Shown here: piece by piece, positions 1-64,000 of the stretch | Layout of the letters: each line of letters starts with the position of its first letter | Numbering within the stretch: the stretch's first letter is position 1 | Assembly (NCBI GenBank): GCA_963082975.1 | Contig: OY720344.1 | Coordinates: 64,074,546-64,138,545 of the forward strand | Length of the DNA stretch: 64,000 nucleotides | Direction: 5' to 3' | Source of the DNA: Labia minor | Lineage: Eukaryota; Arthropoda; Insecta; Dermaptera; Spongiphoridae | Notes under the pieces: model-generated | Told to the model about the DNA's origin: nothing | What the model saw: only the letters and a program-made list of their open reading frames with translations | Databases searched by the model: none | Program-made: the position numbers and the translations under genes

Positions 1-181
1 ATGATCTATGGTTTTTAGTGAAACAACTGTTTATTTTGAAAGCTCTTTAAGTTTTTCTAGTTCAAGTAAGAGAATGCAAACAAAAAATGTGTTTCTAATT
101 AATTACTTTCAAAATAAACTCGTACTACATGTGTGTAAGAATTAATTATAAGTTATAATTTGAAATTTAAAAGATACTTAC

Positions 182-321
182 TGACTGCATTATCGCCAAG
201 GGGTAAAAGTGGATGCGCTGAAATACTATTACCGACTACATTAGACACACTTGCATGGTGTGACATATGACCGCTAGTATGCCGGAATGACTGTGATCTT
301 GCCAAACGCTCCGGCACAGGT
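182..321 (-). CDS. FARP: FARP coding exon 8 (residues 373-419), last exon in window
   Basis: The acceptor TTTTAACAG is followed by codons for [17 protein letters not shown] and a His/Ser-rich stretch, then [11 protein letters not shown]. The donor is a consensus GTAAGT at 181, leaving phase 1, so the gene continues left of the window. The Ser-rich composition matches the linker between FERM and RhoGEF in the family; no domain is visible here. Confidence 0.85.
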
Positions 322-3300
322 CTGTTAAAATAATAGGGTTTTATTTTACTTGATCAAAGGTTTTAAAATGATTGTGATTTTATATTTGCATGCAAATTTC
401 GAGAATAAACTTTAATCATTTGAATAGAAGATTTGTTTTGTTTTTTTATTTTATATCAAATTAAAGATTTATAAATACCAGTTTTGCAAATAGTATAATT
501 AAAATTTTATAGAATGATCAAAATAACACATCAATAAGAAAAATTATAATTATTTATAAGATATCTATATCTATATAATATATGTAAAAATAGAAATTTA
601 AAAAAATAAAAAATAATAAATAAATTTAAAAACAATTAAGAGGTATAATACATATATATGAATATATATTATTCTTCTAAACCTCTAAAACTCAACTTTT
701 AGTTTTAATATATTTCTACAATATAGAATGAAAGTAAAAATAAAATATCATTAACATAAGAATTAATATGAGAAAAATAATGCATAAAAACAATATTATA
801 TATATGTACTATATAACTATATATAAGATATATTATATATAGAATATATATTATATAAATATAATAATTAAAAAAAAACTATAATTAAAAATATTTTATA
901 ACTTTGAAAATGCATCTATTCGAATTATTGAAAAGTTAAACATGCGCATCAAAACAATTTATATATAAGATATCTATTTTTTTTAGTTATAGAAAATACA
1001 TTCAAGACTAAAATACAAATATATACTATTTTTTTCGAAATTAAGAAAACACTAAATATAAATTTGGGTATAAGTTCAAGTTAAATATAATATGAAAGAA
1101 ATTTATATATATTTAATTCAATTTTTATTTTGATATTTTTCCTTAAATATATATATATATATATAAGGTGTATATCTATATATATATATAAATGTAGATT
1201 TTAAAAATTATATTAAAAAATTTATAAATTACTTTTACTAACGAAGACAATTAAGTGCCTTATTAATGTGTTGCTGTTTTTATAAGAAAGAGAGAGAAAT
1301 ATTTAAGAAGGATTTATTTAACTAAAAGATCATGCTTGAGAAACATTTTAATAGGAAAACAAAAAAAAAACAAAAAACAAAAAACAAAAAAAAAAAAAAA
1401 TTGAAAAAAATAGAAACATGCCCGATTCACGATTAAGCGGTTAATACTTACAAAGCCAAGAGCAGTCAGTGCGACAAATCTAAATTGCTAAAATAAAAAC
1501 CGATAGCCTGCTTTAATTTTTGCATTTTCGAATAGTTTCAGCAACAAGCAAATTTCTGGCACTTTAAATTCGCGAAAAGGTAGAATCTTTGAAATATGGA
1601 GTGTATGAAAACTAATTCATTAATTCATAAACATTTAAAGTCATTATTATTTATCTATATTTTTATATATGTATTTATTATTAATCAATTAATAAAATCA
1701 ATAAAAAAATAATCAAAATTATAAAAATTAAATTAAAATAAATAAAGAAAGAATAAATAAAAAATAAAAAAATAAATGCATGGTTATATGAGTATTATTA
1801 TTATTAATAATTTTAATTTTTTGATCTTTTATCTAGGTCGTTAAGAAAGTAAGTTAAGGAAATAATCTAAATACTAATCTACAAAACATTTCGTTGTTAA
1901 AATTATTATTTTTTGTTCTTTTATTTATTATTTATAATAGTTTTTTTGAATTTAATACCTTTGAAATGCAGTGCGCTTAACATAATTTTCCCGGACAAAT
2001 TCCACAATCTGTTTTTGTGTTTTTCCACTATATCTAAAAAAAAAAAAATAAATTGGTAAATAAATAAAAAATGAAATATGCTTATGAAGTTAACGAATTT
2101 CAAGTTATATATGGAATCTTATAAATCAAACAATGGATATATCCTTTTATTTAGTATAGGCTTAAATAATTTATTATGAATTTAAAAAAAAACTGATGTT
2201 TTAATATATATATAATTAAAATGAATTAATAAATTATTAAAATTATTAAATTTGGAACTAATAAGTTTAAACTATTTTTTTTTTAAACAGGCCTAATCAA
2301 TGAGGAATAGTCAATCTGGCCAAAATTTCACTAATCATTAAATTTTTTTTTCACTGCTTCTTAATTAAGTACTATTTTTTTAATTTCTAATGAATTAAAT
2401 AAATGAATGGTTAATTATTAAAAAATACTTAAAATAAATTTAAATTTAAATGATAAAACAAAGTATAAAAGTAATAATTATAAAAGAAATTGCATATTAC
2501 TTTAAAAATTTATACATTTTCTTTAAATATTTAAATGTATTAAAAAATAATCTAATTTTAGTAACTAAATTCTTTACTTGAATTATATTATTATAATACT
2601 AATACAATAATTTAAATAAATAATTATTAAAAAATCATTAAATTATAAAACAATTAATTTATTTGTATTTGTAAATACAAAAATATTTACCTAAAACTTG
2701 ATCCACGGCTAAGAACTCTAGTTTTTTGACGAGGAACGTGTTTAACAACTGTGCATCGAAAAAATCCATGATTTTCCACACATTTTTTCCAAAAATTCTT
2801 ACATTCATTTCTGCCTTCGAAGAAAAACTCGACCGTATCTTTATAATATCCCTGTCAAAAAATAAATAAATAAATAAAATAAAATAAAAAATAATAAAAC
2901 TATATTATAATTTTAATTTATAAATTAATATATTAAATTTATTAAATAAAATATCATCTTAAATTATAATTATTGATATTATTTATTAAATAATACTAAA
3001 ATAAAATTAAAATGATCACAAAAAGCTTAAAATTAGTTTCATCAATCAACATGCAAATATAAAAAACGTAATTAGTTTAAATATTTCCATGCACATTCCT
3101 TATTTATATATTAATACTATATATTTTAAATATCTTATTGTTCATTATTTATTTCTACATATAATTTCTATGATAATTATTTATAAAAATTAATAAAATA
3201 CGTATTAACAAAACAATAGTTATATTAGTTTTAAAATCCTTTGAATGATTCTGAAAAATTAGTAAAAGGAAATTGCGATAATATTTATTAATTTTATTTT

Positions 3301-6300
3301 ATTTAATAAAAGATGATTTCTAACAAAATTATTATTATTATTATTGTGGGTGATTGAGAGGATATAATATTTTATTTTATAAATTATTTGTCCAATAATT
3401 TATAATAGTTTTTATTTTCTATTAATGACAATTAAAAAAAGCTATAATAAATTACCAAAATAATATTTTTTTTATATTGTGATGGATTTAAACATGTTCA
3501 GGATTTTCATTCATTATGAGATTTATTTATTTTTTTAAAATGTGGAATTAAAACACTAAATTACTTTTTTTTTAAATAAAAACAAATCTAGCATAATTTT
3601 ATATGTATATGTATTTACTAATATAAAAATAAAAAAAAATAAATAGTATAATAAAAATTAAATTTTAAATGAAACGAAAATAATATCTTCATTAAATTTT
3701 CAATTTTCAATGTTAATGTTTTAAAAATAATTAATTTAGAGGAACAAAAAATTAAAAATAAATGAAAATCATATATTCTCTATCAGGGGTCGGCAACCAC
3801 AGGTGCCCGCGAAGCATTTTCAAGTGCCTGCATTCAAATTACTAAGTATTTAATTATTATTAATGTTTTTGCGATCAGGCTCTTAAACATTTTCGAATTT
3901 TCAATATGGCTCTAAGTATCACCAAGTGTGCCCACCCCTGTTATATTATTTCAGAAATGTGCCCGACTATTGAAAAAGATTGCCGACCCCTGCTGAATAT
4001 GATAGATGATATGATATTAGATAGAAGAAGTTTGGGGAAATTTCGTTTTTTTTTTCATAAAAGTCTTTTAATGTTGGAAATTTCGAAAATTGGACTCAAA
4101 CATACATTAAATCCTAACTATGTTTGCAATTATTTATTACATTTATACAAATATATAATTATTCATTTATTCTAATTAAAATTAGATATATATATATAAT
4201 CAATAGATATTGATTAATATATGTACAATATTTTTTTTTAAATCATTCAATTACATACTTAAAATCTTACTAATATAAATAAATGAAGCTAAATTAAAAA
4301 TTAAAATATATTGTTATATGAATAATTAATTATTTAAATATTTCAAAAAACATGAATATATCAAACCCTTTCAATCACTCCAAAAATATTATTAAAACGT
4401 TTAGCAAAAATAAAAATAAAATAAATCTTAGAAATTTACAAGAGGATTAATTATATAGAGATCCTGTTGTAATAAATAATATGTAATGATAATAAAATAG
4501 TAAAGTAATAAAATGATAATATAATAGTTATAAAAATGATCTAGTTTTCATACAAAGAGGGAACAGAGAAAATGTTTTATTTTGATTTACCTCCGACTGT
4601 GTCACCAGGGGCATAACACGAGAGTCGACCACGAAACAACAAAGAACACAAATTAACATCAAGAAGAATTAAAACAAATATTTAATAGCAGAAAAATTTC
4701 TTTCTTTAACTTACCGCTTAAAATTCTTATTTACTAAATGTAATATGTATAAATTTTTAAATAAATATATGTATATACATATGATTTGTATAGAATAATT
4801 GTAGAAATAAGAAATAATTAATCATTTAACATTTAATGATTTAACAATATTTTAAAGAAATTATGATGAATGAGTTAAAGAACCACAACCACAATATTTA
4901 ATATTTATAAATATTTTTAATTTTTTTTTTTTATAAACTTATCAATTAATATTATTTTATGAAAAAGTGGTTTAAATGAAATTTTTCTTTTATACTTTTA
5001 TAAAAAGCACTGACATCACACCATTTACATTAAAAACAAACATGATTTCATTTGTTTTGTTATTTTATTTTTTTAATAAATAATTTCATTGTTTTAATTT
5101 AGCATTTACCTTTCACAAAATAATATTTAATGTTTTGTAGAGAATTTTTTTAAATTATAGATGAAATTTAGAAAGAGAAATTACAAAAATACTTTTTTGA
5201 TAGGAAAGATTATCAATTGATTGAACAGAAAACGGTGGAGATGAGGAATATTATATATAAATAAAAAATACAAGTATTTTAGAACAATTCACACTTTTTA
5301 TCAGAACAATGAAAAAGTCGGGTTTCACTTGTCTAAAAGCAATTTTTTATGATGACTGATTAATAATATTAATATAAAAACAAATGAAATCATTTTAAAT
5401 ATAAGACAAATGAAAATAAAAATAGACAGAGAGAGAGAGAGAGAAGCATCCATTTACTCTTGAGGAAAAAAAACATTTAAAACAAAAGAAAAATAAAACA
5501 TATTGATAAAATATACTCACATATCCTTCAGGATGAAGTTTAATAAGGAATCGTTTTCTTTTAAAACTTATTTTACGTATTTTTGCCCAACTAAAGGTAT
5601 TTATCTTGGTATAGTTTTGGAAAACTAATATGCCCATATGAGCAACAGCAAGATTGAGAGGTACACCTTCATGGTCCTGGAAATCATTAATAATTATAAT
5701 TTTATAAATTGATTTTAAATCGATAATAAATAATTTGAAATGATAAATAAAAAATAATTATAAATTTTTTTATTTTTTTATTTTAAATATATATACAAAC
5801 AGTTTAAAAAAATAAAAAATGAACTATAAGTAAATAATTATAAAATTAAAAAAATATTTACTATGTAATCTAATTAATTAGTTAATTAATTAATAATTAA
5901 TTTAATATTTTAAATTTAAATCAACGGTAAAATACTGAACAAATGAAGTTGAGGATGAAGATTCAAACTTCACACAGTTCACACAAATTTAATATTTAAT
6001 GTAATATGATTAAAATAAATAAAACTGGCTATTGCATTTAATCCATAGAATCAATAAAATGAAAAAGTAAATAAATTTGAAAATATTATTATTTATGAAT
6101 ACACATTCAAAACAATGAAGAGGGGATAAAAGTTAATTAATATAAAAACCTTAGCCGGATGCATTTTTATTCCATAGAGTTCACAACGCCGACTTGTTTC
6201 TAATAGATTAAGATCCGCCTCTGCTGGAGATTGTCCTGCATGCTTTTTATGATTTTCCATTATTCTTCGTTCTAGATCCGGGTCCTGCCCGGGAGTGAAT

Positions 6301-9300
6301 TTATAAGAAGAGAGGTATGTATGATCAGGATAGTCTTCCGAAACGTAATCTCCACATTCGGCTGGAAAAAGATAAAATATACAAAATTAATCAATAAAAA
6401 CTGATATAATTAATTTTAATATTTAATAAAAACATAAATACAATTAATATCCTACATTAAAATCAATATCTAGAAAATAAAGTATTTATTATATTTTGAT
6501 ATAAACATTATTATTAAAAATTTTAATATTAATACATTACTAATTATTTATGTAATAAAACTAACGTTTGTATAATTATATTTTAATTTTTAATCCATAT
6601 TATTTTATATATAATATACATATTTGAATTATATTAATTTAAGTAAAATTTAATAACTTGTTCTTAGTAATAAATATTATAGGATTCAATTAATATTATG
6701 GCAATGTTGAATTACCTTGTACTATATAGGATGCCATAAGGGCAGCAGTATTATCGTTACATTGCAGTGATCCTTGAGCAAGATCTCGTTTTATTTGTAA
6801 ACAGAAGAGATAACGTGTAAATTCCTCTTCTAGCTGTGCCGGATCAGGCGTATAAAACTTGACACAAAATCGAAGTAAGGTGTCCACCAATGAGAGTCCA
6901 ACTTGTCTTGAAAGTGGCTTTTCTAAGTCCAACCAATACTAAAATAATAAAATATCAATTATTTAAAAATATTTTTAACAATTATGGTTGACCTATGTCC
7001 CGAGAGATCCTGAAACTTATACTGGATATTAATTTTTATAGGACCATTACCGAAATTAAGTCGTCCGCTTTGCGTAAGCTAAATAATTTGTCCCATCATG
7101 TATATTCATTCTGCTAAATTGGAATATATTCTGAACACTTATCAGTTCAGTACACTTATATTAATTCATTCAGAATTTTTTTCTATATTGGATTAAAAAA
7201 AATAAATTTACATTAAATAAATGTATTCTTTTTTAGAAATAATCTTTTATAAATTTTATATTTTTACAAAAAAATTATGAGAAGAATAAAATTATCGAAC
7301 AAAACGAAAATGTTAATTAAAACAATGTCTGGTTCTCCACTCTTCAATATTTACCATACATACATACGAGTATATAAAAAATTAGAAGGATAGGAAAAAA
7401 TTTCTAATATTTTCTTATATTTTGTCACCTAAAGAATTTTACTGGAAATTTCCCATTAATCTGTGCATTAAGATTGACATCTCTAAGCAGGGCCAGGGAC
7501 GTATATAGCAAGAGAGAAGGGGCATTGCAAATAGTGATATGAGACGATTATTAATATTAGAATTATTATTATAAATTTTTATAAGTTGTCAAATACCTTT
7601 TTTAAACAGTTTAAATCTTTTAAAGATAATATTCAAACAGTCTAGTGATAATTTACTATTTAAATTTAATAGTAAAAATTAATATGATTAGCCAATTAAA
7701 TAATTAATCAATATTAAAAAAAATATTATGTATATCCGACATTTTCAGACAAATTGTCACGAAAAAAATACTAATAGTTTTCATCTTTTAAATTTTGTTT
7801 ATTTTTCTAAAAAAAAATACTTTTAATATTTTTTTATTAAGCATATTATATTAAATATATTATATATAATATATTATTATTGCTATATTATTTCAAAAAA
7901 GTACTCTTCAATAATAATTTTTTTAAATGAAAAATAAAATAAATAATAGATTTTATGTTATTTTATGGATGGGGGGCTGGAATTCCGTCCTTGCCTAGAG
8001 CCCGAAAATTCCTTAATCCTGCACTGATTCTAAGAATAGATAAATAAAAATATTGATAGAAATATCATTTTTTTACCGACGACCAAATTTCACAAGTGGA
8101 GATTTTTACATATCTCAACGAATCATGCATTTTCTTAACAGTAAAAAGTATTTTTAGCATGATGGCTGTCCGTCCGCTGTGTGTCTGTATAGATGTGTAC
8201 AGCTTGAACGGCTGAACGGATTTTGATGAAATTTGGTATATTTACTTAATGCATCAGTATGATGAATTGATCAACTTTTGGTGTATATCCGGAAACCGGA
8301 AGTGGTAGTATTACCGACCAAAGATAGGAAGGGAAGGGTTATTTTCACACCAAATTTCACATGAGGAAATTTTTTATACATATCTCCACAAATCATGCAC
8401 TTTGTATTGGTTTTATCCTCGAGAAAATCATCTTCATTTTCTTAATTTAAAATTATATGACGTCACCCAGCCCTTCATGACATCACAGCCAGCTCCTACT
8501 TATATATTATAAATAAAATAAAATTAAAAATATTTAAGTTATATCCATATCTGTTTTTATTGCATTAATAGATACATTTAAATTATTTGAAATTGTTTCT
8601 GTAGCTGGAAATTAATTTATTTCAAACCGTCGGTCGGTTCTGCGCTTGGCCACTAGTCAACTTATTTTAAAGTAAGATAACTAATTAATTTAATCATAGA
8701 ACAGGTTATATCTTAACAAATACAAATTAATCTTTAATAATAATAATAGGAATACAATTTTATTATTTAGTTTTTTATCGGATTAAAATTTTAGAAAAAT
8801 TGACTAAGTATGTTTTATTAATTTGCGCGCATCGTTCCCCCTTCATCTTAACGTCCCTCTCTCAATGCCAATCAGTTACTCTCACTTGACTTGGACTGTC
8901 AATAGTCACCCACCACCACACGTGCTCGTTTACTAGCAAAGTAAGCACACATACTCTCACTCATAAATAAAGTTAAAATTTTATTAATTAATTAATATTC
9001 ATTTAATTATAAAGGGTGTTTCTTTTAGAGGTATAGAACTTTAAATTGCAATAGAACAACGATGGATTATTCGATTGACATTAATTTTATTTATACGAAA
9101 GATAAAGGGTGTTTCTTTTAGAGGTATAGAACTTTAAATTGCAATAGAACAACGATGGATTATTCGATTGACATTAATTTTATTTATACGAAAGATAATC
9201 TTGTGGCATTACATTTTATATATGATTTCTGGCATATGACCGCCACGGCTGGCTCGGATGTAGTCCAATCTGGACGTCCAATTTTCGATAACTTTTTCCA

Positions 9301-12300
9301 ACATTTGTAGCCGTATATCGGCAATAACACGGCGAATGTTGTCTTCCAAATGGTCAAGCGTTTGTGGCTTATCCGCATAGACCAATTACTTTACATAGCC
9401 CCACAGAAAGAAGTCTAGCGATGTTAAATCACAAGATCTTGGAGGCCAATTCACAGGCCCAAAACGTGAAATTAGGCGGTCACCAAACGTGTCTTTCAAT
9501 AAATCGATTGTGGCACGAGCTGTGTAACATGTTGCGCCGTCTTGTTAGAACCACAGCTCCTAGACATCATGGTTGTTCAATTCAGGAACGAAAAAGTTAG
9601 TAATCATGGCTCTCTACTCATTCGGGTCTTCCTCAATGCTACGCTCTACAGTAGTAATAGCTTCTTCTGTACGCACCGTACGGAGTCTCTGGGGATGCGA
9701 GTTATCAATAAGAGTAAACGTGGTGCGAAAACGTTCCATGGTTAATCGAATTAAATGCTCTGATGGACAATTTTGTCGACGATAAAATGGACGTAGTTCA
9801 CGATACGTATTCCGCACAGAACCATTATTTTCGAAATAAAATTGCACTATTTGCAAGCGTTGTTCAGGCGAATTGCATGATGAATTGCCAAACCAAACTG
9901 AGAATAAATCACTTGACAGCTGTTAAATCGGTCGTCAACTTAATATAAGAAAATTTTATTATAAACACATATATGGATGATTTTAATATTAATACAAAAT
10001 ATTTCTCTTTCTCTCATATTTTCTTTATATATTATGATAAAATATTATTGATCTATTAATTAATGTTTTTATCACCTTCTGATTTTTGCCTCCACTGCCC
10101 TCCTCTCTCCATCAGCCTCCCACTTAAAGAAAATATTATACTTCCTCAATGTAGATAAACTACTATATGTTGTTTTAAATACTTTTGAATGATTTCAACT
10201 AAGTATGTTTTTGTTTATTTGGAGTGATTTTTAACAACAAATCCAATGAAAATACCATCAGCATTCTCTTTAATTATTTTTGTAATTTAATCAAAATTTT
10301 CAATATTTATTCATATTAATTTAATTTAATTTATACATAAAGATAGTAAAACTGGGAATAATAATATTTTCCAATATCTTAATAAATTCAAAATATGCTT
10401 TTAAATTAAAATTATTTAAAAAAAGAAAAAAATCAGAAAAAATAAGTTAATGAAATTTAATACCTCTTTATATACATGTATACCTATATAACAATAGATA
10501 TTATTATTGTTTTTTTCAATATCAGTGAATAATCCATTTCATCACAATTGATATATGTAAGTTATTTTATTTAAATTATTAACTTTATTTGATACTGATA
10601 ATATAAATATTTAAGTTATTTGTTTAGAGAGATAATTTATTTTAAAAAGGTTTAAAATAAATATAGATAGAAAAGAATTTCTAAAATTAAAAATTCTTTT
10701 ACTACTATATTTATTAAAACTTGTGGTTTTTATAATTATTAAAGGGATTTTTATTAAGACATCACATAGTTGTATAATTTTTTTAACTAAATAAATAATG
10801 TATAATATGTATAATTTATTTAACTAAATAAATAAATTATACAAATATGTGATGTCTTAATAAAAATCCCTTCAACTTTTATTACTAATTTATGTATGAC
10901 ATAATATAAACAGTGAATTATTTTGATTATAGTTGTAAAAGATAAACTACAGTGAGGGGGAGGAGGTAGCAATCATCTAAAATAAATGACGATATTTTCC
11001 CTTCTTATTTGAATTTACTTTTACTGCCTGTTGAGTAATTGAAGGACCGCGAAAGTTAAATACTGATCCTCAAAATATTTTTTTCAAACTGAATGTAAAA
11101 CACGGATTCAAAATAGCGAATGTAATTTCTCCAATTGATTTTTGAAAACAAATACCGAATGATTTCGTGATAAATTGAGAATGAGTATTGAAATAAAAAA
11201 TTACTAAGGGGAATATGAATTTTTTCTGGGTCTTTATAAAAAATTTCAAAAATACCAGAATTCCCAAAAATTCCTTGCAGAGTTTTGAAACACAGTTACA
11301 TACATTTAAACACATAAACATAATTCAACCAAAATTAAAAAAAAAAAATTCCTAAGAAAAATACTGAAAGAACCGATAAAATTAAAGTTTTTGATTTATT
11401 TCCTTTCTAAAAGAATGATTTTAATTAGATTTTATAATAAACTATATTAAGTATTTTATTTACATTAATATATATAATTTATTGCACAGTTGAAAATATT
11501 CTTTTATTCATTTTTCATACCTCCTTTGTTAATTTTCAAACCTTGCTAATGGCAGTTCATAAAAATACTAGTGATATTAAAATGTTTTTAAAAAATAATT
11601 ATTTTAAAAATTAACTTTCTAAATTACCTTAGTCCCGGTTGAATCTTGGTATTCCAGGCCAAAGTAGTCTGCTTCCAGCAAATGAAGCTGCTTGCATACT
11701 TGATCGAAAAGCACTCGTCCAACGGCTTTGGCCTAAAAATTAATGAGAAAAAATCAATAATTTATATTAATTCCTCTTTAATGTAATTTCGTACAAAGTG
11801 AGTTTTAAGAAGAAGTTCTGAGTACTGAAAAGAGAATGTAAAGGAACTATTCTTAATTTAAAGAAAAAAATCCACTTTCCATAAACACCCACCTGATTTA
11901 TATTAATTAAGTGATACTATTAGATAGAAAATCAATTTATACTAGAATCAATAACTATTGATTTTATAGCATGGTTTAATATTATAACATTTAAATTTTA
12001 TACTCAAACCAGGCAATTAAATCAAAACCAATCCGTTAAATTTCAAATAAAGTTTTGTTTATTAAAATTATAAATCAACAACAAGAATCATCAATAAAAA
12101 TTTAGTTAACACTAAACTTTTGATAACGATATTATTGTCGAAATGTGCAAAAAACAAAATTTGTTACAAACTAAATTGTAGTGCAATTATTTTATTTGTG
12201 TATACAGCGCAGCTGCTCGGTGCTTCTATATATATTCGTATTACATTACATTATCATTAGAATTTAAATTGATTGTTTTAAGATTTTTTCGTATATATGC

Positions 12301-15300
12301 CTTAGTTATTATTTTATATCTATAATAATAAAAGCAAATGTAATGTATGTGTCTGTCTGTCTGACCGAGCTCTCCAGGCAAATCTATCGCACGCAGGGAC
12401 ATGGAATTTTTTACACGGAAGCACAAAGGGGCTGGCCACCAGACCTCGAAGCCCGATTTTCGATTTTTTAATTAGAAAAATTTTAAAAAAATTATAAAGA
12501 ATATTAATTAAAAATAGTTTAGTTACCATACTAGATCATAGAGGCGCTGGTGGCGATAATTTGGCGGTAATTTAAATTCTGAGCAATGTGCAGATAAAAA
12601 TCTTTTTATATATCTACTAGCTGCTCAGAGCGCCTTCGGCGCTCTTCACACCTAGACGGGGGCTCCGCCCCCTGTACCCCCGAGTGGTACATAGTATTTG
12701 GTTGAAAGTAGTAAAAGGTTTTCATCCATTTTATTTCAATCCGTATATTACATAAAACATTCATTTCTTTTTGTGTTCTTATTCAAAATCTATTTTAATT
12801 TAATCAGTAAATTAATTATATATATTATTATTATTGTATATGTTATATCTATCTATCTATGTGGCTCAAAGATACTGGAAAGTTCTTGGCCACAACAACC
12901 ACATTTCTCCAAGTGTCCCTATCCTGAGCCCTTGTCCCATCTCTCTTACGTCCCTTCCTACGCGTCATTGGTTTTCCAAGCGGACGTTTTCCAATCGGTC
13001 TCCTCACCAATATCTTTTTCCTCTCCCATTATAGCCACGTGCCCTGCCTATCGCAGCTTTTTCCCTTTTATAACCCTAACTATTTCTGAAGATGCAGAGA
13101 GACCATGCAATTTCTTGTTATGCTGTCTCCCCCATTCCCTGGTGACCTCATCTTTCTTTGGCCAATAAATGCAGGGAAGAATCCTATTCTCAAATACTCT
13201 GAATCTACTCTCATCTCCCAGGGTCATAGACCATGCCTCCCACCCATATAATGCAACAGGCAAAATAATTTTTTATATATTCCCTTTGATAATAATTTTG
13301 AAGAGATAAGCCTCTTTATTGAAAAGATAACAGGCGTTTCCAGATTGCAACCCCGATTTAAATTCTTCTCAAATATTATTATCCTTCGTGATTACATTCA
13401 ATTTTTCTACATATTCAAATTCTACATTTTGTATCTTAAGATTTTGTATGTTAATACTCTTTCTCTTTGTTACTAAATATTTTTTCTTATCACTATTAAT
13501 TTCAAACCTCCATTAATTTTTCCTCGCTATCTGCAATTGCAATTTCCTAATCTCCTATTATATTTAAGTCGTCTGGGTAATCTAACATTTTACAATTGAT
13601 ATTTAATTTTTTTGATTCATTATAATAAAATTTAAACAAATAAAAATTTTCACTTTGTTAATTTATATAAATTTCAATTTACACTGATTGTGAGTGATAC
13701 GCTTTGCCAATACTCTGAATAATTTGTGTATAGAAATATTGAATGTTCTTAGCGAGATTTTTTAACCTTTCACTTTCAAATAGAAAAGAAGAAATATTCA
13801 AATATATAGAAAGAATAAATAAAAATTAAGTTAATATAAATATGATCTAAATATTTTATTAAATTAATTAAAATGGGAACTTTTAGAATAAATGATTTAA
13901 TTGAATTGATATTTAAATATTAGAATTTAAAATAAAAAGTGAAATATTATAATAATTCTTTTATTGAGAATCGCTATGATAATTCATTGTTTAAAATGAT
14001 TCCGCTCGAGCCAGTGGGCCACGCCAGGCTCTTGAATGAACAACACGGAGAATTATATAAACTTTAAAAAATTAATTTCTGCGGTTATTGTTTAGATATA
14101 AATGAAATTTATAGCCTATGTTACTCTAGAGGTATATAAGAATATTGTGATGAAATTTCATAGAAATCGGTTCAGCCAATTCTGAGTCTATAAAATAGTA
14201 ATTTTCCGGACAGACAGACAGACAGACAGACAGACATGAAAAATTCTAAAGTCACTTTTGGATTCTAGAGGTCATGAAACGCGAAGATATGCAAAAAATT
14301 TTAAATTCTGAGCAATGTGCAGACAAAAACCTTTTTATATATATATAGATGTATATATAAAAATAATCTAGGCGTGAAGAGCGCCGAAGGCGCTCTGAGC
14401 AGCTAGTTAAAGAATAAAAAAAGAATGATTTGAAAAATAGATACATTTTTGATGCTTTTCATTAAAAAAAAATTCAAATTTTAATAAAATGTTATTTTCA
14501 AAAAGTTCAACTGCTGAAAATTGAAACAATTAGATGATGTTTTTCAAAATGGAAAAGTTATGATAAACAGCTAGATTAATTCATTTTTATTAAAACTTTT
14601 AGTAAATATAAGTATAGTAACGGAAAAAGCAAGCTCCCGTCTAGCTAGTGCAGCACCATTCTCAACAGCAATAATATGTAAATTAAAATTAAAGAAATTA
14701 TTTTTTAATTAAAAATTAATTTTAAATGATTGGCAGTTTTATGTTTGTATCGTATTAAAAATTAATTTCTTTAATTTTGATTCATATATTAGTGCCGTTA
14801 AGAATGATGATGGACTAGCTAGAGTGGTGTTTAGTTTTTTCCGTCACTGTATAATCATTGCAGTTTTTATATTGAGGGAAGTTGAAGGTGTAGAAGCTGA
14901 AAAATATCTGAATTTTATTCTTTATATTAAAAAATATTGATTTATTGGACAGTTTTTGAATTAAAAGAAGGGTACTTTTAAAAAAATATTTTTGGATTAT
15001 GTAATATTCATAGAAAAGTTTGGTTTATATTATTAAATAATTAGTCAATGGTTATGTATATTTATTTGTCTAAGGTAATGCTTTATTTTTATTTCTATTT
15101 ATTAATAAATCCTTTATTTGTTTTTAATTTTTTTAGGAGAATTTGATATTTTCTCTTCTCTACATTAATAAAATTTGGTAATTTCAACTTGAGAACAGTT
15201 GTGAGACAAAATATAGAAAAGACGAATGAGATTCATTTAAAATATAAACATTATTTCCAAGAGATTGAATTTATCTTGACACAATTGTTCATTCTTATAC

Positions 15301-18300
15301 TTTACAAAAAAAAAATTTAATTCATAACTTCAATCAATTATATTATGTTATAATTATTATTTACTTTAAAAAAGTGTTAATCCAATTGTTAATTTTATTA
15401 TATGGAAGGTTAAATGTTATTAAAGTTTATATTACCATAATTAATGTCAATTAAAATGGGTTATGATAGTAAATATGAAAAAAACTCATATAATTACTTT
15501 CGTTAAATATAAAGCTTTTCTAAATGGTGAAAGTGAAAATTCATAGTTTGGCAACCCTAACGAGCTTCAATTATCCTTCAAAGTTAAATTTTTTAAAGAA
15601 ACAACAAAAAACATTCACATCTACTTTTGAAATAAATAATGATAATAATAAAATTTTAATTGGATAAATACATTATATTATTATAAAACGGTAAATTCAA
15701 ATAAAAATTATTCGTTAGAATTTATTCTTCATTTTGTAAATTATTTATCAATTTTTTTATATTAAATAAAAAGATTACAATATTTTATTGAGTTAACAAA
15801 AATAAATAAATAAATCTATTCAATATGAATTGTTATTTTTTTCTGTCACTTTTGTTATTTTATATTAATCTGTTATCCTTCTAGATTAATCTCGTCAAAA
15901 TAATATTTGATTATTTTGTTTTATACATAATATAGTAAATATCTATCTAAAAATTGATTGTGGATTTGATTGAGAATTTTATTTATTATATCTCTTTTAC
16001 TCTAACTCTATTTTTGTCTCATTTTCATTGAATTTTCATTTGAATTGATAACATTTATTTTTATTTATTTTTAATTTTACACCCTCCAGTCCAAAAGAAA
16101 CTGAACTTTTTAAAAAAAACAATGTATATTTTGGAACAAATCATTTTTATTAATCAATGTATTCCCTTTCTGCATCGATACACAAATTTACACGCTCCAA
16201 TAAGTTGTCAAACGACGCACGGAGCCAGATCTGGTGAATATGGCGAATGATGCAAAGGAATAACGTGATTTTTGACCAAAAATTCAGTTACAAGTCGCAA
16301 ACGATGTGATGGTGCATTATCGTGCAAAAGAGTCCAACTGCCGATTTCTCGATATTCTGGCCGAATGCGACGAATTCTTGCCAGCAAACGCTTCATGACG
16401 CCCAAGTAAAACTCTCCAGTGACTGTCTGGCCGAGTGGAACAAATTATTTGTGGATAATTCGATATTTTCTTCCGATAATCCGGTTCTGGGACGGCCTGA
16501 TCTTTCGTCATCATCCAGTGTCTCTCTACCCGATTTGAATCGCCCGAACTACTCGTAAACTTGCGTACGGGATAGACAATCATCACGATATGCATTTTGT
16601 AGCATTTGGTGCGTTTCAGTAAAAGTTTTCCCAAGTTTAACACAAAAATCAATTGCAGCTCTTTGTTTGAAACTCATTTTCCGACCGATGTGCAAAACAC
16701 ACTGACATTTAAAACGCAATAACTTTTGTTATATGCATCCAAATGTCATGAAATATATACCAGTTGTCAATGAGGGACTAAGCCATCTACGTGTAAAATA
16801 TTACAACAGATGGCATTAGTGGCACTATTTTTTTTTTAAAAGTTCGGTTTCTTTTGGAATGGAGGGTGTTTATATAAATATACATGTATATACCTATATA
16901 TATATAATTTTTTTGTTATATTATTTGAATACAATGGATTTGCTTTGTATAATATGGAAAGAGCGTTTCCTCTTAGCCACCCAATTCATTTCATGTTATA
17001 TGTTATGATAACATTGCTTGAGGATCTCCGGGAAGGGAGTTCTAAAACAGTTGGACCGGATGGTTGGCTGTCAGGCATAGCAAAGGGGTTAGGATGATCG
17101 GTCCCTGATTTAGAAGACCATTCATATGTCCTTAGCAAATGTTAAAATTACATATAATAATAAACTCCACTTGTATTTGTAAGTATTATTCGTTTCGTTT
17201 TTTATACTAGATAAAAATAAGTAAAATATATAAGATGACATACATTGAATTGAGAGTTTGATAAAATCAATACTTTTTTAAATGGGAATGTTAAATAATC
17301 TTTGATATGTCTAAAATTTCATACTATTAGATGCATTATTAATAAAATAAATCAATTTACAAGTAAAACAATATAAAATTAGTGAGAACCCATAAAATCT
17401 ATAATATAAATGAAAATTAATTGAATGACTTCAAAACTTAATAGAAAGATAGATTTAACTGAATTAAGATATATCCAACTCATACCTACAACACTAAAAA
17501 AGGGTTTGCAAAAAGCAAAAAAAAAAAAAAAAAATAAAATAAAAAATACCTTTTGGGATCGCTTTTTTTGTATTTTGTATTTTATTACTTTTTTATAATA
17601 ATTAAATAATTGAAATGATATAGTATATATTAAATTTTAAGAGTAAAATAAATCTTTTCTAATTAAATTATAAAAATGAATGATTTATTTTCATTAAAGA
17701 GAACCCTTACAATCATAAAACTTTAAACGACTTTTAACTTATAATAATTTGTGTTAATCAATAACTTAAAGTGTGTCTGTGTTTAAGTTTAATTTTTATT
17801 TTATATACTCTTATATTTTATAAATCAATAAGAAACTGGCGTAAGATTACCCAAAAAGTTCCTCTATCTTTAATTCATTCTAAACAAAAAATGTAGTGAA
17901 ATATAAAAAAAAAATTACGTAAGATGAAGAAAAAAAATTTTAGTAATGTTTAGTACATACAAAATAATTATAGATTTTAATTGTGAAAAATGAAAATATA
18001 AAGTATCATTAAGATCGAAAATAGATAAATCACAATAAATACATAAAAATAAATAAATTTAATATACTTAAATATAAATATAATTATACTAGGAAAAAAA
18101 TGTTTATCAGAAAATCTTTTTAGTATTAAATTAGAATCAAAGATTTTGGTTAATTTTTAGTTAGAAATCGATCTATTTTATTATCATTATTGGATAAATA
18201 TCAAAAAGTATTAAAATCAAAATATTATAATGATACTAGTGACTCTTTAGGACATCGACAACAATATAATAGAACAAAGCTTTAATTTTTATATAAATAT

Positions 18301-21300
18301 TAAATTAATTTTGATCAGATATTTCTAAACTTTCTGTCAAAAAATATATAAAATATTCCAATTGTATATTGACGTAAACAGTATCTTCAAGATATAATTT
18401 TCAAGGAGCAATAAAAAAAAATTAAATGTAAAGGAAAATTACTTTTCGTTCTTTATTAATTTTTTAAAATAAGTAAGTTCCCAGGCCTCACCATTTATAA
18501 TTATTGCTCCACCTCTCCTTTCTAATATAATACACCTATCCCCCGATTTACACGGTAGATACGTTCCTGAGAAAAACGTGTAAATCGAAAATTAAAAATT
18601 TTCAAGTCAAATCCGTGTAAATCGAAAAGCTTGCAGAAAATGCATAATTTTGCTATTTAACAGTTGTGATTTTTTTCAATTTTTTTAGGTGTACACAGAA
18701 ATAAAAATAAAATGCATTGACAGGTTAAAATATGTAATATATTACGGAAACACTGTTTTTTTATTTAATTACAATACATTAAACAGAAGAACAAAAAATA
18801 AAACCAAAGGTGTTTTATTATCCTTCATCACTATCAGAAATTACTCTCATTCTTTTTTTCGGAATCGAAGTTTGGAATTCACTTTCATCACTCGAAGTTA
18901 TTTGTGCCGATTCGATGTTTGAAGCAGAAATATTTACATTCTGAGAGGTGGTAATAAAATCGGTTATTAACAATTGTGCCCATACACGTGGTATTGCCAG
19001 CTGCAACACTCTTTCTAATTGTTTTTTCATTTGTTCTAATAGTTCTTATTGTAGCTTCGTTCATGCTATATGATTTTGCAACATCTACTATTCTATCTCC
19101 CTATCGTAAGCGATCCAAAATTTCGATTTTAGTTTCTAAAGAAATAACTTTTCTTTTAACTTCTTTCGACATTATAAGCCTATAATTTTTTTTAATTAAT
19201 GTTAATTTATAATAATCTAAATTATGCACTCACTTGTAATTTACGAATATGGAAAATTAAATCTTTCTGAAACTGTGAAACTTTCACTCAAATACAATTT
19301 TCCGTAGATAAAACTTTAATTTTATGCGAAGAAATACAGACACAGTAGTAGAGTGCGATAAAAACAAAAAAAAAAACTTATTTGGAAAACCGTGTAAAAG
19401 CGAAAACGTGTAAAACAATTACCGTGTAAATCGGGGGATAGGTGTATTATAAAATAATAATAAACACATTTTTTAACTATTTAATATGAACAAAAAAAAA
19501 AAAGAATACAAAATTTATAGAATAATAACGAATGTTAGCGTTTACTGAGATGATTGTGTGAATGTTTATTATTAAATCTCTTGTGTTAAAGACGAGATTG
19601 CCGCTTGTTACTCTTTTCTACTTATTTATTAAAATTTTTAAATATGGATTTATACATTGATATTTATTAATGTTGATTTATAAATTATTATTATATTATA
19701 TATTATATTTATGTTAAAATTGTCGCGCCTCATTCTTCACTGTTATTCTTAGAAGTTCGATTGATCTGCACCGGTCTTAATTTTTAGAAAAACATAAGTA
19801 AAAAATCAATAAATTAAGGGTTTTTTTATAAACTAAATTGTGGCAATTGCACCATATTTTCTTGTTTGTTCATTTTTTAAATTTATTTATTATCTATATA
19901 TATAAAAAGATTTTTGTCTGCACATTGCTTAGAATTTAAAATTTTTTGCATATCTTCGCGTTTCATGATCTCTAGAATCTAGACTTTAGGATTATTTATT
20001 TATTAATATTATTATTATTTATTATTACCGCAGAAATTATTTTTTTAAAGTTTATATAATTCTCCGTGTTGTTCATTCAAGAGCGTTGCGTGGCCCACTG
20101 ACCCTAGCGGAATCATTTTCACAATGTGTATATATTAATTATTATAGGAAGTCCCAAACAAAGAATTATTATAATATTTAATTTTTTATTTTAAATTCTA
20201 ATATTCAAATATCATTTCAATTAGATAACTTATTCTAAAAGTTCTCATTTTAATTAATTTAATAAAATATTTAGATCATATTTAACTTAGTTTTTATTTA
20301 TTCTTTCTATATATTTAAATATTTCTTCTTTTCTATTTGAAAGTGAAGGATATACATTTTATCATTGTCTAATATAAAAAACAGAATATATTATTTTTAA
20401 TGTTTTATGAATACAAAAATATTTTCAAAACGTCAATTAAAATGGCTAAATTATATTATTTTTGTTTTTATTTCAATTATTAATTATATATTATATTTTA
20501 TATATATATTATATATATATAACTTATAGACATATATATAAATCTAATTTAAAAAACCTTTTTTTAACATTTGGTTTTAAGATTGAAAAAGTTAATTTTA
20601 TTGACTTTTCTTAATTTTAATAATTATATTTATATTTCAAATATATTAGAATATTTTATTAGAAAAATTTAAAAGGAGGGATCAAAAGAAACAGACAATT
20701 GTTGCTATTCATCAAATATTTGTAAATGTTTGTAATTCTTAAAATAGCCTTAATGTTATAATACTTATAATACTTTATTTAATAATAACTTAATATTATA
20801 TATTTTATATTTTATATTCAAGAAGATACAATTTTAGTATTACTTTTTACTTAAGAAATAGTCAGAATATTTAATAAAAGAAATTAATCCATTCATATTA
20901 ATAATGAAATTATTTAATAGTATCAATCAAAAAATAATATTAAAAAGAGGCAAATCATTTTAATATATATATACGAATGCAATCTATTTATATTAAATTT
21001 TAATTTATATTATCGGTATTTATAAATAGAAAGAAAGATATAAGTACTATCTTCATGGAAGTCAGTAAAAAATAAAAATGAAACTTCTATATAATTATAT
21101 ATATAGCTCGAATAGCAAATGATTTTAGTTAGAGAAGTTTGCGTGTTTAGACTCCCACTTAATAGAAACAAACAAACCACATTTAATCACTATGATCGGG
21201 TACAAAAATAAACATTAAAAGAGAGAGAGAGAGAAGACGACGCCAATTCTTCTCTAAGATAAATCATTTAAAATTATAAGTAAATTTTTACTTTTATTTA

Positions 21301-24300
21301 GTAATATATTCTATATTACTATCCATATGACTTTAATAGAAAAGTAACAGTTCCGTACCTCTGAAATATAATTTTTTATTTTTTAAGAGAAGTTTAATAA
21401 ATCTAATCTAAAAGAATTCAAATTTTTACTTTATAAAAAAATAACAAAATATTAAAGTTAATAAAAAAAAAAGAAAAAGCAATTATTAGGATTATAAATA
21501 AAACTTTTTTTGTATATTTATAGGTGACAGAAATGATTAATATACAAATAAAAAAACTTTCTTAATTTTTTTCTTAAAGGTAATCTTATCAAGTATAGAT
21601 CATGTTTAGATTCTAGAAGATTTGAAATAGTAATGCAGCAGTAAGACAGGATGATGCATTACAGGAAGCATCACTGATGTGTATAGGTGTGTCTTCCGGT
21701 TTGAGCTTTGTCATGAAATTCTATCCACCCCCACCACCATGACTACCACCTCATTTCCCACTACAGTGATCGATCAGCCATCTTAATTAGAAACATTAAA
21801 TTACCCCACCAGGGCTTTATGAATATTCTTGAAAGTGATATACCTACTTGAAAAGAGGGCTGGTTGCAGAAGGGTGAGTGAAATATAATTAAAATTTAAA
21901 TGAAAATGTTTACTTTGAATAAAACCATTAGCTATATTATATCAATATTTTAAATAATGGTGATATAAACAAGTATTAATTGGTGGAACAATTAAGTTGC
22001 AGAACATAAACGAAAGGTGAAATTATATATTATATATGTATTTGTTTGCAAGGTATGTTTAATAAATAAGTGTTGGAACAATAATGATGATGAACTAATA
22101 AAGCTCAGTTCTGTATTTAATAGGGCACAACAAGGGGTTATTGACCTATAAAATTTTAAATATAGGTATAAGACAATCTCTATGATTACTCGGTTTATAA
22201 CTTGATATCAAAAATTAAATAAATCCCATTTCAAATTAAAATTTATCATGTTCGATTTCAAAATTATATATATACTAGTTGAACCCGTTGCAAACGGTGG
22301 TTGCAATTTCAGTTTAAAATGAATTTATCGTGGTTTGCAACAATTAATTAAATAGTTCTTTGAAATCAATATTTTTCGTATACCTAATGATCATTTGTTA
22401 ATAATCTTCGTTGAGCGGATTTTCTTTAATTTTTGTTTTGATGTTGTTCTGGTCGTGGATATTAAAAAATTTAAAAACGATAAGTTCATGTTTAATATTG
22501 ACATTTGTTGGTTGAGCTAATCTTTGGGCTGTTACCTGTGTATAGTAGCGTCTAGCCAGGAGGGAAGCTCGTACCCCCCCAAACATTGTGCAAAAAATAA
22601 ATTTAAAAGTGATTAGTTTTGTAACTGAGAATCCAAATGTAAAAAAGCATCTTTAAATTACGTATAAGTATAGTATAAAAGTTATGAATAAATAAATAAT
22701 TTATTTTGTCAAAAATTTTTCCGGGGGAAACCCCTGGAATCCCCCCTGCCCCCCCCCCTCCCAACATAATAGATCACGCTACGCCACTGCCTGTGTATAT
22801 ATATAAGTATATAATTTAAATAATAATTTAAATATTTAAATAAAAATCAATTAATTTAATATTTAATTAAATATTTTGTTTTAATAATTATATTTATATA
22901 CTAGCTGCTCCGAGCGCCTTCGGTGCTCTTCACACCTAGACGGGGACTCCGCATCCTGTACCCCCCGAGAGATACATTGTATTTGGTTGAAAGTCTGTAT
23001 GTAAAAGGTTTTCATCCATTTTGTTTCAATTAGTATAAGTAGATAAGACATTTATTTGTTTTCTTGTAAAATATATTTTAATTTAATCAGTAAATTAATT
23101 ATTTATTATTATTCTATATGTTATATTTATCTAACTCTGTGTCTCTACAGTTTTCGAAAGTTCTTAGCCGCAGCATCCACATTTCTCTAAGCGTCCCTAT
23201 ACTGAGCTACAACCAAATCCTACCATTTCCCTTCCTTCATTGTGCACCTACCTTGGTCCTTGGTCTTCCACAGGATGTTTCCCAATCGGATTCTCCCAAT
23301 TTCTAGCTTCTCCCATTCCAGCCACGTCCCCTCCCATCTCAGCCTTCTCGATTTTATAACCATAATTATATCTGGAGATCATGCAATTCTTCGTTATGCC
23401 AACTCCGCCATCCCCCTGTGACCTCATCTTCCTTTGGCCTATAAATGCTGCGAACAATACTAATCTCACTAATACTCTAAATCTTCTCTCGTCTCCCAGG
23501 GTCATCGATAGGGTGACCAAACGTCCCGTTTTTAGGTGCTCAGTCCCGGCGTCCCCAAAAATGTCTTCGGAACAGCCTATTGTCCTGTTTTTTCAAGATT
23601 TAAACATTTCGTACTTTTTTTCAAAATATTTTCAATTTAGTTCTAAAAAAAAGATAAACCGTTTGTCCCGGTTTGGTGTTTTCGAAATATGGTCACCCTA
23701 GTCATCGATCAACATGAAAAATAATTGTTTTATATATTTCAATTTTGATCCTCTTTGATAATAGTTTTGATGAGATAAGCCCCTTTACTGCATAATAACA
23801 GGCGTTACTCGATTACAACGTCGATTTAAATTCTTCTCGAATATTATTATCCTTCGTGATTACAGATCTTAAGTATTTAAATATTTATACTTTTTCAAAT
23901 TCTGCATTTTGTATGTTAAGACTTTGTGTGTTAATATTATTCCTCTCTGTTACTAAATACTTTGTCTTAGCACTTATAATTTCTAACCCTGTCTCTTTTC
24001 CTGCTTCGATTAATTTTCTTACGCTGTCTTTTATTGCAGTTGCCGAATCTCCTATTATATTTAAGTCGTATCCGTAGCATAATTCATGAATTTTTTTTTA
24101 ATTACATTTCGGTTGATTTTTCCCCAATTTCTCTAATCACATGTCTTCCAGTCCAATTCATTTACCTATCCATGTTGCATAAGGCATTTAAATTTCTTAA
24201 TTTGGCTCCGTTTTTTAAAATTTTAAATAGAGGGAGAGAGAGAGGTTCTAATTATATATATATATATATATATATCTTCCAACGTGAATTTGACCCACAT

Positions 24301-27300
24301 CCAAATGTTTGAATGAGCTGAAATTTCGCATACATATGTAACTCCGATGACAATCCCAGGTCATTATTATCAGGTATTATTTTTATCAATTAGTAATTAC
24401 ATATTAGATAATATTGAAAAATAGTAATTATGTACATATTGAATAATATTGAAAAAGATGTTTGGGAAAAAAAGGCTGCTTTTAGGGTTTTCCTGGCAAT
24501 TATTCGATTTTTTCTCGCCATCCTTGGACTTCAACGAACATTTTAAAAAAAGAATTGTCAAAATTGGTCCAGGCGTTATTGAGTGATGCGGTTACCAACA
24601 CATTTTGCGATTCATTTTTATTTATAAGATTATTTATTTTATAACAAATAAAACTTATATAATATAATAATATAATAGTTTATACTAATACATAATATTG
24701 AAAAATACAAATTATTGATAAATATATTAATAAGAACTAATTTATCAACAAATTCAAACGCCAAGATGAAATTGGATTAAAAGAATGAAATATAAGCATA
24801 AATCTAGTATTCAATTAACATTTTTTTTAAAACACATAAAAATCAAATTACCATTTATACCATTTATAGAATAATTTTGTTTTTTACGAAAGACTCATTG
24901 AAAGTACAAAGACGCCACCTAGTGGGTCTTTGGGGGCAACTTAAGTGGTTAGGTGAAAAGGATACATACATATGATGATTATGGCTTTTATATATATAAT
25001 ATATGGTATATATTCTTATATATATATATATATAAGAATTTTATTATTCTGTTATATGCAGGGTGAGTTTTGGTCCTAGATATTATTAGATGAAAATAAA
25101 TTCATTATTTTTGAAAGAAAAATCAATGACAATGATCATTTGGGAATTTAAAAAAGAATTGCATAATCTCTATGCACAACCAATCTTAAAATCATTACCA
25201 TAATTAATTTATCATAACAGCAATAATGTTAAAATACAATAATAATAAGAGAATTTGAATTCATTGAAGGTGCTATCTCATCATCAATCATTTCCAATCT
25301 GATATAATTTTATTTTAAATGAATAGATTAATCTTTTTTTTTACAAATATCTTCATTTCAAATAAAATTTTTTCTTTGACAAGAAATTCTTTAGAAAATG
25401 AAATTATATATAGACGAATCATCGTTTTTTTTATATCAATTGTAAAATAAAATTCTAAACCCCTTTCTTCTCTGATCTTTTTTTAATGGGAGTCAAAAAT
25501 TTTTTTAATGAGTTCACAATGATTTTTACTAAATAATAAAAATACATTAAAGATTTAGTATGATTTTTTTTCTTGGATTATACTTCACATTATTAATTTA
25601 CAAATAATCTTGGATATAATTATATAGTAATGGTTAAAAATACTATTATTTAAGATATTTACTGCTTATTGAGTTTTAATTTCAACTAATAATTAAAAAA
25701 AATGTGTTATGTTTTTTTAATTAATAATGTTAATATTTATTCACTTGGTATCCAAGTGTTTTCTAGAGATTTGTAATATTAAAAACAAAAATAAATTTTT
25801 TTTATATTAATATAAGAAAACAATATTTATATAGTATTTTTAGTAGCTATTTTTTATTACAATCTATTTTTTGTTTTGGATGAATATACTTAAATATTGA
25901 TGTATTTTTATTTGCCTCCTATGCTACTATTTTCATATTCCACGATTTATACTCAAAAAAAGAGACGAAGGTGTTTCATTGATAAATCTATAGAAAAAAA
26001 CACTCTTCTTCTTCGGTGAATTAAAATTCATTTTAGCTATGATCTGTTCGAGATAAATCAAAATGATTTCCTGTTTGATTGGTAAATGTCGGCTGGCATA
26101 TTGAAAATATTTGTGTGTTGATAACATCCAAATGGGTAATGCCATTTGTAACAAAAAAAAAACGGAGAAATTTTGACAAAGGAATGAAGATGAGATATGA
26201 ATAAATTGCATATTTCAAGGAAGATAGAACCGTCCGTTCATGCATAATGTAATACACGTGATATACCTTTTTTTTCTCAAAAAATATTTAATTAAATAAA
26301 ATAAAAATAATATTTTTCATTTATCTATTCTATTTCATTCATCATTCTATCTATCTATTTAGTGATCACAACAGTTTTTACCAATATTTAACAACCTTAT
26401 TCCTCCAACTATTTCTATCCTAAACCATCCAATTATTAATTATCTGATTTAATTTAAAAGTGACCTCACATTAAGATTTAATAAACGATTAAAGTAATAT
26501 CATATTATTTTTTCTCTGGTTTATAATATAATTAAAATTAATTCAAATTAACTATTAGAGAGAATATTTCAAATTGTCTTAAACAAAATGACTAATAAAA
26601 TAAAGAGTTCAATGACAAAAATATAATAAGAAAAAATAATTGTATCTTTTAATGTAATATAGATAATTAATTTTATTGAATTCATTTGATTTTTGTTAAA
26701 GCTGAAATGCCAGACGCCGTTAAATAAAATAAGCATGAGTGGAGAGGGTGCGGATGAAAAAGAGAGAAGCTGTTCAGGAGCATTTGTTACCATATTAAAT
26801 AAATGTTTGGTCTATTTTCATAAACAAGCATTTGAGTAAGCCTGAAGGATAGCTGTACTGAGTTGATGCATTTGAGAAAGGGTAAAAAGGGCTTGGAGTG
26901 AACAACAAGGATGAACTTCAAACCGGACTCGGCGGAATGCAGCCTCAGACAACAATCCCGGATGCCTTATAGGGACGGTAAATGTACTTGATTCAACTTC
27001 TCATCGGAATACCAGGCAGAATTGCCGTAAATGTTTGATTTAATCGATCCATCCAGCGGTCACTCCATGTTATATAAATTAGACAAAAGGGGTTAGGGAT
27101 TAAATTTTCATTTAGAAGGGTTAGCTGGAAAGATAATAAATTCATTATGCATATTTATTTGAAAAAAAGCAAAAAAATACCATTTACACTTGGTTACATT
27201 TTATTTAGAAAAATAAAAATATTTCTTTCTTAAAAAAATTATATATGATATATCATCATTACTCTCTTTAACCACTGCGTTCTAGGTATTTCCTTATGGT

Positions 27301-30300
27301 TTTTCTCAAAATATATTTTTTGCATCAGTTTATTTATAATATAATAAGTTGCATGAATAATTTTTTTTTAAATTTTTCTCTTCATTTTTCCGAAAAGTTT
27401 AAAACAAAATATTTTAAATTATGTTTCCATTTTAGAAAAAGACAGATTTTATTTAAAAAAGGTAAAATTCAAAAAATAAAATTTACTTTTTATCTTAAAA
27501 AGAGTTAGTTATTTCAAAAAAGATTGACATAATATTTGGGTTCTACTCACCCTCCCTTTCATTTCCGGTCTCATTTTCCTATCTCATACTGTATCAGAAT
27601 TTTACCCCATATCACGAGTTAAGCTTTGCGACACTACTTTTGAATTACCATGTAGGTATATAATATAATTTGAACGGAAAATCATTCTGATGAAGATTCG
27701 ATCTATACAAAATACCTTTTAATTGTTTTTTTCTTTTAATAAATTAATTAATCAGATAATAGGTGTATTGATTTAAATAGTTTAATAATCTATCTGACTT
27801 TGCAATGCATAATAAGCTCTTAATTAATTATATATAAATATAATAATTATATTAATATTATTTTAAATGTCATTAATTTGATTTGACATAGTGGAAAACT
27901 AGTTATATAGTTTAGCATGGACCCCTTAGAATATCAATGAAATTTTACCAGTAGAGAGATTCCTTTTTTTTAATTGCTTTAATCCTAAACTGTATATAAT
28001 TAACGAAAACTAAATTGTAGAAACACTAACAAAAAGTATAATAATAAGAAACAATATGTATATTAATTAATTAATATTTTTTAAATAGCAATGATCCATA
28101 TACTCAATTACAAAAAGAGTAATTACTATGTAGTGTTTTTTTTTCAACTTCAGCTTCTTTAACTTCCAATCTCATTAATGAATGATTTATAATTAAAAAT
28201 AATGGATAAAAATATAATGTATATTAAATATACGATAATTAGTAAAATAGATTAAGTTTTTTCAAAGTTATCTTATCATATAACCTATTTTTTCGAATAA
28301 ATTATTATGATATAATATTTTTCTATATAGGAAGATATATAAAAAGAAGCGAGACCGATGCTCATTAAATCTACAAATGTGAAAGAAAGAGAGAAAGAGA
28401 GAGAGAAAGATAAATACCTAAATGAAATTGATAAAACTTGGAAAATGAATCTTAATTTTATATACATGTATCAAAAGGGCGGTTGAAATGATAAAGAGTT
28501 GGTTGTTGGTTATCTTAGTGGTAACGAGATGAAATATTTGACTGTCCAAGAGGCTTTCATGTCTTTTCATAACATTTTCTTGTCTCCTAATGATGTAATA
28601 CACAGACGTGAGAGTGATAGCACAAACCTTGAAGGTGTGTCAATTTGCGGTATCACAACAGGCAAATAAAAAAACATTAGACATATATATAAATATAATA
28701 TAATATATATAAGATGATGCTAAATTTTCAATTCTTAAAATTAACTGAATTTAAATTAAATGAAAAATGAAAATTAATATTCATTTTCATTCATAATCAT
28801 TTATAAATTTTGTAAATTGATTTTTAATTTCCCTATAGACCAATAATTATTGATCATTTAACTACATCAATAATTAATATCATTTTTTCCTGCATATTTC
28901 ATAAAGATATCATAAATTCATTTCATTCATTATAAAAATTGGTGTTGAAATGACTATTCATATATCATATCTTATTTTCAAGAATTAATAAACTTAAAAA
29001 CACACAAACACATATTAAAAAAAAATCTTTTATTTAATATTATTATAATTTGAGTAAAATCGGATCATATTTGTAAAGAAGAAAGAAAATAAAATTAAAA
29101 ATCATTTAAGATCATTTCTGATACTTTTTTTCCTTTTAACTAAAATCTTGTCATTTCATCTACATAACTTCCAAGAAATCTAAATTTCAAATTTAATTTT
29201 GTTACGATTAATATTTATAGACCCACCCAAACATACTGAATAAGAGTGTCGACTAGGTCTTATTTAATTAAGGGATTCACTAAATGTTAATTTTTATTTT
29301 AATTTTACTTTCAAAGCGAATATTTTGATATTTAATTGCATTTTAAAATTCCACAATTTTTACGATTATATCTGTGATTTATTCAAATTGTATTTAAATA
29401 ATACAAGTGAAAATTAATTCTCACAAAGCCTACCAATGCCATCTCATATATGAAATAACAAAACCAAAGTCTGAAAGGTTACCCAATCTAAGATAAAGTC
29501 AAGTGCAGTTGTATATTTCACATCTTTTTTCTTTATTTATTATTCTTTTAAATGTAATTTAATTTAATTTTTTTAAATATTTTTTTTATTTTTAAATATA
29601 TAACAGAAATTTTTTATTTGTAATAGTATAATTTTAATCATCCAATATGAGTTATATATAATAATAATTATTATTATTCAAAGATTTTCTAGGTCATAAT
29701 AAGATAAGATGTCTAAAATGTGATAATAATAATTTAATAATAATTTTTAAATAATTTTTATTTCATTCTGATCTCATTTTTCTAAATTTTATAATTTTAA
29801 ATATTTCTTTTATAATTTTCAAAATCATTGTTCAATATGTGGTTTTATATATTATTTTTTGAATTCATACAAATATTTTTACTCGTAAATAATAAATCGA
29901 AAACTTTTCTGAAATAATTCAAATCATGAAATAGTTCATTTTCTAGTTCAGTGGAGCACCAATTCTTTAATTTTATTTATTAATATTATTTTATTAATAT
30001 TTAAATGTTGATTTATTAAATGATTGATTGATTGATTGATTTGTTAAAGAAAATATGTTTATAATTATATATTTATAATAGTTTATTAAAAAAGAACTAA
30101 ACATTTTATAAAATTATTTAAATTGTTTCTTATTTAATAAAAACAATATTAATTATCAAGGAAACTTCTCCAAAATACATGTTTTTTTAAAATATTTTAT
30201 CTTAATTAAAACATTACACTTAAATTTCATTCATTCGTAGATATCAACCGAAGGTAGTTAAAACACACTGACAGAACTCATAAAAAACCTTTATTTCATT

Positions 30301-31911
30301 ATTATTCATTCATCAAAATATCTTGATTTACTTTGACAATTGAATTTCTTTTTATTTATTTTTCTCTTATATTACTCAAACTTCAGTTTATATCTGTCTT
30401 ATATAATAGAGAATAATGATAGAAATAAAAATTAGCCTTAATTTAGAAAGAGAAGAAAAAAAGAAACAATTGTATTTCAAAATAGTGTTGTTTAAAGCGG
30501 CCCCATGTGAAACAGACCCTAAATAATTGATCAATTAAGGTTACCCCATGGAAAAATAAGAAATGTCTTTTTGATTATAATTTATATTTATTATTGATAT
30601 TGAAGGTTTAAATAAATATTTCTAAATTAATTAAAATTTTCAAGACTATTCTAATTGATTCATTTTGAATGTATAAAATATTTCTAATAATTTTTCTAAC
30701 ATGCATGTTTGTTTGTGAAGGCAAGATTAAAATTTACATAATATTAAAGTTGGTTTCACAAATTATCCAATGAAAATTTAAAAAAAAAATATTCTTTTAA
30801 TCCAATAAAATTATATGTATAATAATTTATTTGAAAATGATTTATTTCATTTATATCTAATATTCGTGTTCATCCATCTGCGTTCTTTCTCAAATCAAGG
30901 AATAAAATTCATATTGGAATTTTAATTTATCAAACCAACAAATAAATTAATCAAAAGAAGGAAAATATGAATTTAAAACTTCAATAAATGACAATCGCTT
31001 GATTTTTAAAAAAGGGGATTGAAGTTAAATCGTCGATGTTTGATGTCCTCGTATGAAAAAATCCTTAAGCGACTTCAATATTCATTCTTTCTCTTCCAAT
31101 TTTATTTCAGTGGACTAACATAAATTTTCAATGAATAGGAATTAAAATAAGAGGATAATAATTATTAAAATGACATTATATAATAAAATATGAGCTGTGG
31201 CCAGGCACAGAACCGACCGACGATTTGAAATAAATTAATTTGCAAACGACAATATATCTATATATAAAGTATAAAAAAATATTTTTAAAACTCGAATTAA
31301 AATTATTAATTTATATCATCCTGGTTTTTATTTTTAGTTTAATTACTCAATTATTATTTATTAGTATATTTTAAAGTTAAAAGTTCCGGCAATTATTATA
31401 AAATTAATACTTTGTAAACTACTTCCGGGTTCCGGATATACACCAAAAGTTGATGCATTAACTAAAATATACCAAATTTTATTAAAATCCGTTGAGCCGT
31501 TCAAGCTATATACGTATATGCGGACAGATTATTGACAGATGGAAGGGCGGACAGATATACTAAAAATACTTTTTTCTGTTAACAAAATGCATGATTCGTG
31601 AAGATATGTAAAAAATCTCCTCATGTGAAATTTGGTGTGAAAACAATACCTCCCTTACTATCGTGGGTCGGTAAAAATAGAGTAATTTGGAGAGAGAGAG
31701 AGGGAGAGTGTGTTTGTAATCGTACCTGTACTTGAAACATGGTGACCGAATCGTCGAGCATGTGTACACGAACGGCAAGCATTTTTCCGCCTTTTTTCGG
31801 CGTCGGCGGGGGTGTTCTTGAGCCCGGGCCTCCGCCTCCGTCGACACCTGCAGGCGTCGAATGTGAATGAGGAAGGTGGCCGGTGCTCACCGCACGTTGA
31901 TCGAGGTCCAT
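182..31911 (-). CDS. FARP: FARP/Cdep-type FERM-RhoGEF protein, N-terminal part (8 coding exons, runs off left edge)
   Basis: Proteins of this family link membranes to the actin cytoskeleton through a FERM domain and activate Rho-family GTPases through a RhoGEF-PH module. The coding exons on the minus strand are 31911-31726, 11732-11628, 6938-6716, 6361-6150, 5676-5521, 2851-2691, 2033-1959 and 321-182; all have AG acceptors and GT donors, and the phases join without a stop. The joined ~419 residues give FERM F1 (about 45-125), F2 (about 130-235), F3 (about 250-335, starting near [11 protein letters not shown]), a FERM-adjacent segment (SRGSSFR then [12 protein letters not shown]) and a Ser/His-rich linker. 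[18 protein letters not shown] and [18 protein letters not shown] are characteristic of FARP rather than of band 4.1 or PTPN FERM domains. The RhoGEF and PH domains would lie left of position 1. An FRMD7-like protein lacking them cannot be excluded. Confidence 0.9.
652..1003. repeat. Interspersed repeat, copy 1 (inverted partner at 57667-58003)
   Basis: About 340-350 bp here match, as reverse complement and with few differences, the block at 57667-58003. Shared landmarks are CTCTAAAACTCAACTTTTAG, ATAATGCATAAAAACAATAT and AACATGCGCATCAAAACAAT. The match ends abruptly near 1003. No coding potential, terminal inverted repeat or target duplication is evident. This copy lies in FARP intron 7. Confidence 0.7.
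1959..2033 (-). CDS. FARP: FARP coding exon 7, FERM-adjacent region (residues 348-372)
   Basis: A 75-nt exon encoding [12 protein letters not shown] and [12 protein letters not shown], the FERM-adjacent segment that follows F3 in FARP proteins. The acceptor has a long T tract ending TTTAG; the donor is GTATTA. It begins with one base completing the split arginine codon and ends in phase 2, which fits exon 8 directly. Confidence 0.88.
2691..2851 (-). CDS. FARP: FARP coding exon 6 (residues 295-347)
   Basis: This exon encodes the C-terminal part of F3, including its helix ([20 protein letters not shown] then [11 protein letters not shown]), and the family motif SRGSSFR. It follows a 2.67 kb intron that holds a hAT-like MITE. 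The acceptor is TTGACAG; the donor GTAAAT leaves phase 2, split inside an arginine codon. Confidence 0.92.
3784..3992. mobile_element. hAT-like MITE in FARP intron 5
   Basis: A 209 bp element with imperfect terminal inverted repeats, CAGGGGTCGGCAACC on the left and the complement of GATTGCCGACCCCTG on the right. The CAGGGG start is typical of hAT termini. The 8 bp flanks match poorly (ttctctat and ctgaatat), so the insertion is old or the ends have drifted. Confidence 0.6.
5521..5676 (-). CDS. FARP: FARP coding exon 5 (residues 243-294)
   Basis: A phase-0 exon of 156 nt encoding the first strands of F3, the PH-like FERM lobe: [38 protein letters not shown] and LIKLHPEGY. The acceptor is TTTCCAG and the donor a consensus GTGAGT. 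Confidence 0.94.
6150..6361 (-). CDS. FARP: FARP coding exon 4 (residues 172-242)
   Basis: This exon encodes the end of F2, including [33 protein letters not shown] and [18 protein letters not shown]. The acceptor is TTTTTCCAG. The donor is AAG followed by GTTTTT, a weak 5' splice site, yet the reading frame runs directly into exon 5. Intron 4 is 473 bp. Confidence 0.93.
6716..6938 (-). CDS. FARP: FARP coding exon 3 (residues 98-171)
   Basis: This exon completes F1 ([13 protein letters not shown]) and begins F2 ([18 protein letters not shown], then [18 protein letters not shown]). The acceptor ATTTTAG ends at 6939; the donor GTAATT at 6715 leaves phase 1. The next exon supplies CC to complete an alanine codon. 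Confidence 0.93.
7488..8026. mobile_element. hAT-like non-autonomous element in FARP intron 2
   Basis: About 540 bp beginning CAGGGCCAGG and ending in the complement of CAGTGCAGG, flanked by similar 8-mers tctctaag and attctaag (6 of 8 identical). The interior is AT-rich and non-coding. The assignment rests on the ends and on the 8 bp flank length. Confidence 0.45.
8060..8660 (+). repeat. Family-A interspersed repeat, copy 1 (rearranged)
   Basis: Shares with 31189-31679, 45155-45668 and 53366-53531 a left part (ttttcacaccaaatttcaca), a middle (TCCGTCC run, CTTGAACGGCTGAACGG, TTTTGATGAAATTTGG, GGTGTATATCCGGAAACCGG) and a right end (CGTCGGTCGGTTCTG then TTGGCCAC). In this copy the left part occurs twice, at about 8065-8150 and 8310-8405, so it is composite. 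No open frame is present. Confidence 0.75.
8820..8970. other. GC-richer unique island in FARP intron 2
   Basis: This non-coding island (containing gcgcgc, several CCC runs and CACC repeats) differs from its AT-rich surroundings and from the repeat families identified here. It could be an intronic regulatory element or an old repeat; nothing decides between them. Confidence 0.25.
9011..9196. repeat. Perfect 93 bp tandem duplication at a transposon end
   Basis: Positions 9011-9103 and 9104-9196 are identical over all 93 bp and begin AAAGGGTGTTTCTTTTAGAG. The unit is the terminal part of the adjacent transposon, so the terminus has been duplicated head to tail. Lack of divergence implies a recent event, or an assembly duplication. 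Confidence 0.9.
9197..9935 (-). pseudogene. Mariner-superfamily transposase (DUF4817 type), internally deleted
   Basis: On the minus strand the N-terminal helix-turn-helix is readable at 9856-9614 ([44 protein letters not shown]). Immediately after, the frame jumps to the C-terminal part at about 9600-9210: [40 protein letters not shown], with [11 protein letters not shown]-like residues near the end. The central region with the first catalytic Asp is missing and there are in-frame stops, so the copy is dead. The 3' end carries the duplicated terminus at 9011-9196; no matching terminal repeat is recognised on the right. Confidence 0.8.
10742..10872. mobile_element. Short fold-back MITE
   Basis: Arms of about 40 bp (starting AAGGGATTTTTATTAAGACA on the left, with its complement ending at 10872) enclose an AT-rich loop. 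The loop contains two near-copies of TTTAACTAAATAAAT. No clear target-site duplication is visible. It lies in FARP intron 2. Confidence 0.7.
11628..11732 (-). CDS. FARP: FARP coding exon 2 (residues 63-97)
   Basis: This is a 105-nt phase-0 exon encoding the middle of FERM F1 ([20 protein letters not shown], then EYQDSTGTK). The acceptor is TTTTTAG before 11732 and the donor GTAATT after 11628. It is too short to stand out by ORF length and was found from the FERM motif. The intron upstream of it is about 20 kb and full of transposons. Confidence 0.92.
12319..12545 (+). mobile_element. Helitron-like 5' fragment
   Basis: Begins A^TC (TCTATAATAATAAAAGC), followed by a GTCTGTCTGTCTG run and CCGAGCTCTCCAGGC, an arrangement typical of the 5' ends of arthropod Helitrons. 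It is interrupted on the right by another Helitron end. No 3' terminus is attached. Confidence 0.5.
12546..12614 (-). mobile_element. Helitron type-a 5' fragment abutting another element
   Basis: The stretch ctgagcaatgtgcagataaa with its flank is the reverse complement of the type-a Helitron 5' end also seen at 14349, 19893 and 43150. It stops within two bases of the 3' terminus of the element at 12617-14349, so that element has inserted at or in this older end. Confidence 0.6.
12617..14349 (-). mobile_element. Non-autonomous Helitron H1 (type-a 5' end, captured LINE fragment)
   Basis: A complete 1,733 bp element. On the minus strand it starts TCTATATATATATAAAAAGG at 14349 after an A, and ends with the hairpin GAGCGCCGAAGGCGCTC (one base altered here) then CTAG at 12620-12617 before a T. 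A second GC hairpin (GGGGGC-GGA-GCCCCC type) lies just upstream of the first. About 12860-13600 is a decayed LINE reverse-transcriptase tail in the same orientation. The 5' ~600 bp holds GACA repeats. It encodes no Rep/helicase, so it would depend on a helper element. Confidence 0.82.
12870..13600 (-). pseudogene. LINE reverse-transcriptase C-terminal fragment captured in Helitron H1
   Basis: The clearest frame, 13263-13048, reads [54 protein letters not shown], the typical C-terminal region of non-LTR retrotransposon ORF2. Decayed upstream frames resemble a [17 protein letters not shown] segment. Stops and frameshifts abound. Among the four long Helitron copies this one lacks the hAT MITE. 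Confidence 0.75.
14356..14406 (+). mobile_element. Helitron 3' terminal fragment
   Basis: Carries CTAGGCGTGAAGAGCGCC, the terminal hairpin and ending CAGCTAG before a T, in plus orientation. It lies six bases beyond the 5' end of H1. No matching 5' part is present, so it is a truncated copy or the remnant left when H1 inserted. Confidence 0.7.
14615..14849. mobile_element. Tc1/mariner-type MITE with long terminal inverted repeats
   Basis: A 235 bp element with about 90 bp imperfect inverted repeats flanked by TA. The right end, read inwards, is CAGTGACGGAAAAAACTAAA and the left TAGTAACGGAAAAAGC; both continue to a shared AAAATTAAAGAAATTA. There is no coding sequence. Confidence 0.8.
14850..16078. 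other. AT-rich intron sequence, nothing recognised
   Basis: Part of FARP intron 1. It has only short AT-rich runs and homopolymers, and shows no gene, repeat boundary or conserved-looking island. Confidence 0.5.
16079..16869 (-). mobile_element. Mariner element, internally deleted
   Basis: About 790 bp with terminal inverted repeats ACACCCTCCAGTCCAAAAGA on the left and the complement of TCTTTTGGAATGGAGGGTGT on the right (few mismatches). The minus strand encodes a broken mariner transposase: N-terminus near 16676 ([28 protein letters not shown]-like residues) and then, after a central deletion, the C-terminal catalytic part at 16405-16208 with [17 protein letters not shown] and [12 protein letters not shown], holding the second and third acidic residues. 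Frameshifts separate the parts; the copy is non-autonomous. Confidence 0.88.
16960..17120. other. GC-richer unique island in FARP intron 1
   Basis: Contains GGATCTCCGGGAAGGGAG and ACCGGATGGTTGGCTGTC in otherwise AT-rich DNA. It has no open frame of note and no second copy in the window. It is a candidate intronic regulatory element, by inference only. Confidence 0.25.
17121..18530. other. AT-rich intron sequence, nothing recognised
   Basis: Poly-A and AT-rich stretches of FARP intron 1 without coding signal or identifiable repeat ends. Confidence 0.5.
18533..19444 (-). mobile_element. pogo/Tigger-type transposon, internally deleted
   Basis: A 912 bp element with near-perfect inverted ends, CACCTATCCCCCGATTTACA on the left and its complement on the right, flanked by TA. 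On the minus strand near 19170 it encodes [20 protein letters not shown] and, after a stop, [17 protein letters not shown], a CENP-B/psq-type helix-turn-helix. Most of the DDE region is deleted. The frame resumes at 19030-18818 with a Ser-rich acidic tail ([15 protein letters not shown]). The copy is non-autonomous. Confidence 0.85.
19893..20352 (+). mobile_element. Helitron type-a 5' fragment
   Basis: Starts A^TCTATATATATAAAAAG and continues TTTTTGTCTGCACATTGC, matching the 5' ~600 bp of H1 through the block ending near TCTATTTGAAAGTGAAGG. No 3' terminus follows, so it is truncated. Confidence 0.75.
20353..21599. other. AT-rich intron sequence, nothing recognised
   Basis: Low-complexity AT-rich DNA of FARP intron 1 with a short GA microsatellite near 21224. 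No gene signal. Confidence 0.5.
21600..21880. other. GC-richer unique island in FARP intron 1
   Basis: About 280 bp of mixed composition including CCACCCCCACCACCATGACT and TGATCGATCAGCC, single-copy within the window. It ends with a plus-strand donor-like AGGGTGAGTG, but no convincing exon frame precedes it. A candidate enhancer or an unrecognised exon. Confidence 0.25.
22275..22815 (-). mobile_element. Second Helitron family, 3' end with nested hAT MITE
   Basis: Minus-strand 3' terminus CCGTTTGCAACGG (hairpin), then GTTCAACTAG before a T, at 22275. This differs from the GAGCGCC family. The body reads leftward from about 22.8 kb; its 5' end was not located with confidence. It is interrupted by a MITE at 22543-22789. 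Confidence 0.5.
22543..22789. mobile_element. hAT-type MITE with 8 bp target duplication
   Basis: 247 bp flanked by perfect 8 bp repeats CCTGTGTA (22535-22542 and 22790-22797). The right end is the complement of CAGTGGCGTAGC, a common hAT terminus; the left end TAGTAGCGTCTAGCC is a diverged partner. The right part contains C-runs (CCCCCCTGCC). Confidence 0.8.
22901..24629 (-). mobile_element. Non-autonomous Helitron H2 (type-c 5' end, LINE fragment, nested MITE)
   Basis: 1,729 bp on the minus strand. The 5' end at 24629 is TCTTATAAATAAAAATG after an A, followed by CGCAAAATGTGTTGGTAACC; the 3' end is the GAGCGCC hairpin and CTAG at 22901. The body shares with H1, H3 and H4 a LINE reverse-transcriptase tail; upstream pieces near 24100-23900 still read [17 protein letters not shown] and [16 protein letters not shown]. 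It differs from the others in its 5' ~330 bp. Confidence 0.75.
23509..23700. mobile_element. hAT-type MITE nested in H2
   Basis: 192 bp, ends TAGGGTGACC and GGTCACCCTA, flanked by 8 bp GTCATCGA on both sides (23501-23508, 23701-23708). It carries the same family and insertion site as the copies in H3 and H4. Confidence 0.88.
24631..26699. other. AT-rich intron sequence, nothing recognised
   Basis: FARP intron 1. An AT microsatellite lies near 24991-25034. A weak LINE-like scrap may be present at 26390-26440, but it is too short to call. Confidence 0.45.
26700..27110. other. Largest GC-richer unique island in FARP intron 1
   Basis: About 400 bp containing TTCAAACCGGACTCGGCGGA and GACAACAATCCCGGATGCC, without a second copy here and without long open frames. 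Its size and composition mark it as the best intronic candidate for a conserved regulatory element; conservation itself cannot be seen. Confidence 0.3.
27111..31188. other. AT-rich intron sequence with a small island at 28470-28680
   Basis: No gene or mobile-element ends recognised. The segment 28470-28680 is less AT-rich and single-copy. A (GATT)n microsatellite lies at about 30023-30044. Confidence 0.45.
31189..31679 (-). repeat. Family-A interspersed repeat, copy 2, next to FARP exon 1
   Basis: A near-complete inverted copy of the repeat at 45155-45668. Its ends carry subterminal inverted repeats: ACCGACCGACGAT at the 31190s end, with the partner near 31665-31675 degraded. The middle shows the complements of TCCGGAAACCGG and CTTGAACGGCTCAACGG. 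It ends about 47 bp from the FARP exon 1 donor. Confidence 0.8.
31726..31911 (-). CDS. FARP: FARP coding exon 1 (residues 1-62)
   Basis: The first ATG, at 31911, sits in a strong context (GCC before it, G after it). The exon encodes a GC-rich, low-complexity N-terminus (Gly-rich, then a TPPPTPKK stretch) and the first FERM strand, [14 protein letters not shown]. The donor is GTACGA at 31725. It is far more GC-rich than its surroundings. A family-A repeat ends about 47 bp beyond the donor, inside the intron. Confidence 0.88.
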
Positions 31912-32150
31912 GGCCGACACACACACAAGACACGTTTACACAACTTCAATCACTAACACTTACACACAAGGACAAGTGTTCAGCACTTGTAGGATGAGAC
32001 TTGATCAACCGGCAGATTGTCACCATGGGGTAGAAGAACCAAACCGAGGCAGGATAACAACTTGGAGGAGGTGATAGAGGCTTGATTGAACATCAACGGT
32101 GCCAAATGGACATTATACCCGGGACACTTCCCCGAATTTAAGGAGCTCAT
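31912..32150 (-). other. 5' untranslated part of the exon holding the FARP start codon
   Basis: Upstream of the FARP ATG, the sequence stays GC-richer than its surroundings up to 32150, where TTTGTTTGCTTACAG on the minus strand forms a good splice acceptor. This implies at least one further upstream, non-coding exon. The segment contains an upstream ORF. Confidence 0.6.
31980..32150 (-). CDS. Upstream ORF (56 codons) in the FARP leader
   Basis: An ATG lies immediately after the inferred splice acceptor, so it would be the first three bases of the exon. It opens a 56-codon frame ending in TGA, 68 bp before the FARP start codon. The peptide (starting MSSLNSGKCPGYNV) resembles nothing I recognise. 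It may be translated and dampen FARP translation, or simply be a leader ORF. Its expression depends on the inferred acceptor being used. Confidence 0.35.
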   Translation of the reverse strand: MSSLNSGKCPGYNVHLAPLMFNQASITSSKLLSCLGLVLLPHGDNLPVDQVSSYKC

Positions 32151-32735
32151 CTGTAAGCAAACAAAAACAAAATAAAAAATAAAAAATTTTAATATTATAT
32201 TGTACAAAATCATCTTATATAAATATGATATACTTTTATTCAAAAAAATAATATAAATATATACAAATACAATAAAAACATTATTAATTATAATAATAAT
32301 TAAAATTAGAATCTTATCTTTAAGAAAATATTAAAAAAATATATCAAAACACGACAAAAAATTTAGAAACAAATTAAGAAGGCCTCACACAATTATTATT
32401 TTTTTAAAATATATTTATATTTACATTTTTATTTAGCCAATATATGTATAATATATTTCCCAAAATTTCCTAATTGAAAATAAAATAAATAAATTAAAAT
32501 TCTTCGCAACATTTATGATTTGAAATTGAATCATATTGTTGGATAATTAATTAATGTAAAATATAAAATTATAATATCGAGAAGCTGGAAACGGACAGGT
32601 AATTTAACTAAAATAGAAGGATAATTAGTGTAGTTGATTTATGGAAAAACTATTTGATGAATGAGAAAAGGAAGAATGTAGTGGAAAGATAATATAAATT
32701 CCAATATGATAGAATTATGATAGAATAGGAATCTT

Positions 32736-32815
32736 ATCCTAGATGGCTCAGGATAAGGACGGTTGAAGGAATGTGATTGTTGAGACTAAGTCCTAAGACC
32801 CATACTTAAAAATAA
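32736..32815 (+). pseudogene. Decayed LINE ORF2 C-terminal scrap
   Basis: Reads approximately MAQDKDG, stop, RNVIVETKS, stop, DPYLK, resembling the last residues of LINE ORF2 proteins that end with an AQDRDRWR-type motif. Short and decayed; the assignment is by motif only. Confidence 0.4.
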
Positions 32816-33552
32816 ATATTTATGTTTTTTCAATAGAAAATGTGTTTATATGTATTTATAACGCCATAATTATTATTCCATCAACAATTTGGCAAAAACC
32901 ATATAACAGATAATTATCTAGACTAGACAGAATTGTATTCTTGACAGCATATATTCCCCCCACCGTCTTATTCAAATAATTTTTGAAATTTTGTTTCATT
33001 ATAAAAGTGAAAATTTATATTAAATAAACTTTATGTCTAGAAATTATATTACAAATTTGCAAACATATCGATATAATATAATAATATAAATATTATAGAA
33101 TATCTCCCATTCCCCGATATTTTTAACCGCATCTAATGTGATTTTAATTTTAATTGAAATCTTTAAAACAATATTAATCATTATTTATAAATATTAAAAA
33201 AAAAATCCAACACATAATTTAGAAATGTTGATTCTGATATATAAGAGAAGATTAATGGATCTTTAATTAAATGTGATCGGACAATTAATCCCATTACAAA
33301 GACATTTTATAAATTGAATGAAGGGCTTCTGGTGAATGTCCCTTTTTAAAGGATATTCGTTTATAGATTAACAAAAAATGAATGATGAACTTCAAATAAA
33401 TAAATAAAGTAATCAGAGTGTATTCAAATTGATTAATTAACTCATAGAAAAGTTTGAAAAATAAGAAATACGACATTTTAAACATGAATAAAAAAAAAGA
33501 AAGGGTAAAATATATATAATTTGATTTCTAATAAATAGGTAAATAATTAGTT

Positions 33553-33685
33553 TCATGGATGGACAATCTAGGAAGGGATGTGGGAGAGATGGGAGAGGAA
33601 AAGGGTTGGGATATGGATACTTGGAGAAATATGGTTGCTTCGGCCAAAACCTTTCGAGTTCGATAGAGCCACGGAGATAGAGAAA
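33553..33685 (+). pseudogene. LINE ORF2 C-terminal fragment
   Basis: Reads MDNLGRDVGEMGEEKGWDMD then TWRNMVASAKTFRV, the counterpart of the decayed tail in the Helitron bodies (about 52200-52310). It is a free-standing copy, not bounded by Helitron ends, so it may represent the source LINE family. Confidence 0.55.
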
Positions 33686-33859
33686 GATGGAATTAGTTTC
33701 TTGTAGTTTCTGGAAATAGTTATATCACTTTGGAATTTTTTAATTCTTAATACCTCTGTACAATTTAAATAAAAAATTCTATCACTTAGTAAAATTATTT
33801 AATATTTAAAATTAAAAATTAGTATTTGAATATGATACAATCAATCTCTTCTTATCTTA

Positions 33860-34485
33860 AGACATATATTTTTCTATCTCACCAGAGATAGTATTGCGAT
33901 CATGAAAATTTATGATATCGAGATTTTGATGATTTTATACATTTTGAAGGCCCCTGAATCAATTTCACTAAGGTTGAGAAAAATGTCTGTGTGTGTATGT
34001 GTGTATGTATACAAGATTACGCAAAAACGGTTTGAGTTAGAATAATGAAATTTGCCACACAGGCATTATTAAAAATTTGTAGTTTTCTATCAACTTTTGA
34101 GAAATGTGGTTAATTCGGAAGAGGGTCATTACCTATCACGTCTACAATTTTTTTCCTCTAAACTGACCGTAAAAATAAAGATATATATTTGATAGTTTTT
34201 CACATGATTCAAAATTGTACAAAACTGCTATATATATATAATTTCAGCTTGATTGAGTTGCGGAAAGAACCGGAATTAATTTTTTAACACGTTGATTTCC
34301 AATCACGCGCCAGCACGAGAAGTGGTGGCATCGACAAACGGCCAAACACGAGCTGGTTTATTAAATATTATTTATTAGTTTTAATTTATAATTTAATTAA
34401 TTAAATTTAATTTAAATATAATATATGTTAATTAATCCAATTCAAATTTGCATGATAGTCAAGTGGAGACACTCCAGATTTTTTT
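33860..34485 (+). repeat. Interspersed repeat family R, copy 1
   Basis: About 620 bp matching 52767-53355 in the same orientation. Shared landmarks: CAGAGATAGTATTGCGATCA, AAGGTTGAGAAAAATGTCTG, ACAAGATTACGCAAAA, GATTTCCAATCACGCGCCA, GACACTCCAGATTTT. It is non-coding, without clear termini. The ACGGTTTGAGTTAGAAT-type stretch followed by GAAATTTG resembles the leading part of Helitron-like elements, but no TC or CTAG ends were found. Confidence 0.7.
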
Positions 34486-36121
34486 CATAATAAATAGAGA
34501 AATACTAAATAAATATAATAATACTTGATTGTAAATATATTCAAACAAAGAATAAAAAAATAAAATAATCAATAAAGCATAAATCATCTTTAAATATAAA
34601 TAAATCATAAGGATTAGGTTTGTTTCAATAATCTAATCTTATCAAGAAACTTGTACAAATCCTTAATATTTTCAGAATCTCCTAGCAAGTTCTGAAGAGT
34701 TTTATTTTCTATTATATTTATTTTAGAGCTCTTGAATATTCTTATTATAATTAATGCTGGACATAGACTGTTGTTGGTTTGACTCACTCAAAGTAATTCA
34801 CCGTTTCCCACTCGTTGTTTATTTCCAAATAACCTGGGTTTTCGTAAGAAAGGAAACTTTTTCACAAGACATCATGGTCAGTTAGTATCCCCTCTTTTAA
34901 GAAAATTCTCTTTTAATACAAATTGGATTTTTAGATTTCTCCTGACATTGAGTTTTTACCGTCTCAATCGAGAAGAAAAAAACAAAACAATTTCTCATCA
35001 AGCATAAAGTAGTAGTTTGACAAAATAAATACTTAAATGAATTTTATTAAAATTGAAGATGTCGTGAATGTGATTGAGTGATGGAATTCTTTCTTGGTTT
35101 CTTCTTCATCAACATTCAGATTCTATTTTCAGTTTTGACATGGCAAATTTTGTTCAGAGTGAATCAATTATCATAGCAAATAACATATCTAATGATTTAT
35201 TTGGCACGAAGAAAAACAAATTTATCCAAAGTGCGTTTATTATCAGTCAGTCACTTAACAAGAAACCAAATGGAATTATTCTCAATGATAGACGATTCCT
35301 TTTTGGTTCTTTCCAACTACTTGACATCATTCCAGAAGTTAATGGCTCTTAAAAATTAGTTCCCATAGATATATATTATTAAAATATTTTTTTCAATATG
35401 GCTCTGATCCAGAAAAGTAAATTGTATTAATTATGAAGAAGCAATTAGAATCAGATCAATAAAAAAAACACATTAAAAATCTTATGAAAGACATCACGTT
35501 CAATGTTTTTTTTTTTAATATTTCTTTTGTCCCGAATTCAAAAGCCAATGAATGTTAAAAATTAAACATAAGTACTTTTTTTTAAATAAAATATCAAAAA
35601 TTTATCAATAACATTTTTTTAATTTTTTTTTTTAAATCTTAAGTTTATTATAATTTTAATAGTTTGATATAAATTGAATGAAAATATCTTCTTAGCGTTA
35701 ACTTTTTCTATTTATTTTACAAAATCGAGATAACAAATGTAATTAAAATTAAAATTACACTTTCCTGTGCTCAGTTTCTCTCTTCAACCACTTGAAATCG
35801 TGCAAATCAGGTTTATGTTACCAGTTCCAATAATATTTACTTTAATAAGATTGTTATTGATCTCCTGTATATTTGGCAAAAATGAACGGTGTTGCCGTTT
35901 TACTGTCGATATACATTGTGAGATATTATAATGTACTAATCCTCCTGTATCCCTCATGATTATCATTTCTATGTTATTTAATAATACTAATAATAATTTA
36001 TTTAATAGTACGTATTGATTAAATTATGATATAACATAAATTGTTATTTATTTATTATTTAGTTTTTTTAAATTAATAAAAAATAAAATATTACAAGTTA
36101 TTATAAAATAATTTATTTTTA
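34486..36121. other. AT-rich, no supported gene
   Basis: A plus-strand open frame of about 70 codons from the ATG at 35140 resembles no family I know, and its composition is like the background. It is not called as a gene. Confidence 0.4.
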
Positions 36122-36129
36122 ATTAATAT

Positions 36130-36324
36130 TAAGGTGACCAATCGTCCTCCTTTAGGGAGGACAGTCCTAAATTTGTAAGCTCTGTCCATCTTTTGTGAGT
36201 GTCTTCATGTCCTTCTTTTGAAATATTTAGGACATTTCGTACTATTTTTCAAAATTTTTTCAATTTGCTTCTTAAAAAAAAGGTAAAATGTCCTGATTTG
36301 GTGTTTTCAAAATATGGTGACCTT
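36130..36324. mobile_element. hAT-type MITE, free-standing copy
   Basis: 195 bp, ends TAAGGTGACC and GGTGACCTT, flanked by ATTAATAT on both sides (36122-36129 and 36325-36332). It shares ATTTAGGACATTTCGTA and GGTGTTTTC-AAATATGG with the MITEs nested in H2, H3 and H4. This independent insertion confirms the element boundaries. Confidence 0.88.
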
Positions 36325-36497
36325 ATTAATATACTTTAATTTTCTAAATATCAGAGATTTAATATTTTAATTAATTTAAAAGTAAATCAGATTTTAAAAT
36401 GAATTTATTTATTTTTATCTATTAAATCAAAAAATTATAATTGAGGTCGATTGGAATTTAGGCAGGTAGATTGCCGTAGCCCTAATATTGAATAAAT

Positions 36498-36525
36498 TGT
36501 CACAGCTTAGAAGTTCCTAAGCTGT
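36498..36525. repeat. Short perfect hairpin
   Basis: CAGCTTAG, a 5-base loop and its complement CTAAGCTG: a short inverted repeat in an otherwise non-repetitive stretch. It has no associated gene, and its role is unknown. Confidence 0.5.
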
Positions 36526-37252
36526 CATCATGACTCTTTAGTGTCCAAGACTCTTTTTAGATGCCATATTTAATATTATTTATTATTCAATAATTAAAAA
36601 ACATTATTTATAATAAAAAGTTATTTTATATAAAATTATTAATTACAATTTGTGTGTCAATTTAATATATAAGTTACCAATATAATATTTATTTTTATAT
36701 GAAACAATAATTATCATTTATTCATTCGATAATTGATTTAAACTTTTAAAAATAATAAAATTGTATGCATAAATTATCTAATTTTGCGTATAGAACCATT
36801 TAATTGAATAAACCGACAAACTGGCGTTTTTGCATGAATGAGATTTTCATTCATTTATCAACCTAATGACTCCATTTATCATTAATTGATAATATTAATT
36901 GCTCCAGATTTGTGCGGCATTCTTTAGAAAACATGAAATCTTTCAAATGATATTTGTTTAACTAGTGAGATATATCTCTATAATTTTATCTATTTGCTTA
37001 ATTTACAACTTAAGCAGAACCGACAATCTACATCCGTTCTCTGAGTCCCTAAAATTTATTATTAGACACCCATTTAGATCGAAGCTTAAATCGTCCATTT
37101 TGCCCTTTCCGACCTACATATTTAATAATCATTAAAAAAAAGAATTTCATAAATATCAAATGATTGAATATATATAGAGAAAATAACATATTGAAAGATA
37201 TATATATATATAATAAAAATAAAATAAAAATAAATAAATAATAATTTTTAAT

Positions 37253-37812
37253 AAACAATTAAGAATGTGGCTATTTATACATACCGTATGTATAAGAAAT
37301 TAGCTATTTGTAGTTTAGTTTAACGTACCAAAAAACTAACCAAAAAGTTTATAATAATATTATATTACATTTTATTTTAATTTAAAATCTATTAAGTCAA
37401 TGTTTACTATTATTTTTATTAATTATATCAACTATTCTATTATACTAATAAATATTATTCATAGAAGAGTTCTCAAAGCGATTTTTATTAATAAACCCAT
37501 ATTTGTATATTCACTTGAATAAGGAAGCAATGAGAAATGAATGAATTGAAATGTTGAATAGTGATACATTTTATATTAATTTTAATTTCTATTAAATCAT
37601 TGTTTACTATTATTTTTATTAATTATATCAATATTATTTATATTCTTATTAAACAAATTGTCACATTGGTATCTATTTGAATTGTAAAAATAAACTGTAG
37701 TTTAAAATATGTATGCATTAATAGCTAATTTCTTATATATACTGTATGTATAAATATCCAATTGCGTATACATACTGTATGTATAAATAGCCACATCCAA
37801 CAATTAATAACA
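37253..37812. mobile_element. Fold-back element with ~60 bp terminal inverted repeats
   Basis: The left end (starting near AACAATTAAGAATGTGGC, then TATTTATACATACCGTATG) recurs inverted at 37700-37812. The right end contains an extra tandem copy of the ATACATACTGTATGTATAAA motif. Inside, a 60 bp segment (CATTGTTTACTATTATTTTT type) occurs twice, at about 37370-37433 and 37570-37633. No coding sequence. Confidence 0.7.
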
Positions 37813-38023
37813 CAAATGTATTTTTACTATTTTACTCCTGATGCGGTGGTTCAATTTTCGACATTGTCGAGAATATCCTAATTCCCTAATAGATTAGGGA
37901 ACTTAGAAGTTGTATCCTTTTTAATTATCTCATTGTCTCATTGAAGATAGAAATATAAATTAATTAGTGACCCTGATTATACATAAAAGACTACTAGAAC
38001 TATTAAAAAAGATTAATATTCAA

Positions 38024-38798
38024 ATGGAATGGGGATCGGGGCGTTACTAAACGCGAGAGCGGCTAGTTGGAATTCAGGGCCATGCGGAGCACAACGCGCG
38101 TTTTGCGTACGCGAGTACTATCGCAACAACGATTCTGCGACTGAAGCGCGACGAAAATTTTGTACACAGTACGAAATAAAAATCAAGCTCCATCAACTCG
38201 TGCAATTAAAAATTTGGTACAGAAGTTCGAGGAGACGGGTTCAACATTAAATCAACCACGATCCGGCCGACCTAGGACGTCGAGAGAGCCCGTAAACATA
38301 GAGCGGGTACGAGCATCTGTTAGAGATCAACCTGGCCTCTCTACTCGAAAGCGGTCTAGTGTTTTAAATGTGTCCAGGACATCTTTAAATCGTATTCTTC
38401 ACAAGGATTTACATTTACACCCGTATAAAATTCAAATTGTACAGCAATTAAGGCCAAAAAGTCATATCCAAAAGAGGTGACATTAACTGGCCACCCCGCA
38501 GCCCGGATACCTCAAAAGTAAAATTTTTAATAACAACCCTCAGTTTATTGAAGAATTAAAAGAAAATATACGCGAGGAAATTCAGAACATTTCTCCAAAC
38601 ACTTGTCGGGCGGTGATGGAAAATTTCCGCACTAGGTTACGGGGGTGCCAAACTAAACAAGGGGCACATTTGGACGACGTTATTTTTAAAAAATAAAACC
38701 CTGATTTTTGTACTTTTATAATAAATAAACATATTTTCTCTCATATCTCTTTTTGTATTTTTTATTTGAAATGTTACCGGACTTTTGGTCCACCCTGT
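38024..38798 (+). pseudogene. Mariner-superfamily transposase, internally deleted
   Basis: The plus strand encodes the N-terminal helix-turn-helix part in two frames: APSTRAIKNLVQKFEETGST, LNQPRSGRPRTSREPVNIER, STRKRSSVLNVSRTSLNRIL. After a central deletion near 38480-38508 comes the C-terminus, SKIFNNNPQFIEELKENIRE and GCQTKQGAHLDDVIFKK, at 38509-38696. The catalytic core is gone. The right end reads CTTTTGGTCCACCCTGTA, a typical terminus; the left terminus is not recognised, so the copy is 5' truncated. Confidence 0.82.
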
Positions 38799-41700
38799 AT
38801 AAAAATTAGTTCTAATTTATTAGAATATTAATTTATAAAAATTAATAATAAATTTAAATAATAACAATTTCTTAATTATGTCTTTGTAATTTAATTGAAT
38901 GCCTCATATTTCATAAAAAATATACCTATATATACCTACCTACTCATAAATTTAATGTATTTCAATGATTAAAAAGAGTATTATAATAATCCTTAATTAA
39001 ATTTAATGTTTAACGTTTTATTATATATATTTAATAATGTTTGAAAATGATCTTAATCTTTTGAGTTGTATCTATCACCTTTATCTTTTTTAACAAGCAA
39101 CATTAAATTGGATATTATTGTATTTGAAAAAATTAACTGAAAAAAAATAGAGAAAGTTTAAAATTATTTTTATTCAAACGCATTTATTGTTTTTGACAAA
39201 ATAATAAATATATGTTATAATTCAAAATTAGATTTGGAAATAAAAAAAAAATAAATAAAATAAAATAAAAAATGAGTTTTAAAAAAGATCGAACACAAAT
39301 GTGGTTATTAAACTAGATTCATTACACTCATTTATATCTGATGCATGCTATAATTTTTTTTTATTTCACGTTAAAAAATATTCCTCTCTCATGCGCTTCT
39401 TTTTTTATAATTTATTTTTGCTGTTGTTTTGGATCAAATTTAATTAGCAATCTAGTGTATGTATGATATACAGAGATTTTGAGGTTCATTTGAGTCCCTA
39501 AAAGTCCTAATGACTCGCAATGTCATATTTAGTCACAAATCGTTTTAAATTAAAATCATGTTTTTTAATAGAATACATTCTCACAAGTTAAATTTGAATC
39601 ATAATGCATTTATAATTACTCTCTCATTCATAAATATAATAAAACTTAATATATATAATTAGAATTTACAATGATAAAAGGAAAAATAATATAATGAGAG
39701 AAAAATAAGAGCTTTGGTTCCAGTTGTTGAGTCAGTACACCAAAAAAAAATTATGAAAATAGTTGTAATATATGATAATTTGATTATATTTTAGATCAAA
39801 TATATACAAACAGGTCCATAATTTTTGTAAAATATATTTTAGAATGTCTATTTCATAATTTAAATAACAATTATTATCAATATTCAATTATTTTCTTTAT
39901 TTCTATGTAGCATTGCGTGTTAATTCAAAAAATGAAATTTATCAATTACTGGGGATAATAATATTTGCAAATTTTAATTGCATTGCATTAAATTGAATTA
40001 TGCATTAAAAAGTCCTATTTTTCAAAATTATTAAAGATATATACAATTATTTTACTAATTCTAAAATAAGGATTCAAGGCGTGGTTCATGACTTTATAAG
40101 ATGAGGGAAAAATAAAATATTTTGAAATATTTATTGATTAAAAATTAATATTATTAATTACTACAGATGAAATGAATTATATGACAAAACCACAATATAT
40201 AATAATATCTAAAGAATGTTAATTGAATGGTGTTAAGGAACAGTTGGAGGAAAGTTGTTGCTTCTGGTTAAGAACATTCCAGTTCAGATGGGAGAGCAGT
40301 TCAGAGAGAGAAGGAGAAAATAATATATACTAGGATATATGAATTTCATCATTTTAATATTATTATTATTTGATTTTGTAGTTAATTAAATGTTTTCCGA
40401 TCATTTTATTAAAATTTAAAATTTATATATATATATATATATATTAACGATTAACAAATCAATTCTCTGTAGATTGAGTCTATCGAAATTGTAATAATGT
40501 AGTATAACGTTCAAACTCAAAATTAGATTAGATCCGTAGTCATTCAAGAGATGACATTTGATTGTCACTGGGATATGAATTAATAAACACGATCCACGAA
40601 AATGAATCACCTCTCACCACTTAAGGCAATGAAGTGGGGTCCATTTTCCTTTAAACATTCGGGTCGAAGGACTCAACTATTCATTGCCATTATTCTAGTC
40701 AAACGCCTTCCTCTCGGTTATTTCAACTCCAATTGCAAAAATAAATTATTACACTCCACTGAATTATTATTAAATGCAACTGTGCATATTTTTCTTTATT
40801 CTCTTTAATTTCTATGATCAGTATTAATTATAAATTAATGGATGGAAAAATCATAAAGAAAAATTATAAAAATATGTTAATATTATAGTTTTGTATAACT
40901 CTTTAACACATTTAATCCATATATTTCTAAAGTGAAGTGAAATTACGATTTTATATCAAACACAATTGAGTATTTTATAATATTTTTTAATATAATAGTT
41001 TAAATTATTAAATTATTCTATTTTTTTAAAGATATATTAGTTAAATTTCTAATTATTTTTTATAGTTTACAATAAAAAATAAAATCTTTAAATGAAATGC
41101 CGAATCTTATTATTATTTAAATTTGTTATTTTTAGGAGTTATATAAATATATATAATGATCTTATATATAAAATAATAATAATAATAATAATAATAAACA
41201 TAATATTTGGAGAATTTATATATTAATTATATAAAAATAAAATTAGATAAGAAAAATTCCTGAAAATATATTTCTTATGAAATTTGATAAAAACAATTAT
41301 TAAGTGTCCTTTTTCTAATCTTTTAGGCCTATACTCAATCTGCTTGAAATGCATTTTAATTTTTTTTTATTTAATATTTAATTGATTCTAGTTATTCTTT
41401 TTTGAATCGAATAGCGATAAGCCACTCGGCCAATTCATAGAAAATGATTAATCAAAATAAACTATTTTTATTTAGTTTGCTTTCGACAGTGAATATGAGA
41501 ACATAATAAACTGACCAGGTATCTAATAATTATATGCATAATTCTCTTTTGTTAATTCAATCTTTTATTTATTCATTATTATATTTAATCATATTTAATT
41601 TTTTATATCTTTTTTATTAAATTACTAATTAATTACTAATATTCTAATGAGGTTTTTTAATACTTAAATAATTTAATTTTGAATTATATGTCTCATGCAA

Positions 41701-42530
41701 TTTTATTATCTTTCTTATTTCAATATAAATATATATTAAATATAATCTCATCAACATTGTTTAAATATTCTATTAATTAATTAAAAATATATAATAAGTT
41801 TAAAAATATTTTCAATCAAGAAAAGTAGTTACTTATCTTTATTTTCTTTGCAAATATTTTAATAATAATAATAATTTAGAAATGCTCTATATATATTTTT
41901 AAGTTTATAAAGTCAGATTATAAAGTGTCTTCATCAAATCTTTTGATTTTAATACGTACACTTGGATATTTATTTAAATATGTTAACAAATTATTTTAAT
42001 TTGGGAAAAATAAAGTCAAATCTTTTCATTTTAAGATTAATAATTTTTCTTTAATTTTAAATTTATCATTCTTATTGATATTTATATATGATAAGTTGGA
42101 AATTATTAAATAGTTGATCGATTCAATAGTCCTTCCTCTTGAAGAGAATCAATAGTTGATGTCCTCAACAAAAGCTTTATCGCATCCCTTTAGTCTTTTT
42201 ATGCATTTTCTTAAATTAAATTGATTTTTCATATACTTTCTATTATTTTTCATTATAAAATTTATTTTAACTTAATATATGTTTATTGTTTGTGTAAAAT
42301 AAATAGTAAGCTAAATGAAATATAAATAATAATCAATATTTTTATATTAAAATTTTAATTAATTTAATAAGGACATTTAAGTATTTATACTTAAATAAAT
42401 AAATTATTAATAATTCAAACACACACACACACACACACACATAATAAATAATATCGATTAAACGAATTCATACATATATTTATTTTAACTATATATATAC
42501 ACTGAATATGTAGAAAAATTGAACGTAATG
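38799..42530. other. AT-rich, no supported gene
   Basis: Contains (AAT)n near 41171-41196 and (AC)n at 42420-42442. Slightly GC-richer patches at 40240-40310 and 40590-40760 show no frame or repeat match. Confidence 0.45.
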
Positions 42531-43150
42531 CATTCGGCGCTCTTCACACCTAGTCGAGTTTTTTTTATAAATATAGATTATATATCATAGCAAAGAAGAA
42601 ATATTCAAATAAATAAAGAATAAATAAAAAAAAATTCAAGATAAAAATATGATCTAAATATTTTATTAAATTATTTAAAATGAGAACTTTTAGAATTAAT
42701 TATTTAATTGAAATGATATTTGTGAATATTAGAATTTAAAATAAAAAGTTAAATACATATTATAATAATTCTTTGATTGGGAATTGCTATAGAAATTTAT
42801 ATTCATTGTGTAAAATAAGTCCCCCTGGTCAGTGGGTCAGGCTCTTGAATGAACAACACGGAGAATTATATAAACTTTAAAAAATTAATTTCTGCGGTTA
42901 TTGATTAGATATTAATAAAATGTATAGCCCATGTTTCTATAGAGGTATTTAAGAATATTGTGATGTAATTTTATAGCAATCGTTTCAGCCAATTTCGAGT
43001 CTATAACATCTTTATTTTCCGGACAGACAGACAGACATTAAAAATTCTAAAGTTACTTTTGGATTCTAGAGGTCATGAAACGCGAAGATATGCAAAAAAA
43101 TTTAAATTCTGAGCAATGTGCAGACAAATACCTTTTATTATATATATAGA
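42531..43150 (-). mobile_element. Helitron type-a copy with damaged 3' end
   Basis: The minus-strand 5' end at 43150 is A^TCTATATATATAATAAAAGG with the TTTGTCTGCACATTGC motif. The body matches the 5' 600 bp of H1. At the other end, CGGCGCTCTTCACACCTAG remains, but the outer hairpin arm and the CTAG terminus are missing, so rolling-circle termination would be lost. Confidence 0.75.
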
Positions 43151-44436
43151 TTACCTATAATGTTAGTAAAATTTTGCCTTGGAAATTGGAAGGTAAAACA
43201 GTAAAACGGTATTCAACGCCCATACATGTTGCTTCATGATGAAACTTGAAATCTGATAGTCTATTCGTATTAAAGGAATTAGGCATAAAATACTGATTTA
43301 TTTATTTAATAATTATTATATTAATTCAAGCAATAATATTAAATCCATTATTTTTTTCGTTAATTTTGCCATATTAAATTTAATCTAATTATTAATAATT
43401 AAATTATAATATTTTATTGGAACCTTTAGGGATATTTTAATATTGAAAAAAGAAAACATAAAAATTATATAATATTATTTAAAGATCCAAAAATATGTAT
43501 GAATACATATATTATTAATACTATAGTCAAATCATAAAATTTTAATTAATAATTATTAACCATATTTTTTATGTTATGTAAATTCAGAATTCTAAGTCAC
43601 TTAAATCATTGAAATGGCTTGATATTAATACTTTAATATTTATTTACATTTCATGATTGACATATTACTTTAATTATAAATAAATAATAATTTAAAATTA
43701 TTTTTGATGAGGAACATATAATATCTTATTAAATTATAAATTCTATAATAGTAGTAGTAAATTAAAAAGAATTAGAGCAGTGTTTGAGATAAGAAATATA
43801 ATTATATTTACACATTTATATATATACATATACATATATAATGCTAATATAATAAAATTAGATAGATATAGTTATTATCATCACACTTAAAAATTTATTC
43901 CAATAAAGAAATGAAAAGTAAAAAAAAAAAAAAATTAACAAGCCCCTTTATTTGAAATCAATGAAAAAAATAATAATTTCTACAATTCATATACCATCGA
44001 TTCTATCGATCCATGGGAGGTCCACATGATGGGAAACATCTTTAATCAGTTAATATAAAATTAAAAATATTTATTTTTGTTAAGAAGAATGTTGATTGGA
44101 ATTTTATTTATTTGTTCTGGACATGCCTTATGAATGACATGAAACGTTGTCAATATGTGATCATCCGAAACGTGACTCAGTTATCAAAGATTCAATGATG
44201 TTGAAAATTTCAAAAGGAACCTTAACCTGTCGTCTTGCTTCTTTTTTTATTTCATCACCTATCGCTACTTTATATAAAATACATGTTTTTTTTTCTTAGC
44301 TATCTATCACTCTCTTGCTACTTGACAAACCCACGACCCTTCAGGCAAACATTCTCTATCTGGGCCTAAATACAATATATGATGTGACAGTCGCTGCTAT
44401 ATCACTGTCACCAAGCTTGGCATACCCACAGCTCAC

Positions 44437-44740
44437 CGAGAGATTTTGCTGTTTTAAGCAGTCGCAGTCGTAGTCGTAGTCGTCGTCGTTGTTGTCCCCA
44501 ACATTGAGTTGAGAAACGGGTAAACGGGGTTAAGGGAGTGGGGGTGGTAAAGTTTTCCTCCCAACGTTCCGCGCACGCTCGATAAACACTCGACTGTAAG
44601 ACGAAAAGGGGTTCTAGCAATGTTGTGGATTGCATGGGTGGGGTTAGGATACCTAACTTAAGCTTGCCTGCACGCAATCTCCTTTGTAATTTGCCATTTT
44701 GCTAAAGGAACAAGGAAAAGAAGAAGTAGTAGAAGAAGAA
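44437..44740 (-). promoter_or_regulatory. Putative FARP promoter and non-coding first exon
   Basis: A GC-richer block inside AT-rich DNA. On the minus strand it has a run of CGA/CTA/CTG-type triplets (44459-44491) and then CTCTCG followed by a consensus GTGAGC donor at 44436. No annotated repeat overlaps it. It is the only good donor in a GC-rich context that I found upstream of the acceptor at 32151, so it is a plausible first exon of the gene on its left. The transcription start is not determined; the right-hand boundary is approximate. It could instead belong to another gene. Confidence 0.4.
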
Positions 44741-45154
44741 AAAAATGTTGAGTGAATTCAAAATTCTTTTTCAGGCCATAGAAATAAATTTTATCATTAA
44801 ATTAATTTTAATTAAAAAAACAAGCTATGTAAACATGTTGCCTGACTAACTTAAAATTGTTAAAAGTATTTTATGCGTTTTTTTTATATTATTCATTTAG
44901 TAAAATGAAAAATTCAATGTCACATTGAACAATTCCGTTTAACTATTATTTTAAATTCTTGAAATATATGAAGTTTTATTATATGTTTTTTTTCAATTCA
45001 TTAATAATTTTTACTACTAATGGAGATTTATGTTAATAGAAGGAGAAATGTTTATGTTAAATTTACAATATCATACTATAATTTAAAATTAAAAATTTAT
45101 GGGTTCCCCCCTCCTCTTCATTTTTCAATTGAAGTTAAGAACTCCCATTTCGCA

Positions 45155-45668
45155 TTTTTTTACCAACCGATGATAGTAAGGAAGGTATTGTTTTCACACC
45201 AAGTTTCACAAGTGAAGATTTTTACATATCTCCACCAATCATGCATTTTGTTAACAGAAAAAAAGTATTTTTAGTATGATATTTGTTCGTCCGTCCGTCT
45301 GTCCATTGTGTGTCCGTATATACGTGTATAGCTTGAATGGCTCAACGAATTTTGATAAAATTGGATATTTTACTTAATGCATCAGTAGCATGAATTCATC
45401 ATCTTTTGGTGTATATCCGGCAACCGGAAGTGGTAGTTTACAAAATATTAATTTCATATTAATTATCCCAAAATATTTCACTTAAAATATAGTAGTAATT
45501 AATTATTGAGTAATTAAACTAAAAATAAAAACCAAGATAATATAATTTAGTCATTTTAATTCAAATATTAAAAATATTTTTCTTATACTTTATTTTTATA
45601 TATATAATGTTGTTTGGAAATTAATTAATTTCAAATCGTCGGTCGGTCCTGTGCCTGGCCACAGCTCA
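45155..45668 (+). repeat. Family-A interspersed repeat, copy 3
   Basis: The best-preserved copy: left end near TTTTTTTACCAACCGATGAT, middle with TCCGTCCGTCTGTCCATTG and GGTGTATATCCGGCAACCGG, right end AAATCGTCGGTCGGTCCTG then CCTGGCCACAGCTCAT. CGACCGAC-type sequence near both ends is in inverted orientation. There is no open frame. Confidence 0.8.
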
Positions 45669-45742
45669 TTTATTTATTAAAATTTTGAAAAACGATACAA
45701 TTTTTTATAAAAAAAATATGAATGATTATATAATAATTAAAA

Positions 45743-47219
45743 CTAGCTGCTCCGAGCGCCTTCGGCGCTCTTCACACCTAGACGGGGGCTCCGCCCCCTG
45801 TACCCCCGAGTGATACATAGTATTTGGTTGAAAGTCTGTATGTAAAAGGTTTTCATCCATTTTGTTTCAATCAGTATAAGTAGATAAGACATGTATTTGT
45901 TTTCTTGTAAAATATATTTTAATTTAAACAGTAAATTAATTATATATTATTATTGTATATGTTATATTTATCTAACTCTGTGTATCTAAAGTTTTCTAAA
46001 GTTCTTAGCCGCAGAATCCACATTTCTCTAAGCGTCCCTATCCTGAGCTACAACCAAATCCTACCCTGTCCCATCTCTCCCATGTCCCTTCCTTCATTGT
46101 CCACCCACCTTGGTCCTTGGTCTTCCACCGGATGTTTCCCAATCGGTTTCTCCCAATTTCTAGTTTCTCCAATTCCAACCACGTCCCCTTCCCATCCCAG
46201 CCTTCTTGATTTTATAACCTTAACTATATCTGGATATTATTTCTCGTTATGCCATCTCCACCATCCCCCTGTAACCTCATCTTCTTTTGGCCTATAAATG
46301 CTGCGAACAATATTAATCTCACAAATACTCCAAATCTACTCTCGTCTCCCAGAGTCATCGATAGGGTGACCAAATGTCCCGTCTTTAGGTGCTCTGTCCC
46401 AAAAATGTCTTCGGGACACCATACTGTCCCGTTTTTTCAATATTTAGGACATTTCGTAATTTTTTTTTTCAAAATTTTTTCAATTTAGTTCTAAAAAAAA
46501 GGTATACCGTTTGTCCCGGTTTGGTGTTTTCGAAATATGGTCACCCTAGTCATCGATCAACATGAAAAATAATTGTTTTATATATTTTAATTTTGATCCT
46601 CTTTGATGAGATAAGCCCCTTTACTGCATAATAACAGGCGACACTCAATTACAACGTCGATTTAAATTCTTCTCGAATATTATTATCCTTCGTGATTAGA
46701 GATCTTAAGTATTTAAATATTTATACTTTTTCAAATTCTACATTTTGTATGTTAATTGTATGTAAGTATCATAATTCTTGAATTTTTTTGTTTAATTACA
46801 TTTCGGTTGATTTTTCCCCAATTTCTCTAATCATATGTCTCCTCTTCCAGTCCAATTCATTTACCTATCAATGTTGCATAAGGAATTTAAATTTCTTAAT
46901 TTGGCTAGAACACTCCATTTTTTAAAATTTTAAATAGAGGGAGAGAGAGAGGTTCTAATTATATATATATCTGTTTCTATGACAGCAAAAAAGTAAACAA
47001 ATTACATACATACAAACAAACACTCTCCTTTATATATATTTCTGTAAAATGGAACACCCGCATCTCAGCTCAGGAGTTACCTAAGATTCTAATTTCTTTT
47101 TCATTTTTCATCATTTGAGGTACCCTTCACCTCAGAAAAATTTGGTTACCTTACTCCTTGTAGTTTAGGCTCTGGAGTTTTTTGCGTACAGACGGACACT
47201 ATCGTATTAAATATATAGA
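45743..47219 (-). mobile_element. Non-autonomous Helitron H3 (type-b 5' end, LINE fragment, nested MITE)
   Basis: 1,477 bp. The minus-strand 5' end at 47219 is A^TCTATATATTTAATACGAT, followed by GTCCGTCTGTACGC; the 3' end has two GC hairpins and CTAG at 45743 before a T. The body has the LINE tail with the hAT MITE inserted. It is nearly identical over its length to H4, in opposite orientation 3.9 kb away. Confidence 0.85.
46362..46548. mobile_element. hAT-type MITE nested in H3
   Basis: 187 bp, ends TAGGGTGACC and GGTCACCCTA, with GTCATCGA duplicated at 46354-46361 and 46549-46556. The insertion site within the LINE fragment is the same as in H2 and H4. Confidence 0.88.
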
Positions 47220-47816
47220 TTTATATTTTTTAATAAAAAAGCTATTATTTGATAGATAGAACATAATTTAATAGTAACAATTATTTACTTATATAAGGTT
47301 TTTAATATAATAAGTTCATTTAATAAAGCATTTATATTCACTAAATTTTTAATGTCTATTTTACTTATTTATTTGATATATAATATTATTATTTAATTAT
47401 TTATATTAATTTTTTAAGGTGTTTATTTTATTAAATTGAATTAATAATAGAAGGTTTAGGCCTCAAAACTTTCAAAAATTGAATTCTGATAATAATGTTA
47501 ATTATTATATTATACAACTATTTTATAAAATGAAAATATTGTGTATTTCACTCGACATGTGTATTTATATTATATAATAACAATATTAATAAGCATTTTA
47601 CACGTTTTGATTAAAATACAAGGAAGACATTTAAAAAAAAAATATTTTTCTTAAATAATAAAAATAATGTAAATGTAGTGATTAATTTCAATTAAAATTA
47701 AATAAAAAATAAATTAATAATTATTGTTGATGGGTTTCAAAGGAAATTAATTTAAATTCGTTTTTGAAAACAATCTAGCACATTAGTTTTAATATGATGA
47801 CCCATTTCTCCTTTTA

Positions 47817-47945
47817 CTAATAGTACCGGGACCCCGAGCCTCGGCTCGGTACTTAAGTTAAAAAAAATGATTCATTATTATTGGATTTGGCTGGTAATAT
47901 TAATACCTGGGACACCGAGCTCTCGCTCTACCCTTTAAAAAATAT
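47817..47945. repeat. Paired GC hairpins, possible termini of another element
   Basis: Two related motifs, ACCGGGACCCCGAGCCTCGG with CTCGGTAC (47824-47853) and CTGGGACACCGAGCTCTCGC (47907-47930). Each can fold on GAGC/GCTC. Hairpins like this terminate Helitrons in many arthropods, but no CTRR end is clear. The 3' flank (CATCAATCTGATTAAAAT) recurs at about 48845-48870. Confidence 0.4.
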
Positions 47946-48398
47946 TGATACACAATTCTTTAATTATTTATTACAATTATTAAATGTTACACATTTGCAT
48001 CAATCTGATTAAAATTAATGAACTTGTGCTCCTCAATAATACATAAATATATAATATATAGGTACATATATTTTTTTTCTATAGTGTTTTTTTGAAAAAC
48101 TGTTTAGCGCCCCAAGTGGTTATAAAACAAACTAAAGACAAAAAAACGTGCTTTGCAGCTTTTCGGAATTAAAAAAGCAAAATTGGCAGTCGTGGGACTG
48201 GCCGACAGAAGTGAAAACTTCTGCGTAAGAAATTTTAAAACAGACGAAATTCGCGCTATTTCACGAGAAAGATGAATTTCATATGCATGTATATATATAT
48301 AACTTATATATTATTTTAAACATATATTTTAAACAAATTTGTAACTTATATTTATATATATATAAATACACAACTTTGTTTAAAATATTGCAATACGA

Positions 48399-48545
48399 AC
48401 TGTTTTATAATTCTTATCTCTAACATAAAATATATATTTATTATGTGAAGTTCATTTCGTATAATTTTGATTATATATGTATATATGAAATGAACTTTAC
48501 ATAATAAATATATATTTATATGTTAGAGATAATTTATAAAACAGT
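48399..48545. repeat. Long imperfect palindrome
   Basis: Arms of 65 bp (48399-48463 and 48481-48545), about 90% complementary, start ACTGTTTTATAATTCTTATC and are separated by 17 bp. A transcript would form a long hairpin. It is probably a fold-back element; a small-RNA precursor is an alternative. Confidence 0.8.
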
Positions 48546-49084
48546 TCTAATGACAATTCAAATTTCGCGCTCTGTTATAAGAAATTTGAAAGCAGATGGT
48601 TTCATGGTGTTGGTCACGATCACGCGAGTTCTATACTTTTTCCCCATCCCGCAAAAGTGCTCAACGCCGCTAAAGAAGTTTTCACTTCAAAAATTATTTA
48701 ATATTTGGAAATATATCTGACTTATAGAAAAAATGAATATTAATTAAAGAAAGAAATAGTTTTTAAAATATCCTGAATAATATGTAACAATTTTCAAGAT
48801 AGAAATTTATTACAATATTACAATTATTAACTGTTGCATCATTGCATCAATCTGATTAAAATGAATGGAACTTCGGGTACTCAATAATAATAAATAAAAT
48901 AATATTAATAAATATATTGAATAATATTTTATTGAAAAAATATTAAAACTTATAAAACTATCTAAAACTTTATTAATAAAAGAACAATGAATAAATAAAT
49001 ATAGAATAGTAATTTATTAAAAAGTAAACAATAGATAAAAAGAAAAAAAAATAACAAAATCATTATTTTCATTTTTAAATAACG

Positions 49085-49155
49085 ATTCACCCGGCGAGTT
49101 TCGAACCGACGAAATCCACTCGTTAAAACATCAGTCCAACCGCTGGACTATATGT
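49085..49155 (-). repeat. tRNA-like sequence, probable SINE head
   Basis: The minus strand reads TAGTCCAGCGGTTGGAC (a D-arm and A-box-like sequence with a clean GTCC/GGAC stem), then 26 bases, then GTCGGTTCGAAACTCG (B-box and T-loop-like). Anticodon and T stems pair poorly, so it is not a functional tRNA. A tRNA-derived SINE head is the likeliest reading. Confidence 0.5.
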
Positions 49156-49199
49156 ATTTAGATAAAAAATTGTCATTTTTTTACTGTCTTAGCAGGCAG

Positions 49200-49372
49200 T
49201 ATTAAAAATTTTGACGTTTTCCATATATAATTTTCAATTAAGAAATTAATAATGAAGCTGTATGTTTCAAGAGATATCATCAATAAAACTTAATTTTTCT
49301 TTATAAATACTATATCTAGTGTGAATTTGAAAAAAATCGTTAGAGCGGTTTTTGAGAACCAATATATATAGA
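49200..49372 (-). mobile_element. Helitron-like 5' end
   Basis: On the minus strand, A^TCTATATATATTGGTTCTC starts at 49372, followed by AAAAACCGCTCTAACGA. The pattern is that of a Helitron 5' end, distinct from types a-d. The partner 3' end was not identified, so the left boundary is arbitrary. Confidence 0.4.
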
Positions 49373-50144
49373 TAAATACATATATACAATTTTAGCTAGC
49401 ATAATAAGATAAGATATATATAAAATTTAAATACCATTAATTAAACTTAAACCCTTTAGGGAATAAACTAAAACCCACTTCCCTGCAGGCCTTTTCTCAA
49501 ATGCATGGCAATCTACCCGGTCTTTAATAAATTAACATTTAGGGAATTGTATTTTTATATTGTGTGTGTGAGAGAAAGAGAGAGAAATCTACTTAAGAGA
49601 ATATATAATATTATGTTTGTTATATATATAGTATCGTTAATGCCATTCGTTTATGATGAATTTAATCTTGTTCCACGGTTTTTGCATTATAGATTAATTG
49701 GGAGGGAATATGATTGGGGATTCTTTTCTTTTTTTATTTTTAACATAAATGATGAAAAGAAAATATTTAATATTAATTTTAAGTGTCGTCCATTTTATTT
49801 ATACCGAAATGAAAATGATTTATTACAAAAAAAATAACAAAAACAAATTTTTAATTAATACGATTAATAAATCAACATGATAAACGTCATACAATATGAA
49901 TATTTTTAAAGAGTTTTTGTTTTTAAACCATATATTTTTTATTTTAATTTATTGATTTACTTTCACTTATAATAATTAATCCTGACGAGTTTATAATTAA
50001 CTTTGATTTTTAAATGAATATGTATACCAAAGAGAGTTATGAATTTTTTAAATATTAATTAATAAATTAATATATATCTTAGGACAAGAATAATACATTT
50101 CTGGATAAAAATAATTATATTCTACGGAATTTGGATACCATATA

Positions 50145-51065
50145 CGAGGTGTATTCGAAAAGTTAGGTGACTTTGTATTTTTAAGAAAAATATTTATTTA
50201 TTTATCAATATTTATGTTGTCCCCTTCAAAGTAATCCCCCTCAGATACAATACACTTATGCCAACGGTTTTTCCAATCCTCAAAGCACTTTTCATAAGCA
50301 CTTTTCGGTAGAGAGTCTTGAGCTCTTCCAGCGATGCATTCTTTATCTCCTCTTTCGTTGCAAATCTCCGTCCTTTCATAGGTCTCTTTAGTTTTGGGAA
50401 CAAGAAAAAGTCACATGGGGCCAAATCCGGTGAATATGGTGGCTGAGGCATGATTGTAGTGTTGTTTTTGGCCAAAAAATCTCTCACAAGCAAAGATGAG
50501 TGAGCAGGGGCATTATCGGGATGCAAAAGCCATAAATTGTTTTTCCACAATTCTGGACGCTTTCTTCGTATTGCTTCTAGCGCATAACTTCAAGATAATA
50601 CTGTTTATTGACCGTACGACCATATGGTAAGAACTCCTGATGCACCACGCCATGGTAATCGAAGAAAACAGTGAGCAAAAGCGTCCAGAGCGAGGCTCGT
50701 CATTGACATCTTCCCAGCCATCTTGGAAGAGTTTGTGTCACTTGTAAACATTTTTTTTACTCAGAACAGTTTCACCGTATGACACTGTCAACATTTCAAA
50801 TGTTTCGGAGCACTTTATTTTATTTTTTGCACAAAATTTGATGCAAATCCTTTGACCCATATTTTTCAATAGCAAAAAATCGCCGAGCACGCAAAACACT
50901 TATAACCTTTACGCCTCTCACAACCAAACAAAAAATGTTATTCACTTGAAACTTGGTACAGATGTTCAGGAAGAGTGTACCAACATAACAAAACAAAAAA
51001 TCGACAATCGAAAGTACGTTGCCCGCGAAATTTGAAAAGTCACCTTATTTTTCGAACACACCTCG
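50145..51065 (-). mobile_element. Mariner element, internally deleted and frameshifted
   Basis: 921 bp flanked by TA, with ends CGAGGTGTATTCGAAAAGTT and the complement of TTATTTTTCGAACACACCTCG (trimmed). The minus strand keeps N-terminal traces near 50880-50780 and a good catalytic C-terminal frame at 50550-50212: WLLHPDNAPAHSSLLVRDFL and [19 protein letters not shown], with the second and third acidic residues. The region with the first Asp is truncated by frameshifts. It lies 15 bp from the 5' end of H4. Confidence 0.88.
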
Positions 51066-51080
51066 TATATTAAATAATAA

Positions 51081-52551
51081 TCTATATATTTAATACGATA
51101 GTGTCCGTCTGTACGCAAAAAACTCCAGAGCCTAAACTACAAGGAGTAAGGTAACCAAATTTTTCTGAGGTGAAGGGTACCTCAAATGATGAAAAATAAA
51201 AAAGAAATTAGAATCTTAGGTAACTCCTGAGCTGAGCTGCGGGTGTTCCATTTGCCAGAAATATATGTATATAAAGGAGAGTGTTTGTATGTATGTAATT
51301 TGTTTACTTTTTTTTTTTTGCTGTCATAGAAACAGATATATATAAATATAATTAGAACCTCTCTCTCTCTCTCCCTCTATTTAAAATTTAAAAAAATGGA
51401 GTGTTCTAGCCAAATTAAGGAATTTAAATTCCTTATGCAACATTGATAGGTAAATGAATTGGACTGGAAGAGGAGACATATGATTAGAGAAATTGGGGAA
51501 AAATCAACCGAAATGTAATTAAACAAAAAAATTCAAGAATTATGATACTTACATACAATTAACATACAAAATGTAGAATTTGAAAAAGTATAAATATTTA
51601 AATACTTAAGATCTCTAATCACGAAGGATAATAATATTCGAGAAGAATTTAAATCGACGTTGTAATTGAGTGTCGCCTGTTATTATGCAGTAAAGGGGCT
51701 TATATCATCAAGGAGGATCAAAATTAAAATATATAAAACAATTATTTTTCAAGTTGATCGATGACTAGGGTGACCATATTTCGAAAACACCAAACCGGGA
51801 CAAACGGTATACCTTTTTTTTAGAACTAAATTGAAAAAATTTTGAAAAAAAAAATTACGAAATGTCCTAAATATTGAAAAAACAGTAGGGTGTCCCGAAG
51901 ACATTTTTGGGGAAGAGCACCTAAAGACGGGACGTTTGGTCACCCTATCGATGACTCTGGGAGACGAGAGTAGATTTAGAGTATTTGTGAGATTAATATT
52001 GTTCGCAGCATTTATAGGCCAAAAGAAGATGAGGTCACAGGGGGATGGCGGAGATGGCATAACGAGAAATAATGTCCAGATATAGTTAAGGTTATAAAAT
52101 CGAGAAGGCTGGGATGGGAAGGGGACGTGGTTGGAATTGGAGAAACTAGAAATTGGGAGAAACCCATTGGGAAACATCCGGTGGAAGACCAAGGACCAAG
52201 GTGGGTGGACAATGAAGGAAGGGACATGGGAGAGATGGGACAGGGTAGGATTTGGTCGTAGCTCAGGATAGGGACGCTTAGAGAAATGTGGATGCTGCGG
52301 CTAAGAACTTTCGAAAACTGTACAGAGTTAGATAAATACAATAATAATATATAATTAATTTACTGATTAAATTAAAATATATTTTACAAGAAAACAAATA
52401 CATGTCTTATCTACTTATACTGATTGAAACAAAATGGATGAAAACCTTTTACATACAGACTTTCAACCAAATACTATGTATCACTCGGGGGTACAGGGGG
52501 CGGAGCCCCCGTCTAGGTGTGAAGAGCGCCGAAGGCGCTCGGAGCAGCTAG
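51081..52551 (+). mobile_element. Non-autonomous Helitron H4 (type-b 5' end, LINE fragment, nested MITE)
   Basis: 1,471 bp on the plus strand, A^TCTATATATTTAATACGAT at 51081 and CTAG at 52548-52551 before a T, inserted A^T. The 3' 60 bp contains GGGGGCGGAGCCCCC and then GAGCGCCGAAGGCGCTC. The LINE tail reads [11 protein letters not shown] near 51955-51990. It has no Rep/helicase. Almost a mirror copy of H3. Confidence 0.87.
51766..51947. mobile_element. hAT-type MITE nested in H4
   Basis: 182 bp, ends TAGGGTGACC and GGTCACCCTA, flanked by TCGATGAC (complement of GTCATCGA) at 51758-51765 and 51948-51955. Orthologous insertion with those in H2 and H3. Confidence 0.88.
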
Positions 52552-52766
52552 TAATTTTTAATATGGGTAATTTTTTAGAAATTCTATTTTTTTTATGATT
52601 AACATATGAACTAATTTGAATAGAATAAGAGAAGTTTTTATTTGCTTAGATTATATAGCTAAGAGTTTTATGCGTCACCCGCATCCACTAAATACATATA
52701 TAGGACCCTTATTTTACTTTACAAAGATTAAGAGAGAAAATAGGAGATGATATTACTTCTCTTTTT

Positions 52767-53355
52767 CCTATCTCGCCAGAGATAGTATTGCGATCAAGAA
52801 AATGTTGAGATTTTGATGTTTTTATATGTTCTGAAGGTCCGTGAGTCATTTTCACTAAGGTTGAGAAAAATGTCTGTCTCTGTGTGTGGGTTTGTGTGTA
52901 TGTAGACAAGATTACGCAAAACGGTTTGAGCTAGAATAAATGAAATTTGGTACACGGGCATTATTCAAAATTTGAGAAATGTAGCTCTTTCGGAAGAGGG
53001 TCATTACATACCACGTTTTAATTTTTTTCCTCTAAACGGACCGTAAAAATAAACATATATTTTTGATAGTTTTTCATATGATTAAAATTTATATAAAACT
53101 GCTATATATAGAATTTCAGTTTGATTGAAACGCTGAATGTACCGGAATTTTTTAACATGTTGATTTCCAATCACGCGCCAACACGTGACGTGGTGCCATC
53201 ATCAAAGAGTCAAAAACGCGCTGTATTAATAAATATTATTTATTAATTTTAATTTATAATTTATAATTAATTAAATTGAATTTAAATATAATATATGTTA
53301 TTTAATCCAATTCAAATTTGCTAGATAGTCGCGTGGTGACACTCCAGATTTTGTT
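52767..53355 (+). repeat. Interspersed repeat family R, copy 2
   Basis: Matches 33860-34485 in the same orientation, with a 30-odd bp deletion near 52975. It is followed within 15 bp by a family-A remnant. No coding potential. Confidence 0.7.
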
Positions 53356-53365
53356 GTTTTTTATT

Positions 53366-53531
53366 TCAACCGACCGACGATAGGAAAAGAAGGTATTATT
53401 TTCACACCAAATTTCACATGTGGAGATTTTTACATATCCTCACGAATCATGCATTTTGTTAAAAGAAAAAAGTATTTTTAGCATGAAATTAATTTGTTTC
53501 AAATCTTCGGTTCTGTGCCTGGTCACAGCTC
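53366..53531 (+). repeat. Family-A repeat, internally deleted copy 4
   Basis: Retains the left part (CCGACCGACGATAGGAAAAG, TTTCACACCAAATTTCACA) and jumps after TTTTTAGCATGA to the right end (TTAATTTGTTTCAAATCTTC, CCTGGTCACAGCTCAT), losing about 350 bp. It gives both termini in a compact form. Confidence 0.75.
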
Positions 53532-53877
53532 ATATTTTTTTTCATGATTAAATTAGAAAATGACTATTTTTTGAAATAGGCATAAAATGATATTTCTGGG
53601 CAAAAAAGACGAGTTGAAAAATATTCATTAGATTAAAGGAACCCAAGTATTGTTAAAATGACAGACTCTAGATATAATTTTTGCATTTGATTTTATTAAC
53701 AAAGTTTTTTCTTTGCTAATATAAGAATTAATAATTGATAATATATGTATATTTAAATCATTATTTATTATCATCATTATTATAGAATAAAAATAATTTA
53801 TCTAAGTAAATAGTAAAACATGAGTGGTCACCGTGGTCACTGATCTTAATTTGTTTCTGATTATTTTAATAATTTTT

Positions 53878-54058
53878 CTATCTATCTTTCTGGCCCAAAG
53901 GAACTTGAAAATTGTAAGCCGACTCAATCACATTCCTAACTATCTTGAATTACATCCATCCAAATCCTACTCTTTTCCAAATCCCTCACGTCCTTAATTA
54001 CATTGTCTTATCACAGTGTCCTTGGTCTAGCAACCGGTCGCTTTCCAATCGGTTAATA
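53878..54058 (-). pseudogene. LINE ORF2 C-terminal fragment
   Basis: On the minus strand, decayed frames give DVRDLEKSRIWMDVIQ and a weak CDRVGL-like tail, parallel to the LINE tail in the Helitron bodies; the plus strand shows the shared TTTCCAATCGGTT and GTCCTTGGTCT signatures. It is not bounded by Helitron ends. Confidence 0.5.
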
Positions 54059-54309
54059 ATACTTCCGCAACACAAATTCAAACATTAAAAAGTATTTTTA
54101 TAAAAAATAATTATAAAATAGTTAACAAAAAGTAGAAGAGGAGTCATTTGCCATACCCACTTTTGAAGTTATGAAAAGAAAAGATTTGGCAATTCGACCC
54201 ACTCTAATGGAATTCATGAATAAGAATGAAAGGGACAGTTGTGCCAACAGAATAATAATTTCACTCGCCCCTAAATTCACATCCGTTACTTGTTGATGGA
54301 CTAAGAAAC

Positions 54310-57300
54310 TCTATCACGTCACAAATTGATTTGTTTCAAAGTCGAGGTTAAAAAAAAACTAAGTTTCCTTTCCGTTATTTAATAATTTGAACTTCAAAAT
54401 ATTTATAAATTATAAATTAAGTCTGATTTAAATTGAATAATAATAAGTAGTGAAGTATTTATAAAAAATAAAAATAAAAATAAATATTTAATGAAATCAT
54501 CTCTTACCTACTTAGACTATGCTGAAAATTCATAGAAATGATTTAATAGACCAATTATTTGTTGACTACGAGAAACCAACCCTTATAACTACGGGATTTT
54601 CTATACATCAAACAATAATTTAACAAATTTAATACGCACTATGTAATATTTTAATTCCAATGACATTTAAATTATGCTTTAAACCATTGAAATGAATATT
54701 TGATTTCAAGGAGACAAATGTTACAAGTTTCTGATGTATATCATTTTTTAGAATTTTTACTCTATTTTGACTTTACTGACTTTATTTACTCTTTAAATAA
54801 ATATGTAAAAATCATTCTAATTTGATTCCCAAATTTTTTTCTAATTTGGGATTTATTGTAATTGTTTAATGTATATTTCAATTTTATTTCTAGGCTATAA
54901 TATAATAAAGTAATATTTCTAAATCTCTTCAAGAAGTGTTTATCCACTTTAAAGGATATTTCTTGCTCCTATCAATTTTTCTCAAAAGAAACATTTTGAA
55001 CAGTTCATAAAAAAATATTAATTTTTTTCAAAATTATTAAAGTTAAAAGAATTTATTCAGACTATTACTTACACTTAATGATAAGCTAAGAATTAATTAT
55101 TACTGAGTTGAAATCTTAATTGAAATTAAATAACTTATACTAAATATTTTGTTTGTTTACTTTGACAAAAGAAAAATATTTTTCATATATATAATTGGAG
55201 TTATAATGAAAAATATAATAATATATTAAAAATAACAAAAGTAAAATATCAATGATGTTATGAGAATATATAATATTTGGGTTAAATAAAATGTTTTTTT
55301 TTTAAATAGGATGACATTTAAACGTGCGTAACAAAAGATGTTACCCTCTCTCTTAGACCTTCGTATCTCATCACACACACACTTGATATAAACATAAATC
55401 CCTTTTAGATTGAAATTCGTTCCTATGATTTTTTTTCTTTTTCAATATCAAAATTCTTTGATACTTTCATTTTTCCTATAAAAAATCTGAATCAACTTTT
55501 TATATAAAAGCATGAAATTATATATGATTATATGCACAGATGGCAAATTTTTTTTTGTTATAACAATAAAAAAAATGTTAAAAAATTAAAATCTGTCGAA
55601 TTTTTATAGTTTTTGTAAAAACAATTATTAGCATTAATCGGAATTTAGAAATTAATATTTTTCTACTCAAATATCGTGATTATTGAAGTAAATAACGCCT
55701 CTTTTCAATTCAAAAACAAAAGAACCATTGAGGACTGTAAATTAAAAACAAAAAATAAACATTTTTTAAATAAAAACTGAATTTGTCTTAAGTATTTATT
55801 TTATTACACAACATATTGTAATATCTTGAACTTTGATTATATTTTATAAAAAAAACATTAACAATTTATTTTTAATTTAAAAAACAAAAACAAAATTACT
55901 AGAGTAGTATGAAAAAAATAATTGATATAGCGTTTCATATTGAAGAAGCGTCTGTAAGATAAGCTTTAGTCTAGCTAGGCAAAGAGATGATGATTTAACA
56001 GCCCAATAGTCAGACTACGTGTCGTGAGTGTACTGGGGCGTAAATATAATTTTTTTCTTTAATTTTACTTATAATTTAAAAGAAACTAAAAATTTATATG
56101 CTATAGATAAACTTTATTCTAGTTTTAAGAATATAAATAAATATATAAGTTAAAAGTTAATTTTTTCATAAATATTTTACTAAAAATGTGAAATATAAAA
56201 AAAATTTACATTTTCCTTTATTATAAAATTTTGAGATTAAAGACAAAGAATGAGATTAAAAATCTAGAGGGGAAGAATCTATCAGTATTTTGATCTAAAT
56301 TTAAAAAAAAAAAATAAATATAACGAAATAAATAGTAGTTTGTTTTACCAATTGAATTTTTCACAAAAATAACTTTTAATGATTTGAATTACATTCTTAG
56401 ATCACATAGTTTCTTTTCATTTCTATAATTATATCCAAATTAAACAAGTTTGAGAGGCTGTTATCGATTTTACAATAAATAAATAAATGACTTTTCTTAG
56501 ATTTTATACATGCTGAATGAATAACACATTCAATACATATATATACTATTTAAAATTATTTATTTTGTTTTAAGAATTAATTATAGGTAATATAAATTTA
56601 TATTTATTATTAATATATATTTGATTCTTTTATTTAATATAAGAAAATAAAACAGTAATAATATGCAATGATTTCAATAATAATATATTTATATAAAGAG
56701 ATTCAAGGATGATTTGATTTAATTTCTATATATCATCAACACACTTCAATACTAATTTAAAATTAATAAACTTAACCATAAACAAAGAATAAATATTAAT
56801 AAAGAATATACTTATCTTTTTATAATGTAAAATATATAATTAAAGGATGAAAACAAACCCATACCAAGTATTAATTTATTATTAACCTTATTTTTCATTT
56901 AAAAATTGTATGATAGCATTAAAAGAAACTGTTCTGAAAGGTAAAATAAAAAAAAAGAGATTTCCACTTGTGTGTTGATGAAATTTTTCATTCCTTTAAA
57001 AGTTTATTATTTTTTTTCTTTTTTTTTAAATAAAAAAGAAAAGTAAAAAGCTTCAGTTGTATGAAAGATAAGGCTTTAAAACAAAGCAAGAGAAAAATAG
57101 AAGCATAAATCATTCAACATGGTTAATGACTCTGCTACTGGCATTAAAAAAAATGTACCTAGAGTTTACCCAGCATGATATATTAGATTGATAAATATAT
57201 ATTGTATATAGAATATATACAAATATATCGAAATGAATTAAACTTAATTTTATATCTATATTAAAAGATAATAAATTGCTATTTATGCAGTAATTACTAT

Positions 57301-57590
57301 CTTTCAAATATAAAATATCCAAATTTGAATCTATTCATTATTCATCGTCCAATAATTCAAGTTGAACTTGTGTTGAACAAATTTTTTTTTTCAAAAAATC
57401 GAATACCTTAGATTGATATTAATTTTCAAAGTAGCATGAATATTAACCCTACTAGTTTTCATTGACGTTTTTCCCTTTATAAAGATGGGCTTATTTATAT
57501 AAATATAAATAAGAAACAATTTTATAAAATAACGTTTTTCCAATGGACTAAAAAGAATAAAATAATTTTTTATTTAGCCTGACAAATTTT
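54310..57590. other. AT-rich, no supported gene
   Basis: No coding exon, repeat terminus or RNA gene recognised. A slightly GC-richer patch lies at 55960-56040. Confidence 0.5.
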
Positions 57591-57666
57591 ATGGATGAAT
57601 TGCTTCATATTCAACTAAAAACGTTGGGCGCTTTTAGTTTTCATTTGACGAATGAAGCACTGTATT

Positions 57667-58003
57667 TTCTATAACTAAAAAAAATAGATATCTTATATAT
57701 AAATTGTTTTGATGCGCATGTTTAACTTTTCAATAATTCGAATAGATGCATTTTCAAAGTTATTATAAAATATTTTTAATTATAGTTTTTTTTAATTATT
57801 ATATTTATATAATATATTTTCTATATATAATATATCTTAAATATAGTTATTTAGTACATATATATAATATTGTTTTTATGCATTATTTTTCTCATATTAA
57901 TTCTTATGTTTGTGAAATTTTAATTTTACTTTCATTCTACATTGTAGAAATATATTAAAACTAAAAGTTGAGTTTTAGAGGTTTAGAAGAATAATATATA
58001 TTC
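57667..58003. repeat. Interspersed repeat, copy 2 (inverted partner of 652-1003)
   Basis: Reverse complement of 652-1003 at high identity over about 340 bp. Its right edge is directly followed by a mariner terminal repeat at 58004. Confidence 0.7.
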
Positions 58004-58033
58004 AAGTTCGGTTTCTTTGGAATGGAGGGTGTA
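58004..58033. mobile_element. Solitary mariner terminal repeat
   Basis: AGTTCGGTTTCTTTGGAATG followed by GAGGGTGT matches the right end of the mariner at 16079-16869, with one base missing. No transposase or opposite end is nearby. Confidence 0.75.
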
Positions 58034-60669
58034 TATTTCAATCAATCATAAATTTCTTTCAATAATATAGACAATATAATAATAATCATATAATGGAAAA
58101 ATATATTCTATAGAATATTTTATAATATCGAATTTCAATTATACTGACACATATGAATATTTATAAACGTATTTTAATCTATTTAGAAAAAGTGCTGAAG
58201 CTTTATATTTATTTTTATGACTGTTTTTGGTTTAAATAATTGATATGTATGTGTTTAAGGTTCTATTTTCAGATAAAATATGTTTAATTGTTATTTTTAA
58301 TAATAAATAAATTATTGTATATTTAAACTTTATTATTTTTGTTAATTACGACCACAAAATATATTACATTTGTTTAAAAATTTTTAAAAAAATCAATGAT
58401 AAAAAGATAAAAAAATTAATCTACCTATATATAAGGAAATGAAAAATACAATAAAAAAAAATTGATTTAAAAGTTGAAGTAACTTTAGGAAAAAGTCATA
58501 TAAAAAAAAATGTCGAATTATATGTACTTAATTTAAGCTTTTATTAACTTTTTTTAATATTAAAAAGTAAAGATAGATTGAAATATTTAAAAAGAGAGAT
58601 GATAGATGTGTTTGAAGGGATAAATTCGTAAATGGTTAAGGAATTAGTGTTCTAATGATTAATGGCCAAATTATGGGAAGCAGAAAAATCAATTTAGCAG
58701 GAAGCCAATTCCCTTTCTGGAGCTCTTTTTTTTACCTTTGAGGTCAATAGCAATGTTGACCCACCTATAAAATCCCCTAAATCCATTCATTGCTCAATGC
58801 GTAACGAAGCATGAATTTATTGATTAATTTTGATCAAGTTAAAGATGAAAAATAAAACTTATTCACCCTTAGAAAAAATAATTCGTAGAGATACTTTTCT
58901 TTCATAAATATTCATTTGTTTTCTTTTTATCGAAAAAAGATCTCAATCAATCAAAACAAAATTCGTGTTTCTATCTAAACTATTATTTATGAATCACTTC
59001 AATATATAATTGAATTAATTAATTTGACTTTTTGACAACTTAATCTGTTTGTTAAAATAATAATAATATTAATTTATAATTTATTTAAATAATTGTATTT
59101 AATATTTTTTAAAATAAAAGACGACTTAAAAAAGAGAAACAATTTACAATTTTACATTTACAGCAATTACTTATGGAAAAATGAAAGTCGACTCAAAAAA
59201 TTATCATTTCAACAAAAACAATATATTATTATATATGTTAGATCGTGATAAGGTAATCGTTAAGATTATATAATTAAAAATTGTATAACATCTATGCATC
59301 CTCAAACAATCATTAACCGAAAAAGGTTCAAATGGACCAAACAATTAGTTCTAATGGAAAAATAATAATTATTATGATTAGTTGGATAATCAAAAAGAAG
59401 ATAATATTAAATTAGATATTTGAGGAAGTTATGAGAGAATATGAATTAGATGGAGGCAGGTGAAAATATGGTTGAAAAAATGAAATAAGAAACCATATAA
59501 CTAAATGACAAGATAAGGACTTATATGAATAGAAAGGATTACTAACTACAAAGATAATAATCATTCGGAAAGTTTCTGAAATATTGAATTCATGACTTTA
59601 ATTTTATTAATATATTTTATGATTTTTCAACAAAGACTATAAATTATATATATATATTATATTATTTGTATATATTTGAGTAGTTTTATGTAATTTTTTT
59701 TTTCTATTAATAATAAATTTTTTTTTGAATTTAATTCTTAGTTAGCTTCTTCTAGTAAGAGTAATTATAATTTCTAATAAAAGCCACTAAACAGTTATAC
59801 TAAGGTTTGTTTACACAATGCCAAGACAAACTTTAATCTTAATAACCCATATCTAAAAAAATATATATATTAAATATAATAAATAAAATATATAAATTAA
59901 AATAATATCATTCAATGACAAATTTCTATTTCTTCTAATCCTAATCCACAAAGCAATGACAGAATGAATGAGTTTCTAGCATGAAATTCAATAAAAAAAA
60001 ATCAACTAATCTTTTTATTCATAAAATACAGAATGATCTTATGAAATGTTGAATAGCGCATAAAGCGTTTAATAACTCTGATTAAAACTAAATATTTGCT
60101 AATTAATTATCCAAAGCTACTAAGGCAAGTAAAGAAGCTCAAATAATACCAAGGTCTACGCAACGATATATATAATATATATTATATGAATTTATATATG
60201 CCTACAGAATTAAAAAATATTACTTACTTATTGAAGATTCCAAATTTTATTAATTATTTTTTTTTAGGATCTTCTTTTAGCCTTTAAAAAAATTCAGCTG
60301 AAATACCGAATTTTTAAAGAAATGTATACTCTATTTCTACATTTATAGTTGCTATTTCTTTTTTTTTTTGAATTTGCAAAATAATATTACAAAAATACAA
60401 ATAATATTATACAAGATTTAAGAAAAAACAAACAAATAAATAAATTAAAATTTCAATATATTTATATTTATAAAAATAAAAATGAATTTATTCAAAATTT
60501 TATTTTAGTTTAAAAAAACAATCCTAAAAAATAAAAAAAAAATATTTTCCACTTCAGAAAGTTAATTATATTTTAAGTGAAATATTAAATTTACACTCTT
60601 CAAATTTATTTTTGATTTATTTTCTATCTAAATATGTATAAATGTGAAATTGTATTTGATATCTATCTA
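58034..60669. other. AT-rich, no supported gene
   Basis: A GC-richer patch at 58620-58820 includes CCTATAAAATCCCCTAAATC, a TATA-like motif on the plus strand, but no exon follows. Otherwise low-complexity DNA. Confidence 0.45.
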
Positions 60670-61325
60670 TCTATATATATATATATATAAAAGGCAATGT
60701 CTGTGTGTGTGTGTGTGTGTGTGTCTGTCAAATACTCAAAAACTACCCGTCCGATTACGGTGAAACTTTCAGGGATTGTTGTGGGCATCCCAGGGAAGGT
60801 TTTAGTGTAGTTAAATCCAAAATTAATTTATCCAAAATTAATTTAATTAGTAATATTTTGGTAAAAGTCTGTAGTGTCACAAAACTATCGACAGATGGCG
60901 CTACATAAAAACTTAAACATTCAAATATTTTTAATTTAAATGTATATATGTGACGTCACAGTTACCGCCTTTTAGATATATATCTATTCTTAAAATAAAA
61001 TTAAAAATATTTATATTATATTCATATATATGTAAAATAATAATTATATTATTTTAATATTCCTATAAGTTGGTATCACAATTTATTATTATTATGAATT
61101 ATTTATAATTTATAAGTAATAGGAAAATTTGTTGTTGATTAAATTAAAATATATTTTCCAAGAAAACAAATATATGTCTTATCTACTTATACTGATTGAA
61201 ACAAAATGGATGAAAACCTTTTACATACAGACTTTCAACCAAATACTATGTATCACTCGGGGGTACAGGGGGCGGAGCCCCCGTCTAGGTGTGAAGAGCG
61301 CCTGGAAGGCGCTCGGAGCAGCTAG
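60670..61325 (+). mobile_element. Non-autonomous Helitron H5 (type-d 5' end, short)
   Basis: About 656 bp. The 5' end is TCTATATATATATATATATA then AAAAGGCAATGTCTG, a GT run and ACTACCCGTCCGATTACGG, typical of Helitron leaders. The 3' ~190 bp matches the end of H3 and H4, with GGGGGCGGAGCCCCC and a terminal hairpin whose loop is enlarged (GAGCGCCTGGAAGGCGCTC), then CTAG before a T. The LINE tail and MITE are absent. The exact start within the TCTA repeats is uncertain. Confidence 0.72.
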
Positions 61326-61679
61326 TAATATATATAAGTAATAAATTTATAATTTATATTTTATAAACTTATAAAAATAAAATTTCAAAAACCAATAAAT
61401 TAACATTTTCATATTAAGTTTTCTGAAATATTCATTAGAATTTATTTAAAATTTATAAAAATTATTATATATTATATATTATTAAAAGCACATATATTTA
61501 TTTGATTATGATCTCAAAAAAGCAACATTAGCCAAACGAAAGTACTATTATCCAAGTGATTTTAATTTTCTAATGAAATAGGTATACATACGCCAAGCGG
61601 ACATTCTTAAAAAATTAAAAAATTAGAAATAAATTTTACTCTACAATTTCGGAGCTCTTTTAAACCAAAAATCTATCTA

Positions 61680-62690
61680 ATAAAAATAATAATAAATATT
61701 TATTTGTCTTTGCCTAATCGGGCATACAAAATTATACAAATTCATATTTTCGCACAGTTTAACAAAATTGCACAAAAATAAAACATATAAATATAAAAAC
61801 GTTAAAAACAAGAAAATAAACAGTAGTCCATGTTTTCACATAAAAGCCAAGAGATTCCACTTTCCGTCTCACTTATTAATTATAAAACTTCTTATTCTCA
61901 GGATTGTTATGGATTATGTAGTGATAAATATCGCTAAATTTCTTTGACTGAGTTGTTTTCAGCTCTCTGTGGGTTATCAGATCTCATTTCATTTTCATAG
62001 CCCATTAATAAACCTCCACCTTTGGTCTTTCTCGACCTAGTGACTCCTATAGGTAAATTCTCTATATCCACCTTCTGTTTCATCACTACCTTCAGGTCCT
62101 CACATACACGGCCCGCCTTTGGTCTCACCATGAGGACATTTTGTTCACGTGAATTCTTCTTTAAAATCTCACTTAAGGTTTTATTCTTTTCTTTTTCTTT
62201 CTCTCCCCCGTTTCTCAATGCAATCATGATTGTCTTTATCTCCCTTAATTCAGCTTTTAAATCCTGAAGTTCCTCCATTACTAGTTCCTATTATCCACTC
62301 TTTTGACTTCCGCTTTGCATAGCATCTCGTTTTTTATAGAGTGAACGATATCAATTATTTCTGTGCACTTCTTGTCACTTTCATAATACTTCCCGGAAGG
62401 ACCAGGGAGCACAACAGAGTCGCCTGATGTCACCGAGCTCACCGATGTCCTTCTTTATCGCAGTGTCTCAATTCTAGCGAGCTCTGCTTGAGAGTCATTC
62501 ATTACCTTTTTAAATTGGCCCTCATACGTTACCAAGTGCTTTGTCTCTTTTTTCCACACCTTATGCTTATTTGAACATCCAGGGTGGAAGAATTGCTTCT
62601 CGCATGCAGTACACTGGTTTATTGTCTTAACAATAGGCTTTTTACAAACAACACACGAGTATTCCGGGTAGTCCGACATTATGCTCACCC
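61680..62690 (-). pseudogene. Non-LTR retrotransposon ORF1 fragment with 3' tail
   Basis: The minus-strand frame 62688-62455 encodes a Cys-rich finger (SCVVCKKPIVKTINQCTACE, then KQFFHPGCSNKH: CxxC, CxxC, HxxC), as in the gag-like ORF1 of insect LINEs. After a frameshift, 62278-61934 encodes a coiled-coil-like Lys/Glu-rich start and QKVDIENLPIGVTRSRKTKG with GGLLMGYENE, the ORF1 RNA-binding-type region. The sequence then passes to an AT-rich, 3'UTR-like tail without any ORF2. It is an internally deleted LINE or a non-autonomous derivative. Confidence 0.65.
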
Positions 62691-62695
62691 ATATA

Positions 62696-62733
<38 letters not shown>

Positions 62734-62736
<3 letters not shown>

Positions 62737-63310
62737 GGGTTGGACAAAAATATGGAAACACCTTTAAAAAAACATGTTTCTTTGCTTAAGCACGGCCAGC
62801 AATTCCCTGTTTATGAAGCTTCCTTCTAAATGTTTTGGTACTCACAGGGTTCGGTAACACAACATTCATTTCAGCAGTAACTTTTGCAGCTGTGGTCTTC
62901 TTATTTTTCGTCACAATTGCCCTTAATGATCATCTGTCACGATTACTCAGGACACACTTTCGTCCGCGATGTGATTTAGCAGATGATGTTTTTCCGCTTT
63001 TCAAATATGCGGAATAAATCTTCGATACAGTACCTCTTGATACACTAAACACCTCGGCTACCTTGCTTACGGAAGCATCTACCATACGTGCTCCAACAAT
63101 TTGCCCACGTTCGAAGTCTGTTAACTCTGACATAATCCAATGACAACCTCACATAACAGTACTCCGACAACAACTGAAATGTTTAGCACATTTACGAAGT
63201 TGTATAGTATAGTCAAAAACGCCAGCGGCACCTACATATCTCATTAAAATCATTCTTTCTTTTCAAACATGCATTTCACAAGGTGTTTCCATATTTTTGT
63301 CCAACCCCTT
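62734..63310 (-). mobile_element. Tc1-like element, internally deleted
   Basis: 577 bp flanked by TA, with inverted ends CAGGGGTTGGACAAAAATAT and its near-complement on the right. The minus strand at 63133-62930 encodes the paired-like N-terminal domain: MSELTDFERGQIVGARMVDA, VSKVAEVFSVSRGTVSKIY, SSAKSHRGRKCVLSNRDR. Beyond it the second HTH continues in other frames (IVTKNKKTTAAKVTAEM, VSTKTFRRKLHK). The whole DDE catalytic part is missing. It sits beside an (AT)n run. Confidence 0.88.
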
Positions 63311-64000
63311 TATATATATATATTTACAAAATAATTACAATTACAACTCAAACAAAATAATATTGAACAAAAATATAAAAATAATAATAACAAAAAACAA
63401 CATTAATAAAAACAAAAACAATAACAAGAAAATAGCAAAAACAATAATAAAAATATAAATATTATGGATTAGGAGATTAGGATAAAGAAGGGGAATTTGC
63501 ACTAACGGGGTTTGTCGTAGTGACTCGTGGAGAGGAGAGGGGAAGACCTCGGTGAGGAGATATTAATAAGGATTAAGAGTATTAGTATAAATAAAAAAGA
63601 TTAAATAAATAACTGGAAGTTATAGTTTTTGCAAATAGTGGGAGAAGTTCACTGGTGGTCAATCTAAAACACTTGGCAAAAAAAGTGTCCAAAAGGTATC
63701 GATAGAATCAACCAACCTTTGTGAAAATTGGCGAAATGCACAGTCACACCACAATAAATTCACCACCAAAAAAATAAGGAAAAAAACAAACAAAAAACAA
63801 CGGAGTTAATATCAAATAACTGGGAGCCCACTAAGAGTGCATGCGAACCTCCTAATCGTTCAACTCTCTTTTTTCCAAAAAATCTATCTATCTATCTATA
63901 TATAGGTAGATAGATATATTCCTAATTTCTTTAATAAATGAATGAGTTAGTGGAGTAAAAAGATCTTTCAACTCCTCTCACTCATTTTTTTATCTTTTCA
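63311..64000. other. AT-rich, nothing recognised
   Basis: Contains A-rich runs, a purine-rich patch at 63460-63560 and a short (ATCT)n/(TAGA)n microsatellite near 63885-63915. No coding signal. Confidence 0.5.

Follow-up and report, generated by a model that had tools for sequence, protein, structure and literature searches.

A Helitron family of Labia minor with one two-hairpin 3' end and several 5' ends, and evidence for the gain of a new 5' end by nested insertion

Canonical Helitrons such as Helraiser and Helibat begin with TC, end in a hairpin followed by CTAG, insert between A and T without target duplication and encode a Rep protein and a Pif1-type helicase (PMC4778049; PMC5876387). 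Helraiser is reported to depend on its 5' end, with the hairpin of the 3' end serving as terminator (PMC4778049; PMC6544945). The ends of the insect element Hel1 are modular, and the association of one 3' end with several 5' ends is already known, being the basis of the cited rule by which the 3' end sets the Helitron family and the 5' end the subfamily (PMC6544945). FoHeli composites of Fusarium likewise show several 5' termini with one 3' terminus, and self-insertion, with transposition stopping at the first 3' end, was proposed as their route (PMC5148889). New elements that arise by nested insertion are also described in maize, where 17.6% of helAs have several 5' termini (PMC3288121), so that the nested-insertion route has itself been proposed in print. 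The accessible part of PMC2575219 holds nothing usable on 5'-end exchange.

The elements described here, which resemble these systems in the respects named, were studied from a window of 64,000 nt (the whole stretch of DNA that was analysed) of Labia minor, assembly GCA_963082975.1, contig OY720344.1, forward strand, 64,074,546 to 64,138,545, within an AT-rich genome of 604 Mb and 71 contigs. The five elements of the original prediction, H1 to H5, were found in place (Table 1), H1 to H3 on the minus and H4 and H5 on the plus strand. Each starts with TCT after A and finishes with GAGCAGCTAG before T when read on its own strand, as had been described, and all five are non-autonomous canonical Helitrons. 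The four predicted 5' types were recognised, H3 and H4 (96% identical) both belonging to type b, but to call them unrelated was slightly too strong: all open with TCT and an AT run, and single 6-mers are common to a and d (TGTCTG), b and d (GTCTGT), a and c1 (TTTTGT) and b and c2 (GCAAAA).

Table 1. Position of the Helitrons and related features in the window.
Feature	Position	Strand	Description
H1	12617..14349	-	type a Helitron, TC...CTAG between A and T
H2	22901..24629	-	c2 head (24278-24629, approximate) and b-type body, joined at an AT repeat
H3	45743..47219	-	type b
H4	51081..52551	+	type b
H5	60670..61325	+	type d; d head about 60670-60804; b-like 3' part 61136-61325
3' module of H1	12617..12681	-	65 bp, two-hairpin
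3' module of H4	52487..52551	+	65 bp, two-hairpin; folding used 52482-52551 (5 bp more)
Shared LINE-like body in H1	12930..13451, approximate	-	
a-head remnant	12571..12616	-	46 bp, directly after H1 3' end
Lone 3'-module piece	14367..14406	+	40 bp, opposite strand, 17 bp from H1 5' end
a-type 5' part	19895..20347	+	without 3' module
a-type 5' part	42587..43150	-	followed by a degenerate 3' end

Since the 3' end of H1 abuts the remnant of an a head, H1 was probably inserted into the AT-rich start of another a element. The window also holds, at about 38145-38480 on the plus strand, an open stretch of 111 aa that resembles the N-terminus of a Tc1/mariner-type transposase.

The 3' module comprises, within 65 bp, a hairpin, an internal CTAG, a second hairpin and the terminal CTAG. 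The double hairpin that had been pointed out is real, the fold of the H4 module reaching a z of -3.8 against 200 shuffles; H5 carries a loop of TGGAA where the usual module has GAA. Conservation in 71 of 73 3' ends (the two with a TGGAA loop were left out) averages 97% from -1 to -65 and 68% from -66 to -100, a measure that is unbiased at -30 to -65, about 50 of these ends having been fetched by their last 29 nt. The internal CTAG (about -39 to -36), located 3' of the first hairpin, is 99-100% conserved, and the module may be formed by two fused 3' ends as the trace of an old bypass. A pattern search with the 3' terminal 29-mer (up to 2 mismatches) gave 4752 + 4815 = 9,567 genome matches, whereas the reversed control gave 0. 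Between types, identity over the last 65 bp is 95-100%, and a and b are 98% alike also in the 50 bp that precede them. With the drift of 25% that separates the a and b bodies, the probability of at most 2 differences in 65 positions is 2e-6, so that, as judged by sequence comparison, the module is either constrained or exchanged.

Heads a, b, c and d form amplified units with the two-hairpin 3' end, as established for a, b and d by the pairing of coordinates. Genome matches amounted to 6570 for head a, 1275 for head b, 2508 for head d (up to 3 mismatches) and 1066 for the d-specific 3' end, with 0 in every control. Pairing was counted within 8 kb among the matches listed with 0 mismatches on parts of contig C1. 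There, a same-strand 3' end was located downstream of 47 of the 61 a heads and of 14 of the 16 b heads, in the latter always at 1.0-1.45 kb; the same strand on the wrong side gave 0/61 and 0/16, and the opposite strand 6/61 (either side) and 0/16. The listed d heads pair in 42 of 100 cases and the d 3' ends in 35 of 51, with controls of 0/100 (same strand, wrong side) and 1/100 (opposite strand), and the paired heads show a repeated spacing of 497-520 bp in 15/42. None of the 20 d heads listed below 15.1 Mb pairs with a plain 3' end, and no 3' end was listed within 8 kb for 58 of the 100 d heads and 14 of the 61 a heads. The prediction that one 3' end occurs with at least four 5' ends is borne out genome-wide by the pairing of a, b and d, together with the c end of an autonomous element (see below). 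At two places, C1:39863488-39864246 and C1:47811927-47814125, three d heads are stacked before a single d 3' end, which, from the coordinates, is probably due to repeated nesting.

In a set of 73 3' ends the outermost recognised head was a in 10 (H1 included), b in 8, c1 in 3, c2 in 1, d in 1 and c1 followed by b in 12, although 11 of these 12 had been fetched for that very junction. For the other 38, the sequence read contained no head that could be recognised as theirs; eight of them had at least 6.5 kb of upstream sequence, and three are explained otherwise: two belong to the autonomous copies and one to a second d copy of locus L010, which was seen separately and lies outside the head-recognition criteria applied to the 73 ends.

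Insertion of these units between A and T was examined at empty sites. Screening of 35 units against the DNA read gave at least 379 spanning matches, many of them AT-rich chance matches, and five units were aligned: L033 (a), L023 (b) and L043 and L049 (c1) gave clean A^T empty sites in which nothing was duplicated or lost, and a fifth, for L047 (a), has two mismatches at the junction and was left uncounted. The expected empty sites were thus found for units of types a, b and c1, and d was judged by its coordinates. A stretch of L009 (1529-2213) that is 94% identical to L062 (2157-2822) begins exactly after a CTAG in L009 and is a possible empty site for a c1 element. The base before the outermost head is A in 32 of 35 cases and T in 3, and T follows CTAG in 73/73 3' ends, about 50 of which were fetched with a pattern that includes this T. 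These results bear on the reading by which separate 5' and 3' fragments came to lie side by side by accident. It is highly improbable for the family as a whole: the pairing counts together with the A^T empty sites rule it out for a, b and c1, and the spacing of 497-520 bp makes it unlikely for d. It is kept for H2, whose join is single-copy by exact match.

Helentron or Helitron2 elements insert between T and T. The present family differs in this respect, insertion having occurred at A^T in 4/4 clean empty sites. The family has the features of canonical Helitrons, namely 5' TC and 3' CTRR ends (one b copy, L023, begins with CC), a hairpin immediately upstream of the 3' terminus, insertion at A^T without target duplication and, in an autonomous copy with a c-type 5' end, Rep and a Pif1-like helicase. 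The Rep/helicase element that had been sought was found with the c 5' end and the same 3' end, and none was found for a, b or d among the few Rep loci read. The PF14214 profile detected 104 places in the genome; four Rep loci were cut out and two of these, on C1 and C10, were followed to both ends. The C10 copy (C10:29930818-29937841) spans 7,024 bp, TC...CTAG between A and T, and contains a 524-aa open stretch with Helitron_like_N (PF14214, 1e-58) and a 600-aa open stretch with PIF1 (3e-68). The C1 copy spans 10.9 kb including a 4.6-kb insertion. Both have the c head after A and the module before T, and they are 92-97% alike over shared segments. The last 65-68 bp of the C10 copy show 97-100% identity with the copies of a, b and c1 used for comparison, 96% with H5 and 91% with H2; outside the module it gave no match to b at E 1e-5 and short stretches of 68-71% to a. 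On C1, Rep loci lay within 10 kb downstream of 0-mismatch heads at 0/8 loci for b and 0/9 for d. The C5 Rep locus L064 (open frame of 2039 aa) was considered as a partner of type a: its ORF is closely followed by a 319-bp a-type element, and the part of L064 that was read stops short of the element's 5' end. In the C9 Rep locus (L072), the 813 bp upstream of the ORF showed no convincing head match.

The body that H1 to H4 were predicted to share is indeed common to them, at 74-96% identity. Its LINE origin is suggested by a YADD-like motif and a C-terminal region that we take to be LINE-like, and by a weak RVT_1 match (E 0.098, 12.8 bits against a Pfam cut-off of 29.6, that is, below cut-off); no Pfam match was obtained at E 0.001. 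In 50-bp steps, copies of the same type are 90-100% alike (last 660 bp) and bodies of different types 61-93%, one between-type step (45% over 11 comparable bases) being set aside. The c1 elements have an a-like body in which about 240 bp are missing between two copies of a short match (CACTYGG). A body tree of 42 of the 73 ends, with the composites left out, separated b and H2 (c2) from a and c1 with support of 100/100. In L031 two a-type 3' ends occur in tandem, the second starting at internal position 618, directly after the first CTAG.

The 12 elements in which c1 is followed by b allowed an exchange of 5' ends to be resolved. In one of them, L024, the first 395 bp are c1; a b element follows, which retains its own 5' end and has an internal deletion, and the module closes the unit. 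The c1/b junction occurs with 0 mismatches at 12 places on contigs C1, C5 and C6 and at none with 1-2 mismatches; a further 11 places, with 3 mismatches, resemble ordinary insertions of b. All 12 composites start with the c1 head and end in CTAG before T, 11 lie after A (L024 after T), and their flanks are all different, which argues against segmental duplication of one locus as their source. Similarity among them reaches 99.96% over the c part and 99.8% over the b part, compared with 95.7% among eight ordinary b copies, and their spread is on this comparison a recent burst. The join coincides exactly with base 1 of b and with an A^T of the c element, outside the shared body, and all five c copies examined (L043, L036, L049 and both autonomous copies) contain the uninterrupted site, AAGC(T/G)AAATATC. 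The position of the join, the uninterrupted c site and the burst together show, at the level of sequence, that b was inserted at A^T in a c element and that the unit from the c1 5' end to the CTAG of b then spread as a whole. The host of this insertion may have been a c1 element or one of the autonomous kind, since the c part of the composites is about as similar to the C1 autonomous copy (98.5%) as to L049 (98.7%). The nested parent, b inside c followed by the remainder of c, was not among the 12 places.

Template switching and the use of alternative starts had been put forward as routes of the swap, and the one resolvable case gave the former no support. Homology for template switching or recombination that swaps 5' halves does exist in the LINE-like body, which is common to the types, and the join of H2 lies in an AT repeat instead of at the start of b; the resolved join, however, lies outside the shared body, and this route is regarded as quite improbable. 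According to the main reading, to which a probability of about 0.78 is given, the family has one 65-bp 3' terminator and at least four 5' ends, and new pairings come from nested insertion at A^T. One Helitron would insert at A^T inside another; transposition would start at the outer 5' end and stop at the first 3' terminator met, and the inner 3' end would thereby gain a new 5' end. In the composites the c Rep would nick the outer c end and choose the target. Types a, b, d and H2 may have arisen by the same route, which was traced for c1 and b, the inner 5' end presumably decaying or being deleted afterwards, and the module could serve several systems as terminator. Nested insertion of this kind could also have given rise to H2 at an earlier time: an exact search, which is a demanding criterion for a copy that has diverged, finds its join of c2 head and b body once in the genome, so that this pairing need not be a mobile unit.

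A similar outcome would follow if it were the 3' end that moves: unrelated Helitrons would have lost their own 3' end, or read through it, and terminated at a copy of the module farther downstream. End bypass is reported experimentally for Helraiser (PMC4778049), and the 58 listed d heads without a d 3' end within 8 kb suggest that other 3' ends may exist. The composite, however, ends at the first module encountered, a case of termination rather than of bypass, and no a, b or d copy with another 3' end was identified among the elements read. This explanation is considered unlikely, and nested insertion is preferred.

Composites and ordinary b elements also appear to differ in where they insert. 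The motif AATA, beginning at +6 to +8 of the right flank and first noticed in the composites, is present in 12/12 of them and in 6/6 other c-headed elements, as against 0/8 for b, 6/10 for a, 1/2 for d, 8/35 for ends without a recognised head and 7.5% of the A^T sites in the window as background; a new set fetched as a test gave 0/10 for b and 3/10 for a. Moreover, the right flank resembles the element's own 5' sequence after TC. Among 8 registers, an offset of 2 scored best in a, b, c and the composites alike, with 8.1, 6.9, 8.3 and 8.2 matches of 13, respectively, over a background of about 5 (permutation p 2e-5, n=56), and the nearest 5' end was that of the own type in 14/20 a, 16/18 b and 10/18 c flanks, the composites within c being nearest to their own in 8/12, to a in 3/12 and to b in 1/12. 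Because this offset was chosen after looking, the new b and a flanks were added and a comparison in any register was run, from which the composites were left out, as was H1, itself located within an a head; it gave p 5e-5 (n=43), with p 2.5e-4 for b against c (n=24) and p 5e-5 for a against b (n=37). The composites are distinct from b (p 2.6e-5), whereas their difference from c is not clear (p 0.08). An earlier comparison in the same register had separated the types in part (p 0.003, n=38), with neither b nor d (n=2) its own best match.

These values come from a small sample of 56 flanks in which all sites are AT-rich, the preferences of a and c overlap, c has 6 non-composite members, d has too few, and the flanks of L043 and L049 (both c1) and of L087 (a) are nearly the same and belong to one repeat family, so are not independent targets. 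Within this sample, site preference would differ by 5' type and resemble the own 5' sequence without TC, and the composites would choose sites like c and not like b. Both observations are possibly new: the open-licence literature searched, mostly at the level of listings, yielded no report of Helitron targets that resemble the element's own 5' end, which is not proof of novelty. In Helraiser, the preference for AT-rich targets is reported to be strongest on the 3' flank. Tentatively, and with somewhat less than even confidence, the 5' end could carry the choice of transposase and of target while the 3' end serves as generic terminator, perhaps for several transposases. One DNA recognition would then nick the donor between A and TC followed by a sequence X and the target between A and X, the 5' sequence after TC would be a copy of the preferred target, and a new 5' end would change where the element goes.

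The composite provides a sequence-level case of a Helitron that gains the 5' end of another, in which the two parent types, the site of insertion and the descendants can all be seen. Should larger samples bear out the target result, the choice of target could be read from the 5' end and would be set by it; if true, this can be tested in cell assays, in which donors with an outer c end would insert before TTATAAATAAA-like sequence, and would help to predict where such elements insert.

Compared with canonical Helitrons, the present family has two conserved hairpins over 65 bp, common to several 5' ends, and in the copy read Rep and helicase are found in two overlapping open stretches. Hel1, as described in PMC6544945, keeps its 5' end and varies the 3' end, the reverse of the situation found here. 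The worked example in maize concerns several 3' ends (PMC3288121), whereas in L. minor a 5' composite of two families was traced to its insertion site. FoHelis are described as Helitron2/Helentron-like (PMC5148889); the elements of L. minor, in contrast, have canonical ends, join two different 5' families and include 12 near-identical composite copies that were resolved to the base.
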